A stretch of DNA of 64,000 nt, taken from assembly GCA_019244185.1 (NCBI GenBank), contig JAFATB010000010.1:57773-121772 (forward strand), in the 5' to 3' direction. The position numbers were made by a program, and so were the translations under genes. Origin of the DNA: Acidobacteriota bacterium. GTDB taxonomy: Bacteria; Acidobacteriota; Thermoanaerobaculia; Gp7-AA8. Shown one piece after another: positions 1 through 64,000 of this stretch; position 1 is the first letter of the stretch, and every line of letters starts with the position of its first letter. The notes beneath the pieces were generated by a model, which was given only the letters and a program-made list of their open reading frames with translations, did no database searches and was not told the origin of the DNA.

Positions 1-1
1 C

Positions 2-130
2 GGCGGCGGCGCGTTGAAGATGGTGCTCGGTGGCGTCGCGGGCTTGCTCTTCGGCGCGATCGTCGGCGGCGTCAGCGCGGTCGTGTTCGTGCTCAAGTCG
101 CTGCGGAAGGTGTTCATCCCGTTCAAGTAG
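2..130 (+). CDS. C-terminal fragment of a small membrane protein (truncated by window edge)
   Basis: Open frame from window start to TAG at 128-130: GGGALKMVLGGVAGLLFGAIVGGVSAVVFVLKSLRKVFIPFK; hydrophobic glycine-rich segment. Confidence 0.45.
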   Translation, partial: GGGALKMVLGGVAGLLFGAIVGGVSAVVFVLKSLRKVFIPFK

Positions 131-143
131 AATCGCGGCCGAG

Positions 144-845
144 GTGAGCGACGCCCGGAAGCGGTTCCCGGTCGTGAAGGCCGTGCTCGGCGTCGTCGCC
201 ATCGCGGCGCTGCTCGTCGCGCTGCGCCTGCTGCCGATTGGGCCGTGGCTGGTGCGGTTTCAGGCGTGGGTGCGGAGCATCGGACCGGCGGGCTACGTCG
301 TGTACACGCTCGCGTACGTCGTCGCGTGCGTCTGCTTTCTGCCGGCGTCGCCGCTCACGTTCGGCGCGGGCGCGATCTTCGGCTTCGTCAAAGGCTCGAT
401 CGTCGTGATCGTCGGCGCGACGATCGGCGCGACGGTCTCGTTCCTCCTCGGCCGTACGCTGATGCGCAAAAAGATCGAGGCACTGACGGCGAACAACGCG
501 AAGTTCCGCGCGCTCGACCGCGCCATCACGCGCGAAGGCGCGCGCATCGTGTTCCTCATCCGCCTCGCGCCGGTGTTCCCGTATGCCTATATCAACTTCG
601 CGTTCGGACTGACCGGCGTGCGGCTGCTGTCGTATGTCGTGGCGACGTTCTTCGGGATCATTCCGGTGACGCTCGCCTTCGTCTGGATCAGCGACACCGC
701 CGCGCGGGCCGCGACCGCGGAGCTGACGACGACGCGGCTCGCGATTCAGATTGCAGGCGGCATCCTCGCCGTCATCGCCACGGTATTTGTCACACGAATC
801 GCGCTCACTGCCGTACGCAAAGCGGGCGTCGACGAGCCAACCTGA
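144..845 (+). CDS. TVP38/TMEM64 (SNARE-associated/DedA-like) family membrane protein
   Basis: In-frame GTG at 144; FLPASPLTFGAGAIFG...GATIGATVSFLLGR and RLAPVFPYAYINFAFGLTGV typical of the family. Confidence 0.85.
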   Translation: MSDARKRFPVVKAVLGVVAIAALLVALRLLPIGPWLVRFQAWVRSIGPAGYVVYTLAYVVACVCFLPASPLTFGAGAIFGFVKGSIVVIVGATIGATVSFLLGRTLMRKKIEALTANNAKFRALDRAITREGARIVFLIRLAPVFPYAYINFAFGLTGVRLLSYVVATFFGIIPVTLAFVWISDTAARAATAELTTTRLAIQIAGGILAVIATVFVTRIALTAVRKAGVDEPT

Positions 846-862
846 AGAAGCCTTGGGCAACC

Positions 863-885
863 AGCGCACCCGGCCGGGCCGGGTG
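863..885. repeat. GC-rich palindromic repeat (family B copy 1)
   Basis: CACCCGGCC-G-GGCCGGGTG perfect palindrome at 867-885; AGCGCACCCGGCCGGGCCGG matches 19/20 with 40870-40889. Confidence 0.6.
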
Positions 886-928
886 GGTAGGACTCGAATA
901 TGCTTTCGCCTTGAAGCGGAGGCATCAG

Positions 929-3709
929 ATGACCAACCCCCTTGCGGAGCTCCCCAAGCTCGGACAGAGCGTCTGGTACGACCAGATGGAGCGCAAGCTC
1001 GTCTCGAGCGGCGAGCTGCAGCGGATGATCGACGAAGACGACTTGCGCGGTCTCACGTCGAATCCCACCATTTTCGAGAAAGCGATCAGCGGCAGCGAAG
1101 ACTACGACGGCCAGTTGCGCATGCTCGCCTCGCAGGGCATGTCGCGCGACGACATCTACGACGAGATCGTGATCGAAGACATTGGCAACGCCGCCGACGT
1201 CTTTCTCCCCGTCTACCGCAAGACCAACGGCGACGACGGCTACGTGAGTCTCGAAGTCTCGCCGCTGTTCGCGCGCGATACGGCGAAGACGGTCGCCGAG
1301 GCGAAGCGGCTGTTCGTGAAACTCGGGCGCGACAACGCCATGATCAAGATTCCGGCGACGCCGGAAGGCATCCCCGCGATCGAGCAGGCCATCGCCACCG
1401 GGATCAACGTCAACGTTACGCTGATCTTCTCCATCGACGTCTACGCGCAGGTGATCGAAGCGTATCTGCGCGGTCTCGAACGGCGCGCCTCGCAGAGCCT
1501 GCCGATCGGCAACATCGCGTCCGTCGCGAGCTTCTTCGTCAGCCGCATCGACGCGCAGGCGGACAAGCAACTCGACGCGAAGATGAAAGACGATCCGTCG
1601 CTCGCGGAGCTGAAAGGGAAGGTCGCCATCGCGAACGCGAAGGTCGCGTATCAGCTGTTCAAAGAGCAATTCAGCAGCTCGCGCTTCGAGAAGCTCCGCG
1701 CGCTCGGCGCGCGTGTGCAGCGGCCGCTGTGGGCGTCGACCGGCACGAAGGATCCGAAGTACAGCGACGTGCTCTACATCGAGTCGCTGATCGGCGCCGA
1801 CACCGTGAACACGATTCCGCCGGCGACGTTCAACGCATTCCGCGATCACGGCCGCGTGCAGCCGACGCTCGAAGCGGATCTCGACGACGCGAAGCGCGTG
1901 CTGGCCACGTTCGAGGCGAAAGGCTTCAGCCTCAAAGCGATCACCGACAAGCTCACCGACGACGGCGTGAAAGCGTTCGACGAATCATTCGCGCAGCTGA
2001 CGGACACCATCGAGGCGCGGCGCGACGCCGTCGTGCGCGGACTGCCCGAGCGGCTCACGTTGCACAACGTGCCGTCGCTCGACGAGTTCATCGCGCGCGC
2101 GGAGAAAGACAAAGTCGTCTCGCGCATCTGGGCCAAAGACGCGACGCTGTGGAAGTCCGACGACGAGCACAAGAAGATCATCGAGAACGCGCTCGGCTGG
2201 CTCGTCGTGATGAACCAGATGAAGCGCAACGCGAAAGGACTCGTCGAGCTCACCGACGAATACCGCCGCGGCATGGAGTACGTCGTCGTCCTCGGCATGG
2301 GCGGCTCGAGTCTCGTGTCCGAGGTGACGCGGCGCGTCTTCCCGAAACGCGAGGGATATCCGGAGCTGCTCGTGCTCGACTCGACGGCGCCCGACGCCAT
2401 CGCGCAGCTCGAGGCGCACATCGATCTCGCGAAGACGCTGTTCATCGTCGCGTCGAAGTCGGGCTCCACGACCGAGCCGCGCATGTTCCACCGCTACTTC
2501 TACGAGCGGATGAAGAGCGTGGCCGGCGAGCGCGCGGGCATGCACTTCATCGCCATCACCGATCCCGGCTCGCAGCTCATCGAAGAGGCGAAGCGCGATC
2601 GCTTCCGCTCGACGTTCCTCAACCTGCCCGACATCGGCGGCCGCTACTCCGCGCTGTCGTTCTTCGGCCTCGTGCCGATGGCGCTGGCCGGCGTCGACGT
2701 CGACACGCTGCTCGACCGCGCGCAACACGCCGCGCACGTGTCGTCGCTGCCGCAGATCCGCAAGAATCCCGCGGCGCTCCTCGGCGTGGTCCTCGGCGCG
2801 ATGGCGCAGCAGGGGCGCAACAAGCTGACGCTGATCACGCCGCGCCCGCTCGACACGCTCGGCCTCTGGGTCGAGCAGCTGATCGCGGAGAGCACCGGGA
2901 AGGAAGGCAAAGGCATCGTGCCGATCGCCGGCGAGCCGGATCTCCCCGCGAACGCGTACGGCAACGATCGCCTGTTCGTCTGCGTGCGCATGCGCGGCAG
3001 CGACGAGACCGCGCGTCTGCGCGAGCTCGCCGCCGCGGGACATCCGGTCGTCGATCTCGTGCTCGAAGACGCGCTCGACCTCGGCGAGACGTTTTTCGTC
3101 TGGGAGTTCGCGACCGCGGTTGCCGGCACGATCCTCGGCGTCGACACGTTCGATCAGCCGAACGTGCAGGAGTCGAAAGACAACACGAAACGCATCCTCG
3201 GCGAGATCGCCGGCGGCGCTCAGAGCTCGCAGCCGGTCGAAGTGCGCCGCGCCGGCGACGATGACGCACTCGCGGCGTTGCTCGCGCAGGTGAAGCCCGG
3301 CGACTACTTCGCCATCACCGAATACTTCGCGGAAACGCCGGAACGCGACGCCGCCATCGCGCGCATCCGCGAGGCCATCGCGCGCGAGCTGCACGTCGCG
3401 ACGACGACGGGCTACGGCCCGCGCTTCCTCCATTCGACCGGACAGCTGCACAAGGGCGGGCCGGAGACCGGCGTGTTTCTGCAACTCGTCGCGAGTGCGC
3501 GCGACATCGACATTCCCGGTGAGAACCTCACATTCAGCCAGCTCGTCGGCGCGCAGGCCCTCGGCGACGCGCAGTCGCTCGCCACGCGTCACCGCCGCCT
3601 GCTGCGTCTCGACCTCGGCAACGACATCGACGCGAATCTCGCGTGGCTCGAGAAGTCGGTGACGCAGGCGCTGGCGCGCAACGCGAACGGCGCACGGGTG
3701 AAGGCATGA
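929..3709 (+). CDS. tal-pgi: Bifunctional transaldolase / glucose-6-phosphate isomerase
   Basis: N-term transaldolase (GLTSNPTIFEKAI, MIKIPATPEGIPAI, NVTLIFS, ASTGTKDP) fused to PGI (VVVLGMGGSSLVSEV, SKSGSTTEP, TDPGS, GRYSALS). Confidence 0.95.
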   Translation: MTNPLAELPKLGQSVWYDQMERKLVSSGELQRMIDEDDLRGLTSNPTIFEKAISGSEDYDGQLRMLASQGMSRDDIYDEIVIEDIGNAADVFLPVYRKTNGDDGYVSLEVSPLFARDTAKTVAEAKRLFVKLGRDNAMIKIPATPEGIPAIEQAIATGINVNVTLIFSIDVYAQVIEAYLRGLERRASQSLPIGNIASVASFFVSRIDAQADKQLDAKMKDDPSLAELKGKVAIANAKVAYQLFKEQFSSSRFEKLRALGARVQRPLWASTGTKDPKYSDVLYIESLIGADTVNTIPPATFNAFRDHGRVQPTLEADLDDAKRVLATFEAKGFSLKAITDKLTDDGVKAFDESFAQLTDTIEARRDAVVRGLPERLTLHNVPSLDEFIARAEKDKVVSRIWAKDATLWKSDDEHKKIIENALGWLVVMNQMKRNAKGLVELTDEYRRGMEYVVVLGMGGSSLVSEVTRRVFPKREGYPELLVLDSTAPDAIAQLEAHIDLAKTLFIVASKSGSTTEPRMFHRYFYERMKSVAGERAGMHFIAITDPGSQLIEEAKRDRFRSTFLNLPDIGGRYSALSFFGLVPMALAGVDVDTLLDRAQHAAHVSSLPQIRKNPAALLGVVLGAMAQQGRNKLTLITPRPLDTLGLWVEQLIAESTGKEGKGIVPIAGEPDLPANAYGNDRLFVCVRMRGSDETARLRELAAAGHPVVDLVLEDALDLGETFFVWEFATAVAGTILGVDTFDQPNVQESKDNTKRILGEIAGGAQSSQPVEVRRAGDDDALAALLAQVKPGDYFAITEYFAETPERDAAIARIREAIARELHVATTTGYGPRFLHSTGQLHKGGPETGVFLQLVASARDIDIPGENLTFSQLVGAQALGDAQSLATRHRRLLRLDLGNDIDANLAWLEKSVTQALARNANGARVKA

Positions 3710-5115
3710 CGGCGCAGTTCGGAATGATCGGCCTCGCGGTGATGGGGTCGAACCTCGCGCTGAACATCGAGGAGCACGGCTTCTCGGTCGCCGTCTGGAA
3801 CCGCGAGCCGGATCGCACCGACAAGTTCATCCGCGACAACGCGGGGAAGAAGTTCACCGGCACGAAGACGCTCGAGGAGTTCGTCGCCGCGCTCGCACGT
3901 CCGCGCCGGATCATGATGATGATCAAGGCGGGCGCGCCGGTCGACGAGATGCTCGACAAGCTGATGCCGCTGCTCGAGCCGGGCGACGTCGTCATCGACG
4001 GCGGCAACTCGTGGTTCAAGGACACGCAGGCGCGCTCGCAGCGGCTGCTCGAACACGACCTCCACTTCGTCGGCTCCGGCGTCTCCGGCGGCGAAGACGG
4101 CGCGCGCTTCGGTCCGTCGCTCATGCCCGGCGGCACGCGCGAGTCGTGGGAGTCGATCCGCGAGGTGTTCGAAGCCATCGCCGCGCGCAGCGACTCCGGG
4201 CCGTGCGTCACGTACTGCGGCACCGACGGCGCGGGTCACTTCGTGAAGATGGTGCACAACGGCATCGAGTACGGCGACATGCAGCTCATCGCCGAGGCGT
4301 ACGACCTGCTGCGGCGTGGGTTGGGGTGCGATGCGGAGGAGCTCGCGCGCATTTTCGACGAATGGAACCGCGGTCCGCTGCAGTCGTTCCTCATCGAGAT
4401 CACGGCGAAGATCTTCCGCGTGCGCGATCCGGAGACGGGCGCGCCGCTGGTCGAGAAGGTGCTCGACAAGGCGGGACAGAAAGGCACCGGCAAGTGGACG
4501 GCGCAGGTCGCGCTCGATCTCGCGGTGCCGATTCCGACGATCGCCGCTGCCATCGACGCGCGCGTGCTGTCGTCGATGAAAGACGAGCGCGTCGCCGCCT
4601 CGAAGCTCTTCGACGCGCCGTCGCCGCGCGCGGTCGAGAGCCGCGAGCAGTTCATCCGCGACGTGCACGACGCGTTGTACGCCGCGAAGATCTGTTCGTA
4701 CGCCCAGGGCATGGCGCTCATTCAGGCCGGCAGCCGCGAATGGAAGTGGACCATCGACATGCGCGAGATCGCGCGCATCTGGAAGGCCGGCTGCATCATC
4801 CGCGCGAAGTTCCTCGACTCGATCATGCAGGCGTACGAGCGCGACCCGCGGCTCGCGAACCTGCTGCTCGACGAGCAGTTCCGCGCCGACATCGCGCGTT
4901 CGCAGGACGCATGGCGCCGCGCGTCCGCCTTCGCGCAGACGCACGGCATCCCGGTGCCCGCGTTCAGCGCCTCGCTCGCGTACTTTGACAGCTACCGCAC
5001 CGCGGAGCTGCCGCAGAACCTGACGCAGGCGCAGCGCGACCTCTTCGGCGCGCACACGTACCAGCGGAATGACAAAGGGGCGGACGCGCCGTTCGTGCAC
5101 ACGGATTGGGAGTAG
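3706..5115 (+). CDS. gnd: 6-phosphogluconate dehydrogenase (decarboxylating)
   Basis: FGMIGLAVMGSNLALNIEEHGFSVAVWNR, IDGGNSWFKDT, GSGVSGGEDGARFGPSLMPGG, HFVKMVHNGIEYGDMQLIAEAY; ATGA overlap with tal-pgi. Confidence 0.96.
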   Translation: MTAQFGMIGLAVMGSNLALNIEEHGFSVAVWNREPDRTDKFIRDNAGKKFTGTKTLEEFVAALARPRRIMMMIKAGAPVDEMLDKLMPLLEPGDVVIDGGNSWFKDTQARSQRLLEHDLHFVGSGVSGGEDGARFGPSLMPGGTRESWESIREVFEAIAARSDSGPCVTYCGTDGAGHFVKMVHNGIEYGDMQLIAEAYDLLRRGLGCDAEELARIFDEWNRGPLQSFLIEITAKIFRVRDPETGAPLVEKVLDKAGQKGTGKWTAQVALDLAVPIPTIAAAIDARVLSSMKDERVAASKLFDAPSPRAVESREQFIRDVHDALYAAKICSYAQGMALIQAGSREWKWTIDMREIARIWKAGCIIRAKFLDSIMQAYERDPRLANLLLDEQFRADIARSQDAWRRASAFAQTHGIPVPAFSASLAYFDSYRTAELPQNLTQAQRDLFGAHTYQRNDKGADAPFVHTDWE

Positions 5116-5118
5116 CGC

Positions 5119-6549
5119 TCAGCGCTGCTCCCGCCACGCCTTGTCCCAGCCGAGCTTCACGGCCGTGCCGAGGTTCACCGTGCCGTCGCTGTTGTACGTA
5201 CCGTTGTCGATGAGCCGCTTCTTCTGTTCTTCGTTGAGGTACGCGGGCAGCTTCGCGGTCGGGCTGTCGGGGATGAACTCGACGCCGTCGCGGATCGGCT
5301 GAAAGTCTTTGTAGCCGCGGCGCACGCCGTACACGACATAGGAGAACTCGACGTCCTTCGAGGCTTCGGCTTCGATGTGATCGAGCGACTGCTGCGTCAC
5401 CGCGACCATCGCCAGCCCGCCGATCGGCGTGAGGTGCACGGTCATCCCCTCTTCTTCGGTGGTCATGCGGAACGCCTCCGGCACGTCGATGACCGCGCGA
5501 CCGTGTACGAAGCGTCCGCGTCCACGAAAATACGTGCCGGCCTCGGGACCCTCGAGCGCTGCAAAGCGAATGACTTTCGTCGCATCCGACGGATGCGGAT
5601 CGACGAAGAACTTGGTGCCCGACGCCGCGAGGTCGCCCGCCGCGTAGACCGCGTACGTGTTGTTCGCGAGGTAGCCGCTGCGGAGGATGTTGCCGTTTGC
5701 ATCGTTGTACGTGCCGCCCACGCCGGCGGCATTGTTTGTGTTGCCGAGGACTCCGAAGCCGAGCTGGGATTCGCCGCGAACACCTGCCAGATTGCCGATC
5801 GCCGTGCCGGAGCGCGCGCCGGAAATCCCGAGGACGCCGCCGCCGAACCCGGTGGTGCCGGAGTTGAATCCCTTGACTCCCCACGTCGCGCCCGCCGTCG
5901 TGTAGCCCATCACGCCGGAACCGTCGGTGAGATTCAGCGTGGTCAGCGTGCCGAGCACGCCGGTCGTGTAGATGCCGCTCACGCTCGAGCCGTTGATGCC
6001 GTAGATCACGCCGCTGTCGTCCATGCTGCCGGTCATGCGGAAGCTCTTGCCCGCCGGCAGCGTGCCCGCGCCGCCGATGAAGTAGCCGTTGAGATCGATG
6101 ATGATGTCCGTCGCGCCGCCGGCGAAGACGGAGATCTGTCCGCTCGCACCGGTCGCGACGATGGAGGCGTTGGCGACCGGGACGCCGGTGCCGAAGTTCA
6201 CGGACGACACGTTCGGCCGCGTCGTTCCCGCCGCCCACGCGGTGATGTAGCTGCCGCTGGCGACGTTGTAGTTCACGATGGTGAAGTTGAGCGAGTACGA
6301 CTGCGCCGTGAGCGGGAGTCCGGTGCACGGCCCCGCGGCTACGTCGTAGGTGCGCGTCTCCAGCGCGGCGTATGAAGGGCCGCCGAACGGGCCGCTCGGA
6401 TTGCGCGTGTCCACGAGCCGGCACGGCGTCACCGCCACGAACGCAAGCGCATTCGTGCGCGTGGCCGCCACCGGCCAGTTCTGGAGCGGGATGTTCTGCG
6501 CGAAGGCGGAGAGCGTGCTGGCGAGAAGGAATGAAAGAATGATTCGCAT
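5119..6549 (-). CDS. Secreted protein of unknown function (FVAVTPCRLVDTR domain)
   Basis: Signal peptide MRIILSFLLASTLSAFA; FVAVTPCRLVDTRNPSGPFGGP...DIIIDLNGYF. Confidence 0.75.
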   Translation of the reverse strand: MRIILSFLLASTLSAFAQNIPLQNWPVAATRTNALAFVAVTPCRLVDTRNPSGPFGGPSYAALETRTYDVAAGPCTGLPLTAQSYSLNFTIVNYNVASGSYITAWAAGTTRPNVSSVNFGTGVPVANASIVATGASGQISVFAGGATDIIIDLNGYFIGGAGTLPAGKSFRMTGSMDDSGVIYGINGSSVSGIYTTGVLGTLTTLNLTDGSGVMGYTTAGATWGVKGFNSGTTGFGGGVLGISGARSGTAIGNLAGVRGESQLGFGVLGNTNNAAGVGGTYNDANGNILRSGYLANNTYAVYAAGDLAASGTKFFVDPHPSDATKVIRFAALEGPEAGTYFRGRGRFVHGRAVIDVPEAFRMTTEEEGMTVHLTPIGGLAMVAVTQQSLDHIEAEASKDVEFSYVVYGVRRGYKDFQPIRDGVEFIPDSPTAKLPAYLNEEQKKRLIDNGTYNSDGTVNLGTAVKLGWDKAWREQR

Positions 6550-6601
6550 GCGGTGAATTACCGCGTACAGAATCAAGTAAGTCAATCTGTAAAAATGGTA
6601 A

Positions 6602-7861
6602 TTACAACTGCGGCTTCAGCCACCCCGCCATCCGCTCCTTCACGCGGTCCAGCCACGGGCGGCGGATCCACCGCGGGGGCGTGATCTCCTCGCTGCGGGC
6701 GAGGTCTTCGAAGAACATCTGCTCCATCTGCGCGGCCACGCCTTCGTCGTGCACGTTGACGTTTACCTCGTCGTTGAGGCGGAACGAACGGTCGTCGAAG
6801 TTCGAGCTGCCGATGGTGGTCCAGACGCCGTCGACCACCATCGTCTTCGCGTGCATCATCGTCGGCTGGTACTCGAAGATGCGGATGCCGCGCAGAAGGA
6901 GTTGCGCGTAAAAGAGGCGTCCGGCGTGGCGCGCGACGGGGACGTCGGTCGATTCGCCGGGGACGATGACGCGCACGTCGACGCCGCGGCGCACGGCGCC
7001 TTCGAGCGCGCGGATGGTGTCGCGGTCGGGGACGAAGTAGGCGTTCGAGATGTAGATCGAGCGCGTGGCGCTGACGATCGACACGATGTAGAGGAGCTTG
7101 ACCGCCGACGAGCCTTCGCTCGGCGACGACTTCACGACCTGCGTCAGCTGCGTGCCTCGCGGCTCGATGCGGGGGAAGTAGTCGAGCCCCGTCAGCAACT
7201 CGCCGCGGCTCTTGACCCAGTTGTCCATGAACGCGAACTGCATCTGCGTCACCACCGGCCCTTCGACGCGCACCATCGTCTCGCGCCAGTGCTCGTGCGA
7301 GTCGGCGTCGCCCAGCCAGTTGTCGGCGATGCCGACGCCACCGGAGAAGCCGACCGTGCCGTCGACGATGAGCAGCTTGCGGTGCGTGCGGTGGTTGACG
7401 CGCGAGAGCGTGTACCAGCGCAGCGGATGGAACCACTCGACGCGCACGCCGTTGCGCTGCAGGAACTCGACGAGCTCCGGCGACATCGTGGCCGAGCCGA
7501 CCGCGTCGAGGATCACGTTGACGAGGACGCCCGCACGCGCGCGCTCGGCCAGCGCCTGCGCGAAGATCTTCCCGACTTCGCCGTCCCAGTAGATGTAGAA
7601 CTCGAGGTTGATCGTCTTCTGCGCCGCGCGGATCGCGGCGAGCATCGACGGGAAAATCTGTACGCCGTTTTTGAGCACGTCGACGCGATTGCCTTCCGAC
7701 AGCGCCGCACCGGTGAGCGCGTGCATCGTCTGCAGGAACGCGAGGTCGCGCACGCCGAACTGATGGCGCATGTGGTAGCGCATCGGCACGCGCCGCCGCA
7801 CCATCGGCAGCGGTGAACGTCCCGGATAGCGCGGCCGCTTACGCCGGCGGAAGAAGCTCAC
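6602..7861 (-). CDS. Phospholipase D/cardiolipin synthase family protein
   Basis: Two HKD-type motifs (HRKLLIVDG, HAKTMVVDG); GTG start overlapping upstream TGA. Confidence 0.88.
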   Translation of the reverse strand: MSFFRRRKRPRYPGRSPLPMVRRRVPMRYHMRHQFGVRDLAFLQTMHALTGAALSEGNRVDVLKNGVQIFPSMLAAIRAAQKTINLEFYIYWDGEVGKIFAQALAERARAGVLVNVILDAVGSATMSPELVEFLQRNGVRVEWFHPLRWYTLSRVNHRTHRKLLIVDGTVGFSGGVGIADNWLGDADSHEHWRETMVRVEGPVVTQMQFAFMDNWVKSRGELLTGLDYFPRIEPRGTQLTQVVKSSPSEGSSAVKLLYIVSIVSATRSIYISNAYFVPDRDTIRALEGAVRRGVDVRVIVPGESTDVPVARHAGRLFYAQLLLRGIRIFEYQPTMMHAKTMVVDGVWTTIGSSNFDDRSFRLNDEVNVNVHDEGVAAQMEQMFFEDLARSEEITPPRWIRRPWLDRVKERMAGWLKPQL

Positions 7862-8409
7862 AGCAGCGGTCCCCGCTTGCCGATCAGCCAGAACACGAGC
7901 GCGAGCAGCGCGCCGAACGCGACCACCACCACCGCCGCGAGGAACGCCACGATCAGCACCGTCACGAGCGCGATCTCGAACGGCGTGCGCGGCGTGCGGC
8001 GGCGGTTCCGGTAGCGCTCGAGCAGCCGCATGTTCTTCATGTTCTCTTCGAAGAGAAAGTCGAAGACGTCGCCCGCGACCGGCACCGCGCCGATGGCGAT
8101 GTCGAAGGCGATATTGAAGACCATGCGAAGAATGATGCGCGCGGGCACGCGATGGCGCAGCGCGCCGACGACGATCCACGTCGAGAGGATGCCGGCGGCG
8201 AGATCGCCGATGCCGGGAATGAGGCCGAGGGCCGCGTCGAGACCGAAGCGGAAGCGCGTGCCCGGGATCGCCACCGCCTCGTCCATCAGCCGCGCGAAAC
8301 GCCGCAGCGCGACGAGATCGCGCGGGAGCTTCTCATCCGGCTCGATGACTTCCGGCTCGATGGCCTTTGGCACGCTCAGCCATAATGCAAGAGTCAGGCG
8401 AGGCGGCAA
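7858..8409 (-). CDS. DUF4112 domain-containing protein
   Basis: LDAALGLIPGIGDLAAGILSTWIVVGALRHRVPARIILRMVFNIAFDIAIGAVPVAGDVFDFLF typical of DUF4112. Confidence 0.85.
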   Translation of the reverse strand: MPPRLTLALWLSVPKAIEPEVIEPDEKLPRDLVALRRFARLMDEAVAIPGTRFRFGLDAALGLIPGIGDLAAGILSTWIVVGALRHRVPARIILRMVFNIAFDIAIGAVPVAGDVFDFLFEENMKNMRLLERYRNRRRTPRTPFEIALVTVLIVAFLAAVVVVAFGALLALVFWLIGKRGPLL

Positions 8410-8452
8410 GGCATGCGGTATGAGTAATGAGTACGCTTCGCGAGCCTGAACG

Positions 8453-9871
8453 ATGAGCGAGGAACCGAAACGCGGCTGGCGGCAGACGTCGATCGAACGC
8501 CTGCGCCGCGCCCATGGCTGGATCTGGGGCTGGCTGACCGATCCGGCCGTGCTGGTCTACCGCCGCCACGGCTCGGGACGCAAGCGCACGCGCGCGCTGG
8601 TGGTGGAGTTTTTCCTCTTCGTCCGCGAGGTCGTGCGCGAGTTTTACAGCGTGCAGGGCACCGCGCGCGCCGCCGCGCTCGCGTACACGACGCTGCTCTC
8701 GCTGATCCCGCTCCTGGTCGCGTTCACGCACATCCTCAACGAGTACTTCAAGAACATCTTCCCCGGCTTCCAGACGCAGATCGACACGATCCTCAACGCG
8801 GTCATCCCGTATCAGTCGCCGCAGATCACGTATCACCTCGCGCGCTTCGCCGAGAACGCGCAGACCGCCTCGACCCTCGGCGCGATCGCGTTCATGTTCG
8901 TCGCCTTCCGTCTCTTCGTCGCCGTCGAGGCCGCGGTGAACATGATCTGGAAAGTGCGCAGCGTGCGCGGCTACCGCCAGAAGATCATGGCCTTCACGAT
9001 GCTGTTCTTCTGGGGGCCGCTGCTGATGGGGCTCTCGTTCACGACCACGACCATGCTCGAGCGCAACCGCTATCTGCGCGTGCTGCTGCAGGGCGACTTC
9101 ATCTTCACGATCGTGCCGATCGTCGTGTTGTTCATCGGCTTCACGATGCTGTTCTGGCTCGTGCCGTCGACGAAGGTGCGCATCCAGGCCGCGGCGGCCG
9201 GCGCGCTGGTCACGACGACGCTGTTCACGCTGGTGCGCTGGGGTTTCGGCGTGTACGCGAACCATCTCGTCAGCGGCCGCCTCAATCTCATCTACGGCAC
9301 GATCGGACTCGCGGTGATCTTCCTCATCGCGATCGAGATCATGTGGGTGGTCATCCTCCTCGGCGTCCAGGTGAGTTACGTCTGGCAGAACCTCTACGGC
9401 GTCCTGCGCGCGACGCAGCAGCAGGTGCAGGACGAGCCGCGTTTCGATCTCTACTTCGCGCTGCGCGGCATCATCGAGATCTGCCGCCGCTTCGACCGCC
9501 GCGAGGAAGCGCCGTCCGCGTATCGCCTCGCCGAGCAGTTCGGCTCGACCGACGCGCAGATGGTGCGCGTGCTCCACAAGCTCGAGGAAGCGAAGCTGAT
9601 CACGCCGACCGGCACGGAATGGATCGGCTACGTGCCCGCGTGCGATCCCGATCGCATCCTCGTCGAAGAAGTCGTCGCGCACATGGAAGGCATGCAGCGC
9701 GCGGTCCCGGATCTCGGCCCGGACGACGACGAGCGCGCCGCCGTCGGCGAGCTGTTCCAGCGCCTCAACGCGTGTACGGCCGAGGCGCTCGACCGCACGA
9801 GCGTCGGCCGCGTGGTGCGCGAGCTCTACACGCCGCGCGTCGCGCGCAGCGAAGATCGCGTCACGCTGTGA
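8453..9871 (+). CDS. YihY/virulence factor BrkB family membrane protein
   Basis: ARAAALAYTTLLSLIPLLVAF..., IYGTIGLAVIFLIAIEIMWVVILLGVQVSYV; extra C-terminal winged-helix-like region. Confidence 0.87.
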   Translation: MSEEPKRGWRQTSIERLRRAHGWIWGWLTDPAVLVYRRHGSGRKRTRALVVEFFLFVREVVREFYSVQGTARAAALAYTTLLSLIPLLVAFTHILNEYFKNIFPGFQTQIDTILNAVIPYQSPQITYHLARFAENAQTASTLGAIAFMFVAFRLFVAVEAAVNMIWKVRSVRGYRQKIMAFTMLFFWGPLLMGLSFTTTTMLERNRYLRVLLQGDFIFTIVPIVVLFIGFTMLFWLVPSTKVRIQAAAAGALVTTTLFTLVRWGFGVYANHLVSGRLNLIYGTIGLAVIFLIAIEIMWVVILLGVQVSYVWQNLYGVLRATQQQVQDEPRFDLYFALRGIIEICRRFDRREEAPSAYRLAEQFGSTDAQMVRVLHKLEEAKLITPTGTEWIGYVPACDPDRILVEEVVAHMEGMQRAVPDLGPDDDERAAVGELFQRLNACTAEALDRTSVGRVVRELYTPRVARSEDRVTL

Positions 9872-9890
9872 TGCATTGAACCGCGTGAGT

Positions 9891-9922
9891 CGAGAGCGGC
9901 GACCGGAGGGTCGCCGCTCTCG
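9891..9922. terminator. Bidirectional intrinsic-terminator-like hairpin between convergent genes
   Basis: CGAGAGCGGCGACC-GGAG-GGTCGCCGCTCTCG: perfect 14-bp stem, 4-nt loop, between stop codons of convergent ORFs. Confidence 0.75.
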
Positions 9923-9931
9923 CGTGGACGG

Positions 9932-12900
9932 TTAGCGCAGCCGCAGCAGTGCGAGTCCGAAGAGCGCCGCCGCGAGGAAGAGCAGCCCGTACGTGCTCGC
10001 GGTTGGAATCACCGCGGCCGACGCCGCTGCCGCGACGGCGAAGACGGTTGGATTCGTTCCGCCGGCGACGCTCGCGTCATCGGTCACGCCGCTGGTGTCG
10101 TTCGTGCCGTTCGCGTCGCTGTCGTACATGAACGTACCCTGATTGCTGATGAGCGTTCCCGGAGGCGCAGCGGGATTGATCGTCGCGTGAATGGTGATCG
10201 TCACGCTGCCGCCGGCCGCGATTCCGCCGTTCCACGTCACCGTGTTCGTGGCGACAGTGGCGGTCGCGGTGCCGGATGAAGCGGACGCGTTCACGAGCGT
10301 CAGCGCCGCGGGGAGGACGTCGGTGAACTCGTTGCCGGAGTTGTTCGTCTGCGCGCTCGCGCCGCTGTTCGTCAGCACGATCGTGTAGGTCACGGTGCTG
10401 CCGGCCTGGAAGGTGCCGCTCGCGGACTTCGTGCCGTGGACGATGACGCTGGTCGGCGCCACGACGTTCGTCGTCGCGGTCGCGCTCTCGTTGCCGGGCG
10501 CGGGATCGGTCGTCGCGGACGACACGACCGCGGTGTTACTGATGGTCGTACCAGGCGTCACGGCCGCGCCGACGTGCACGACGAGCGTGAAGACGGCGCT
10601 GCCGGGCGGCATCGACGCGAGCGTTGCGGTCACGGTTCCCGTGCCGCCGGCGGCAGGCGTCGTTGCGGACCACGCCGCGGGTTTGCTGAACGACACGAAC
10701 GTGGTGTTCGCGGGCAACGCGTCGGTGAGCGAGACGCCTGTCGCGGTCGACGGACCGGCGTTCGTCACCGTAATCGTGTACGTGAGATCGGCGTTCGGCG
10801 TCACCGGATCGGGTGTCGCGGTCTTGCTGACCGCGAGGTCCGCGGTGACCGACGAGCCGACGGTCGTCGCTGTTTTCGCGGTCTCGTTGCCGGTGTTCGG
10901 ATCGGCGGTCGACGACGTGACCGTGGCGGTGTTGTTGAGGATCGTACCGCTGGAGACCGACGCACCGACGTGCACGACGAGCGTGAAGACGGCGTTGCCG
11001 AGGTCGAAGGAGGCGTTTGTGCAGTTCACGGTGCCCGCGGCGCCGACGGCGGGCGTCGTGCAGCTCCAGCCGCCCGGCGATGCGAGCGAGACGAACGTCG
11101 TGCCGGTCGGCAGCGTGTCGGAGACGGCGAGCGTCGACGCGACGCTCGGTCCGGCATTCGCGACCGTGATCGTGTAGGTCAGATCGTTGTCGGGGGTGAT
11201 CGGATCGGGCGAGCCGCTCTTCGTGATCGAGAGATCCGCGCTCGCGGCGCCGACCGTCGTCGTCTGCGTGGCCGACTCGTTGCCGGTGTTCGGGTCGGAC
11301 GTCGACGACGTCACCGTCGCGGTGTTGGAGAGCACCGTCGCGGGTGCGACCGTCGAGCCGACGTGCACGACGAGCGTGAAGACGGCGTTGCCAGGCGTCA
11401 GCACGCCGATGCTGCACGTGATGCTGCCGTTCGCGCCAACGGCGGGCGTGGTGCACGACCAGCCGCCGGGCGACGCCAGCGAGACGAACGTCGTGCCGGC
11501 CGGCAGGGTGTCCGTGAGCTGCACGCTTGCCGCGTTCGACGGGCCGGCATTCATCGTGGTGATCGTGTACGTCAGGTTCGTGCCCGGCGTCACTGGATCG
11601 ACGTCATCGGTCTTCGTGATGGCGAGATCCGCGGTGGCCGTGCCGAGCGCGGTCGCCGCGGTCGCACTTTCGTTGCCGGGATTCGGGTCGGTGGTGGCCG
11701 ACGTCACGCTTGCGGTGTTGCTGATGGTCGTGGTCTGCGCGGCGTCGACGTTCACGACGAGCGTGAACACCGCATCGCCGACGACGAGCGTAGTCGCGTT
11801 GCACGTCACCGTGCCGCTCGCGCCGACCGCGGGCGTCGTGCACGACCAGCCGGCCGGCGACGCGAGCGAGACGAACGTCGTGCCGCTCGGCAGCGTGTCG
11901 GTCATCGCCAGTGTCGAGGCGACGCTCGGGCCGCCGTTCGTCACCGTGATCGTGTAGGTGAGATTGCTGCCCGGCGTGACGGGATCGGGCGTGTCGACTT
12001 TCGCGATCGAGACGTCGGCGCTCGGCGCATCGACGGTCGTCGACGATGTCGCGCTTTCGTTGCCGGTGTTCGGATCCGCGGTGGCCGAGGTCACGCTCGC
12101 GGTATTGCTGATCGTGCCCGTCTGCGCGGGATCGACATTCACGACGAGCGTGAACGCCGCGTTGCCGGCGGTGAACGATGTCGCGTTGCACGTCACGGTG
12201 CCATTGCTGCCTACGGACGGCATCGTGCAGCTCCAACCGGCGGGAGACGACAGCGAGACGAAGGTCGTGCCGCTCGGCAGCGCGTCGGTGAGCGCGACCG
12301 TCGAGGCGACGCTCGGTCCGGCATTCGCGACGGTGATCGTGTACGTGAGGTCGTTGCCCGGTGTCACCGGATCGGGCGCGTCGGTCTTCGTCACCGAAAG
12401 ATCGGCGCTGGCCGCGCCGACGGTCGTGGTCGACGTTGCGCTGTCGTTGCCGTTGTTCGTATCGGCGGTCGAAGAGCTCACGCTTGCGGTGTTGCTGATC
12501 GTGGAGCTCGCGGTTGCGGCAGGATCGACATTCACGACCAGCGTGAACGACGCGCCGCCGGTGAACGAAGCGATGGTGCACGTGACGGTGCCGCCGTTCC
12601 CGACTACCGGCGTCGTGCAGCTCCAGCCGCCGGGCGACGCGAGCGAGACGAACGTGGTGCCGGCGGGCAGCGTGTCGGTGAGGCTCACCGTCGCGGCCGC
12701 ATCGGGACCGCTGTTCGTCACTCCGATCGAGTAGGTGAGGTTGTTGCCCGGCGTCACCGGATCGGGCGAGTCGGTCTTCGTAACGGAGACATCCGCCGCG
12801 GGAGCGGCCTTGAAGTTGATGCCGACGACCGGCACGCCGGACTGATCGTGCCACACCGAGAACGCGGTCGCCGGCGGCGTGTACGTGCCGGGGAAGAACT

Positions 12901-15900
12901 GAGCATGACTGACGGCGAAGAGTCGCACGTTGCCCGAAATCGTGGCGCCGGAGTTGATGGTGAAGAGCGCCGTCGGACTGAAGTTCGGCGGCAGCGGATT
13001 CGCGTCGTCGGCGACGAGGTCGACGTTCGACGAGCCGTTGTTGGTGATGCTCGCGCCGATGGTGAGGTCGTCGCTGGAGATAGCCTGCACGCGGTTCGCG
13101 ACCGCCGCCGGCACGACCAGCGGCTGCTGCACGATGAGGTTGCCGTCGCTGCCGCTGCCGCGCACGTTCAGCGTCACTTCGCCGCCGACCGCGTTGTCCG
13201 TTTCGTCCGCAGCGTCTCCGACGAAGCGCGGCCAGAACTGGGCATCGCTGATCGTGGCGTTCGTCGCGCCGGGGCCGGCGACGAAGTCGAGCGTGCCGGT
13301 GGTCAGCGAGACCGGCGCGCTGCTCAGCGTGCCGAGCGTGCGATGGCCGAGCCACCACATGTTCGGCGGGTTCGGCAGCGCGGGCACGTCGACGAGGCTC
13401 GTCTCGCCGGTGACGGTGATGCTGCAGCTGCCGGTGACGCCTGCCTGCGTCGGTCCGAAGCCGCTGCCGTTGAAGGGCGCGCCGCCGTGGCCGACCTGCG
13501 CGTAGTCAGTGCCCTGATCGTCGGTGCCGGCGAGCACGTCGAGATTCGTATGAGCGATCACCGAGAGAGCGCCGGAGAGCGGTCCTTGCGTCGCGGCGTC
13601 GTTGCCGTCCTGATAAATCTCACCGCCATGACCGATCTGCGCGTAGCCGATGAGCGATGGTCCGCCCTGGACGAGCACATGATTGGCTTCGACGGTGAGC
13701 GCACCGCTCGCGCTCGTGAGCGTCGCCCCGCCCTGCAGTCCGTAGGTGCCGCCGCCGTTTCCGATCTGCGCGTACGCGGCGAGATTGCTTCCCGCGCGCA
13801 CTTCCACATCGCCGTCCGCGGTGATGGTGATCGCGCCGCTCACCGCTCCGCGTACCGCGGTTTTGCCGGCGACATTTCCGTTGATGCCGCCGCCGTGACC
13901 GATCTGCGCGTACGTCAGCGAACGCACCGAGACATCGGAGCCGCCGGTGACGTGCACGTAACCTGTCGCGTGGATGGCGATGTCGCCGGTCGCGGCGCCG
14001 GTCTGGCCGACGCCATACAGCACGCCACCGTGGCCGATCTGGCCGGTGCCGGAGTGGGTGCCGGCGAACACGGCGAGGTTCGCCGCGTTCACATGAATGT
14101 CGCCTGTCTGCGTGCCGAGCGTGGCTGGCGCGAGCGCGGCGTTGCCGGAATCGGTGGTGGTCACGATGTTGCCGCCATGGCCGATCATCACGTCGCCGAG
14201 TCCGAACTGCGGGCGGTTGTCGAGGGTGACGTCGCCGCTGATGTCGACGGTGATGTTGCCCGAGAGATTGCCCTGATGGGAGGCGCCGAAGCGCACGCCG
14301 CCTCCGTGGCCGATCTGCACGTAGGTCGCGGAGCCGGACCCGCCGGCGCCGGTCATCGACAGCGACGCGCCGGTGACGCTGATGTCGCCGCCGGCGGTTC
14401 CGCGCGTGGCGCCCTGACGGAGGTCGCCGCCGTGTCCGATCTGACAATAGCCGAGCGACTTGCCGCCCAGCATCGTGATCGCGCCCGCGACGGTGACGTC
14501 GATGGCGCCGGCCAGATTGCCCTGGTTCACGCCCACGGATTGCGCGATGTCGACCGGTCCGCCGTGTCCGATCTGCGCGTAGCGGAACCGATCGATGCCC
14601 TGAGCGGCGGTCATGGTCAGCGTGCCTTTTGCGGCGACGTGGATCGGACCGTTCGCGCTGTCGTTGGCGACGATGATGTGATATCCAATCATTCCGAACG
14701 AGTCGCTGAGCACCGCGGCCGTGCTGCCGAGCACCGAAACGTTGCGTGCGCGAACCGCGGTCGCCTGCTGGCGGCTGCCGAACGCGGCGCCCGGCGCGAA
14801 GAGCGTCGTGCCGGTGCCCATGACGAACGCGTCGCCGGTGCCGTTGCCGTAGGCACTCGCCGCGACGACCGCGCCGTCGATGCCGGTGGTCGTCGTGCCG
14901 TCCCATCCGGCGATGCCGGCGACCGAACCCGCGCCTGCGTTCTGCACCGCGCGCTGCACGATGAGATCGTCGTGCGCGAGCAGCCACAGGCTGTGCGCGG
15001 AGTTCCATACGACTTCCGCCTCGACGGAGATGTCGCCGTCGGTCGTGTCGCCGGTGATCGCCGCCTGCAGTCCCGTTCCCGGTCCGGCGGCGCTGGTGGT
15101 GTGCACGATGACGTCGTTCGTGGCGAGGAGCGCGACGAGATTGCCGGCGTCGAGCTGGCCCGTCGCGGCGCTGGGGCTGACGTCGCCGCCTGCCACGCTG
15201 ATGCCGGTGTTCGTCCCGCTGAAGCTGCCGATGATGATGTTCGTCGGATCGAGCCGCACCACGCCGCCGCCGGTGTCGGCGTGCGAGGTGAACGCGAACG
15301 CGCGCCGCGCCTCGACCTCGATGCGGCCGCGTCCGAGGGCGCGCAATGTGCCGCGCGACCGGACGTCTGAAGCGTGCAGCAGAATGCGTCCGCCGTCTCC
15401 CTCCGCACCGCTGGCGTCGATCGTTGCGCGCGCGTCGATGTCGATGCCATCCGTGCCGATCAGCGTCAGCTCGCCGCCCGCACCATCGCGACGCGCGAGG
15501 TCGAGCTGGGTCGCGCCGCGGAGCGCGATGTTCCGCGCTTCGAGCCGCAGATGCGAGCCCGGCCCGTCCAGGCGGCAGTCGTCCGCGCGAATGTCGCCGC
15601 GCGAATGAATGCGAAAGGTTCCGGACGGCAACGACCAGCGACCCTCGAGGCGCGCGCTGTCCTGCAGTTCGAGTTCCGCGGTGCCATGTTGCCGGGCAAC
15701 GGCCGCGATCAAACGCGGGTCGAGCGCGACGTCGTCTGGCATCGCATCGACTTCCACCCGCCCGTTCCGGACGTGTAGCTCCGCGGCCGTCAGTTGCCGC
15801 ACGCCTGCCGGCGGCCGCACGGTGAGGTGCACCTCGGCACCGTACAGAAAGGGGGCCACCAGAAAGGACAGGAGGAGGGAAATCCAGGCGGCAGGGCGCA

Positions 15901-15910
15901 GACCATTCAT
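9932..15910 (-). CDS. Giant secreted repeat protein: beta-helix-like N-terminus, QIGHGG repeats, DUF11 repeats, IPTL-CTERM-like tail
   Basis: Signal peptide MNGLRPAAWISLLLSFLVAPFLYGA; nine [Y]xQIGHGG motifs; six full DUF11 repeats plus one divergent; C-term VIPTASTYGLLFLAAALFGLALLRLR. Confidence 0.88.
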   Translation of the reverse strand: MNGLRPAAWISLLLSFLVAPFLYGAEVHLTVRPPAGVRQLTAAELHVRNGRVEVDAMPDDVALDPRLIAAVARQHGTAELELQDSARLEGRWSLPSGTFRIHSRGDIRADDCRLDGPGSHLRLEARNIALRGATQLDLARRDGAGGELTLIGTDGIDIDARATIDASGAEGDGGRILLHASDVRSRGTLRALGRGRIEVEARRAFAFTSHADTGGGVVRLDPTNIIIGSFSGTNTGISVAGGDVSPSAATGQLDAGNLVALLATNDVIVHTTSAAGPGTGLQAAITGDTTDGDISVEAEVVWNSAHSLWLLAHDDLIVQRAVQNAGAGSVAGIAGWDGTTTTGIDGAVVAASAYGNGTGDAFVMGTGTTLFAPGAAFGSRQQATAVRARNVSVLGSTAAVLSDSFGMIGYHIIVANDSANGPIHVAAKGTLTMTAAQGIDRFRYAQIGHGGPVDIAQSVGVNQGNLAGAIDVTVAGAITMLGGKSLGYCQIGHGGDLRQGATRGTAGGDISVTGASLSMTGAGGSGSATYVQIGHGGGVRFGASHQGNLSGNITVDISGDVTLDNRPQFGLGDVMIGHGGNIVTTTDSGNAALAPATLGTQTGDIHVNAANLAVFAGTHSGTGQIGHGGVLYGVGQTGAATGDIAIHATGYVHVTGGSDVSVRSLTYAQIGHGGGINGNVAGKTAVRGAVSGAITITADGDVEVRAGSNLAAYAQIGNGGGTYGLQGGATLTSASGALTVEANHVLVQGGPSLIGYAQIGHGGEIYQDGNDAATQGPLSGALSVIAHTNLDVLAGTDDQGTDYAQVGHGGAPFNGSGFGPTQAGVTGSCSITVTGETSLVDVPALPNPPNMWWLGHRTLGTLSSAPVSLTTGTLDFVAGPGATNATISDAQFWPRFVGDAADETDNAVGGEVTLNVRGSGSDGNLIVQQPLVVPAAVANRVQAISSDDLTIGASITNNGSSNVDLVADDANPLPPNFSPTALFTINSGATISGNVRLFAVSHAQFFPGTYTPPATAFSVWHDQSGVPVVGINFKAAPAADVSVTKTDSPDPVTPGNNLTYSIGVTNSGPDAAATVSLTDTLPAGTTFVSLASPGGWSCTTPVVGNGGTVTCTIASFTGGASFTLVVNVDPAATASSTISNTASVSSSTADTNNGNDSATSTTTVGAASADLSVTKTDAPDPVTPGNDLTYTITVANAGPSVASTVALTDALPSGTTFVSLSSPAGWSCTMPSVGSNGTVTCNATSFTAGNAAFTLVVNVDPAQTGTISNTASVTSATADPNTGNESATSSTTVDAPSADVSIAKVDTPDPVTPGSNLTYTITVTNGGPSVASTLAMTDTLPSGTTFVSLASPAGWSCTTPAVGASGTVTCNATTLVVGDAVFTLVVNVDAAQTTTISNTASVTSATTDPNPGNESATAATALGTATADLAITKTDDVDPVTPGTNLTYTITTMNAGPSNAASVQLTDTLPAGTTFVSLASPGGWSCTTPAVGANGSITCSIGVLTPGNAVFTLVVHVGSTVAPATVLSNTATVTSSTSDPNTGNESATQTTTVGAASADLSITKSGSPDPITPDNDLTYTITVANAGPSVASTLAVSDTLPTGTTFVSLASPGGWSCTTPAVGAAGTVNCTNASFDLGNAVFTLVVHVGASVSSGTILNNTATVTSSTADPNTGNETAKTATTVGSSVTADLAVSKTATPDPVTPNADLTYTITVTNAGPSTATGVSLTDALPANTTFVSFSKPAAWSATTPAAGGTGTVTATLASMPPGSAVFTLVVHVGAAVTPGTTISNTAVVSSATTDPAPGNESATATTNVVAPTSVIVHGTKSASGTFQAGSTVTYTIVLTNSGASAQTNNSGNEFTDVLPAALTLVNASASSGTATATVATNTVTWNGGIAAGGSVTITIHATINPAAPPGTLISNQGTFMYDSDANGTNDTSGVTDDASVAGGTNPTVFAVAAAASAAVIPTASTYGLLFLAAALFGLALLRLR

Positions 15911-15928
15911 TACGTAACTCCTTCAATC

Positions 15929-15962
15929 ACCGTGGGATACGGGGGCCTGACCCGTCCACGGT
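15929..15962 (-). promoter_or_regulatory. 5'-UTR hairpin upstream of giant repeat protein
   Basis: Arms ACCGTGG/CCACGGT plus ACGGG/CCCGT with 3-nt bulge and 7-nt loop, just upstream of RBS AAGGAG and ATG. Confidence 0.4.
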
Positions 15963-16033
15963 AGGTGCAGCCGCGCTCGGCGGCGGTTACGAAGGAGTGA
16001 GCGTGTTGCGAACGAACGGACGCACGGATCGGG

Positions 16034-16861
16034 TCACGCTGTAGCGCCGCCGGCGTCGCCGGTCACGCGCAATCGCTGCGCGCGAATGCGGCGGATGCGG
16101 CGGAAGGTCTCGTACGCGACGGTGGCGATGGCGAACCAGAGCAGGCCCGCGGCGAGACCGGCGCAGACGTCGGAGAACCAGTGCACGCCGAGGTAGACGC
16201 GGGAGATGCAGATGCCGGCGGTGAGCGACCACGCGAATGCGAGCGCGGTGGCGCGCGTGCGCCAGCCGTGCAGCAGGCGGAATGCGACGTAGCTCAGCGC
16301 GCCGAACGCGACGGCGGAGCCCATCGCGTGGCCGCTCGGAAACGAGTAGCCGTGCGCGCGGCGCAGCGCCTCCGCGAGCTCGGGACGCGCGCGCGCGAAG
16401 TAGAGCTTCAGCTCGAGATTGATCAAACCGCCGAGGGCCGTCGTGGTGACGACGTACACGCCCCACGCGAGATGTTTGCGCAGCGCGAGCAGCACGCCGG
16501 CGACGATGACGATGCCGGCCACGACGCCCGGCGTGCCGATGATCGTCAGCGTGACGAAGAATGTGGTCGCGCCCTGCGAGCGCGTCGTCGCCGCCCACGC
16601 GTGCATCTCGGTGTCCATGTGCTCGAGGCGCGGCGCGTTTGCGTGCACGCGCTCGGCGATGTCGAGAAACGCGTCGCCCGCGATCGCGGTGATGACGAGG
16701 CCCGCCGCGACGATGACGAGCACGGGCAGGTAATCGCGATAGCGGAAGTGTGTCGTCCAGCGCGAGGTGACCGCGAGCACCCGCGCCAGCGCGGGACCAG
16801 TCGCATAGAAGAACGTCCAGAGGATGACGAAGAGCAGCGCGAAGAGGAGGATGAAGAGCAA
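16034..16861 (-). CDS. PAP2-superfamily phosphatase, membrane-bound
   Basis: KLYFARARPE, YSFPSGHAMGSA, SRVYLGVHWFSDVCAG (PAP2 signature motifs). Confidence 0.9.
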   Translation of the reverse strand: MLFILLFALLFVILWTFFYATGPALARVLAVTSRWTTHFRYRDYLPVLVIVAAGLVITAIAGDAFLDIAERVHANAPRLEHMDTEMHAWAATTRSQGATTFFVTLTIIGTPGVVAGIVIVAGVLLALRKHLAWGVYVVTTTALGGLINLELKLYFARARPELAEALRRAHGYSFPSGHAMGSAVAFGALSYVAFRLLHGWRTRATALAFAWSLTAGICISRVYLGVHWFSDVCAGLAAGLLWFAIATVAYETFRRIRRIRAQRLRVTGDAGGATA

Positions 16862-16872
16862 ACGTGCGCAGT

Positions 16873-18486
16873 TTATCTGCTGCGCGCGGCGTAGATGGCT
16901 TTCAATTCATCGATGCGCCCCTGCACCGAGTCGAGCGCGTCCGTGACCCAGCGCGCATCGTGGATGTCGATGCCGGCGCGCCGCAGCAGGACGTCCGGCG
17001 CGTCGACGGCGCCGCTCGCGAAGAGCGTGCGGTACGCGGGGAGGAACGCGTTCGGATCGCGCACGTACCGCGCGTACAAGGCGAGCGAGAGCAACCCCGC
17101 CAGCGTGTAGTTGACGTCGTAGAACGGGTCGTCCCACATCAGCCGCACGTTCGTCCACTTCAGCTCGCGCGGCAGATAGCGCGCGCCGACGCGTTGCGCG
17201 AGCGCGTCGATCGCATCGGCATCGCGAATCGTTCCCGCCGCGACGCCGTCGTACAGCTCCTGCTCGAGCGCCGCCTCGGCCGCGGTGACGAACACGATGC
17301 CCATGCCTTTCGACTCGAGGAACTGCTCGAGGAAGAACGCCTTTCGCGCGGGATCCTGCTCGCGGTCCGCAAGCCACGCGGGCAGGAGCAGTTCGTTGAA
17401 CATGGCGAACGTTTCGGCGAGGAACTTCGGCTGCCCGGCGATCGACACCGGCGCGACACCGCGACGTCCTTCGAGCTCCGACTGCAGCGCGTGCGTCGAC
17501 TCGTGCGCCACGACGCGCATGTCGTTGAACGTGCCGTTGAACGCGGGCATGAAGAAGACGCTCGGAAATCCGGGGAAGCCTTTCGAGAAACCGCCGCGCC
17601 GTCGATGCTCGCCCGGTCCGGCGTCGAAACGCCCGTTCGCCGGATCGAGCAGCGCGTTCAGCTCCGTCACGTATTCGGCGCCGTTCGGCGCCAGCGCCCG
17701 CGGCAGGATTGCGCGCACTTCGTCGAACGTGAACTTCGGCGCGACGGCAACATCCGCATGCGCCGCGCGCATCGCGGCGTACTGCTTGTAGCGCTCCGCC
17801 TCGCGCGCCAGCGCGTCGAGCAATCGCGTGACGTCCGCTTTCGCGAGTCCGCTCCGCGCGTAGACCTCGGACGCCGCGTCGTCGTAGCCGCGCAGTTTCG
17901 CGACGGCGTTCCGCGCACGCGCCAGCGCGACGAGCGAGAACGCGTAGAGCTCGCGCTTGTCCGCCGCGGACGCTGCGCTCGCGTCGAGACGATCTTTGAG
18001 ATCGGCTTGCCAGGTCGTGGTGAACGGCTCGAGCGTCGCCACGACGTCTTCCTGCGCCTGCGCGAGCCGGTGCTTCGCCTGTTCGCGCGCGACCGCGAAG
18101 AACCAGCGATACCGCGCCGGCACGCGCGACTCCGGCACCTTCGCCGCCTCGGCCGCGAAGAACGCGGTGTGCTGGTCGTACTCCGCGGAAAGCGTTTCCT
18201 CCGCTTCTTTCGCGCGCGCGTTCGTCGTGTCGACCGCGGCGCGCAGATAGAGATACGCGTCGAGCCGCTGCACCGCGCGCTCGAGCGCGTCGAAGCGTGC
18301 AGCCGCTTCCGCGGGATCATCCGCGACGTGCCCGCGCAAGGCGTCGAAGCGCGCGAGCGCGGCGCGGTAGTCGCTCCATTGCTGCTCTTCCGGCGGGAAC
18401 ACGCGACCGAAGTCGAGGTGCTGCGCGTGCAGTCCTGTCGCAAACAGCATCGCCGCGAACAGGAGAATCGCGAGCAGGCGGCTCAT
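16873..18486 (-). CDS. M3-family (oligoendopeptidase F-like) metallopeptidase, secreted
   Basis: Signal peptide; RVVAHESTHALQSEL (HExxH), FLAETFAMFNELLL downstream Glu motif. Confidence 0.8.
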   Translation of the reverse strand: MSRLLAILLFAAMLFATGLHAQHLDFGRVFPPEEQQWSDYRAALARFDALRGHVADDPAEAAARFDALERAVQRLDAYLYLRAAVDTTNARAKEAEETLSAEYDQHTAFFAAEAAKVPESRVPARYRWFFAVAREQAKHRLAQAQEDVVATLEPFTTTWQADLKDRLDASAASAADKRELYAFSLVALARARNAVAKLRGYDDAASEVYARSGLAKADVTRLLDALAREAERYKQYAAMRAAHADVAVAPKFTFDEVRAILPRALAPNGAEYVTELNALLDPANGRFDAGPGEHRRRGGFSKGFPGFPSVFFMPAFNGTFNDMRVVAHESTHALQSELEGRRGVAPVSIAGQPKFLAETFAMFNELLLPAWLADREQDPARKAFFLEQFLESKGMGIVFVTAAEAALEQELYDGVAAGTIRDADAIDALAQRVGARYLPRELKWTNVRLMWDDPFYDVNYTLAGLLSLALYARYVRDPNAFLPAYRTLFASGAVDAPDVLLRRAGIDIHDARWVTDALDSVQGRIDELKAIYAARSR

Positions 18487-18512
18487 GCCGCAACGCTACG
18501 CCGCGCTCGCGT

Positions 18513-19211
18513 TCAGTTCTTGGAGAAAACACGCGCGCGGCGGTACGCGCGCGGCGTCATGCCGGTGCAGCGGCGGAATGCGTTCGAGAGATGGCTCTGG
18601 TCGTAGAAGCCGCACGCGAGCGCGACGTCGGCGAGCGACTCGCCGCGCAGGATCGCGCGACGCGCACGTTGCACGCGCGTGGCCAGGAGGAACTCGATCG
18701 GATTGCAGCCGTACGCCGCGCGGAACGCGCGCGTGAGCGTCGCCGGATGCAGTTCGACCGCGGCGGCGATGTCGCTGATGCGCAGCGGTTCGTCGAAGCG
18801 CGAGGCGAGCAACGCGCGCGCCTCGCGAACGCGCGCATCGTGTGCGGCGCCGTCGGGATGGAGCAGCTCGCCGAGGATCTGCAAGAGGACGCCGTGGGCG
18901 AGCGCTTGCGACACCGAGTCATTGCGGCGCAGCTCGCGCGCGAGGCGCGGCACGAGTGCGGTCGTGCCGAGACGCGTCGAGGGTGGAGGGGTGTCGACTT
19001 CGAGGGCGACGTAGCGCGTCGGCGCGAGGAAGCGGTCGGCGTGTGTTTCCTCGGCGGCGCGGAGGATCACCGTCGCGGCGTCGCAGTTGCGCGTGCGGCG
19101 GCCGCAGGTCTCGTCGAACGCGCCTTCGAGCACGACCACGAGGTGCGCGGAGGCGTGCGCGTGCGGCACGAGGCGTTCGCCCGCGCGCCAGGTGGACTCG
19201 AGGAAGGGCAT
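18513..19211 (-). CDS. AraC-family transcriptional regulator with N-terminal cupin-like region
   Basis: HPATLTRAFRAAYGCNPIEFLLATRVQRARR...LADVALACGFYDQSHLSNAFRRCTGMTPRAYRR. Confidence 0.92.
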   Translation of the reverse strand: MPFLESTWRAGERLVPHAHASAHLVVVLEGAFDETCGRRTRNCDAATVILRAAEETHADRFLAPTRYVALEVDTPPPSTRLGTTALVPRLARELRRNDSVSQALAHGVLLQILGELLHPDGAAHDARVREARALLASRFDEPLRISDIAAAVELHPATLTRAFRAAYGCNPIEFLLATRVQRARRAILRGESLADVALACGFYDQSHLSNAFRRCTGMTPRAYRRARVFSKN

Positions 19212-21034
19212 CAGAAGCCGCCGCTCATGTACTTCCACTGCACGATCTTCTCGTTGATCTCGCGCAGGCGCCGGCTGATCATCCGGCAGAGCAGGTTGAG
19301 GAACTGCAGCGACGCGTGCGGATCCATCGAGAGGATCTCGTTCAGCGTCGCGCGGTCGATCGAGAGCACCGTGGCGTCGACCTCGTGCGCCTTCGCGTCG
19401 GCGGAGCGCGGTTTGTCGTCGATGAGCGCCATCTCGCCGAAGAAGTCGCCGCGATCGAGCACCGTGAGCGCTTCCTCGCCGACGCCGGGGATGAACTTCG
19501 AGATGCGCACGCGGCCGTCGAGGACGATGTAGAGCTTGTCGCCCTTCTCCCCCTCGCGGAAGATCATCGAGCCTTCGCGGAAACGCTCTTCCGACGAGAA
19601 CGTGGCCAGCAGTTTCATTTCCGCCGCCGACAATCCGCGTTCCCGGAACAGATCGACCTTGTCTTCCGACTTCACGGTGACCTGCTCGACCTCGCGCGTG
19701 CCTTCGGCGCGTTTGCGGCCCGCGCCTTTCTTCGCGTCTTCCTGGAAGAAGAGCTTGAGCTGTTCGTTCGCGTCGCGGACTTTTTCCGTCAGCGAGCGCC
19801 AGAACGCCCAATGCAGGCCGACGGCGAGCTCCTTGTCCTCGTCCATCAGCTGATCGAGCGCGCTGAAGGAGAAGGTGTAGCAGGCGGACGATTCCGTCGC
19901 CAGCGCATCACTCGAGCGATGCGTGCGGTCGATGAAGTTCATCTCGCCGAAGATGTGATCGGGCGTCAGCGCGCCGAGGATCTGCGGGCCGAAGGGCGTC
20001 TCCTTGCGGATCTCGATGCGGCCGTCGCGGACGACGTAGAAGTCCATCGACTTGTCTTCTTCCTTGAAGACGTAGTCGCCGTTGGTGAAGCCTTCGACGC
20101 GCGCGAGCTTCGAGAGGCGGATGATCTGCTCGTCCTTCATGTGCTGAAAGACGCTGAGTTTGCGCAGTTCGTGAGACGTGGCGATGAGATCCTCGCGCTT
20201 TTCCGCGGCGCGCGTGATTTTGTTGAGGATCTCTTTGAGGTCTTTGCGGCTGTCGAGACGGAAGAGGTTTTCCTTGCGGAACTCGAGGCGCTCGGTGGAG
20301 AGCTGCAGCTGTTCGACGCGCTCCTTGATGCGCGCGTTGAGACCCTTGGTGTCGAGGTTCTCGATGCGCTTGAGCGTGTTGATCATGCGGCGCGTCGGCT
20401 CGGTGGACTCGCCTTTCTGATCGGTCGCGAGGAGGAACGCGTCGATGAAGTCGTCGAGCGAGCGGTCGAAGTTCTTGATCTCGAACTCGATGCGGCCGGA
20501 GATCTCGGCGAGGCCGCGGTCGAACGGATTGAGCTTGCGCGCGGCGGCGATCTCCTCGTGCGCGCATTCCCATTCGCCCTGCGAGTAGTAGAGGCGGCCG
20601 AGGATCTCGAAGGGACGGTAGTTGTTCGGCGTCTTCAGCTTCGCGATCTCGAGGAGCTCGATGGCTTTCGAGGTCTGGTCCTTGGCCATGTAGTACTGGG
20701 CGAGGCCGACGTACTGCGAGGAGTCGACTTCATCACGTCCGCGCTCGGCGGCGAGCTCGCTGCGCACGCTCGCGTAGCGCGCTTCTTCCGCCGCGCGCTT
20801 CTGGTCGCGCACGCGCGCGAGATTGATCCGCAACGAGACCGAGCCCGGCTTGAGCTTCTCGGCCATCTCGTACAGATGGATCGACTCGTCGTACATCCCC
20901 TGATCCGCGTAGCGCCGCGCGAGCACGAGCAGATCGTCCGCCTCGATCGGAACATTCGCCTCCGCGGCCAGCGTGCGGAACCGGGCGCGGGAGGCGGGGC
21001 CGGGGGAGGGAGCGTCGGGCATGGGAGGAGTCAT
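19211..21034 (-). CDS. TPR protein with two cyclic nucleotide-binding (CNMP/CRP-like) domains
   Basis: GDYVFKEEDKSMDFYVVRDGRIEIRKETPFGPQILGALTPDHIFGEMNFID and MIFREGEKGDKLYIVLDGRVRISK...GDFFGEMALIDDKPRSA; TPR-like N-term. Confidence 0.88.
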   Translation of the reverse strand: MTPPMPDAPSPGPASRARFRTLAAEANVPIEADDLLVLARRYADQGMYDESIHLYEMAEKLKPGSVSLRINLARVRDQKRAAEEARYASVRSELAAERGRDEVDSSQYVGLAQYYMAKDQTSKAIELLEIAKLKTPNNYRPFEILGRLYYSQGEWECAHEEIAAARKLNPFDRGLAEISGRIEFEIKNFDRSLDDFIDAFLLATDQKGESTEPTRRMINTLKRIENLDTKGLNARIKERVEQLQLSTERLEFRKENLFRLDSRKDLKEILNKITRAAEKREDLIATSHELRKLSVFQHMKDEQIIRLSKLARVEGFTNGDYVFKEEDKSMDFYVVRDGRIEIRKETPFGPQILGALTPDHIFGEMNFIDRTHRSSDALATESSACYTFSFSALDQLMDEDKELAVGLHWAFWRSLTEKVRDANEQLKLFFQEDAKKGAGRKRAEGTREVEQVTVKSEDKVDLFRERGLSAAEMKLLATFSSEERFREGSMIFREGEKGDKLYIVLDGRVRISKFIPGVGEEALTVLDRGDFFGEMALIDDKPRSADAKAHEVDATVLSIDRATLNEILSMDPHASLQFLNLLCRMISRRLREINEKIVQWKYMSGGF

Positions 21035-21046
21035 TATATGAAGCAG

Positions 21047-21158
21047 AATGAAGAACGCAGAACGCAGAATGAAGAATTGAGAATGACACCCGCCCGGTCA
21101 CGCCGTTCCGCCGTTGTCCTTTTCGTCATTCTTCATTCTGCGTTCTGCGTTCTTCATT
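21047..21158. repeat. Heptamer-built inverted repeat (family A locus 1)
   Basis: Arm AATGAAGAACGCAGAACGCAGAATGAAGAAT (21047-21077) and exact reverse complement at 21128-21158. Confidence 0.9.
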
Positions 21159-22180
21159 CATCTGCTTCCGATTTCCAGCCCGCCCTCCCCAACTACACCT
21201 TCGACTTCCCCACCGACCACGGCGCGCACCCTGCCTTTCGCACGGAATGGTGGTACTACACGGGGCATCTGCGGACGGGGAACGGGCATCGCTACGGCTT
21301 CGAGCTCACGTTTTTTCGGGTCGGGATTTCGCGTGCGCCGCGGGAGACGGGCTGGGATCTGCGCGATGTGATGCCGGCGCATTTTGCGATCACGGATGTC
21401 GACGGGCGCGCGTTTCGCGCGTACGAGAAGATGAACCGCGCGTCGGCGTTCACGGCGGATGCGGCGGTGGGAAAGCTCGACGTGTTCAATGAAGGCTGGC
21501 GCGCGATTACGAACCCGGATGGCTCGTGGCGGATCGTGGCGTCGGCGGGACGCGATGCGATCGATCTCACGCTGCGCTCGCGCAAGGCGCCGGCGATTCA
21601 CGGCGAGAACGGGATCAGCATCAAGGCGCCGGTCGCGGGCTACGCGTCGCACTACTACTCGATGACGCGGCTCGAGGTCGCGGGCGTCGTGAACGGCGCG
21701 CGCTGCACGGGGCAGGCGTGGATGGATCACGAGTTCGGCTCGTCGGCGCTGCGCGAGAACCAGCAGGGCTGGGACTGGTTTTCGATCCAGCTCGACAGCG
21801 ACGCGGAGCTGATGCTGTACATCATCCGCCGCAAGGACGGCACGCCGGACGTGACGTCGTCGGGATCGCTGATCACCAGCGACGGGCGCGTGATTCCGCT
21901 GCGGCGCGAACAGTTGCGCGTCACCGCGCTGCGGCACTGGACCTCGAAGCGCAGCGGCGCAACGTATCCGATGGGGTGGCGCGTCGAGCTGCCGACGCTC
22001 AACGTCGCGCTCGTGCTCACGCCGCTGCTCGAGTCGCAGGAACTGCTCACCAGCGGCTCGACGCACGTGACGTACTGGGAAGGCGCGGTCGACGTCGCGG
22101 GCTCGTTCGACGGCGTGGCCGTGAGCGGCGAGGGCTACGTCGAGCTGACCGGCTACGACAAGGCGTTCCGCGCTCCGTAG
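21083..22180 (+). CDS. Carotenoid 1,2-hydratase (CrtC)/AttH lipocalin-like family secreted protein
   Basis: YTFDFPTDHGAHPAFRTEWWYYTGHL, GFELTFFR, YYSMTRLEVAG, WMDHEFGSS, WDWFSIQLD; start may alternatively be 21038. Confidence 0.87.
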   Translation: MTPARSRRSAVVLFVILHSAFCVLHSSASDFQPALPNYTFDFPTDHGAHPAFRTEWWYYTGHLRTGNGHRYGFELTFFRVGISRAPRETGWDLRDVMPAHFAITDVDGRAFRAYEKMNRASAFTADAAVGKLDVFNEGWRAITNPDGSWRIVASAGRDAIDLTLRSRKAPAIHGENGISIKAPVAGYASHYYSMTRLEVAGVVNGARCTGQAWMDHEFGSSALRENQQGWDWFSIQLDSDAELMLYIIRRKDGTPDVTSSGSLITSDGRVIPLRREQLRVTALRHWTSKRSGATYPMGWRVELPTLNVALVLTPLLESQELLTSGSTHVTYWEGAVDVAGSFDGVAVSGEGYVELTGYDKAFRAP

Positions 22181-22184
22181 CGCG

Positions 22185-24290
22185 TTACGCGTGCGCGGTG
22201 ACGCGGCGGATCTCGCGCACGAGCTGTTCGCGCGCGGACTTTCCCTTCTGCACGAAGCTCGTCACTTTCGTATGCAGCATCTGCCGATCCTCGGCACTCA
22301 ATTCTTTCGACGTCAGCACGAGGATCGGGATGTTCGCCGTGAGCGGGTTGTCCTTGAGCGAGTCGGCGACTTCGAAGCCGCTCATGCCCGGCATCATGAG
22401 GTCGAGGATGATGACGTCGGGCGACTGCTCCTGTGCCGCGCGCAGGCCTTCTTCGCCGCTCAGCGCCTTCGCGACGGCGAAGCCGAGCGCGGAGAGCTCC
22501 TCGTCGAGCAGCGTATGCACGGACGCGTCGTCGTCGATGACGAGGAGGCGCGGCTTCGCGCCGTCGCCGCGCGTGGTGATCGCGCGCAGGCGTTCGAGCA
22601 GGCGCTCGCGATCGACCGGCTTCACGAAGTAGTCGTCGGCGCCGAGGGCGATGCCGAGGTCGCGGTTGTCGACCATCGAGATGATCACGACGGGAATCGC
22701 GCATGTCGCGGCGTCGCCTTTGAGACGCTTCAGCACTTCCCAGCCGTCGAGTCCGGGCAGCACGAGGTCGAGCGTGACGGCGGCGGGCTGCGACTCGCGC
22801 GCGATGCGCAGCGCCTCGTCGCCATGATGCGCGCGGATCGAGAGGAAGCCGGCCGAGCCGAGCGCGGACGCGATGAGCTCGTACGCGTTCGCGTCGTCTT
22901 CGACCACGAGCACGCGATCGGTCCGCGTGGGCGGCAGCACTTCCGGCGCGCGCGTGACGACCGCCGCGCGCGAGCGCACGGGAAGCGCGATCGAGAACGT
23001 GCTGCCCGCGCCGAGGCGGCTGTCGACGCTCGCGCGTCCGCCCTGCAGCTCGACGAACTTCTTCACGAGCGCGAGGCCGAGTCCCGTGCCGCCGAACTCG
23101 CGGCGGGCGGTGCCGTCGACCTGGCGGAATTCCTCGAAGATCAGCGCGTGGTGTTTCGGGTCGATGCCGATCCCTTCGTCGCGCACGGAGAGCGTGATCC
23201 AACCGTCGGCGAATGCCGCGCGGATCGTGATCGGCTCGTCGGGCGGCGCGAACTTCACGGCGTTCGACAGCAGGTTGAAGAGTACCTGCTTGAACTTCGC
23301 GAGATCGGTCTCGATCTGCGGCAGGTCGGACGGGATGTCGACGACGAAGCGCGGCGTCGCGCGCGCCATGCCGCGCATCACGTGGCAGACGCTCTCGACG
23401 ACCGGCGCGATGGAGAAGAACTCGGGGTAGATCTCCATCTTGCCCGCTTCGATCTTCGAGAGGTCGAGGATGTCGTTGATGATGCCGAGGAGGTGTTGTC
23501 CCGACGCGTGGATGTGGCGGAGGAAGCCGAGGTGCTTCGCGTCGATGCGGGTGTCGAGGCGTTCGACGAGGATCTCGGAGAAACCGATGATCGAGTTCAT
23601 CGGCGTGCGCAGCTCGTGCGACATGTTCGCGAGGAACTGGCTCTTGAGACGATCGGCTTCCTGGCTGCGGCGGTTCGCGTCCGCGAGCTCGTGCGTGAGG
23701 CGCGTCAGCTCCTCGACCTTGCGGCTTTCTTCGAGCTCGAGCTGGCGGATACGCAGCCGCTTCTCCTGCAGGTTCGCCACGCCGACGAGGAAAAAGTACG
23801 AAGCGCCGAAGAGGAAGAGCATGCGCGCGACGGCGAGCAGCAGCACGTCGTTGACGAACGTGGCTTGTCCCATCGCGAACAGCAGGCCGACGTACGCGCA
23901 GGCGTTCACGAGCGACACGGCGTACGCGGCTTTCTTTCCGACGGCGAACGCGGCCACCGACGACGCGGCCATGTACCAGATGAACCACGGGCTGATGATG
24001 CCGCCCGTCGCGTAGACGCCGACCGTGACGAAGAAGACGTCGATGGCGAGCCAGAGCGGATTCAGATGCCGGCGGTCGACGCCGCGGCGGAAGAGGATCG
24101 ACAGCAGGACCGAACTGGCGCACGCGAGTCCCCACACGAGGAACGCCACTTCGAGCCGCAGCGGAAAGACGCCGAGCGCGCGGCCGGCGAGACTCGTGAG
24201 CAGGCCGAGCGTGTAGACGAGGAGGTGATTTCGTTGGACCGCGAGGTCGAAACGAAGCACGCTCGAAACGGCGGCCGGGCGATCGGACAT
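22185..24290 (-). CDS. Hybrid sensor histidine kinase with two C-terminal receiver domains
   Basis: FLANMSHELRTPMNSIIGFSEIL, GGTGLGLALVKKFVEL, DLVLPGLDGWEVL, DLMMPGMSGFEVA. Confidence 0.93.
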   Translation of the reverse strand: MSDRPAAVSSVLRFDLAVQRNHLLVYTLGLLTSLAGRALGVFPLRLEVAFLVWGLACASSVLLSILFRRGVDRRHLNPLWLAIDVFFVTVGVYATGGIISPWFIWYMAASSVAAFAVGKKAAYAVSLVNACAYVGLLFAMGQATFVNDVLLLAVARMLFLFGASYFFLVGVANLQEKRLRIRQLELEESRKVEELTRLTHELADANRRSQEADRLKSQFLANMSHELRTPMNSIIGFSEILVERLDTRIDAKHLGFLRHIHASGQHLLGIINDILDLSKIEAGKMEIYPEFFSIAPVVESVCHVMRGMARATPRFVVDIPSDLPQIETDLAKFKQVLFNLLSNAVKFAPPDEPITIRAAFADGWITLSVRDEGIGIDPKHHALIFEEFRQVDGTARREFGGTGLGLALVKKFVELQGGRASVDSRLGAGSTFSIALPVRSRAAVVTRAPEVLPPTRTDRVLVVEDDANAYELIASALGSAGFLSIRAHHGDEALRIARESQPAAVTLDLVLPGLDGWEVLKRLKGDAATCAIPVVIISMVDNRDLGIALGADDYFVKPVDRERLLERLRAITTRGDGAKPRLLVIDDDASVHTLLDEELSALGFAVAKALSGEEGLRAAQEQSPDVIILDLMMPGMSGFEVADSLKDNPLTANIPILVLTSKELSAEDRQMLHTKVTSFVQKGKSAREQLVREIRRVTAHA

Positions 24291-24328
24291 GAGACTGTGC
24301 GAGAAATTGTACGGGACGGCGCCGCGCG

Positions 24329-26863
24329 TTACTCGCTCTTGATGGCGCTGGCGATGTGAATGCCGCGCGCGAGCCGCGCGGGAACGAGGCCGGCGACCGC
24401 GGACGCGGCGAGCGTGACGCCGAGCGAGGCAGCGATGAGCGCCGCCGGGGTGTGGAAGTCGATCGTCCAGCCGAACGACTGTTTGTTGATCACGTAGATG
24501 AGGATCCACGACAGCGCGTAGCCCATCACGAGTCCCGCGGCGATCGACGCGACGCCGAGGAGCGACGACTCGAGGACGATCATCGTGCGCAGCTCGCGCG
24601 CGGAGAGGCCGCCGACGCGCAGCAGCGCGAGCTCGCGGCGGCGTTCCAGGATCAATGCGGAGAGCGTGTTCACGATGCCGAGCACGGCGACGATGATGGC
24701 CACGCCGAGGAGCGCGTACGTGATCAGAAAGGTCTGGTCGAAGATCTTCATCACCTCGCCGCGGATTTCGGCATTGGTGACGACGAAGGCGTGGTAGCGC
24801 GGCGCGAAGTCGCGTTCGAGCGCGCGGCGGGCGGCGGTGCGGTCGGCGCCCGGTTTCAGATAGACGACGATGGTGTTGATGGCGTCGTCGTGAAACGTGC
24901 GCACGAACAGCGCGCGGTCCATGACCACGACGCCGCGGTCGTTCGAGTAGTCGCGGTAGATGCCGGCGATCGGAAAGTGCGTCGCGCCGAGCACGAAGTC
25001 GTCGCCGAGGTTTTTGTCGAACTTCAGCGCGAAGCTCTCGGAGACGACGACGCCGTGTATGCGGATCGCGTTCGTCAGCGCGGCGCTCGCGGAGCGCGGC
25101 GCGATCATCGGAAGATCGCCGAACTTCGCCGCGACGTCGAAGTCGCCGCTGCCGACGGAGACGATCGTGTCGCGATAGAGCACGTCCTTGCCGCGCACGC
25201 GGTCGATCGCGGCGACGAACGGCAGATGCGCGGCGGCGTCCGCGGCGTTCGCGGGAAAGAGGGCGGTGCCGGCGTTGGTGAGGCCGCGCGCGGGGCGCAG
25301 CCAGAGATCGGAGCTGACGGTCTGGTCCACCCAGATGCGCACGGTCTCGCGGAAGCTGCCGACCATCAGCGCGACCGCGACCATCATGCCCGTCGCCAGC
25401 GCGAGCGCGGCACTGGCGATGGACGTGCGGCGCAGGGACGCGGGGAGCGACTTGGCGGCGAGCGTGCCGATGAGGCCGAACGCGCGCGCGAGGAGCGGCG
25501 CGAGGAGCCGCGACGTGGCGCGCACGATGGCCGGCGCGAGCAGCGAGAAGCCGGCCACGACGAGCAGCACCGCGACGTAGCCGGCAACGGCGATGCCGTC
25601 GATCGGCGGCAGGCGCGAGACGAGCGCGCCGGCGACGAAGCAGACGATCGCCAGCGCGACGAGCAGGCGCGGATGCGCCACGCGCTGCTGCAGCCCGGGA
25701 CGGATCATCGCGTTCGGCGGCACGCGCGCCGCTTCGAGCGCGGGCTGCAGCGCGGAGAGCAGCGAGAGCAGCATGCCGACCGCGACGCCGATCGCCACGA
25801 CGCCCGGCGTCAGCGCGATCGCATCGGGACGCGAGGTCACATACAGCGTGTTGATCGTGCGTCCCACCGCGGCGAGGATGCCGCTCGCGAGGAGGCTCCC
25901 GAGTGCGATCCCGAGCGCGGAGCCGAGCGCCCCGAAGAGCAGGCCTTCCGCGACGAACGCCGCGAAGATCTGTCGCGGCGCGGCGCCGAGCGTCTTCAGC
26001 ACGCCGACGTCGCGGCGGCGGCGCAGGATCGAGATGAGCACGGTGTTGTAGACGAGGAACATGCCGACGAGCAGCGCCACGCCGGCGAGCGCGAAGAGGT
26101 TCACGCGGAACGCGCGCAGCATCTTCTCGACGCGCTCGTTGCGCCGCGACGGCCGCTCGATGCGCGTGCCCGGCGGCAGCGCGAGGTCGCGCAGCGAGAC
26201 GCCGTCGGGCACGAGCAGGTCGACGCGCGAGACCTTGCCCGCGAGACCGAAGTTCCGCTGCGCGACGGCGATGTCACAGATGGCGATGCTGCCGTTGAAC
26301 GCGGTCGCGGGGCCCTGCGCCTCGAGCAGTCCGCGCACGACGAGCGTTCTGCGATGGCCGAGCAGATTGAGCGTGACCGGGCTGCCGATGCCGAGCCGAT
26401 GCTCGCGCGCGAACGGCGCGGGGAGGATCAGCGCGTCGGGCGCGAAGAGGCCGAGGTAGTTGCCGAGCGTTTCGTGCTCGTGGCCGGTCTCGATCTTCGC
26501 GTATCTGTAATCGCGGAAATGCAGGTCGCTGAAGAGATCGACGGCGAGCACGCGGATCGGCAGTTCCTCCGGCTCGAGCACGCCTTCGATGTCGATGACC
26601 GGCGCGAAGCGCACGCCGCGCGGCCACAGCGGCTGCAGGCGCAGCAGCACGCGCTCGTCGAGCGGCGCGACGTCGGGCACGAGCTGGTAATTGGCGCGGC
26701 CGGCGACGGCGTCGACCGACTCGCGGAACGCGCGCAGCGCGCTCTGATTTGCGAGCTGAATCGCGACGACGACCGCGACGCCGACGGCGATGCCGAGGAC
26801 GGTGAGCGAGGTGCGGATCTTCTCGCGCGCGATGGGGCGGAGGACGAGCGCGCGCAGGATCAT
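24329..26863 (-). CDS. ABC transporter permease (FtsX-like)
   Basis: Two FtsX-type blocks (VYNTVLISILRRRRDVGVLKTLGAAPRQIFAAF; VLGIVNTLSALILERRRELALLRVGGLS). Confidence 0.92.
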   Translation of the reverse strand: MILRALVLRPIAREKIRTSLTVLGIAVGVAVVVAIQLANQSALRAFRESVDAVAGRANYQLVPDVAPLDERVLLRLQPLWPRGVRFAPVIDIEGVLEPEELPIRVLAVDLFSDLHFRDYRYAKIETGHEHETLGNYLGLFAPDALILPAPFAREHRLGIGSPVTLNLLGHRRTLVVRGLLEAQGPATAFNGSIAICDIAVAQRNFGLAGKVSRVDLLVPDGVSLRDLALPPGTRIERPSRRNERVEKMLRAFRVNLFALAGVALLVGMFLVYNTVLISILRRRRDVGVLKTLGAAPRQIFAAFVAEGLLFGALGSALGIALGSLLASGILAAVGRTINTLYVTSRPDAIALTPGVVAIGVAVGMLLSLLSALQPALEAARVPPNAMIRPGLQQRVAHPRLLVALAIVCFVAGALVSRLPPIDGIAVAGYVAVLLVVAGFSLLAPAIVRATSRLLAPLLARAFGLIGTLAAKSLPASLRRTSIASAALALATGMMVAVALMVGSFRETVRIWVDQTVSSDLWLRPARGLTNAGTALFPANAADAAAHLPFVAAIDRVRGKDVLYRDTIVSVGSGDFDVAAKFGDLPMIAPRSASAALTNAIRIHGVVVSESFALKFDKNLGDDFVLGATHFPIAGIYRDYSNDRGVVVMDRALFVRTFHDDAINTIVVYLKPGADRTAARRALERDFAPRYHAFVVTNAEIRGEVMKIFDQTFLITYALLGVAIIVAVLGIVNTLSALILERRRELALLRVGGLSARELRTMIVLESSLLGVASIAAGLVMGYALSWILIYVINKQSFGWTIDFHTPAALIAASLGVTLAASAVAGLVPARLARGIHIASAIKSE

Positions 26864-27534
26864 CGTCGTGCGCGTCCGTCCGCGACTTCGATGATGTAGT
26901 CGCCGTACGAGGCCGCGCGCTCGGAGTGCGTGGCCATCACGATCGTCGGACGCAGCGACGCATGCAGCTCGCGCAGCAGCTCGAGGATGACGAGGCCGTT
27001 CTTCGAGTCGAGGTTGCCGGTCGGCTCGTCGGCGAGGAGCAGCGGCGGGCGGTGCACGATCGCGCGGCCGATGGCGACGCGCTGCATCTCGCCGCCGGAG
27101 AGCTCGTTCGGAAAGTGACGCGCGCGTGGCTCGAGGCCGACGCGCGCGAGCACTTCGCGCACGCGTTCCGCGATCTCGCGTTTCGGGCGGCGCGCGAGCG
27201 ACAAGGGAAACGCGACATTCTCGAAGACGTTGAGCGTCGGGATGAGATTGAAGAACTGGAAGACGAAGCCGATCGACGTGCGGCGCAGCTCCGTGAGCCG
27301 TGCCTCGTCGAGCGCGGAGGTTTCGACGTCGCCGAGAAACACCGCGCCGCGCGTGGGGCGATCGACGGCGCCGATGAGCTGCAGCAGCGTCGACTTGCCG
27401 CTGCCCGACGCGCCGACGAGCACCGCGAAGTCGCCTGACGCGATGTCGAGCGAGACGTCGTCGAGCACGTGCACGGCGCCCGACTCGTCGGACGGCGCGT
27501 AGTCGTGGCTGACGGACTCGAGACGGACGCGCAT
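26860..27534 (-). CDS. ABC transporter ATP-binding protein (LolD/MacB type)
   Basis: Walker [24 protein letters not shown] signature, [16 protein letters not shown] overlap with permease. Confidence 0.95.
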
Positions 27535-27581
27535 CGCGCCGCGATTGTACGAGCACGCGGCACGAGACTCGGCGTCGGACG

Positions 27582-29615
27582 TTACTTCCGGACCGCGCGG
27601 TGCCTCGGGTGCTCCGGCTCGAAGTCGGTGAGGATCGTCGCGCGGCTGCCGGTGGCGTGTTGGAAGCGCACGCGCAGCAGATCGGCGTAATGCTGCATCG
27701 CGCCGATGTCGTCTTCGCTCGGCGGCTGCGACGGCTCGTAGACGAGCACGAACAGCACGCGGAAGACGTGCGGCGCTTCCGGATACGCGGGCGTGCGCGG
27801 GCCCATGCGCTCGATGACGTTCGCGATCGTCAGATCGTTGCGCGTCGCGCTGAACGTGAAGTCGGGCGGCATCTCGCTCACGTCCATCGGCAGGTCGGTG
27901 AGGTAGAAGAACGGCGGCACTTCGTCGGGGGACGCGAGTCCCATGAGATAGAGCGAGAGCCAGCTGTAGCCGACGTCGGCGTCTTCCGGCTGCGTGGTGA
28001 ACGTGCCGTCGTGGTTGTCGAAGAAGACGCCCGCGCCCATCGGATCGTTGTCGTACGAGGTCGCGTAGTTGAACGCCGCGGGCGAGTTGAGCGTGGGGCT
28101 CGGATGGCCGCCGCGGAGCGTGATCGCGTCCTGCGGTTTGCCGGGAGCGTTCGTGTGTCCCACGTAGAACAGCCAGTGGTGACCGAATTCGTGGAGGAGC
28201 AGAAAGGAGGTGTAGAAGTCGGTGGCGTTCGACGTCTGCAGAATGCGGCCGAGCCCCATCACGGCCGGCGCGCGCGGGAGCTGCGACGACATCGTGGGAT
28301 CGAACGAGATGCCGTCCGCGCCGGGGTTGCCGGGATACGTGGCCGGCGATGCGAAGTCGTTGAGGCTGTCCATGCCCTCGTAGACGGCGACGCCGTCGAT
28401 CGTCGTCGGATCGAGCTGCAGGTCGTCGCGCAGCCGCGTCCAGACTTTCATCGGATCGAGCGGCGAAAGGACGAACGCGTCCTGGATCGGTCCGGAGAAC
28501 GACGACACGCTCGGGGTGTTCGCGAAGTCGGTGCGGATGGAGCGCGAGGGCGCATCGAACGACGCGTGGAACGTCACGGTGTCGTTGCCGGTGTTGCGCG
28601 CGAGGATGAGCGTCAGGTCGCCGGAGAACGCGGTCTCGAAGCGCTTTGCGTCGAGCAGCAGCACGATGTGATTGCCTTCGATGCGTCCATGCAGTGCCTG
28701 TCCCGGCAGGAACGGAATGCTGGCGAGGAATTCGGTCGACGTGAGGCTGCCGGACAGCAAATCGACGGAAAGTCCCTGCGGCATCTGCGCGAGGTCGATC
28801 GCCTGCCGCGTGGTGATGGTCATCTGCAGGACGTTCGAGTGCGCGACGCGGCCGATCTCCACGCGCGTGATGTCGGTCATGCCCGCGGTGGCCTCCGGTG
28901 CGGCGGTGGCGAAGTCGTTCGGAGGGTCCGTGGCGGAAACGCTCGTCGACACCTGCCGCCACGACTCGTTGCCCGACGAGATGACGACGGCGCCGCCGTG
29001 CGTCTGGCCGATGCCGCGATACGAAAAGCGGATGTTGCCGGACTTGAAGAGCACCGCCTGCACGTCGACGCCGCGCGTCGGCTCGTACCAGGTGAACTGC
29101 ACGCGGTCGCTCGATTCCTTCGCGTAGACCTTCGGCGCGAGGAAGCTACCTTCGCCGCGCGGCGTCGTCAGGAGCGGCGCGATCAGCGGCGTCGTCTGCG
29201 CCATGAGGTCCGCGTCGGTGTACTGCACGAACGAGCCGCCGGGCAGCGCGGGCGGCGGCGCGAGGTAGATCGCGAACAGCTGCGAGACGTACAGCGTGTG
29301 CGTGCTCGTGCCGAAGAACGGGAAGTCGAACGCGTGGATGGTGTATGTCGTCGAGCGCGTCGCGGAGCTCAGCGTCAGCTGCGCGCCGCGGTCGTCGTCG
29401 AACTGCAGCGCGGTGGTGTCGGAGCGGAAGGACGAGCTGCCCGTCCGCGTGAACGTGATCGTCTTCCCGGCGAGATTGAACGGCCTGCCGTGGGCGGGCG
29501 CGATGTCGTCGTCCGCGGGCACGAGGTAGATCCCACGTTGCAGGCTCACGGCGGCGGAAGCCGCGGGCGCGGCCAGCACGGCGAGCAGCAGGAGTGCGAC
29601 GCTGAGCGGCTTCAT
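27582..29615 (-). CDS. Secreted putative zinc metalloprotease of unassigned family
   Basis: Signal peptide MKPLSVALLLLAVLAAPAASA; LLLHEFGHHWLFYVG (HExxH); C-term PRHRAVRK. Confidence 0.65.
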   Translation of the reverse strand: MKPLSVALLLLAVLAAPAASAAVSLQRGIYLVPADDDIAPAHGRPFNLAGKTITFTRTGSSSFRSDTTALQFDDDRGAQLTLSSATRSTTYTIHAFDFPFFGTSTHTLYVSQLFAIYLAPPPALPGGSFVQYTDADLMAQTTPLIAPLLTTPRGEGSFLAPKVYAKESSDRVQFTWYEPTRGVDVQAVLFKSGNIRFSYRGIGQTHGGAVVISSGNESWRQVSTSVSATDPPNDFATAAPEATAGMTDITRVEIGRVAHSNVLQMTITTRQAIDLAQMPQGLSVDLLSGSLTSTEFLASIPFLPGQALHGRIEGNHIVLLLDAKRFETAFSGDLTLILARNTGNDTVTFHASFDAPSRSIRTDFANTPSVSSFSGPIQDAFVLSPLDPMKVWTRLRDDLQLDPTTIDGVAVYEGMDSLNDFASPATYPGNPGADGISFDPTMSSQLPRAPAVMGLGRILQTSNATDFYTSFLLLHEFGHHWLFYVGHTNAPGKPQDAITLRGGHPSPTLNSPAAFNYATSYDNDPMGAGVFFDNHDGTFTTQPEDADVGYSWLSLYLMGLASPDEVPPFFYLTDLPMDVSEMPPDFTFSATRNDLTIANVIERMGPRTPAYPEAPHVFRVLFVLVYEPSQPPSEDDIGAMQHYADLLRVRFQHATGSRATILTDFEPEHPRHRAVRK

Positions 29616-29741
29616 GCTGCCGAGTCTCGCGCCGTCCCGCGCCTCCGCGCGCGAACAAATCGTGACAGTGCGGGGCGAGGTGGCAACCGTTCTGCACTCT
29701 CCGCACAGTGATATTGTCCGCGTCGAAACAGGAGGACCCCA

Positions 29742-30026
29742 ATGGACGAGACCAGCAATCCCACTGGAGCCACTGAAGACGGCGGCGGCACGGGGCGTTT
29801 CGGACGGGCGAAGGAATTCGTCGGCTCGCAGTACGAGGCGGCGTCCGGCGCCGTGCGCGACGGTTACAACAACATGCGCGAGCGGGTCGAAGACGTCGAC
29901 TTCGGCGCGGTCACGGATCAGGTGCGCACCTACGTCCGGTCGAATCCCGGCAAGGCGTTGCTGATCTCCGTGGGCGTCGGATTCCTGATCGGGCTTCTGC
30001 TCCGCCGCGACGACGACGAGGAGTAG
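29742..30026 (+). CDS. DUF883/ElaB-like small membrane-anchored protein
   Basis: ...VRTYVRSNPGKALLISVGVGFLIGLLLRRDDDEE C-terminal anchor. Confidence 0.75.
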   Translation: MDETSNPTGATEDGGGTGRFGRAKEFVGSQYEAASGAVRDGYNNMRERVEDVDFGAVTDQVRTYVRSNPGKALLISVGVGFLIGLLLRRDDDEE

Positions 30027-30029
30027 CGT

Positions 30030-30329
30030 ATGCCTAACGGTTTTCCCGGCGGCGACGCGCTGCGCGATCAGGCCGCGGCGCTGGGACAGAAGGTCGTCGA
30101 GAACGGCCCGGATGCGATCTTCGACGAGATCGAGAACCTGCTGCCGGAAGAGTGGCGCGAGCACGTGCGGACGTTCCCGCTCGTGGCGGTCACGCTCGGC
30201 GTCGGCATCGGCCTCTGGCTCGGCATGCGGAAGAGCGACGAGGTGCTCGCTGCCGGCACGTCGCTGATCTCCGCGGCGGCGATGGCGAACGTCTCGCAGG
30301 TCATCGATAAGATGAAGGGCGGCGGCTGA
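30030..30329 (+). CDS. Small hypothetical membrane protein
   Basis: 4 bp downstream of DUF883-like gene; LVAVTLGVGIGLWLGMRKS. Confidence 0.65.
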   Translation: MPNGFPGGDALRDQAAALGQKVVENGPDAIFDEIENLLPEEWREHVRTFPLVAVTLGVGIGLWLGMRKSDEVLAAGTSLISAAAMANVSQVIDKMKGGG

Positions 30330-30349
30330 CGCGTGGCATAATCGGCGCG

Positions 30350-30820
30350 ATGCCCGCGAAGGCCGCGCCCCGCATCCCGCTCCCGGTCGCCGAAGCCACG
30401 TACCACCATCTCGAGTCGCTCGCGGCGGACGTGCATCGCACGTATTTTTTCAAGTATCCGCCGCTGCCCGTGCGCTGGGGCCAGCAGATCTCGCGCAAGA
30501 AGCGCCGCAGCATCCGCCTCGGCTCCTACAATCACCTGACGGCCGAGGTGCGCATCCATCCGATCCTGAACACGCCGCAGGTGCCTGCGTTCTTCATCCA
30601 GTCGATCATCTACCACGAGTACCTGCACCACGTCCTCGGCGCGCGCCACAACCGCCGCTTCCACCAGTACGAGCGCGCGTTCCGCTACCACCGCGAGTCG
30701 CAGGAGTGGATCCGCCGCAATCTGTTCCTGCTGCTGGGACGCAAGCGCAGCGAGATGCCGAGCCGCCGTCTCGCACCGGCCGCGCCCGTCGCGCAGCCGG
30801 TGCAGTTCGCACTCTTCTAG
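30350..30820 (+). CDS. SprT-like/M48-type small metallohydrolase
   Basis: IIYHEYLHHVLG (HExxHH) in a 156-aa protein. Confidence 0.7.
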   Translation: MPAKAAPRIPLPVAEATYHHLESLAADVHRTYFFKYPPLPVRWGQQISRKKRRSIRLGSYNHLTAEVRIHPILNTPQVPAFFIQSIIYHEYLHHVLGARHNRRFHQYERAFRYHRESQEWIRRNLFLLLGRKRSEMPSRRLAPAAPVAQPVQFALF

Positions 30821-32190
30821 ACGCCCATCGGGAACGTGAGGTTGTAGACGTAGCGTCCGCGCGCGACGGAGAGCACGATCGACGACCGCTCCGCGCCGCG
30901 GATCAGCTCAGCGTTCAACTCCTTTGTCGACGACACTTCCACGCCGTTCACGCCGACGACGACGTCGCCCTGGGCGAGACCGATCTTGTCCGCGCGCGAA
31001 CCGCTCACGACGTCGGAGATCACCGCGGACCGCTGCTCGTCGACGACGCGCAGTCCGGCGATCTCTTCGAGGATGCGCAGTCCGAGACTCGCCGGCGGAT
31101 CGGCGGGCCGCAGCTGCACGGTGCGCGACGAGCCGCCGCGCGCGAGCGTGAGCTCGATCGGCTGACCCGGCGCGAGCGTCGCCGTCGCCGTGGAGAACGC
31201 CTCGCGCGAGTCGACCGCGCGGCCGTTGACGGCCGTGATGACGTCGCCCGCGCGCAAGCCGGCCGACTGCGCCGGCGATCCGGAGAAGACGCGCGCCACG
31301 AGCGCGCCGCGGCCGGTGCTTTGGTTGAGTCGCTTCGCCTCCTCGGGTGTCAGCGTCGCGGTGACGGCGCCGAGCCACGCCGCGTGCACTTCTCCGTACC
31401 GCAGCAAATCCTGAACGACTTTCTTCGCGCGATCCACCGGGATGGCGAACCCGATCCCCTGCGCATTTTGATAAATCGCGACGTTGATCCCGATCACACG
31501 CCCTTCGATGTTGAGCAGCGGACCGCCCGAGTTGCCGGGGTTGATCGAGGCGTCGGTCTGGATGAAATCCGTGAACGTGCGTCCCTGCTCCTGCGACGGC
31601 ACGCTGCGGCCGAGCGCGGAGACGACGCCGGTCGTGACCGAGCCGCTGAGGCCGAACGGATTGCCGACGGCGACGACGGTCTCGCCGATCATCAGATCGC
31701 TGGACGTGCCGACCGGCGCGGGCGTCAGTTTCTTGCTGTCGACGCGCAACACCGCGAGGTCGCTGTCCGGGTCGACGCCGAGGAGCTTCGCCGGGAGCTG
31801 CGTGCCGTCGTTGAGATTGACGGTGATGCGCGACGCGCCTTCGACGACGTGGTTGTTCGTCACGATGATGCCGTCGCTGTTCCAGACGAAGCCCGAACCG
31901 AGCGACTGCGAGGTGTACGCGCGTTCCTGTCCGCTGAAGAAGCCGAACGGGTCGTAGAACGGGTCGGTCGCGCGCCGCCTGATGGTCGCCTCGGTCTGGA
32001 TGTTCACGACCGACGGCAGCACGTTGTGCGCGACGACGACGATCGGCGTGCGCCGCGCCGCGCTCACGTTCGCCGGGATCGGCGCGGCCGGCATCGGGTC
32101 GACGCGCTGCGCCGGCGCGGGCTGCGACTCGCCCGGGCCGCAACTGACGCTGACCAGGAAAAGAAGTGCAATGGTGCGGAGCTTGTCCAT
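30817..32190 (-). CDS. DegP/HtrA-family trypsin-like serine protease, lipoprotein, two PDZ-like regions
   Basis: Lipobox-like SVSCG; SGFVWNSDGIIVTNNHVVEGA, DSDLAVLRVD, TDASINPGNSGGPLLN. Confidence 0.94.
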   Translation of the reverse strand: MDKLRTIALLFLVSVSCGPGESQPAPAQRVDPMPAAPIPANVSAARRTPIVVVAHNVLPSVVNIQTEATIRRRATDPFYDPFGFFSGQERAYTSQSLGSGFVWNSDGIIVTNNHVVEGASRITVNLNDGTQLPAKLLGVDPDSDLAVLRVDSKKLTPAPVGTSSDLMIGETVVAVGNPFGLSGSVTTGVVSALGRSVPSQEQGRTFTDFIQTDASINPGNSGGPLLNIEGRVIGINVAIYQNAQGIGFAIPVDRAKKVVQDLLRYGEVHAAWLGAVTATLTPEEAKRLNQSTGRGALVARVFSGSPAQSAGLRAGDVITAVNGRAVDSREAFSTATATLAPGQPIELTLARGGSSRTVQLRPADPPASLGLRILEEIAGLRVVDEQRSAVISDVVSGSRADKIGLAQGDVVVGVNGVEVSSTKELNAELIRGAERSSIVLSVARGRYVYNLTFPMGV

Positions 32191-32250
32191 CGAGCGCCGA
32201 TTCTTCTACGTTGCGGCCGGCGCCGCAACCTCGTACTCTCGCGTCGTTCC

Positions 32251-33126
32251 ATGCATCTCAAGCTGATCTACAACCCCGCCGCCGGACGCGGCCGCGCGCG
32301 GCGCCGCGTGCGCGAGGTCGAGGAGTACCTCCGCTCGCGGGGCGCGCGCGTCGACTGCGAGCCGAGCACGGGGCCCGACGATCTCGTGCGCATCGCCGCG
32401 GAGAGCTCGCGCGGCGGCATCTACGATCGCGTGGTCATCTGCGGCGGCGACGGCACGCTCAACCTCGCCATCCGCGAGTTCGATCTCGCGAAGGGCACGC
32501 TCGCGCTGATCCCGAGCGGCTCCGGCGACGACTTCGCGCGCGTGGCCGGCATCCCGCGCGAGGTGCGCGGCGCGTGCGACGTCGCGCTCGGCGACCGCAT
32601 CCGCGAAGTCGACGTCGCGCTGGCGAACGACATCCGCTACCTCGGCGTCGCGGGACTCGGGTTCGATTCGGAAGTGGCCGACTTCGCCAATCGTCACGTG
32701 AAGTTCCTCCGCGGATCGGCGGTCTATCTCTACGCGATCCTCCGCGTGCTGCCGCGCTTCACGCCACGGCGCGTGCGCATGCGCACGGAAAGCGGCACGC
32801 GCGACGAGCGGATCATGTTCGCGGCCGTCGGCAACACGCGCCAGTACGGCGGCGGGATCCGCATCACGCCGGACGCTTCGATCGACGACGGCCTGCTCGA
32901 TCTCTGCCTCGTGCGCGAGACCTCGCGCGTGCAGCTCCTCAAGACGCTGCCCCGCGCCTACACCGGCGCGCACGTGAAGAGTCCGTTCGTCGAGACGGGA
33001 CGCGGACGCGCGTTCTCGTTCGACGCCGAGCGTCCGATGGCGGTGTACGCGGACGGCGAGCCGCTCACGCGCACGCCGGTCTCCTTCGCGCTCGCCGAAC
33101 AGAAACTTCGCATCGCCGTGCCGTAG
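32251..33126 (+). CDS. Diacylglycerol kinase-family lipid kinase
   Basis: LIYNPAAGRGRA, VVICGGDGTLNLAI, LIPSGSGDDFARVAGIP. Confidence 0.92.
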   Translation: MHLKLIYNPAAGRGRARRRVREVEEYLRSRGARVDCEPSTGPDDLVRIAAESSRGGIYDRVVICGGDGTLNLAIREFDLAKGTLALIPSGSGDDFARVAGIPREVRGACDVALGDRIREVDVALANDIRYLGVAGLGFDSEVADFANRHVKFLRGSAVYLYAILRVLPRFTPRRVRMRTESGTRDERIMFAAVGNTRQYGGGIRITPDASIDDGLLDLCLVRETSRVQLLKTLPRAYTGAHVKSPFVETGRGRAFSFDAERPMAVYADGEPLTRTPVSFALAEQKLRIAVP

Positions 33127-33135
33127 AATCGCGGC

Positions 33136-35331
33136 ATGCGTCGCGCGTTTGCAACCGCTCTGCTTTCCACGCTCGCCGTCACGCTCGCTGCCCAAGCCCC
33201 CGCCCCGCCGCCGATCTACGGATTCAATGATCCCGCGAAACAGCGGGCGCTCGAACAGAAGTTCGACGCGGCGATGAATCCCGCCGACCTGCGCGCGTGG
33301 ATGGAGCGGATGACGTCGCATCCGCATCACATCGGCACCGCCAAGGGCAAAGACAACGCCGAGTTCATGGCGTCGCTCTTCCGCTCGTGGGGCTTCGACA
33401 CGGCCATCGAGCGCTTCGACGTGCTGTTCCCGACGCCGAAGACGCGCGTGCTGGAAATGGTCGCGCCGGAGCACTTCACGGCGAAGCTCGCCGAGCCGCC
33501 GCTGCCGGAAGACGCAACCTCGAACCAGACCGCGGAGGCGCTGCCGACGTACAACGCGTACTCGATCGACGGCGACGTCACCGGCGAGCTGGTGTACGTC
33601 AACTACGGCGTGCCGAAAGACTACGAGACGCTGGAGCGCAACGGCGTCGATGTGAAGGGGAAGATCGTCATCGCGCGCTACGGCGCGTCGTGGCGCGGCA
33701 TCAAGCCGAAGGTCGCCGCCGAGCACGGCGCGATCGGCTGCCTGATCTACTCCGATCCGCGCGACGACGGCTATTTCGAAGGCGAGCCGTATCCGCGCGG
33801 CGCGTACCGCAGCGATCAGAGCGCACAGCGCGGCTCGGTGGCGGACATGCCGTACCACCCCGGCGATCCGCGCACGCCCGGCGTCGGCGCGACCGAGAAC
33901 GCCACGCGCCTGCCGATGAATGAAGTCAAGACGTTGACCAAGATCCCGGTGCTGCCGATCTCGTACGGCGACGCGCTGCCGCTCCTGCGCGCGCTCGGCG
34001 GTCCGGTCGCGCCGAACGATTGGCGCGGCGCGCTCCCCATCACCTATCACCTCGGCAGCGGCCCCGCCCGCGTGCACCTGCAGCTCGCGTTCGACTGGAA
34101 CACCGTGCCCGCCTACGACGTCATCGCGCGCCTCAAGGGCACCGATCTCGCCGACCAGTGGGTCATCCGCGGCAACCACCACGACGCGTGGGTGCACGGC
34201 GCGCTCGATCCGGTGAGCGGCATGGTGGGCGTGCTCGAGGAAGCGAAGGGCGTCGGCGCGCTCGCGAAGACCGGCTGGCGTCCGCGCCGCACGATGATCT
34301 ATTGCGCCTGGGACGGCGAGGAGCCGGGTCTCCTCGGCTCGACGGAATGGGTCGAGACGCACGCCGACGAGCTGCGCCAGCACGCCGTCGCCTACATCAA
34401 CTCCGACTCGAACGGCCGCGGCTTCTTCTTCGCCGGCGGCTCGCACTCGCTCGAACGCCTCGTCAATGAGGCCGCGCGCGACGTGGTCGATCCCGAGCGC
34501 AAGGTCTCGATGCTCGAGCGCCGCCGCGCGGCCGACCTCGCGTTCGCGAATTCGGCCGGCGAGCGCAAGGAGCTGCGCGGCCAGGACTCGCTGCGCCTCG
34601 ACGCGCTCGGCTCCGGCTCCGACTTCACGCCGTTCCTGCAGTTCGCCGGCGTGGCCACGCTCGACATCGGCTACGGCGGCGAGTCGGAGTACGGCGTCTA
34701 TCACTCGATCTATGACTCGTTCTCGCACTTCATGCGCTTCGGCGATCCGACGTTCGACTACGGCGTCGCCGAAGCCAAGACCGGCGGACGCATGATGCTG
34801 CGCCTCGCCAACGCCGACTTTTTGCCGTTCGAGACGACGACGTTCGCGACCACGGTCGGACGCTACCTCGACGAGGTGAAGAAGCTCGCCGACTCGATGC
34901 GCGACGAGACCGAGGAGCTGAATCGCGAGCTGCAGGACCGCGCGCAGGAGCTCGCGTCCGATCCGACGAAACCGTTCGTCGCGCCGAAAGCGCAAGCCGC
35001 GGTGCCGCATCTCGAGTTCGCGCCGCTCGACAACGCCGTCGCGCACCTGCAGCGCGCCGCGCGCGACTTCGACAAGCGCGGCGCGACGCCGGGACGCGAC
35101 GCGACGCTCATGCAGCTCGAGCGCGCGCTCACGCGCAGCGAAGGCCTGCCGAACCGCCCGTGGTTCAAACACTACGTCTACGCGCCCGGCTTCTACACCG
35201 GCTACGACGTCAAGACGCTGCCCGCGGTGCGCGAAGCGATCGAGCAGCGCAAATGGGGCGACGTCAACGCGCAGATCCGCGCGACGGCGGAAGTGCTGGA
35301 GAACTACGCGCGGATGCTGGAGAAGACGTAA
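33136..35331 (+). CDS. M28 peptidase with PA domain (glutamate carboxypeptidase II-like), secreted
   Basis: RGNHHDAWVHGALDPVSGMVGVLEEAK, YCAWDGEEPGLLGSTEW, GSGSDFTPFLQFAG, YHSIYDSF. Confidence 0.93.
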   Translation: MRRAFATALLSTLAVTLAAQAPAPPPIYGFNDPAKQRALEQKFDAAMNPADLRAWMERMTSHPHHIGTAKGKDNAEFMASLFRSWGFDTAIERFDVLFPTPKTRVLEMVAPEHFTAKLAEPPLPEDATSNQTAEALPTYNAYSIDGDVTGELVYVNYGVPKDYETLERNGVDVKGKIVIARYGASWRGIKPKVAAEHGAIGCLIYSDPRDDGYFEGEPYPRGAYRSDQSAQRGSVADMPYHPGDPRTPGVGATENATRLPMNEVKTLTKIPVLPISYGDALPLLRALGGPVAPNDWRGALPITYHLGSGPARVHLQLAFDWNTVPAYDVIARLKGTDLADQWVIRGNHHDAWVHGALDPVSGMVGVLEEAKGVGALAKTGWRPRRTMIYCAWDGEEPGLLGSTEWVETHADELRQHAVAYINSDSNGRGFFFAGGSHSLERLVNEAARDVVDPERKVSMLERRRAADLAFANSAGERKELRGQDSLRLDALGSGSDFTPFLQFAGVATLDIGYGGESEYGVYHSIYDSFSHFMRFGDPTFDYGVAEAKTGGRMMLRLANADFLPFETTTFATTVGRYLDEVKKLADSMRDETEELNRELQDRAQELASDPTKPFVAPKAQAAVPHLEFAPLDNAVAHLQRAARDFDKRGATPGRDATLMQLERALTRSEGLPNRPWFKHYVYAPGFYTGYDVKTLPAVREAIEQRKWGDVNAQIRATAEVLENYARMLEKT

Positions 35332-35346
35332 GCCGCGAACGGCTCC

Positions 35347-36759
35347 TCAGTGACGCACGGCGCGGTGTCTGCCGGGGTCGAAGAGGAAGCCGTTCGCGAG
35401 CGTCGCGGATGTGCTGTCGGGATTCAGCACCGTGATGTCGACCGCCCCCGCGTCGTGCGCGGGCGTGGTCGCCGTCAGCGTGGTCGGGGAGACGAACGTC
35501 GTCGGGACCGCTACGTCATCGACCAGCACGACGGCACCCGGTTGGAAGCCGTCGCCGGTGAGGGTGAGAGTCGTGCCGCCGGCCACGCTTCCGGTGTGAG
35601 GCGTGATTGACGCGAGCACGAGAAGTGCGCCCGTCTGGACGTCGATGCTCGCCTCGTCATCGGCGCTGTTCGTATCCACCGTGGTCGCGCTGACGGCGGC
35701 GGTGAGCGTCAGCGTGCCGGTGGACGGGGTGGCGGTCGTGACGGTGACGTAGGGTGCCTGCATGTGCGCCGGAATCGAAGGCCGCGTGCACGTCGCGCCG
35801 CTGCAGTTCCAGCCGATTCCTTCCGCGTGCACGATGGCCGTCGTCGCGCTGAGCGAGAGCGTCACGTTCGACGCGTCGCCCGGACCGGCGTTGGTGACGC
35901 TCACCTGATGATCGACGGTCGCATCCGGCGGGGCGGCGTTCGGACCGAGGATGCCGACGCTGAGTTCTGCGCGCTCGACCGAGTCGTACACGAGCGAGCC
36001 GTTCCAGACCATGCCGTTCGAGAAGAGACTGCCCGTCGTCGTATTCGGTCCGCCTGCAGCCGGCGCGATCGCCATCACCGTGACGGTAGTCGTGACGTTC
36101 GCCGCGACAGGCGCGTGCTGGCAGAGGACGAAGGGATACTCCTGGTGCGTGCAGGTCCAACCGATGCCGGAGGCGCTCACGAACTCCGGCAGACGCTCGA
36201 ACGTGACCTGCAGCTGCAGATTGCCCGACGTCTGCGGGCCGAGGTTGTTCATGGTGTACGTGGCGGTGAACGGTTCTCGGGCGTGCACGGGATTCGGGTC
36301 GACGGTCGGAACCACGGTGAACGTGAACGGCTCGGCGAGCGTGATCGTTTCGGAATCGTGTTGCGGGGCGCCGCCGTCGGTCGACTCGTTGCCGCCGGCG
36401 AGGATGTCGAAGGTGCTGCCGTACGCCGGCGCGGTCACCTGGAAGTTGATGTCGGGATACGCGCCGGTGAGGTTTGCGGTCGTGCCGCAGATGCCGAATT
36501 CGTGTTGCGCGCCGGCGCGCGAACAAGTCCAGTTCGTTCCGCCGAGGCTCGCGAAACCGGCGCCGTCGGTCGCATGCACGCTGATGCTGATGCCCTGGTC
36601 GGGATGGGCGCCGCCGGTGTTGCTGACGTGCACGACGCCGGTGAGGGTACCGCCGTACACGACGCTGTTCTGCGAAGGCGCGATATCGACGGCAAGGTCC
36701 ACCGCCTGCCCGAACAGCGGCAACGCGAACAGCACCACAACCACGAGTCGTTTCATCAT
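35347..36759 (-). CDS. Secreted protein with DUF11-like repeats and C-terminal IPT/TIG domain
   Basis: Signal peptide; HVSNTGG..., VTNAGPGDASNVTLSL; ITPHTGSVAGGTTLTLTGDGFQPGAVVLVD. Confidence 0.82.
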   Translation of the reverse strand: MMKRLVVVVLFALPLFGQAVDLAVDIAPSQNSVVYGGTLTGVVHVSNTGGAHPDQGISISVHATDGAGFASLGGTNWTCSRAGAQHEFGICGTTANLTGAYPDINFQVTAPAYGSTFDILAGGNESTDGGAPQHDSETITLAEPFTFTVVPTVDPNPVHAREPFTATYTMNNLGPQTSGNLQLQVTFERLPEFVSASGIGWTCTHQEYPFVLCQHAPVAANVTTTVTVMAIAPAAGGPNTTTGSLFSNGMVWNGSLVYDSVERAELSVGILGPNAAPPDATVDHQVSVTNAGPGDASNVTLSLSATTAIVHAEGIGWNCSGATCTRPSIPAHMQAPYVTVTTATPSTGTLTLTAAVSATTVDTNSADDEASIDVQTGALLVLASITPHTGSVAGGTTLTLTGDGFQPGAVVLVDDVAVPTTFVSPTTLTATTPAHDAGAVDITVLNPDSTSATLANGFLFDPGRHRAVRH

Positions 36760-37655
36760 CGCTCGCTCCGCTCGAGCGCGGAGCGATCCCATCTCCCGAG
36801 ATCGGCCGCCGCCTCGTACGTCGACTGACAGAACTCGAGCAGTTGCAATTCCGGCTCCGCCGCTGTCCGCAGCGTTTCGTACGGCAGGTAGAAGCCGTTG
36901 AGCGTCGGGTGGTAGTACGCGTCGTCCGGTCGCACGCGCGCGTCGCGGTAGCCGGGCGGCTCGGGGAACGCGTAGCTGTAATAGTGCGGCTCCGGCAGGC
37001 GCACGTCGCCCGGCCACCAGCCGACGCTGCTGACTTCGTGCGAGTACGCCTCGCGCTCGATACGATCGGTCATGCCTTCGGTCGGCGCGGCGCGTCCGGA
37101 GAAGCGCGTCACCGCGAGATCGAAGCTGCCCCAGAAGAAATGCACGGGGCTGCACTTGCCGACGAAGCGGCCGCGGAACTCGGTGAGCACGGCGGCGCTG
37201 CGCGAGACGATGCGCCAGAAGCGCTGCACGGAGTCGCGGTCGTACGAGCCGTGCACCTCGTCGCGCTCGAACGGAATCGGCTCGCCGTTGCGCAGCTCGA
37301 CCGGCGTCGTCCAGATCGTCGGATGAATGTCGAGCGCTCCGAGCGCGGCCATCGTGCCGGCGTAAAAATCAGCCACGCTCCGCGGCGCGAGCGCGATCGT
37401 GCGCTCCTCGCCGGCGTTCGTGCGCACGCGCAGCACGTGATCGATGAAGTCGAACTCGCAGTCGAACCAGCGGTCGCCGTACGGAATCGCCGTCGTGGTG
37501 AGGCCGCGCGCGGAGACGTACAGCGGCACGTTCCACCAGTGGTTGACGAGCGGCGTGAGCGAGAGGCGGATTTTGCCGACGATCTGCGTCCAGAGATGCA
37601 GCGTCTCGAGCGTGTCACTCCAGGATGCGAGCGGCAGTGCAGGCCATGGTTCCAC
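36756..37655 (-). CDS. DUF5996 family protein
   Basis: WNVPLYVSARGLTTTAIPYG, FFWGSFDLAVTRFSGR, HEVSSVGWWPGD, EPHYYSYAFPEPPGY. Confidence 0.9.
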   Translation of the reverse strand: MEPWPALPLASWSDTLETLHLWTQIVGKIRLSLTPLVNHWWNVPLYVSARGLTTTAIPYGDRWFDCEFDFIDHVLRVRTNAGEERTIALAPRSVADFYAGTMAALGALDIHPTIWTTPVELRNGEPIPFERDEVHGSYDRDSVQRFWRIVSRSAAVLTEFRGRFVGKCSPVHFFWGSFDLAVTRFSGRAAPTEGMTDRIEREAYSHEVSSVGWWPGDVRLPEPHYYSYAFPEPPGYRDARVRPDDAYYHPTLNGFYLPYETLRTAAEPELQLLEFCQSTYEAAADLGRWDRSALERSER

Positions 37656-37719
37656 GCGCAGAGTCTACGCCCGCGGCGCCGGGTCTCCGCATTAGCGTCC
37701 GCGATGCTATCGTGAACGG

Positions 37720-38100
37720 ATGCGTACGCTCGTCCTGCCGCTCGCTCTCGTGCTCTGCGCCGCCGCCATCGCCCAGGAGGCGCCGCCCGCCGCCGCGCTG
37801 CCGTGCCCGAAGGTCGCGCTCACGGCGCCGGACGAGATCAAAGCCGGCGAGGCGATGAAGGTCAGCGCGTCGCTGAGCGGCGGCGATCCAGAAGTCACGC
37901 CGACGTACAACTGGAGCGTCTCGGCGGGGACGGTGTCCTCGGGACAGGGAACGTCGACGATCACTGTCGATACCGGCGACGTCGAGCAGGACACGATCAC
38001 CGTCGCGGTGGAAGTCGGCGGCTTCGCGCCGGAGTGCGCGGTGGTCGACAGCGCGTCGACGATGGTGGAGCGTCCGGCGAAGCCGCAGCCGCCGCGCTGA
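37720..38100 (+). CDS. Small secreted PKD-like hypothetical protein
   Basis: Signal peptide; EVTPTYNWSVSAGTVSSGQGTSTITVDTGD. Confidence 0.7.
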   Translation: MRTLVLPLALVLCAAAIAQEAPPAAALPCPKVALTAPDEIKAGEAMKVSASLSGGDPEVTPTYNWSVSAGTVSSGQGTSTITVDTGDVEQDTITVAVEVGGFAPECAVVDSASTMVERPAKPQPPR

Positions 38101-38110
38101 AACGCGCGCG

Positions 38111-38434
38111 CTACTTCTTCGGCAGCATGTAGACCGTTTCGCCCTTGCGCGACATGCCGAGGTCTTCGCGGGCGATGCGCTCGACGGCGTACGACGACTG
38201 CTTCACGCTGCGGATCTCGGCACGGAGACGCGCGTTCTCGGCTTCGGTCTGCGCGATCTCTTTGCGCAGCTCGGACACGCGCGTGCGCGAATGCTGCAGC
38301 TCGGGCAGGCCGCGGTCGCTGAAGAAGAACGACACGGTGAACACGAGGAACAGCGCGCCCGACAGCAGGATCACGGCTTTGAACGTGACCTGCGACGCGC
38401 GGCGCGAGTCGTGGGTGGAGACCGACGGCAGCAT
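38111..38434 (-). CDS. ftsB: Septum formation initiator (FtsB/DivIC-like)
   Basis: One TM then coiled coil LRKEIAQTEAENARLRAEI and AREDLGMSRKGETVYMLP. Confidence 0.85.
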   Translation of the reverse strand: MLPSVSTHDSRRASQVTFKAVILLSGALFLVFTVSFFFSDRGLPELQHSRTRVSELRKEIAQTEAENARLRAEIRSVKQSSYAVERIAREDLGMSRKGETVYMLPKK

Positions 38435-38462
38435 CCGGCTCGTAGTTTAGAATAATTCGGAC

Positions 38463-39899
38463 GTGAATCGTGACCGCGCATCGAATCCGCTGACCGAGCG
38501 CTACGCGTCGCGCGAGATGTCGTACCTCTTCTCGTCCGACTTCAAGTTCCGCACGTGGCGCCGTCTCTGGATCGCGCTCGCCGAAGCGGAGCAGGAGCTC
38601 GGCCTGCGCATCACCGACGCGCAGCTCGCCGAGCTTCGCGAGCACGCGAACGACATCAACTACGACGACGCGGAACGCCGCGAGCGCGAGATCCGCCACG
38701 ACGTGATGTCGCACATCTACGCGTTCGGCCTGCAGGCGCCGTCCGCGAAGGGCATCATCCACCTCGGCGCCACCTCCGCCTTCGTCACCGACAACACGGA
38801 CATCCTGCAGATGGCCGAGGGGCTGCGCATCGTGCAGCGGCGGCTCGTGAACCTGATGGCCAAGCTGCGCGACTTCGCGTGGCGTTGGCGCGCGACGCCG
38901 GCGCTCGCGTTCACGCACTTTCAGCCCGCGCAGCTGACGACGGTCGGCAAGCGCGCGACGCTCTGGCTGCACGATCTCGTGCTCGACTATCGCGACCTCG
39001 AGTTCCGCGCATCGCAGCTCGCGCTTCTCGGCGTGAAAGGCGCGACCGGCACGCAGGCATCGTTCCTCAATCTGTTCGACGGCGACGAAGCGAAAGTGCA
39101 GCGCCTCGAGGAGCTCGTCGCCGAGAAGCTCGGCATGCGGCGCAGCTATCCGGTGTCGGGGCAAACCTATTCGCGCAAAGTCGACGCGCAGGTCGTGGCC
39201 GCGCTCTCCGGCTTCGCGCAGTCGGCCTCGAAGTTCGGCTACGACATGCGTCTGCTGCAGCACCTGCGCGAGATCGAGGAGCCGTTCGAGGAAGAGCAGG
39301 TCGGCAGCTCCGCGATGGCGTACAAGCGCAATCCGATGCGCGCGGAGCGCATCGACGCGCTGGCGCGGCATCTCATCGTCAACGCGCTCAATCCCGCGTT
39401 CACCGCGGCGACGCAGTGGTTCGAGCGGACGCTCGACGACTCGGCCAATCGCCGCATCGCGATCCCCGAGGCGTTCCTCGCCGCGGATGCGATCGCGCTG
39501 ATCTACGACAACGTCGTCGGCGGTCTCGTCGTGCACGAGGAAGTGATCGCCGCGAACGTGCGGCGCGAGCTGCCGTTCCTCATGACCGAGAACCTGATGA
39601 TGGAAGGCGTCGCGCGCGGCGGCGACCGGCAGGTGCTGCACGAGCGCGTGCGCATTCACTCGCAGGCCGCGGCGGACGCGCTGAAGTCGGGCGCGGCGGA
39701 GAACGATCTCTTCGATCGCATCGCGCGCGACGAGCTGTTCGCCATCGACCGCGCGTCGATCGAACGCCTCGCGCGCGCCGAGGACTACGTCGGTCTCTCG
39801 CGGCAGCAGACGGAGCGCTTCCTCGCGGGAGACGTCGATCCGATTCTCGCGAACGAGCGCGCGTCGATCAAAGACGAAGTCGGCGAGGTGCGCGTATGA
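38463..39899 (+). CDS. purB: Adenylosuccinate lyase
   Basis: GTG start; HLGATSAFVTDNTD, GSSAMAYKRNPMRAERI signature. Confidence 0.95.
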   Translation: MNRDRASNPLTERYASREMSYLFSSDFKFRTWRRLWIALAEAEQELGLRITDAQLAELREHANDINYDDAERREREIRHDVMSHIYAFGLQAPSAKGIIHLGATSAFVTDNTDILQMAEGLRIVQRRLVNLMAKLRDFAWRWRATPALAFTHFQPAQLTTVGKRATLWLHDLVLDYRDLEFRASQLALLGVKGATGTQASFLNLFDGDEAKVQRLEELVAEKLGMRRSYPVSGQTYSRKVDAQVVAALSGFAQSASKFGYDMRLLQHLREIEEPFEEEQVGSSAMAYKRNPMRAERIDALARHLIVNALNPAFTAATQWFERTLDDSANRRIAIPEAFLAADAIALIYDNVVGGLVVHEEVIAANVRRELPFLMTENLMMEGVARGGDRQVLHERVRIHSQAAADALKSGAAENDLFDRIARDELFAIDRASIERLARAEDYVGLSRQQTERFLAGDVDPILANERASIKDEVGEVRV

Positions 39900-40813
39900 G
39901 GCCGCGGATCTTCGCGGTCGCGCTGTTCGTCGTGCTCGCGTACGGCTGCGCCACCACAGCGCCGCCGCCCGCCGCCCCGCCCGAGCCGCTGCACGGCATC
40001 GCCAGCTGGTACGGCGAGGAGTTCGCCGGACGCACGACGGCGAACGGCGAGATCTTCGATCCGCTGCTGCTCACGGCCGCGCATCGCACGCTGCCGTTCG
40101 GCACGATCGTCGACGTCACGAACGCGAAGACGCACCAGAGCGTGCGCGTGCGCGTCAACGATCGCGGCCCGTACATCGGCAACCGCATGATCGATCTCTC
40201 GTACGCCGCCGCGCAGAAGATCGGGCTCATCGAGCCGGGCACGGGCGAAGTCGACGTCGCGGTCGTGAAGCTCGGCAACGGCGATCGCGAGCCGCCCGCG
40301 CCGCTCGAGGTGACGATCGCGGAAGCGCCCGCGGTCGTGACGCCCGCGCCGTCCGCCGACGCGCCGGTCTCCGACGCCCCGAAAGTCGACTTCCCGATTC
40401 CCGCGCCGGAGCCGATACGCCCCGCGCCCGAGCCGATCGTGATCGATCGCGTGGCCGTCGAGACGCAGCACGCCGACGTCATCACGCGCAAGCAGGTTTC
40501 CGAGGACGGGACGAAGCTCACCGACGTCCCGGTCGCGATCGTGCCGCGCACGAAGGCGCCGACGACGCTGCCGTCCACCACGTTACCCGCGTCGCGCGGC
40601 GGGTTCGTCGTGCAGGTGGGCGCGTTCGCCGTCGAAGCGAACGCGAAGTCGCTGCAGAGCAAGCTCACGACGCTCGGTCAGCGCGCCTGGATCGATCACG
40701 ACGATCTCTTCCGCGTCCGCCTCGGCCCGTTCGCGACGAGAGATCAGGCCGCGCAGGCGCGCCAGTCTCTCGAGGCGAACGGGATTTCGGCGATCATCGT
40801 GGCGGGCAACTAG
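39896..40813 (+). CDS. rlpA: RlpA-like lytic transglycosylase lipoprotein with SPOR domain
   Basis: Lipobox AYGCA; GIASWYGEEFAGRTTANGEIFD; C-term SPOR FVVQVGAFAVEANAKSLQSKL; ATGA overlap with purB. Confidence 0.93.
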   Translation: MRPRIFAVALFVVLAYGCATTAPPPAAPPEPLHGIASWYGEEFAGRTTANGEIFDPLLLTAAHRTLPFGTIVDVTNAKTHQSVRVRVNDRGPYIGNRMIDLSYAAAQKIGLIEPGTGEVDVAVVKLGNGDREPPAPLEVTIAEAPAVVTPAPSADAPVSDAPKVDFPIPAPEPIRPAPEPIVIDRVAVETQHADVITRKQVSEDGTKLTDVPVAIVPRTKAPTTLPSTTLPASRGGFVVQVGAFAVEANAKSLQSKLTTLGQRAWIDHDDLFRVRLGPFATRDQAAQARQSLEANGISAIIVAGN

Positions 40814-40862
40814 GGACTGCGACGCACGAAGTCGCGCGGCAGCCGTACGTGCCGCTTGGCTC

Positions 40863-40892
40863 GGCCCTTAGCGCAGCCGGCCGGGCCGGCCT
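40863..40892. repeat. GC-rich palindromic repeat (family B copy 2)
   Basis: GGCCCTTAGCGCAGCCGGCCGGGCCGGCC; 28/29 match to 49267-49295; overlaps ndk stop codon. Confidence 0.75.
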
Positions 40893-41307
40893 AAAGGAGT
40901 TCCGACTCGGCGAAGAAGAAGTTGATCTCGATCTTCGCGTTCTCATCCGAGTCCGAGCCGTGGATCGCGTTCTGCTCGATCGACTCGCCGAACTCCTTGC
41001 GGATCGTGCCGGCGTCCGCCTTCGCGGGATCGGTCGCGCCCATGACCTGGCGCAGCGTCGGCACCGCGCTCTCGCGCTCCAGCGCCGCGACGTAGACCGG
41101 CCCCGAGGTCATGTACTCGACGAGGCTCTTGAAGAACGGGCGTTCGCGATGCACGCCGTAAAACGCCTCGGCCTGCTTCTGCGTGAGGCTGACTTTCTTG
41201 ATGCCGAGGACCTGGAAACCCTGCTCCTCGAGGCGGCCGATGATCTTGCCGAAGTTGCCCTTGCGGACGGAGTCGGGCTTGATGATGGTGAACGTACGAT
41301 TGGACAT
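40891..41307 (-). CDS. ndk: Nucleoside diphosphate kinase
   Basis: RTFTIIKPDSVRKGNFGKII, MGATDPAKADAGTIRKEFG, NAIHGSDS. Confidence 0.96.
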   Translation of the reverse strand: MSNRTFTIIKPDSVRKGNFGKIIGRLEEQGFQVLGIKKVSLTQKQAEAFYGVHRERPFFKSLVEYMTSGPVYVAALERESAVPTLRQVMGATDPAKADAGTIRKEFGESIEQNAIHGSDSDENAKIEINFFFAESELL

Positions 41308-41343
41308 CGATTTTCCTTTGCAGCGTTGGATTCGGGCGGCGGA

Positions 41344-43485
<2,142 letters not shown>

Positions 43486-43520
43486 GGAGATTGGCGAGAT
43501 TGTACGCCCACCGCTGAAAA

Positions 43521-43560
43521 GCGAAGGCAGAAGGCAGAGGGCAGAAGGCAGAAGTCAGAT
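43521..43560. repeat. Heptamer tandem array (family A locus 6, single arm)
   Basis: GCGAAG GCAGAAG GCAGAGG GCAGAAG GCAGAAG TCAGAT; includes stop codon of the downstream minus-strand gene. Confidence 0.75.
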
Positions 43561-44568
43561 CGGGACGATCACCAGTCCGTCGCGCCGCTCGTAACCTGCG
43601 TCGTGTGGGATCGCGGCGTCTTCGCGGCAGATCATCACATCGCTCAGCTCCACCGGTCCGGCCACGTTGACGCCGTGGGCGACGATGCAGCGCTCGAGGC
43701 GCACGCTGCCGCCGATCGCGCAGTCGTCCCAGACGATCGAGTCGACGAGCTCTCCGCGCACGTTGCTGCGCGCGCCGATGACGGAGCGCGTGCGCGAGCC
43801 CGGCATCGCGGCGGTGGCGTCGACGAGCGAGTCGTCGCGCACGAGCGAGCCCTGCGGCGGCGTGACGTCGCCCGCAACGATCGCGGCGAGCAGCGCGTGC
43901 GACGCTGTGAGGTAGCGCTGCGGCGTGCCGATGTCGAACCACAGCCCGTCGTTCACGACCGCGGCCATGGTCTCGTTCGCGAGCTGCGGCTGATAGACCT
44001 CGTCGACGATGCCGGAGAAGTCTTTGTCCGGCAGGTAGCGGAAGATGCGCGCGCTGATGCAGTGCGAGCCGGAGAACATGAGCGCCTCGCCGGTGCCTTG
44101 GCCGAAGCCGGTGACGCGGCCGTGGTCGTTCCAGACGGCGGTGAAGCGATCGTTCTCCGGCGGATGGCGCAGCGTGAGCGCGGCCAGCGCGTCGACGGCG
44201 CGTCGCGCGTCGCGCAGCTCGTCGTAACGCGGGAACTGCACGGTGTCGCCGTTGACGAGGAAAAAGTCTTCGTCGTTTTCGAGCAGCGGACGCACGCGGC
44301 GAATGCCCCCGCCGGTGCCGAGGATCTCGTGCTCGAAGGAAAAGTGCAGCGTGGCGTGGCGGCTGTAGCGCTCGTGCAGATACTGCTCGAGCACGCCCGG
44401 CAGATGATGCAGGTTGACGATGAGGTCGCGCACGCCGGCGGCGAGGAACGACTCCACGGCCCAGCCGATGAGCGGACGATTGCAGAGCGGCACCATCGGC
44501 TTCGGCAGCGTGTAGGTGATGGGGCGGAGCCGCGTGCCGTAGCCCGCGGCGAGGATCATGGCTTTCAT
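43555..44568 (-). CDS. Sugar nucleotidyltransferase (NDP-sugar pyrophosphorylase-like)
   Basis: MKAMILAAGYGTRLRPITYTLPKPMVPLCNRPLI; C-term hexapeptide-like region. Confidence 0.92.
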   Translation of the reverse strand: MKAMILAAGYGTRLRPITYTLPKPMVPLCNRPLIGWAVESFLAAGVRDLIVNLHHLPGVLEQYLHERYSRHATLHFSFEHEILGTGGGIRRVRPLLENDEDFFLVNGDTVQFPRYDELRDARRAVDALAALTLRHPPENDRFTAVWNDHGRVTGFGQGTGEALMFSGSHCISARIFRYLPDKDFSGIVDEVYQPQLANETMAAVVNDGLWFDIGTPQRYLTASHALLAAIVAGDVTPPQGSLVRDDSLVDATAAMPGSRTRSVIGARSNVRGELVDSIVWDDCAIGGSVRLERCIVAHGVNVAGPVELSDVMICREDAAIPHDAGYERRDGLVIVPI

Positions 44569-45131
44569 GCGGAGGGGAGCTGCTCCGGCGGGAAGACCAT
44601 GTTCTCGGGCAGGTCGGCGCGCGTGCGGCGGTGCTGGCGATAGAGCTCCGCGTACGACTGGCGGATGCCGGAGTCCATGTTCATCCCGAGTTGTTCGGCG
44701 ACACCGCGGATGACGTCGAGCGCGCCTTCGATCTCGAAGTAGTCGCCGATCGGCGTGCGGTCGAGCACGACTTCGACGTCGTGGACGCGCCACACTTCGC
44801 GGAACTTCTGGTAGCGGAAGGTCGGCTTGAAGCCGAGCGCGTCGAAGAGCTGGATGGCGAGCTCGAAGCTCTCCACGCCGGTCTGCACTTCCTCGCGCGA
44901 CTTCACGCCGCCTTCGAACGCCATCGGACCTTTGAACGTGGCCAGCGCGTAGCGCCCGAACTTGCGCACGCGCAGCATCGAGCCTTTCGTGCGCAGCTCG
45001 CCGCGCCGGTCGAGCACGATGTTGTCTTCGAACGTCTCGGCGTAGAGGCGCTGCGCGCCGAGCTCGTGCAGTTTGCGCACGAGCGCGTTGCGGTCCTTGA
45101 GGGCGAACTTGATCTCGATTTCCTGAGCCAC
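44565..45131 (-). CDS. CYTH-domain protein (class IV adenylate cyclase/thiamine-triphosphatase-like)
   Basis: MAQEIEIKFAL (ExExK), LRTKGSMLRVRKFG, YFEIEG. Confidence 0.88.
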   Translation of the reverse strand: MAQEIEIKFALKDRNALVRKLHELGAQRLYAETFEDNIVLDRRGELRTKGSMLRVRKFGRYALATFKGPMAFEGGVKSREEVQTGVESFELAIQLFDALGFKPTFRYQKFREVWRVHDVEVVLDRTPIGDYFEIEGALDVIRGVAEQLGMNMDSGIRQSYAELYRQHRRTRADLPENMVFPPEQLPSA

Positions 45132-46318
45132 TAATTCCTCAGTACTTCGACGCCGGGCAACGTTTCTCCGGCGATGAACTCGAGCGAGGCGCCGCCGCCG
45201 GTCGAGATGTGCGTGATGCGATCGGCGAAGCCGGAGGCTTTCACCGCTTCGACCGATTCGCCACCGCCGACGACGGTGATCGCGTCGGCGTTCGCGACCG
45301 CCTTGGCGATGGCCATCGTGCCTTTCGCGAACTCCTCTTTCTCGAAGACACCCATCGGGCCGTTCCAGAAGATCGTCTTCGCTTCTTTCAGCTCGGCCTC
45401 GTACAGCTTCACCGTTTGCGGGCCGATGTCGAACGCTTTCTCCTCGGCGACGAAGCCTTCGGAGACTTCGACCTCGTCGACGCCGGTCGGCGCATCGAGC
45501 GAGTCGGCGACGATGAGATCGACGGGCAGCACGAGCTCGGCGCCGTCGGCTTCCATGATGCGGCGGGCGACGTCGAGCGAGTCGTTGTCGACGAGCGATC
45601 CGCCCATCGGCACGCCGCGCGCGGCGAGGAACGTGTTGGCCATGCCGCCGCCGATGAGGATCTTGTCGGCGAGCTTCTGCAGCGCCTCGAGCGGCTCGAT
45701 CTTGCCGGCGATCTTCGCGCCGCCGAGGAGCGCGACGAACGGGCGCTCGGAAACGTTGGTCACCTTCTGCAGGAACGTCAGCTCTTTCTCGAGCAGCAGG
45801 CCGCCCGCGGTGTGGTCTTTCGGAAAGAGGCGCGGCAGCGCATCGATCGACGCATGCGCGCGATGACAGGCGCCGAACGCATCGTTCAAATAGACATCCG
45901 CGAGCTTGCGCAGCTGCGCGGCGAACTCGGCGTCGTTCTTTTCCTCGCCGGCGTGAAAGCGCAGGTTCTCGACGAGCAGCACGCCGCCCGCTGCAAGCTG
46001 CGCGGCCGCGTTCTCGGCTTCATCGCCGACGCAGTCGGATGCCCACGCGACGTCGCGGCCGAGGAGTTCGGAGAGCTTCGCGCGGATCGGCTGCAGCGAG
46101 TACTTGTCGTTGCGCTGCCCTTTGGGGCGCCCGAGATGGCTGGCGATGACGACGGCCGCGCCTTTGTCGAGCAATGCGCGCAGCGTCGGCAGCGTCTCCT
46201 CGATGCGCGTGGCGTCGGTGATGCGCGTGCCTTCGAGCGGCACGTTGTAGTCGACGCGGTAGAAGACACGCGTGTTCCGCGCGACCGGCAGCTGATCGAG
46301 AGTGCGAATGTGAATCAT
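45131..46318 (-). CDS. pgk: Phosphoglycerate kinase
   Basis: RVDYNVPLEGTRITDATRI, ASHLGRPKGQRN, VALLGGAKIAGKIEPLEAL, GPMGVFE, VVGGGESVEAV. Confidence 0.97.
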   Translation of the reverse strand: MIHIRTLDQLPVARNTRVFYRVDYNVPLEGTRITDATRIEETLPTLRALLDKGAAVVIASHLGRPKGQRNDKYSLQPIRAKLSELLGRDVAWASDCVGDEAENAAAQLAAGGVLLVENLRFHAGEEKNDAEFAAQLRKLADVYLNDAFGACHRAHASIDALPRLFPKDHTAGGLLLEKELTFLQKVTNVSERPFVALLGGAKIAGKIEPLEALQKLADKILIGGGMANTFLAARGVPMGGSLVDNDSLDVARRIMEADGAELVLPVDLIVADSLDAPTGVDEVEVSEGFVAEEKAFDIGPQTVKLYEAELKEAKTIFWNGPMGVFEKEEFAKGTMAIAKAVANADAITVVGGGESVEAVKASGFADRITHISTGGGASLEFIAGETLPGVEVLRN

Positions 46319-46320
46319 GA

Positions 46321-46406
46321 GCGAACGATGGGCGATGAACGATGAACGATGAACCCGGCGTCACGAGAACGGCATCGTTCATCGTTCCGCGTTCATCGTT
46401 CTTCGC
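46321..46406. repeat. Heptamer-built inverted repeat between gap and pgk (family A locus 4)
   Basis: Left GCGAAC GATGGGC GATGAAC GATGAAC GATGAAC; right arm reverse complement GCGAAGAAC GATGAAC GCGGAAC GATGAAC GATG. Confidence 0.8.
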
Positions 46407-46408
46407 GA

Positions 46409-47437
46409 TCACCGCATCGCGAGTGCCTCCTTCTTCACGTGTGCCACGTGCGCAATCAGATCCAGGATGCGATTGCTGTAGCCCCACTCGTTGTCGTACC
46501 ACGCCAGGATCTTGTGCATGCGCGGATTGACCGAGCGCGTGAAGGTCGTGTCGAGGATCGACGAGTGCGCGTTGTGGTTGAAGTCGACGGAGACGAGCTG
46601 TTCGTCCGAATACGCGAGGATGCCTTTGAGCTCGCCGTCGGCCGCGTCGCGCAGCACCTGATTGATCTCGTCGACGTTGGTCGGCTTCTCGGTCTCGAAC
46701 GTCAAATCCACGAGCGAGACGTTCGGCGTCGGTACGCGCACGGAGATGCCGTCGAATTTCCCTTTCAATTCCGGCAGCACGAGGCCGACCGCCTGCGCGG
46801 CGCCCGTCGACGTCGGGATCATCGACAACGCGGCGGCGCGGCCGCGGCGCAGGTCTTTGTGCGGCAGATCGAGGATCTCCTGATCGTTGGTGTACGAATG
46901 GATCGTGGTCATGATGCCCATCGTGATGCCGAAGCGCTGATGGAGCACCTTCGCGACCGGTGCGAGACAGTTCGTGGTGCACGAGGCGTTCGAGATGATC
47001 TGGTGCTTCGCGGGATCGAACTGATCTTCATTGACGCCCATGCAGAACGTGGCGTCCGCGTCTTTGGACGGCGCGGAGATGATGACCGTCGAGACGCTCT
47101 TCTTGAGATGCCGCGAGGCTTTGTCTTTGGAGGTGAAGCGGCCCGAGGATTCGACCACAATTTCAACGCCGAGCTCGTCCCACGGAATGTCGGCGGGATC
47201 GGGGTTGGAGTAGACGCGCAGCTCCTTGCCGTCGATGGTGATGCCGGTGTCGCTGTGGCGGATGTCGTTCGGGATCGTGCGATGCACGGAGTCGTATTTG
47301 AGCAGGTACGCCAGCGTCGCGGGGCTGGTGAGATCGTTCACCGCGACGAATTCGATGTCGTGATTCCGGTGCTCGAGCGCGGCGCGCACGACGTTGCGCC
47401 CGATGCGCCCGAAACCGTTCACTCCAACCTTTACCAT
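46409..47437 (-). CDS. gap: Glyceraldehyde-3-phosphate dehydrogenase, type I
   Basis: MVKVGVNGFGRIGRNVVRAAL, NASCTTNCLAPVAKVL, WYDNEWGYSNRILDL. Confidence 0.97.
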   Translation of the reverse strand: MVKVGVNGFGRIGRNVVRAALEHRNHDIEFVAVNDLTSPATLAYLLKYDSVHRTIPNDIRHSDTGITIDGKELRVYSNPDPADIPWDELGVEIVVESSGRFTSKDKASRHLKKSVSTVIISAPSKDADATFCMGVNEDQFDPAKHQIISNASCTTNCLAPVAKVLHQRFGITMGIMTTIHSYTNDQEILDLPHKDLRRGRAAALSMIPTSTGAAQAVGLVLPELKGKFDGISVRVPTPNVSLVDLTFETEKPTNVDEINQVLRDAADGELKGILAYSDEQLVSVDFNHNAHSSILDTTFTRSVNPRMHKILAWYDNEWGYSNRILDLIAHVAHVKKEALAMR

Positions 47438-47476
47438 CCGAGGTCCTCCCGTATCAGGGCGAGCTAGTATATCGAG

Positions 47477-48496
47477 GTGAATCCGACTGCGAAGTCCATG
47501 CACGTCACGCCTCTGCGGTGGGAAGGCGGCGTGCTGTTTCTCCTCGATCAACGGTTGCTTCCGCGCGAGGAAATCTGGGTCGCGTGCCGCACCGCAAACG
47601 AGGTCGCAGCCTCGATCGCGACGATGGTCGTGCGCGGCGCGCCGGCGATCGGCGTCGCCGCCGCGTACGGCATGGCGCTCGCCGCTGAGCGCGGCGACGA
47701 TCTCGATGACGCGGCGTCCACATTGAAGCGCGCGCGGCCGACCGCGGTGAATCTCGCGTGGGCCGTCGACCGCATGCTGCGCGCTTCGCGTGCAGGCGCC
47801 GATCTCACGCGCGAGGCGGAGCTCATCCACCGCGAAGACGTCGAAGCGAACATGCGCATCGGCCGGCACGGCGCCCAACTCCTCGGCGAACGCGCAACCG
47901 TGCTCACGCACTGCAACGCCGGCGCGCTTGCCACCGCCGGCTACGGCACCGCCCTCGGCGTGATCCGCGCCGCGATCGAAGGCGGCAAGCACGTGGCCGT
48001 GTTCGCCGACGAGACGCGGCCGTACCTGCAAGGCGCACGGCTTACCGCGTGGGAACTGCAGCAGGACGGCATCGACGTCACGCTGATCACCGACAACATG
48101 GCCGGCCATTTCTTTCAGCAGAACCGCTTCGACGCCGTGATCGTCGGCGCCGACCGCATCGCCGCGAACGGCGACACCGCGAACAAGATCGGCACATACA
48201 CCGTCGCCGTCCTCGCGCACGCGCACGACGTGCCGTTCTACGTCGCGGCCCCCATCTCGACGATCGATCCCGACTGCCCCGACGGCACCGCGATCCCCAT
48301 CGAGGAGCGCAGCGCGCAGGAGGTCGTGGAGGTCTTCGGCTCGCGCGTCGCACCGGAAGGCATCGCGGTCCGTCACCCCGCCTTCGACGTGACTCCCGCG
48401 CGGCTCGTGTCCGCGATCATCACCGACCGCGGCGTGCTGCGCGCGCCGTACGAATCCTCCATCGCCGCGCTCTTCGAGGAACGCGTGCATGCGTGA
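47477..48496 (+). CDS. mtnA: S-methyl-5-thioribose-1-phosphate isomerase
   Basis: [66 protein letters not shown] 47477 or ATG 47498. Confidence 0.95.
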
Positions 48497-49154
48497 TCGC
48501 TTCGCACGACTCGTGGCCGCGCTCTGGGCCGGCAGCGCATTCTTCCTGATGCTCGCCGCATCCGCCGCTTTCCGCGCCGCACCGAATCCCGACGCCGCCG
48601 CGGACGTCGTCGGCGCGATGCTGACGCGCTGGCATTACATCGCCCTCGCCGCACCGCTGCTGCTCTTCGCAATCGAGCTGCGCCGCGAACGAAAGTTCGT
48701 GTTCGTGATCCTCTTCGTCGCGCTGCTGCTCGCCGCCACTCAATCATTGCTCGACGTCCGCCTGCGCGCACTCCGCGCCTCGTCGCCGCTGGCGATCTCC
48801 GACCTCGACCGCGACGATCCGCTCCGCCGCCGCTTCGGCGCGCTGCACGCCGCGTCGATGTCGCTCCTATTGCTCGAAACGCTCGCCGCCGCCGCGGTGG
48901 TGCTGTCGAAGAAGGAGGAAGTTCCCGTCATGAGCAACTGGCAAGACAGCGAGGACACCACGATCTACAAAGTGATCGTGAACGACGAGGAGCAGTATTC
49001 GATCTGGCCCGCGAACCGCGAAAACGCCCTCGGCTGGCGCGACGCCGGCTTTCAAGGCACCAAGACCGAATGCCTCGCCTACATCGAGAAGGTCTGGACC
49101 GACATGCGCCCCCTCAGCCTGCGCAAAACGATGGACGGCGGCGAAGAACGTTGA
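48489..49154 (+). CDS. DUF4149-like membrane region fused in frame to an MbtH-like domain
   Basis: Four hydrophobic segments, then [66 protein letters not shown] (MbtH signature); internal SD AAGGAGG 48912-48918 and ATG 48930. Confidence 0.8.
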
Positions 49155-49157
49155 CGA

Positions 49158-49310
49158 GGAGCGCCTCCGGCGGGCCGGCGCGGCCGGCAGCGCTAAGGGC
49201 TTAGCCAGTACGCACGTGCGGCTGCCGTCAACGACGTTAACCGCGACCGCACGTGCGTCTAGGCTAGGCCCTTAGCGCAGCCGGCCGCGCCGGCCCGCCG
49301 GAGGCGCTCC
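49158..49310. repeat. Nested large palindrome (family B copies 3 and 4)
   Basis: Outer arms 49158-49206 and 49262-49310 nearly perfect complements; inner perfect 12-bp arms 49210-49221/49247-49258. Confidence 0.9.
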
Positions 49311-49326
49311 GGTCAATCTCCCTCGG

Positions 49327-50700
49327 CTACGCCACCGGCAGCACGTTGCCGTCGATGTCGAGCTCGTGGAGGGGGAACTGCAGGTTGGCGAGGGGGTCGC
49401 GGATCGCGGACGCGTTGCCGACGACGACGATCACGACGCGATCGGGGTCGAGATATTTTTCGGCGACGCGTTGGATTTCGTCCTTCGTCACCGCGGCGAT
49501 GTTTTCGCGGAAGCGGTCGAAGTAATCCTCGGGGAGGCCGTAGAGCTCCATGTCGAGGAGGCGGCCGGCGACGTCGTCGGCGGTTTGCACGGTCGCGGGG
49601 AAGACGCCCATCAGGTAATTCTTTGTGTCCTCGAGCTCGTGCGGTTCCACGTCGCCGGTGCGGATGCGGCGCAGTTCGGCGAGCATTTCGGAGACGGACT
49701 CGCGCGTCACTTCGTTGCGCACGGGCGCGGCGATGACGAATGGGCCGGTTTGGCGGCGGAAGGCGAACTGCGAGCGCGCGCCGTAGGTGTAGCCATGGCG
49801 TTCGCGCAGATTGAGATTGATGCGCGAGTTGAACACGCCGCCGAAGATCGCGTTCATCACGGACAGCGGGAAATAGTCCTCGCACGAGCGCGGCACGCCG
49901 TGGTGGCCGACGCGAATCTCCGACTGGACGGCTTGCGGACGATCGATGAGATAGATGCGGCTCGCGTCGATGGACTGCAGCGAGACCGTGGGGCGCGGCG
50001 GTTCGGGGCCGGGCTGCCAGTCGCCGAGGACGCGGGTGACGAGGGCGAGCGCATCGTCGGGAGTGACGTCGCCGCAGACGACGACGGAGCTGTTGTTCGG
50101 CAGGTAATGCTGCGCGTGGAACTGGCGCACGTCGTCGATGGTGATGCGCGCGACGCTGTCCGCGTTGCCGATGACGGAGTTCCCGTACGCGCCGGTGCCG
50201 TAGAGCAGGCTGGCGAAGCGCTTGCCGGCGATCGCGGCGGGCTCGTTGCGTTGCTGGAGGATCTCGTTGAGGCGTTCCGCGCGCACGCGTTCGAGTCCGT
50301 CTTCGGGGAGCGTTGCGCGCGCGGCGACGTCGCCGAGGATCGCGAAGGAGGGCTCGGTGTTACGGCTGAGGACATCGAGGGAGAGATACGTCGCGTCCCA
50401 GTCGGCGCCGGTGCCGAGCGCGCCGCCGAGGAGGCCGACGTCTTCGGCGAGTTGGATCGCGTCGCGGGAGCCGGCGCCTTCGTCGAGCAGATCGGCGGTG
50501 ATGGCGGCGAGTCCGGCGAGGCGTACGTTGTCGTGATCGGCGCCGGAGCGGACGAGCGTGCGCATGGCCACGAGTGGCGCGTTGTGATTTTCGGCGATGA
50601 GCACGCGCAGGCCGTTCGGCAGCGTCGCGCGCGTGATGTGCGGGAAGTGGTAGGGCCGCGGCGCGGTGGGCGGCGGCGCGGTGGTGCGATCGATCGGCAT
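49327..50700 (-). CDS. M16-family peptidase-like protein lacking HxxEH (non-catalytic subunit-like)
   Basis: LPNGLRVLIAENHNAPLVAMRTLVRSGADHD; FGGVFNSRINLNLRERHGYTYGARS; no HxxEH. Confidence 0.87.
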   Translation of the reverse strand: MPIDRTTAPPPTAPRPYHFPHITRATLPNGLRVLIAENHNAPLVAMRTLVRSGADHDNVRLAGLAAITADLLDEGAGSRDAIQLAEDVGLLGGALGTGADWDATYLSLDVLSRNTEPSFAILGDVAARATLPEDGLERVRAERLNEILQQRNEPAAIAGKRFASLLYGTGAYGNSVIGNADSVARITIDDVRQFHAQHYLPNNSSVVVCGDVTPDDALALVTRVLGDWQPGPEPPRPTVSLQSIDASRIYLIDRPQAVQSEIRVGHHGVPRSCEDYFPLSVMNAIFGGVFNSRINLNLRERHGYTYGARSQFAFRRQTGPFVIAAPVRNEVTRESVSEMLAELRRIRTGDVEPHELEDTKNYLMGVFPATVQTADDVAGRLLDMELYGLPEDYFDRFRENIAAVTKDEIQRVAEKYLDPDRVVIVVVGNASAIRDPLANLQFPLHELDIDGNVLPVA

Positions 50701-51953
50701 CAGTTCTCCGGGACGAAGAGGCTCGTCACGCGATTCTCGGGGATGAGGTACTTGCGGGCGACGTGCGCGAGGTTGTCGGCGGTCGCGGCGCGGTACGGTT
50801 CGAGCCAGCGGTCGATGAGCGACGGATCGCCGAAGTACGTCGACATCATGCCGAGCAGATCGGCGCGGCCGTCGAACGTCTCCAGCTGATGCGCGTGCTC
50901 CACCTCGGCGCGGTTCTTCGCGCGCGTCAGCTCGTCTTCGGTGATGCCGTCGATGGCCACGCGCGCGATCTCCGCGTCGACGGCGGCTTCGATCTGCTCG
51001 ATGGCGACGCCTTCACGTGCGGTGGCTTGCAGCAGCAGCATGCCGGTCGACTCCGTCGGAAGGACGTACGTCGTCACGTCCTGCGCGATCTGTTGTTCGT
51101 GCACGAGCACGCGATCGAGGCGGCTCGCTTTGTCGGACGCGAGGATCGTCGTCAGCAGGTCGGCGTGAATCCAGTCCGCCTCGCCCATCTTCGGCAGGTG
51201 GTAGAGGCGGTACATGCGCGGCAGCTGGATGTTCGTCGGGAACGTCTCGCGGAGCTCGTGGCCCGCGGGCTTGCGCGTGAGCGTGAACTGCGGGAACGAG
51301 CCGCCGGGCTGGATGTCGGCGAAGTACTGCTCGATGAGGCGCTTCGCCTCGTCGGGCGCGAAGTCGCCGACGACGGTGAGCGTCGCGTTGTCGGGGCGGT
51401 ACCAGGTGGCGAAGAACGCGCGGATGTCGTCGAGCGAGGCGGCGCCGAGGTCCTCCATCGAGCCGATGGTCGGCCAGTGGTAGGAGTAGTCGGAGTCGTA
51501 GGCGAGGTTCAGCAGGCGCTCGAACGCGGTGCCGTACGGCACGTTGTCGTAGCGCTGGCGGCGCTCTTCCTTCACGACCTCGCGCTGGATGTCGAGCTTC
51601 TCCTGCGTGAGCGCGGGGAGGAAGAAGCCCATGCGATCGGACTCGAGCCAAAGCCCGAGCGCGAGGTAGTTCGACGGGAGCGTCTCGAAGTAATTCGTGC
51701 GATCGAAGAAGGTCGTGCCGTTCAGCACGCCGCCGACGGACTGCACGTAGCGAAAGTGCTCGTTGTTGCCGATGTGCTCGGAGCCGGAGAAGAGCATGTG
51801 CTCGAAGAGATGCGCGAAGCCGGTGCGCCCCGGCCGCTCGTTCTTCGAGCCGACGTGGTACCAGAGGTTGATCGCCACCAGCGGCGCGGAGTGATCTTCA
51901 TTGAGCACGACGCGCAGGCCGTTGGGAAGGCGGTAGGTGTCGAGGGGAAGCAT
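50700..51953 (-). CDS. M16-family zinc peptidase (catalytic)
   Basis: LPNGLRVVLNEDHSAPLVAINLWYHVGSKNERPGRTGFAHLFEHMLFSGSEH (HxxEH). Confidence 0.93.
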   Translation of the reverse strand: MLPLDTYRLPNGLRVVLNEDHSAPLVAINLWYHVGSKNERPGRTGFAHLFEHMLFSGSEHIGNNEHFRYVQSVGGVLNGTTFFDRTNYFETLPSNYLALGLWLESDRMGFFLPALTQEKLDIQREVVKEERRQRYDNVPYGTAFERLLNLAYDSDYSYHWPTIGSMEDLGAASLDDIRAFFATWYRPDNATLTVVGDFAPDEAKRLIEQYFADIQPGGSFPQFTLTRKPAGHELRETFPTNIQLPRMYRLYHLPKMGEADWIHADLLTTILASDKASRLDRVLVHEQQIAQDVTTYVLPTESTGMLLLQATAREGVAIEQIEAAVDAEIARVAIDGITEDELTRAKNRAEVEHAHQLETFDGRADLLGMMSTYFGDPSLIDRWLEPYRAATADNLAHVARKYLIPENRVTSLFVPEN

Positions 51954-51984
51954 GGGAGGAGGGTTTTATCACGGAGAAACGGTG

Positions 51985-52082
51985 AATGAAGAACGCAGAA
52001 CGCAGAATGAAGAATGAAGAAAGGAGCACCGAGCGCGGGTCCCCTTTCTCAATTCTTCATTCTGCGTTCTGCGTTCTTCATT
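51985..52082. repeat. Heptamer-built inverted repeat (family A locus 2)
   Basis: 31-bp arm identical to locus 1 at 51985-52015; reverse complement 52052-52082. Confidence 0.92.
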
Positions 52083-52105
52083 CATGCTTTATCCTTCCCG
52101 GGCAC

Positions 52106-52747
52106 ATGCCGCCTCTTCCGTTCCGCCACCTCGCTGTCGAGGGTCCGATCGGGGTCGGGAAGACGTCGCTGACGAATCTTTTGGCGAAGCGGTTTCGCGG
52201 GACGAAGGTGCTCGAGGACGTCGACAATCCGTTCCTCGACGACTTCTACAAGGACAAGCGCGGCGCGGCGTTCCGGACGGAGCTCTTCTTCCTCCTCTCG
52301 CGCTTCGATCAGCAGCGGCAGGTGGCGCAGCGCGATCTCTTCACAGAGCTCATCCTCGCGGACTACACCTTCGCGAAGAGCAAGATTTTTGCTTATCTCA
52401 CGCTCGACGACTCGGAGCTGATGATCTACAACCGGCTCTACGACCTGCTGTACGAGCAGGTGCCGAAGCCGGAGTTGGTCATTTACCTCCAGGGAAGTCT
52501 TGATACACTCTCGAAGCGCATCAAAAAGCGCGGGCGTGCGTACGAAAAAGCGATCTCGCCCTCGTATTTGCAGGAACTGAGCGAGGCGTACTCTCACTAC
52601 TTTTACCGGTACGACGAGACGCCGTTGCTGGTGGTGAATACGAACGAGATCGACTTCGTGAACACGCCCGAGCACTTCGACCAGCTCGTGGAGCAGGTAC
52701 GAAGCGCGCAAAAGGGAACGCAGTACTACGTACCGCTTGGATCCTGA
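52106..52747 (+). CDS. Deoxynucleoside kinase family protein
   Basis: HLAVEGPIGVGKTSLTNLLAKRF, YDLLYEQVPKPELVIYLQGSLDTLSKRIKKRGRAYE. Confidence 0.9.
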   Translation: MPPLPFRHLAVEGPIGVGKTSLTNLLAKRFRGTKVLEDVDNPFLDDFYKDKRGAAFRTELFFLLSRFDQQRQVAQRDLFTELILADYTFAKSKIFAYLTLDDSELMIYNRLYDLLYEQVPKPELVIYLQGSLDTLSKRIKKRGRAYEKAISPSYLQELSEAYSHYFYRYDETPLLVVNTNEIDFVNTPEHFDQLVEQVRSAQKGTQYYVPLGS

Positions 52748-52782
52748 GTTCGCGGACCGAGACGAAGCGTAGAACGTTGATT

Positions 52783-52853
52783 GATGATCGATGAACGATG
52801 AGCGATGAACCGGGGCCGAGTGCCCGTTCATCGTTCATCGTCCATCGCTCATC
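52783..52853. repeat. Heptamer-built inverted repeat (family A locus 5)
   Basis: GATGATC GATGAAC GATGAGC GATGAAC / reverse complement 52826-52853, 25/28 match, 15-nt loop. Confidence 0.85.
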
Positions 52854-52895
52854 CTTCCCGTTCGCCGCCTCCTTTCGGCCGAAAAGGAGGAGCAG

Positions 52896-53786
52896 ATGAA
52901 AAAGACCACGGTTCCCGCGATCCGCGCGATGAAAGGCTCGTCGCGCATCGGCATGCTCACCGCCTACGACTATCCCTCCGCGCGCGTCGCCGACGCCGCC
53001 GGCGCGGACATCCTGCTCGTCGGCGATTCGCTGGCGATGGTCGTCCTCGGCTATCCCGACACGCTGAGCGTCACCGTCGACGACATGCTCCACCACACCC
53101 GCGCCGTCGCGCGCGGCACCAAGTCGGCGCTCATCGTCGGCGACATGCCGTACCTCTCGTATCACGTCTCCGCCGAAGAAGCGGTGCGCAATGCCGGCCG
53201 TTTCATTCAGGCCGGCGCGAACGCGGTGAAAGTCGAAGGCGCGAAGCCGAGCCGCCTCCGCGCGATCGAGGCGATTCTCGACGCCGAGATCCCGGTGATG
53301 GGCCACATCGGACTCACGCCGCAATCCGTCAACGCCCTCGGCGGCTTCAAGCTGCAGGGCAAGCACGCCGACGACGCGCGCCGGCTCATCGACGAGGCGG
53401 CCGCGCTCGAGCACGCCGGCTGTTTCTCCGTCGTCCTCGAATGCGTTCCCTCCGAGCTCGCGGCGATGATCACCGAGCGCCTGACGATTCCCACCATCGG
53501 CATCGGCGCCGGCCCCTCCTGCGACGGTCAAGTCCTTGTCTTTCACGACGTCCTCGGCATCTACGACGGCCACACGCCGAAGTTCGTCCGCCAGTACGCG
53601 CACGTCGCGCAGACCATGCAGTCGGCGCTCGAGGCGTATCTCGCCGACGTCCGCGGCGGCCAGTTCCCCGACGAGCAGAAGGAGTCGTTCCACATGGCCA
53701 GCGACGAGGAACTGAAGCGCCTCTACGCCGCGCGCGAGCAGGCGGAGGAGAGCGTCGGCGTGGTGGTGGAGATGCCGCGAGGATGA
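52896..53786 (+). CDS. panB: 3-methyl-2-oxobutanoate hydroxymethyltransferase
   Basis: MLTAYDYPSARVADAAGADILLVGDSLAMVVLGYPDTL, VMGHIGLTPQSVN, IGIGAGPSCDGQVLVFHDVLGI. Confidence 0.96.
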   Translation: MKKTTVPAIRAMKGSSRIGMLTAYDYPSARVADAAGADILLVGDSLAMVVLGYPDTLSVTVDDMLHHTRAVARGTKSALIVGDMPYLSYHVSAEEAVRNAGRFIQAGANAVKVEGAKPSRLRAIEAILDAEIPVMGHIGLTPQSVNALGGFKLQGKHADDARRLIDEAAALEHAGCFSVVLECVPSELAAMITERLTIPTIGIGAGPSCDGQVLVFHDVLGIYDGHTPKFVRQYAHVAQTMQSALEAYLADVRGGQFPDEQKESFHMASDEELKRLYAAREQAEESVGVVVEMPRG

Positions 53787-54637
53787 AGCTGGCGCGCACC
53801 ATCGAAGAAGTGCGCGACGCCGTCCGCACCGCGCGCATGCACGGCGCATCGATCGGCTTCGTGCCGACGATGGGCTTTCTGCACGAAGGGCATCTGTCGC
53901 TCGTCGACGTCGCGCGCGACGCCGGCGCGAACTTCGTCGTCGTCTCCATCTTCGTCAACCCGCGGCAGTTCGGTCCGAACGAAGATTTCACGCGGTACCC
54001 GCGCGACGAGGAGCGCGACTCCGCGCTGCTCGAAGGCGCGAATGTCGATCTCTTGTTTCTGCCCGACGTCGACACGATGTATCCGCGCGGCGCGACCACG
54101 GCGATCTCCGTCGGCGGCGTCGCGGCGCCGCTCGAAGGCGCGCGGCGTCCCGGCCACTTCGACGGCGTCGCGACGGTCGTGGCGAAGCTCTTCAACATCG
54201 TGCAGCCCGACGTGGCCGCGTTCGGGCGCAAGGACGCGCAACAGTGCGCGGTGATCGAGCGGCTCGTGCGCGATCTCGATCTGCCGCTGCGGCTCGTCTT
54301 CGGCGAGACGATTCGCGAGCACGACGGCCTCGCGAAGTCGTCGCGCAATAGCTACCTCGATGCGAGCGAGCGCGCGAAGGCGCCGGTGCTTCATCGCGCG
54401 TTGCGCGCGGGCGAGGAGGCGATCACGCACGGGATCGCGGAGGTCGCCGGCATCGAGCGGCTGATGCACCGCGTCGTCGAGGAAGAAGGCGGCGTCGAGG
54501 TCGACTATCTCGCCGTCGTCGATCCGTCGACGTTCGAGGCGCCGGCCGATTTCGAGCGCGAACTGCTGCTCGCCGGCGCGGTGAAGCTCGGACGCACGCG
54601 GCTCATCGACAACATCCGCGTGCCGCGTAGCGCATGA
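53783..54637 (+). CDS. panC: Pantothenate synthetase
   Basis: GFVPTMGFLHEGHLSLV, SIFVNPRQFGPNEDFTRYPR, FGRKDAQQ, SSRNSYL. Confidence 0.96.
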   Translation: MKLARTIEEVRDAVRTARMHGASIGFVPTMGFLHEGHLSLVDVARDAGANFVVVSIFVNPRQFGPNEDFTRYPRDEERDSALLEGANVDLLFLPDVDTMYPRGATTAISVGGVAAPLEGARRPGHFDGVATVVAKLFNIVQPDVAAFGRKDAQQCAVIERLVRDLDLPLRLVFGETIREHDGLAKSSRNSYLDASERAKAPVLHRALRAGEEAITHGIAEVAGIERLMHRVVEEEGGVEVDYLAVVDPSTFEAPADFERELLLAGAVKLGRTRLIDNIRVPRSA

Positions 54638-54975
54638 TCCGAAGGTTCGTCCGCGCCGTCGTCCGCAACGCCACCGTCACGCACGGCGACGCGCTCGCGT
54701 TGCGGCTCGATCCGGTCGTGCTGCGCTCCGCGAACCTCCTGCCGCTCGAGGAAGTGGAAGTGGTCAACCACTTGACCGGCGAGCGCGTGACGACGTTCGT
54801 CGAGGCCGGCGCGCCGGGCGAGATCCGCGCGCCGCGCATGCGCGCCGGCGACGCGATCAGCATCCTCTCGTGGGGCCTGCTGCACGACGGGCAGACGCTC
54901 GCGCATCAGGCCACGATCGTCACGCTCGACGCGCACAACGGCGTGGTCAGCATCGCTACTTCACAAAATCAATGA
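54634..54975 (+). CDS. PanD (aspartate 1-decarboxylase)-like protein lacking the Gly-Ser processing site
   Basis: MIRRFVRAVVRNATVTHGDALALRLDPVVLRSANLLPLEEVEVVNHLTGERVTTFVEAG aligns by eye with PanD; in pan operon; ATGA overlap with panC. Confidence 0.7.
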   Translation: MIRRFVRAVVRNATVTHGDALALRLDPVVLRSANLLPLEEVEVVNHLTGERVTTFVEAGAPGEIRAPRMRAGDAISILSWGLLHDGQTLAHQATIVTLDAHNGVVSIATSQNQ

Positions 54976-56413
54976 AGCCACGCTCCGCGTCCGCGCCGAC
55001 GAGCTTCACCTTCACGCGGTCGCCGATGTCGAGCCCCTCCGCGCCGTGCACCACTTTCCCTTCGACCGGCGGATGGAAGATGCGCACCCACGTGCCCTTC
55101 GCCGAAGCACCCGTGACGATGCCGTCGAAGCGCTCGCCGATGCGGTTGCCGAGCATCATCGCCGCGGCCGACTTCCGCACCTGACGCTCGACCTTGTTCG
55201 CCGCGTCTTCCTGTTTCGTGCAGTGCTCGGCCAGCGCGCCGAGCTCCTCGAACGTGTACGGCTGCGGCGCGTTCGCGAGCGCGGCCTTGATCATGCGGTG
55301 CGTGATCAGGTCCGGGAAGCGGCGGTTCGGCGCGGTGGAGTGCGTGTAGTCCTTCACCGCGAGGCCGAAGTGGCCGACCGGCTCCGCGCCCGCCGCCTCG
55401 ACGACGTACTCGCCCGCGCCCATCGCCTTCACGATCGCGAGTGAGAGGTCGGGGAAGCGCGTCGGATCGGCCTTTTTCCGCCGCCGCAGGAACTCCTCGA
55501 GCGCGGGCGCATCTGGGTCGGGCGGCAGCCGCTCGCCCAGCTCCTCGGCGATTTTCTCGATGCGGTCCCAGCGCTCGGGCGAGCGCACGACGCGGCGGAT
55601 GCTCGGCAGTTTGTGGTCGCCGAGGAAACGGGCGGTGACGCCGTTTGCGGCGATCATGAAGTCCTCGATGAGCATGCGCGCGTTGTTGCGCTGTGCCTGC
55701 GCGAGGTCGACGACCTGGCCGTCGCGGATGACCGGCCGCGCCTCGATGGTCTCGAGATCGAGCGCGCCGTGCTCGTGCCGCAGCTCGCGCAGCGCGTCGG
55801 CGGTGCGGTCCTGCAGGCGCAGGTTATCTTCGAGTCCTTCGACGCGCGCGAGCGCTTCCGGCGCGTCCGCCTTGCCGTCGAGCCACGCGGCGACGGAGTC
55901 GTACGCGAGCTTGGCCTTGTTCTGGACGAGCCCGCGGTAGACGTCGCCTTTCACGACCGAGCCGTCGCTGGCGACGGTGATGTCGATGATCATGGCGACG
56001 CGCTCCTCGCCTTCGTTGAGCGAGGTGAGATCGAACGAGAGCTTCTCGGGGAGCATTGAGAAGACTTTCGCCGCGGTGTAGACGGAGGTCGTGTTCGTCT
56101 CCGCGTGGCGGTCGATCGGCGTGCCCTTCTTCACGACGGCGTCGACGTCCGCGACGGCGACGAGCACGCGGATGTTGCCATCCGGCAGCGTCTCGGCCCA
56201 GGTGAGCTGATCGAGATCGCGCGAGTCGTCGTTGTCGATCGAGCACCACGCGAGAGAGCGCAGGTCTTTGACGGACGGATCGCTGTCGCGCGCGGGGCCG
56301 TTGATGCCGGCGAGCTGACGCTGGACGTCGGGGCCGAAGTCGGGCTCGAGCCCCTTGTCGCGCATGGCGTCGTGGGCGATCTCGTCGAGAACCTGTTCGT
56401 GCTTGCGATTCAT
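54956..56413 (-). CDS. RNB-domain (RNase II/R-family) ribonuclease
   Basis: CSIDNDDSRDLDQLTWAE, IRVLVAVADVDAVV, HFGLAVKDYTHSTAPNRRFPDLITHRMI, C-term S1-like. Confidence 0.93.
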   Translation of the reverse strand: MNRKHEQVLDEIAHDAMRDKGLEPDFGPDVQRQLAGINGPARDSDPSVKDLRSLAWCSIDNDDSRDLDQLTWAETLPDGNIRVLVAVADVDAVVKKGTPIDRHAETNTTSVYTAAKVFSMLPEKLSFDLTSLNEGEERVAMIIDITVASDGSVVKGDVYRGLVQNKAKLAYDSVAAWLDGKADAPEALARVEGLEDNLRLQDRTADALRELRHEHGALDLETIEARPVIRDGQVVDLAQAQRNNARMLIEDFMIAANGVTARFLGDHKLPSIRRVVRSPERWDRIEKIAEELGERLPPDPDAPALEEFLRRRKKADPTRFPDLSLAIVKAMGAGEYVVEAAGAEPVGHFGLAVKDYTHSTAPNRRFPDLITHRMIKAALANAPQPYTFEELGALAEHCTKQEDAANKVERQVRKSAAAMMLGNRIGERFDGIVTGASAKGTWVRIFHPPVEGKVVHGAEGLDIGDRVKVKLVGADAERGFIDFVK

Positions 56414-56437
56414 GGCCGGGGACGTTATCACCATGCG

Positions 56438-57748
56438 GTGGAACTTGCCGCTGCCGGCGATCGTGCCGTCGTCGTCGCGTTGGGCGACGCGACCGCGGAC
56501 GAACTGCACGCGGCGGCGGCGCGCGTGCGCGAGGTCGCGGGCGTCGTCGCCGTGATTCCGGGGCATTCGTCGCTGTATGTGATCGGCGGCGCGCGCGACG
56601 CCATCCGTGAGGCGCTGCAGTCACCGCAAGCAGCGCACGACGCAACGGCCGCAACGCGCCGCGTACGCGTCTCGTTCGATGGTCAAGACCTTGACGAGTT
56701 CCTCGCGCGGACGTCGCAGGCGCGCGCGTCATTCCTCGCGCGCGTCGACGGCCTGCAGCTCCGCGCGCGTTACCTCGGCTTCCGCGCCGGCTTCGCGTAT
56801 CTCGACGGCTGGCCCGCGGAATGGGCGATGCCGCGCCGTCCGACGTCGCGTCCGGTGCCGCGCGGCTCGTTCGCGATCGGCGGCGCCGTGGCCGGCTTCT
56901 ATCCGATCGACACGCCGGGCGGCTGGAATCTCCTCGGCCGCACGGACGCCGAGCTCGCGCACGCAATCGCGCCGGGCGACGTGCTGGTCATCGAAGTGTC
57001 GGACGAGCCGCTCGCGCCGCCGCCGCTGCCGAAGCCGCCACGACTGGCGCTCGACGACGCGGAGATTCTCGCCGCGCCGCTGGCGACGCTCGTCACGCCG
57101 CATCCCGACTGGTCGCGCGTCCTGCGCGGCACCGCGCCCGGCGGCGCGTTCGATCGGCAGGCCGCCGAACTCGCGAATGCGGCCGTCGGCAACGACGCGA
57201 ACGCGCCTCTCCTTGAATGCGCGATGAGCGGTCCGCGACTGCGGTTCATCCGCGAGCGCGTCGTCGCGTTCTGCGGTCCGCGTCTGGACGTGCGGGTGCA
57301 GCGCGTGCGCGCCGGCGAAGAGCTCGCGATCGGACGCATCGAAGGCGGCTTGCGCGGCTACCTCGCGATCGGCGCGCGCGCAGTGCACGTCGACGCGCCG
57401 TCACGCGACGACGACCGCCGCATCATTCGCGCGATGCGCGGCCCGCACGACGTCGGCCTCGCGGAAGTCGCATGCGAAGTCACGCCGCAGCTCGATCGCG
57501 TCGGCGTGCGTCTGCGTCCATTGCAACGCATCGCCGCGGACATCCCCGCGGACCTGCGCTCCCTCGGCATGCAATGCGGCACCGTGCAACTGCATCCCGA
57601 CGGCAGCCTCGTGGCGATGGGGCCGGAGCATCCGGTCACCGGCGGCTATCTGCAGCCGATGACCGTGCTCTCGGGCGAGACGTGGAAGCTCGCCCAGCTC
57701 GTGCCGGGCGAGCGCGTCACGTTGGTCGCTCAGCCGCCGTACGAGTAG
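56438..57748 (+). CDS. Fused 5-oxoprolinase subunits B/C-like (KipI-KipA/allophanate hydrolase-type carboxyltransferase)
   Basis: GDRAVVVALGD..., YLGFRAGFAYLDGWP, FAIGGAVAGFYPIDTPGGWNLLGRT, then PxpC-like GGLRGYLAIGA...VALEVT-like region and MTVLSGETWKLAQL; GTG start. Confidence 0.82.
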   Translation: MELAAAGDRAVVVALGDATADELHAAAARVREVAGVVAVIPGHSSLYVIGGARDAIREALQSPQAAHDATAATRRVRVSFDGQDLDEFLARTSQARASFLARVDGLQLRARYLGFRAGFAYLDGWPAEWAMPRRPTSRPVPRGSFAIGGAVAGFYPIDTPGGWNLLGRTDAELAHAIAPGDVLVIEVSDEPLAPPPLPKPPRLALDDAEILAAPLATLVTPHPDWSRVLRGTAPGGAFDRQAAELANAAVGNDANAPLLECAMSGPRLRFIRERVVAFCGPRLDVRVQRVRAGEELAIGRIEGGLRGYLAIGARAVHVDAPSRDDDRRIIRAMRGPHDVGLAEVACEVTPQLDRVGVRLRPLQRIAADIPADLRSLGMQCGTVQLHPDGSLVAMGPEHPVTGGYLQPMTVLSGETWKLAQLVPGERVTLVAQPPYE

Positions 57749-58791
57749 CCGGCGCGCGCGTTCACGCGCAGCTTCGGCTGGTTGCGCACGGAGACGCTGA
57801 CCTTCTGGAAGCCGGCGTCGCTCGCGCCGTGCTTCGTCCTGTAACTAAGTAAATAGTAGCCGTTGTTCGTATTGTCGATCTGCGTCAGCGCCGGCTCGAA
57901 GCTCGTGTTGAACTCGAAGTAGCGGCCGCCGGTCGCCTGCGCGAACTCGTTGAGACGCTGGTGAATGGCAGGCGTCAGGTCGACGTCGCGCTGCAACTGG
58001 ATCGGATAGACCGACACGTTCGCGGCGTTGAGCGACTGGAGCGCGGGATCGAGAAACGGGCTGCGGCTCACGGCCATGCCCGCCTTCACCATCTCGGTGG
58101 GATCGAGCACGCCCGGCGAGAAGAGCACGAGGTTCTTGCGCGCGCGGATCGGGCGCAGCGCATCGCCGAGCAGATCGAGCGCCTCGTACACGGTGCCGCT
58201 GTGGTTGACCATCGAGCCGGAGTCGATCGTGCGCAGGATCGACGGCGCGTCCGTGCTGCCGCCCGACTTCAGGCCCGGGCCGAAGCGCAGCGCCTCGTCG
58301 AGCGCGCGCTGGAGCTGCTTCTTGTCGCTGGTGAAGTCGCTGTAGATCTTGAGCCGTCCGTCGTGGCCGGCGATGGCGACGCGATCGGTGGCGAGCATGC
58401 GCTTGTCGATGAAGCGTCGCGCGGCGTCGCGCGCGCGGTTGAGCTCATCGAACAGCACGCCGGGATCGTTCGGCTTGTCGAAGAAGAAGACGAAGTAGCG
58501 GTCCTCGCGCACGCGTTCGACCTTGAACGGCGCGTTCTCCTCGCGGGCATCGAGCAGGCGGCGGTTCGTGAAGTAGTCGACGGATTCGAGCGGCTGCTCG
58601 ACGCCGTTTTCCTTCACCACGAAATCGTCCTTGCCGAGGCCGAGGATCTGGTGGCCCTGGGCATCGGTGACGATTGCGTCGAGGAGCACGACGTTGACGT
58701 CGACTTTCTCCTGATACGCGGGCTGCTGCGTTTGCGCTGCAAGCGGGAGGACGAGTGCGAGAAGCGCCGGAAGAACTGCTGAGCGTCTCAT
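57730..58791 (-). CDS. VWFA-related Acidobacterial-type domain protein, secreted
   Basis: KVDVNVVLLDAIVTDAQGHQILGLGKDDFVVKENGVEQPLESVDYF; RKNLVLFSPG; YYLLSYRTKH. Confidence 0.88.
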   Translation of the reverse strand: MRRSAVLPALLALVLPLAAQTQQPAYQEKVDVNVVLLDAIVTDAQGHQILGLGKDDFVVKENGVEQPLESVDYFTNRRLLDAREENAPFKVERVREDRYFVFFFDKPNDPGVLFDELNRARDAARRFIDKRMLATDRVAIAGHDGRLKIYSDFTSDKKQLQRALDEALRFGPGLKSGGSTDAPSILRTIDSGSMVNHSGTVYEALDLLGDALRPIRARKNLVLFSPGVLDPTEMVKAGMAVSRSPFLDPALQSLNAANVSVYPIQLQRDVDLTPAIHQRLNEFAQATGGRYFEFNTSFEPALTQIDNTNNGYYLLSYRTKHGASDAGFQKVSVSVRNQPKLRVNARAGYSYGG

Positions 58792-58958
58792 GAGAAAACC
58801 TCCGCATCTGCCAACGGCACCCGCGCGGGACCGATTCCGCTGTAACAGAAGGTTGCGCGACCCGGAATGACTTCCCGCCACGTCCCGTTTGACCGACCGG
58901 CGCGAAATCACTAGAATCCGCGCCTCCTCGGATGAGCCTCCCGCTCGTCCATCCATTT

Positions 58959-59036
58959 CGGGGCATAGCTCAGCCTGGTCAGAGCGCACGGTTCGGGACC
59001 GTGAGGTCGGAGGTTCAAATCCTCTTGCCCCGACCA
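58959..59036 (+). tRNA. tRNA-Pro (anticodon CGG)
   Basis: Cloverleaf CGGGGCA...CACGG-TTCGGGA-CCGTG...GGTTCAAATCC...TGCCCCG-A-CCA; CCA encoded. Confidence 0.95.
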
Positions 59037-59044
59037 ATTTCCCT

Positions 59045-59578
59045 TTACCGCTTCCACGGGATGTCTTCGATGCCCGCCCGCGCGTTCGCGAAGCGTGCGG
59101 CGACGAAGAGGTAATCCGAGAGCCGGTTGAGAAACGCGATGGTCGAGATCGTGGCCGGCGTGTCGTCATGCAACGCGACGACGCAGCGCTCCGCGCGGCG
59201 GCAGACGGTGCGCGCGACGTGGAGCTGCGCGGACGCCGCGGCGCCGCCGGGCAGGATGAACGACTTGAGCGGCGCGAGCTCGCTCTCCATTTCGTCGATG
59301 GCGCGTTCGAGATCGGCGATGCGCTGCGCGTCGACGCCGGGAAAGCGGCTCGTGCCGGGCGAGGCGAGGTGCGCGCCGGCCTCGAAGAGATCGTGCTGCA
59401 CGTCGTGGAGCACGGCATCGACTTCGGCGGGCAGCGGCGTCGTGCGGGCGGCGCCGAGGACGGAGTTCAGCTCGTCGACGGTGCCGTAGGCCTCGATGCG
59501 CGCGTCGTTCTTCGCGACGCGCGTGCCGCCGAAGAGCGACGTCTCGCCGAAGTCGCCGGTGCGGGTATAGATCTTCAC
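59045..59578 (-). CDS. Cob(I)alamin adenosyltransferase, PduO type
   Basis: MKIYTRTGDFGETSLFGGTRVAKNDARIEAYGTVDELNS; LNRLSDYLFVAAR. Confidence 0.95.
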   Translation of the reverse strand: MKIYTRTGDFGETSLFGGTRVAKNDARIEAYGTVDELNSVLGAARTTPLPAEVDAVLHDVQHDLFEAGAHLASPGTSRFPGVDAQRIADLERAIDEMESELAPLKSFILPGGAAASAQLHVARTVCRRAERCVVALHDDTPATISTIAFLNRLSDYLFVAARFANARAGIEDIPWKR

Positions 59579-61545
59579 GCTTCCGCTTCGAGCTGCCGGA
59601 TGCGCTCCTTGACCACGATCTCCGCGAGGTCGGGGATGATCTCCCAGGCGATGTTGCGGACGACCTGATCGGACATCAGCTCGACGACGCGCCGCGCGAT
59701 GCGGTCGATCTGTTCGTCGCTGAGGTCGGAGCCGCGCGCGGCGATCGGGAGCGCGGGCGTTTCGGACGCGAACGCGGAAGACGAGGACGCGGCGGGCTGC
59801 GGCGTTTCGTCATGCGTGGCCGCGGCCGGCTCGGGTGCGGACTCGGAGAGCGCGAACGGCGTCTCCTGCTGCGGCTCGGGCGCCGACTCGGCGAACGGCG
59901 CGGCGGCTTCGGGGGCGGATGCGGTGTCGAACGCAGGCGCTTCCGGAGTTTCGAAGGAAGAGGCCGTGTCGAACGCGGGCGCGTCGGAGGATTCGAAGGC
60001 GGAGGGTTCGGAGGTGCTGAAGGCCGGAGAGTCGGAGCTGCCGAATGCCAAGGCTTCGGAGCTGCCGAACGCCGGAGAGTCGGACGTATCGAAGGCCGGA
60101 GCCTCGGAATTGCCGAAGGCCGGAGCTTCCGAAGTCCCGAACGCCGGAGTCTCGGAGTTCCCGAACGCCGGAGCCTCGGAGTTCCCGAATGCCGGAGCTC
60201 CGCCCCAGGCCGGCGCTGCCGCGGCGGGCGTGTCGTCGTCCCATGGCGCGGGCTCGGGCTGCGCGTTCGACGACGACGCCATCTGCTGCAGCTGATCGAA
60301 GGTCATCTTCGGGAACGCGCGCGTCTCGCCGCCGAACGCGGGCGCGTCGGACGACGCATCGTTGAGCGCGAACGGCGACTCGGCCGGCTCGTCCCACGGC
60401 GAGGCCGCGGGGGGCTCGGGCGCGGGCGTCGAAGGCGGAGTCGATGCAGACGGCGAAGCGGGCGCCATCTGCTGCATCTCCTCGAAGCTCATCTTCGGGA
60501 AGGCGCGCGTTTCGCCGGCGTAGAGCGGCGCCTCGAACGGCGAGGACGGCGTTGCCGCCGGCGGCTGCGGCTCGGCCGCGGTTTCGGCGGGCTCGGGCTC
60601 GCCCCACGGCGACGCGTCGGCGGGAGCGGGCGTTGCGGACGGCGTCGCCGCCTGCGGCGACGCGAGCTCCTGCATCTGATCGAAGTTCAGCCGCGGGAAC
60701 GCGCGCGTCTCGCTGTTGAACTCCTCGGCCGGCGTGGGCGCCGCGAAGGGCGCGTCGATATCGGCGGCGGGCGTCGCGGGCGACGGCGCGGCCGCGGGGA
60801 AGTCGTCGAACGACATCTTCGTGAACGCGCGCGTGGCGCCGCTGTCGCCGGCATCGGTCGCGGGCTCGTCCCACGCCGACGTCGCCGGCTCCGGCGTCGC
60901 AGGCGGGAAGTCGTCGAAGCTCATCTTCGGGAACGCGCGCGTCTCACCGCCGAACGCGGCCGGCTCCGGCGCGTCGAACGGCAGCTCGGTCGTCGACTGG
61001 CGCGTGCCGGCGGCGCCGAAGATGTCGGCGTCGTTCGGCGTGAAGCCCTGGTCGTCATCGGCCGTCGCGAAACGTCCGCTCGGCGTCGTGAACGGAGACT
61101 CCGGTGCGGCGGGCGCCTCTTCCATCCACGGCGACGGCTCGGGTTCGGGCTCCGGCGCGGCGGCGGCATTCTGCGCGGCCTGCGCGATCAGCTCTTCGAC
61201 CTTGTGGATGAGGCTCTGCGACTCGAACGGCTTGGTGACGACGGCGTCGCAGCCGGCTTTCTCGGCGCGGTCGGGATCGAATGGCTCGAAGGTGCCGGTG
61301 AGGAGCACGACCGGGATGTTGCGGAAGTCGGGATGCGACTTGATGTACTCGCAGACCTCGTAGCCGTTCTTCTCCGGCATGATGATGTCGGAGAGGATGA
61401 TGTCGGGGCGCATCTCGGCCAGTTTCTGCACGGCCCGCGCTCCGTTGTTCACGGCGGTGACCTCGTAGTCGCCGTCCGAGAACGTCAGCTCGACCACTTT
61501 TTGAATGGTGATACTGTCATCCGCCAGCAGGATTTTCTTCGGCAT
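59575..61545 (-). CDS. Response regulator receiver domain with long repetitive disordered linker and conserved C-terminal helix
   Basis: KKILLADDSITIQKVVELTF...LSDIIMPEKNGYEV...VVTKPFES; five RAFPKMSFDD-type motifs; (A/S)PAFGxSE octapeptide repeats; C-term AWEIIPDLAEIVVKERIRQLE. Confidence 0.88.
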   Translation of the reverse strand: MPKKILLADDSITIQKVVELTFSDGDYEVTAVNNGARAVQKLAEMRPDIILSDIIMPEKNGYEVCEYIKSHPDFRNIPVVLLTGTFEPFDPDRAEKAGCDAVVTKPFESQSLIHKVEELIAQAAQNAAAAPEPEPEPSPWMEEAPAAPESPFTTPSGRFATADDDQGFTPNDADIFGAAGTRQSTTELPFDAPEPAAFGGETRAFPKMSFDDFPPATPEPATSAWDEPATDAGDSGATRAFTKMSFDDFPAAAPSPATPAADIDAPFAAPTPAEEFNSETRAFPRLNFDQMQELASPQAATPSATPAPADASPWGEPEPAETAAEPQPPAATPSSPFEAPLYAGETRAFPKMSFEEMQQMAPASPSASTPPSTPAPEPPAASPWDEPAESPFALNDASSDAPAFGGETRAFPKMTFDQLQQMASSSNAQPEPAPWDDDTPAAAAPAWGGAPAFGNSEAPAFGNSETPAFGTSEAPAFGNSEAPAFDTSDSPAFGSSEALAFGSSDSPAFSTSEPSAFESSDAPAFDTASSFETPEAPAFDTASAPEAAAPFAESAPEPQQETPFALSESAPEPAAATHDETPQPAASSSSAFASETPALPIAARGSDLSDEQIDRIARRVVELMSDQVVRNIAWEIIPDLAEIVVKERIRQLEAEA

Positions 61546-61607
61546 CGATCGGCTCCGTTGATTTCGGAGCAACCTACCACGGCAGTGGAGACCGGACAAG
61601 CGTACCG

Positions 61608-62297
61608 ATGACACGGCAGTTCCTCATTTACGGCCATCGCGGCAGTCCGAAACGCTTTCACGAGAATACGATCGCCGGCTTCGAGGAAACGCTGCGCGCC
61701 GGCGCCGACGGCTTCGAAACCGACCTGCGCCTGCTCTTCGATCGCACCGCCGTGCTCTACCACGACGACGAGCACGATGACGACGCGATCGAGTCGCTGA
61801 CCGCCACGCAGCTCGCCGAGCGCGGCGCGATGGTCGAGCGCCTCGCCGATCTCTCCCGCTTCGCCGGCCGCGCGCAGATGATCCTCGAGGTCAAACGCGC
61901 GAAATGGGAGGACATCCTCCTCAGCCACATTGCGGAATGGCCGAACATCGTCCTTGCGTCGTTCGATCATTCCATCGTGCCGGAGCTCCGCAGACGCGGC
62001 GCGACCTTCCCGATGGGCATCACCTTCCACGGCTACCTCGTCGACGTCGCCGGCTACGCCGCGAGCCTCGGCGCCACCTGGTGCTTCCCCAACTACCACT
62101 ACGTCGACCGCGCCATGGTCGACTCGCTCCACGCCCGCGGCATCAAGGTCGTGCCGTGGACCGCGAACCGGCGGCGCGAATGGGACGCATTGTGGGAGGT
62201 GGGGTGTGATGGGGTGATTACGGATGAGGCGGAGGAGGCGGTGGGGTGGAGGAGTCAAAAGATGAATGAAGAATGCAGAACGCAGAAGGAAGAATGA
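61608..62297 (+). CDS. Glycerophosphodiester phosphodiesterase
   Basis: IYGHRGSPKRFHENTIAGFEETLRAGADGFETDLRLLFD; KVVPWTANRRREWDALWEVGCDGVITDEAE. Confidence 0.93.
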   Translation: MTRQFLIYGHRGSPKRFHENTIAGFEETLRAGADGFETDLRLLFDRTAVLYHDDEHDDDAIESLTATQLAERGAMVERLADLSRFAGRAQMILEVKRAKWEDILLSHIAEWPNIVLASFDHSIVPELRRRGATFPMGITFHGYLVDVAGYAASLGATWCFPNYHYVDRAMVDSLHARGIKVVPWTANRRREWDALWEVGCDGVITDEAEEAVGWRSQKMNEECRTQKEE

Positions 62298-62382
62298 AGA
62301 AAGGGGACGCGGCCGCCGGAACGGCGGCCCACCACAATTCTTCATTCTTCCTTCTGCGTTCTGCATTCTTCATTCATCTTTT
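62257..62382. repeat. Heptamer-built inverted repeat (family A locus 3)
   Basis: 45-bp perfect arms 62257-62301 / 62338-62382; loop holds a nested GGCCGCC-GGAAC-GGCGGCC hairpin. Confidence 0.93.
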
Positions 62383-62439
62383 GCTTTTGCTACACTTGCC
62401 GTCTTACCAGCATTCAGCAAGCCGGGAGGGTGTGGGCCC

Positions 62440-62637
62440 ATGAAGACCTGGGAATACAAGATCATCAACGTCCGGTCGGAGAATTACTCGATGGACCCGC
62501 GGCGGGCGGAAGAGCTCAACCGGCTTGGCGACGAGGGGTGGGAGCTGGTCAGCATCACCTCCATCAACTTCAAGACCGGCGCGACCGATCACATCGGCAT
62601 GGTCTTCAAGCGCGAGAAGCACGCACAGCCGGCATGA
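62440..62637 (+). CDS. DUF4177 domain-containing protein
   Basis: WEYKIINV...LNRLGDEGWELVSIT...GMVFKREK. Confidence 0.88.
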   Translation: MKTWEYKIINVRSENYSMDPRRAEELNRLGDEGWELVSITSINFKTGATDHIGMVFKREKHAQPA

Positions 62638-62676
62638 CCGCGCGCTGCCGCGACTTTTGATATCGTCGGCGGCCCA

Positions 62677-64000
62677 ATGGCGGACCGCCCCTTCCTCATC
62701 CTCATCGTGCTCGACGGCTTCGGCTGCCGCGCGGAGCGCGACTGGAACGCCATCGCCCAGGCCGACACGCCGCGCTTCCACGAGCTCTGGCGCGACTGCC
62801 CGTGGACGACGCTCGAAGCCTCAGGTCTCGCGGTCGGTCTGCCGGATGGGCAGATGGGCAATTCCGAAGTCGGGCACCTCAACATCGGAGCCGGCCGCGT
62901 CGTCGATCAGGACATCGTCCGCATCTCCAAAGCGACCCGCAATCACGAGCTCGCGCACAACGACGTCTTCGTGAAGGCCGTGCGCGACGCGCGCAACGTC
63001 CACCTCGCCGGATTGCTCTCCGACGGCGGCGTCCATTCGCTGCAGGAACATCTCCACGGCCTCATCGACGCCGCGCTCGAGCTCGGCGCGGAGAACGTCT
63101 TCGTCCACGCGATCCTCGACGGCCGCGACACGCCGCCGAAGTCCGCCGAGAAATACCTCGGCGACCTCCTCGCGCATCTCGACGGCAAGCCGGACGCGCA
63201 TCTCTCCACGATCATCGGCCGCTACTTCACGATGGACCGCGACCAGCGATGGGAACGCGTGCAGCGCGGCTACGACCTCATGACCCTCGGCGTCGGCACG
63301 CAGACGAAAGACCCGCTCGAAACCGTGCGCCGCTTCTACGGCCAGAACGTCACCGACGAGTTCATGGAGCCGATCGCGGTCGTGACGCCGGAAGGTGCGC
63401 ATCTCGGCCGCGTCGACGACGGCGACGCGCTGCTCTTCTTCAACTTCCGCGCGGACCGCATGCGCCAGATCGTCACCGCGTTCAAGGACGATGACTTTCA
63501 CGGCTTCCATCGCGCCGTCACGCCGAAGGTCAACCTCTTGACCATGAACCGCTATCACGAGAAGTTCGACCTGCCGGTCGTCTTCCCACCGCGGGAGATC
63601 CGCAACAACCTCGGCGAGGTGCTCTCCCGCGCCGGCCTCAAGCAGTTCCGCATCGCCGAGACCGAGAAATACGCGCACGTCACGTTCTTTTTCAACGGCG
63701 GGCGCGAGACGGTCTTTCCGGGCGAGGAGCGGATACTGGTGCCGTCGCCCAAGGTCCCGACCTACGACCAGCAGCCCGAGATGTCGGCGCCCGAGGTGAC
63801 CGACAAGGTTGTCGAAGCGGTTCGGTCCGGCCGCTTCGACGTGATCGTGCTCAACTATGCCAACACCGATATGGTTGGCCATACCGGCTCGCTCGCAGCG
63901 GCGGTCAAGGCGGTCGAGACGGTCGATACCTGTCTCGGCCGCCTGGCGGAAAGCATCGAGACAGCCGGAGGCACGCTCGTCATCACCGCCGACCACGGCA
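62677..64000 (+). CDS. gpmI: 2,3-bisphosphoglycerate-independent phosphoglycerate mutase (runs off window end)
   Basis: MADRPFLILIVLDGFGCRAERDWNAI, LPDGQMGNSEVGHLNIGAGR, LLSDGGVHSLQEHL, DGRDTPPKSA, NYANTDMVGHTG, ITADHG. Confidence 0.95.
   Translation, partial: MADRPFLILIVLDGFGCRAERDWNAIAQADTPRFHELWRDCPWTTLEASGLAVGLPDGQMGNSEVGHLNIGAGRVVDQDIVRISKATRNHELAHNDVFVKAVRDARNVHLAGLLSDGGVHSLQEHLHGLIDAALELGAENVFVHAILDGRDTPPKSAEKYLGDLLAHLDGKPDAHLSTIIGRYFTMDRDQRWERVQRGYDLMTLGVGTQTKDPLETVRRFYGQNVTDEFMEPIAVVTPEGAHLGRVDDGDALLFFNFRADRMRQIVTAFKDDDFHGFHRAVTPKVNLLTMNRYHEKFDLPVVFPPREIRNNLGEVLSRAGLKQFRIAETEKYAHVTFFFNGGRETVFPGEERILVPSPKVPTYDQQPEMSAPEVTDKVVEAVRSGRFDVIVLNYANTDMVGHTGSLAAAVKAVETVDTCLGRLAESIETAGGTLVITADHG

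What the first reader, a model, noticed from the sequence alone, without database searches (positions are those of the whole stretch)
21042..62382. Dispersed heptamer-built inverted-repeat family at six or more intergenic loci
Six loci (21047-21158, 43521-43560, 46321-46406, 51985-52082, 52783-52853, 62257-62382) carry purine-rich tandem 7-bp units. Examples are GAAGAAC, GCAGAAC, GCAGAAT, GAAGAAT, GATGAAC and GCAGAAG, all fitting roughly GNWGAAN. Five are arranged as long inverted repeats with 28-45 bp arms and loops of about 15-50 nt. The 31-bp arm AATGAAGAACGCAGAACGCAGAATGAAGAAT is identical at loci 1 and 2, 30 kb apart. The two subtypes (GMAGAAY and GATGAAC) share 7-bp periodicity but not sequence, suggesting a common unit-copying mechanism. 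In a genome this GC-rich these A/G arms stand out. I recognise no named family; the closest precedent I know is the heptanucleotide STRR repeats of cyanobacteria, which are not inverted.
Basis: seen in the sequence. Interest (0 to 1): 0.85.

Follow-up and report, generated by a model that had tools for sequence, protein, structure and literature searches.

The report
Inverted heptamer arrays flanking four-helix-bundle genes
The odd 7-base-pair hairpins in this bacterial genome are short copies of a small genetic element whose full form carries one gene, a four-helix-bundle protein of unknown function, and the same layout surrounds this gene family in at least eleven bacterial phyla, which makes the role of a very common uncharacterised protein testable.

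Summary
The window has five inverted pairs of 7-bp arrays plus one single array. The own genome has 323 three-unit hits, against 0 for the reversed pattern, in roughly 85 loci.

The genome's only PF05635 gene (four-helix bundle, 23S-rRNA intervening-sequence protein) sits between two such arms. This holds generally: in PF05635 loci from relatives and across GTDB, 73 of 89 have flanking inverted arrays, against 1 of 178 offset control intervals. The unit is 7 bp (sometimes 8), and its sequence differs from lineage to lineage.

Related proteins carry related units. Genomes with AGTGCTG-type genes are the ones with dispersed AGTGCTG arrays. Sister species show presence/absence at orthologous junctions, and different units at shared sites. 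The own genome has no detectable RAYT transposase or reverse transcriptase.

Best reading: an IVS-like mobile element, [array]-4HB gene-[inverted array], with gene-less MITE-like derivatives whose arms are probably recognised by the 4HB protein. Descent and dispersal are well supported; recognition is inferred; the strand-transfer chemistry is unknown. Published Xanthomonas GGGAATC repeats, and probably cyanobacterial heptanucleotide repeats, appear to belong here. I found no paper making this link in the open-access library searched.

The parts
21043..21162 (.). Gene-less element, GMAGAAY type; arms 21046-21077 / 21128-21159 (32 nt, 100% complementary), between divergent genes (cNMP-binding/TPR, minus; CrtC lipocalin, plus)
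   Evidence: RNA fold z -12.9
43521..43560 (+). Single (not inverted) GGCAGAA array, probable remnant, between a histidine kinase gene and a nucleotidyltransferase gene
46321..46406 (.). Gene-less element, GATGAAC type, just upstream of the phosphoglycerate kinase gene (minus); absent at the orthologous site of sister species G001
   Evidence: (site B)
51981..52086 (.). Gene-less element, GMAGAAY type, between divergent M16 peptidase and deoxynucleoside kinase genes; G001 has a GGCAGAA-type element at the same site
   Evidence: (site E); RNA fold z -14.7
52776..52853 (.). Gene-less element, GATGAAC type, between deoxynucleoside kinase and panB (codirectional); G001 has a GTGCTGA-type element at the same site
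   Evidence: (site F)
62256..62383 (.). Gene-less element, GMAGAAY type; arms 46/46 complementary, loop with a further GC hairpin; supplies the C-terminus and stop of the upstream GDPD ORF; G001 has a GGCAGAA-type element here
   Evidence: (site G); RNA fold z -19.6
50697..50703 (.). Unoccupied site in this genome (overlapping stop/start TGATG of two minus-strand genes); G001 carries a ~100-bp GGCAGAA hairpin exactly here
   Evidence: site D
44560..44570 (.). Unoccupied site in this genome; G001 carries a ~78-bp octamer (GGTTGCGC-type) hairpin here
   Evidence: site A

Best explanation
The hairpins are non-autonomous copies of a small mobile or selfish element. Its complete form is [array of about 4-5 tandem 7- or 8-bp units]-[one 110-130 aa four-helix-bundle gene, PF05635/TIGR02436]-[same array inverted]. 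The 4HB protein, by homology an oligomeric nucleic-acid-associated protein of the IVP/Avd fold, probably recognises the units and acts in trans on gene-less copies that keep the arms. Each lineage has its own unit, so several elements can coexist in a genome. Shown: gene flanked by arms; dispersal; species-specific insertions at intergenic junctions; unit-protein linkage; match between resident genes and dispersed arrays for the AGTGCTG type. Inferred: binding and trans-action. Unknown: which enzyme cuts and joins; a host function, or a hairpin single-strand intermediate at replication forks, is my guess.
For: Own genome: the only PF05635 gene lies between GMAGAAY arms, and half of the sampled gene-less copies share its left inner edge TTGAGAA (13 of 26). 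Generality: 56/60 related loci have flanking inverted arrays; 64/80 GTDB loci; 16/20 gammaproteobacterial loci; 73/89 real against 1/178 offset intervals, Fisher p 2e-48; 0/400 random intervals in G000/G001. Linkage: nearest protein relative has the same unit length in 51/53; unit similarity follows protein distance, Mantel r -0.26, lowest of 300 shuffles -0.24; at 60% or more protein identity unit similarity is 0.75 against 0.53 in shuffles. Trans match: AGTRCTG arrays occur in 9 of 20 genomes, those where an AGTGCTG-type or same-clade gene was seen, and in none of the other 11; octamer arrays occur mainly in G001 and G009, which have octamer genes. Mobility: presence/absence at orthologous sites A, B, D; copies between nrdB/nrdA and cas6/cas4 and accB/accC. 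At the orthologous 4HB locus of G000 and G001 (proteins 66% identical) the units of both arms differ in the same way (GAAY to GAAG). Fold: AlphaFold pLDDT 93, best PDB matches 2RLD, 2GSC, then Avd 4DWL and DGR complexes.
Against: No transposition event, target-site duplication or catalytic residue was shown. Unit-protein association could simply reflect arms and gene descending together; beyond about 50% protein identity it vanishes. G003's only detected 4HB gene has GAGGACT arms but the genome has 41 AGTRCTG hits. G001 also holds GMAGAAY-like copies although no 4HB gene with exactly that unit was seen there. In Nodularia the unit occurs only at the gene itself. Not every 4HB gene in every relative was inspected.
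Confidence: 0.65

Rival explanations
1. A host-serving system: the arrays are binding sites or RNA hairpins (regulatory, termination, nucleoid) and the 4HB protein is their regulator; spread is incidental.
For: Copies sit at gene junctions and fold strongly; arms can serve as coding sequence, e.g. a signal-peptide-like start; some sites are occupied in both species.
Against: Many unrelated units coexist within one family, 4HB counts vary from 1 to 25 per genome, sites are species-specific, and no consistent gene class or orientation is flanked. Within-locus arm similarity equals cross-locus similarity (0.911 and 0.911, p 0.46), so no per-locus constraint on pairing is visible.
Confidence: 0.15
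2. REP/BIME-like repeats mobilised by a RAYT (Y1) transposase, or copies made by a reverse transcriptase, with the 4HB as accessory (as Avd is in DGRs).
For: Most relatives have Y1 transposases, 17 of 18; 4HB shares the Avd fold; DGR Avd works with an RT.
Against: The own genome, 98.9% complete with about 85 loci, has no Y1_Tnp match and no RVT_1 match; 12 of 18 family genomes lack RVT_1. An activity lost recently cannot be excluded.
Confidence: 0.1
3. Neutral simple-sequence expansion: tandem heptamers arise by slippage, and inverted pairs by hairpin-templated copying, with no dedicated protein.
For: Unit numbers vary between arms and loci; tandem repeats expand readily.
Against: Does not explain period 7/8 only, the 73/89 against 1/178 association with one gene family, or dispersed copies sharing the unit and inner edges of the gene-bearing copy.
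Confidence: 0.04
4. Relics of rRNA intervening sequences (IVS) copied out of 23S rRNA genes and processed by RNase III, with no current mobility.
For: Same ORF family and a terminal inverted-repeat stem (PMC4990558).
Against: None of 20 sampled 4HB loci contains an rRNA match; copies are at protein-gene junctions and vary between sister species.
Confidence: 0.06

Closest known systems
23S rRNA intervening sequences with S23/IVP ORF (Leptospira, Coxiella)
   Same: One PF05635 ORF enclosed by terminal inverted repeats forming a stem (28 bp in Coxiella, PMC4990558); described there as selfish; a 1993 proposal, cited there, that the ORF codes for a component needed for mobility
   Different: Here outside rRNA genes, arms are arrays of 7/8-bp units with lineage-specific sequence, and many gene-less copies are dispersed
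GGGAATC heptameric repeats of Xanthomonas and GGGGA(C/T)T of Nostoc (PMC4692102)
   Same: Intergenic tandem heptamers; in X. campestris 70 cases of closely spaced oppositely oriented repeat pairs
   Different: Interpreted there as G-quadruplex-forming repeats without association to mobile elements; no link to 4HB genes. Here GGGAATC arms flank a decayed 4HB gene between accB and accC in L275
Cyanobacterial heptanucleotide STRR repeats (Calothrix)
   Same: Tandem heptamers; 4HB genes on Calothrix and Nostoc plasmids carry inverted heptamer arms
   Different: STRRs are defined only as tandem repeats; the original STRR sequences were not compared here
TAACTGA repeats of Beggiatoaceae (PMC4679880)
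   Same: Abundant intergenic heptamer arrays
   Different: Almost all direct, one inverted; association with 4HB genes untested
MITEs and REP/BIME with RAYT
   Same: Dispersed short inverted repeats derived from a gene-bearing copy
   Different: No transposase in the gene-bearing form; no RAYT in this genome
Avd of diversity-generating retroelements
   Same: Same fold (4DWL, 8UB7 among matches)
   Different: No RT or template/variable repeat pair here

Membership tests
PF05635 / TIGR02436 four-helix-bundle (IVP) protein | Match above curated family cut-off | tested here: met
   PF05635 73.1 bits, cut-off 33.8; TIGR02436 89.4 bits, cut-off 24
PF05635 / TIGR02436 four-helix-bundle (IVP) protein | Four-helix-bundle fold | tested here: met
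   Model pLDDT 93, four helices; 2RLD TMq 0.83
23S rRNA intervening sequence (IVS) | Lies inside a 23S rRNA gene | tested here: not met
   Window elements lie between protein genes; no rRNA match in the window or in 20 4HB loci
23S rRNA intervening sequence (IVS) | Terminal inverted repeats enclosing the IVP ORF | tested here: met
23S rRNA intervening sequence (IVS) | Excised from the transcript by RNase III | not testable with these tools
   needs RNA data
REP/BIME-RAYT | Y1 (RAYT) transposase in the genome | tested here: not met
   0 PF01797 matches in G000
MITE of a DNA transposon | Parent element encodes a transposase | tested here: not met
   Gene-bearing copy holds only the 4HB ORF between its arms
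MITE of a DNA transposon | Target-site duplication | tested here: inconclusive
   Three occupied/empty pairs compared; flanks too diverged and termini too repetitive to call
Diversity-generating retroelement (Avd) | Reverse transcriptase in the genome | tested here: not met
   0 PF00078 matches in G000
Cyanobacterial STRR | Tandem heptanucleotide repeats, non-coding, dispersed | tested here: inconclusive
   Heptamer arrays flank 4HB genes on cyanobacterial plasmids; STRR sequences themselves were not compared

The most novel reading that the evidence does not exclude
Four-helix-bundle (IVP/S23) proteins are array-recognising mobility proteins of a pan-bacterial class of mobile element that needs no classical transposase or reverse transcriptase of its own; fast-changing 7/8-bp units act as each lineage's address, and orphan heptamer repeats of Xanthomonas and cyanobacteria and rRNA intervening sequences are members or derivatives.
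Probability: 0.4. Interest if true: 0.95.

Novelty: categorically new. Interest (0 to 1): 0.88.

Why it matters
PF05635/TIGR02436 proteins are very widespread and are still called functionally uncharacterised (PMC11270868, 2024). A conserved, coevolving DNA context gives the first concrete hypothesis for what they act on and a simple binding test. It would also join separately described puzzles: rRNA intervening sequences, Xanthomonas GGGAATC repeats and possibly cyanobacterial STRRs. If no transposase or reverse transcriptase is needed, the way these elements spread would be a new mechanism; and if the protein reads a 7-bp array whose unit changes between lineages, it is a natural series of specificity variants.

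Tried and rejected
RAYT transposase and reverse transcriptase as resident drivers: absent in the own genome. Compensatory or homogenised arms within each locus: not seen, 0.911 within and 0.911 across loci, p 0.46. rRNA context of 4HB genes: none in 20 loci. Rfam family for the hairpins: only a tRNA in the window. Phage carriage: no tblastn match in 50,697 phage records. Amplified arrays in Nodularia: only the gene's own arms. Xanthomonas itself could not be reached: viral contigs gave no such case and the class sample gave one GGGAATC-flanked gene of unnamed origin. The organism could not be named: the genome-contig scan may leave out records of, or near, the window's genome. Some minus-strand loci were first translated in the wrong orientation; corrected.
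Full report
What is in the window. A scan for arrays of period 5 to 10 finds inverted pairs only at period 7 and only at those five places. As single strands they fold 6 to 20 standard deviations better than shuffles. Two unit types occur: GMAGAAY (21043, 51981, 62256) and GATGAAC (46321, 52776).

Genome-wide. In the 5.30-Mb genome the three-unit pattern has 162 forward and 161 reverse hits and none for the reversed pattern. The first 100 listed hits form 26 loci, which extrapolates to about 85. Seventeen of 18 genomes of the same family have hits, almost none outside it.

The key lead. One locus (L026/L031, G000:C2:178.7-179.2 kb) has the arms about 370 nt apart, with a 120-aa ORF between them. 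It is the only PF05635 match in the genome, with TIGR02436 at 89 bits. The predicted structure is a four-helix bundle (pLDDT 93) closest to 2RLD and 2GSC, with Avd next. Half of the gene-less copies examined (13 of 26) share the left inner edge TTGAGAA with the gene-bearing copy, consistent with internal deletion derivatives.

The association is general. PF05635 genes of the class have flanking inverted arrays in 56 of 60 loci, median score 27 against 9 for mismatched flanks. A scan of GTDB genomes gave 80 loci; 64 score 15 or more, 43 with period 7 and 14 with period 8. They include Bacteroidota, Planctomycetota, Nitrospirota, Acidobacteriota, Chloroflexota, Pseudomonadota, Desulfobacterota, Bacillota, Cyanobacteriota, Verrucomicrobiota and Cloacimonadota (phyla assigned by me from the record titles). 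The strongest control takes same-size intervals elsewhere in the same loci: 73 of 89 real against 1 of 178 offset, Fisher p 2e-48. Random intervals in G000 and G001 reach the threshold 0 of 400 times.

Protein and unit go together. In the class set the nearest protein relative has the same unit length in 51 of 53 cases, and unit similarity follows protein distance (Mantel r -0.26; lowest of 300 shuffles -0.24). Across 100 loci the effect is strong at 60% or more protein identity (0.745 against 0.526 expected), weak at 50-60% and gone below. Unit length changes 12 times on the tree against 19 expected, minimum 15. This shows that arms and gene travel together and that units change fast. By itself it does not prove binding.

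Resident genes match dispersed arrays. AGTRCTG triple units occur in 9 of 20 genomes tested and not at all in 11. The nine are those in which an AGTGCTG-type or same-clade 4HB gene was seen. The match of exact unit is imperfect in G003, G007 and G016. Octamer arrays are found mainly in G001 and G009, which have octamer-flanked genes. Not every 4HB gene of every genome was inspected.

Movement. Against sister species G001 (about 80% DNA identity) three sites are occupied in one genome only: window 46321 (GATGAAC element here, empty there), 50700 (empty here, GGCAGAA hairpin there, at an overlapping stop/start), and 44564 (empty here, octamer hairpin there). Three sites (51985, 52783, 62257) are occupied in both genomes by different unit types. 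The gene-bearing copy is at the same site in both genomes on its downstream side, with proteins 66% identical; units in both arms have shifted alike from GAAY to GAAG. This is either concerted change of units or replacement of one element by another; I cannot tell which. Elsewhere copies lie between nrdB and nrdA (Nostoc edaphicum plasmid), cas6 and cas4, and accB and accC (the acc genes were recognised by me from the translated flanks).

How it works. The dispersal needs a strand-transfer activity that I did not find. The own genome has no Y1 transposase and no RVT_1 reverse transcriptase match, although most relatives have Y1 proteins, so a past or borrowed activity is possible. Within a locus, the arms are no more alike than arms of different loci (0.911 both, p 0.46). 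That argues against selection on pairing at each locus and is compatible with recognition of units by a protein. Arms have about 4-5 units (median 4.6) and both crystal entries contain five chains; one unit per protomer is a speculation worth testing.

Relation to the literature. Coxiella's IVS has an S23 ORF and a 28-bp terminal stem and is called selfish (PMC4990558). IVP is described as functionally uncharacterised (PMC11270868), and PF05635 resembles Avd (PMC10053308). [quoted passage not shown] XCC0516 (2GSC) comes from Xanthomonas campestris, and in an unnamed gammaproteobacterium a frameshifted 4HB gene similar to it is flanked by GGGAATC units. Ten searches of open-access papers found no statement of the 4HB-array link; subscription papers and preprints were not covered.

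Verdict. An IVS-like element class outside rRNA, with rapidly changing 7/8-bp array arms, a four-helix-bundle gene, and gene-less derivatives. Membership in IVS, MITE, REP-RAYT or DGR fails on a defining feature each, although it works most like an IVS with MITE-like offspring. I rate it categorically new with the caveat that the literature search was partial.

Noticed in passing
window 21083-21169: The CrtC/lipocalin gene's likely start codon and a signal-peptide-like N-terminus (MTPARSRRSAVVLFVILHSAFCVLHSSAS) are encoded by the loop and right arm of the element, suggesting the repeat was recruited as a secretion signal.
   Followed up: partly
window 62258-62297: The GDPD ORF runs into the left arm, which supplies its last residues and stop codon.
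   Followed up: partly
window 49158-49310: A separate GC-rich palindrome with 76-nt arms and 1-nt spacer between convergent genes; a 96% identical copy lies at L068:186-348, so it is another dispersed palindrome family.
   Followed up: partly
L206-L209, L213, L215, L216 (G001): Several G001 elements sit inside an outer palindrome cgcacgg...ccgtgcg, as if inserted into or merged with another repeat family.
   Followed up: no
L098 (G011:C54:63.7-70.5 kb): Two 4HB genes with different 7-bp arrays, and a Y1-transposase match between them at C54:67915-68157.
   Followed up: no
L086, L116: Arms can be translated as N- or C-terminal extensions of the 4HB protein itself (MKAEGRRQNAE......HSTFNIQH).
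   Followed up: no
window 10460-12876: Six long direct repeats of about 390 nt inside a large minus-strand ORF (9932-15910), probably tandem repeat domains of a surface protein.
   Followed up: no
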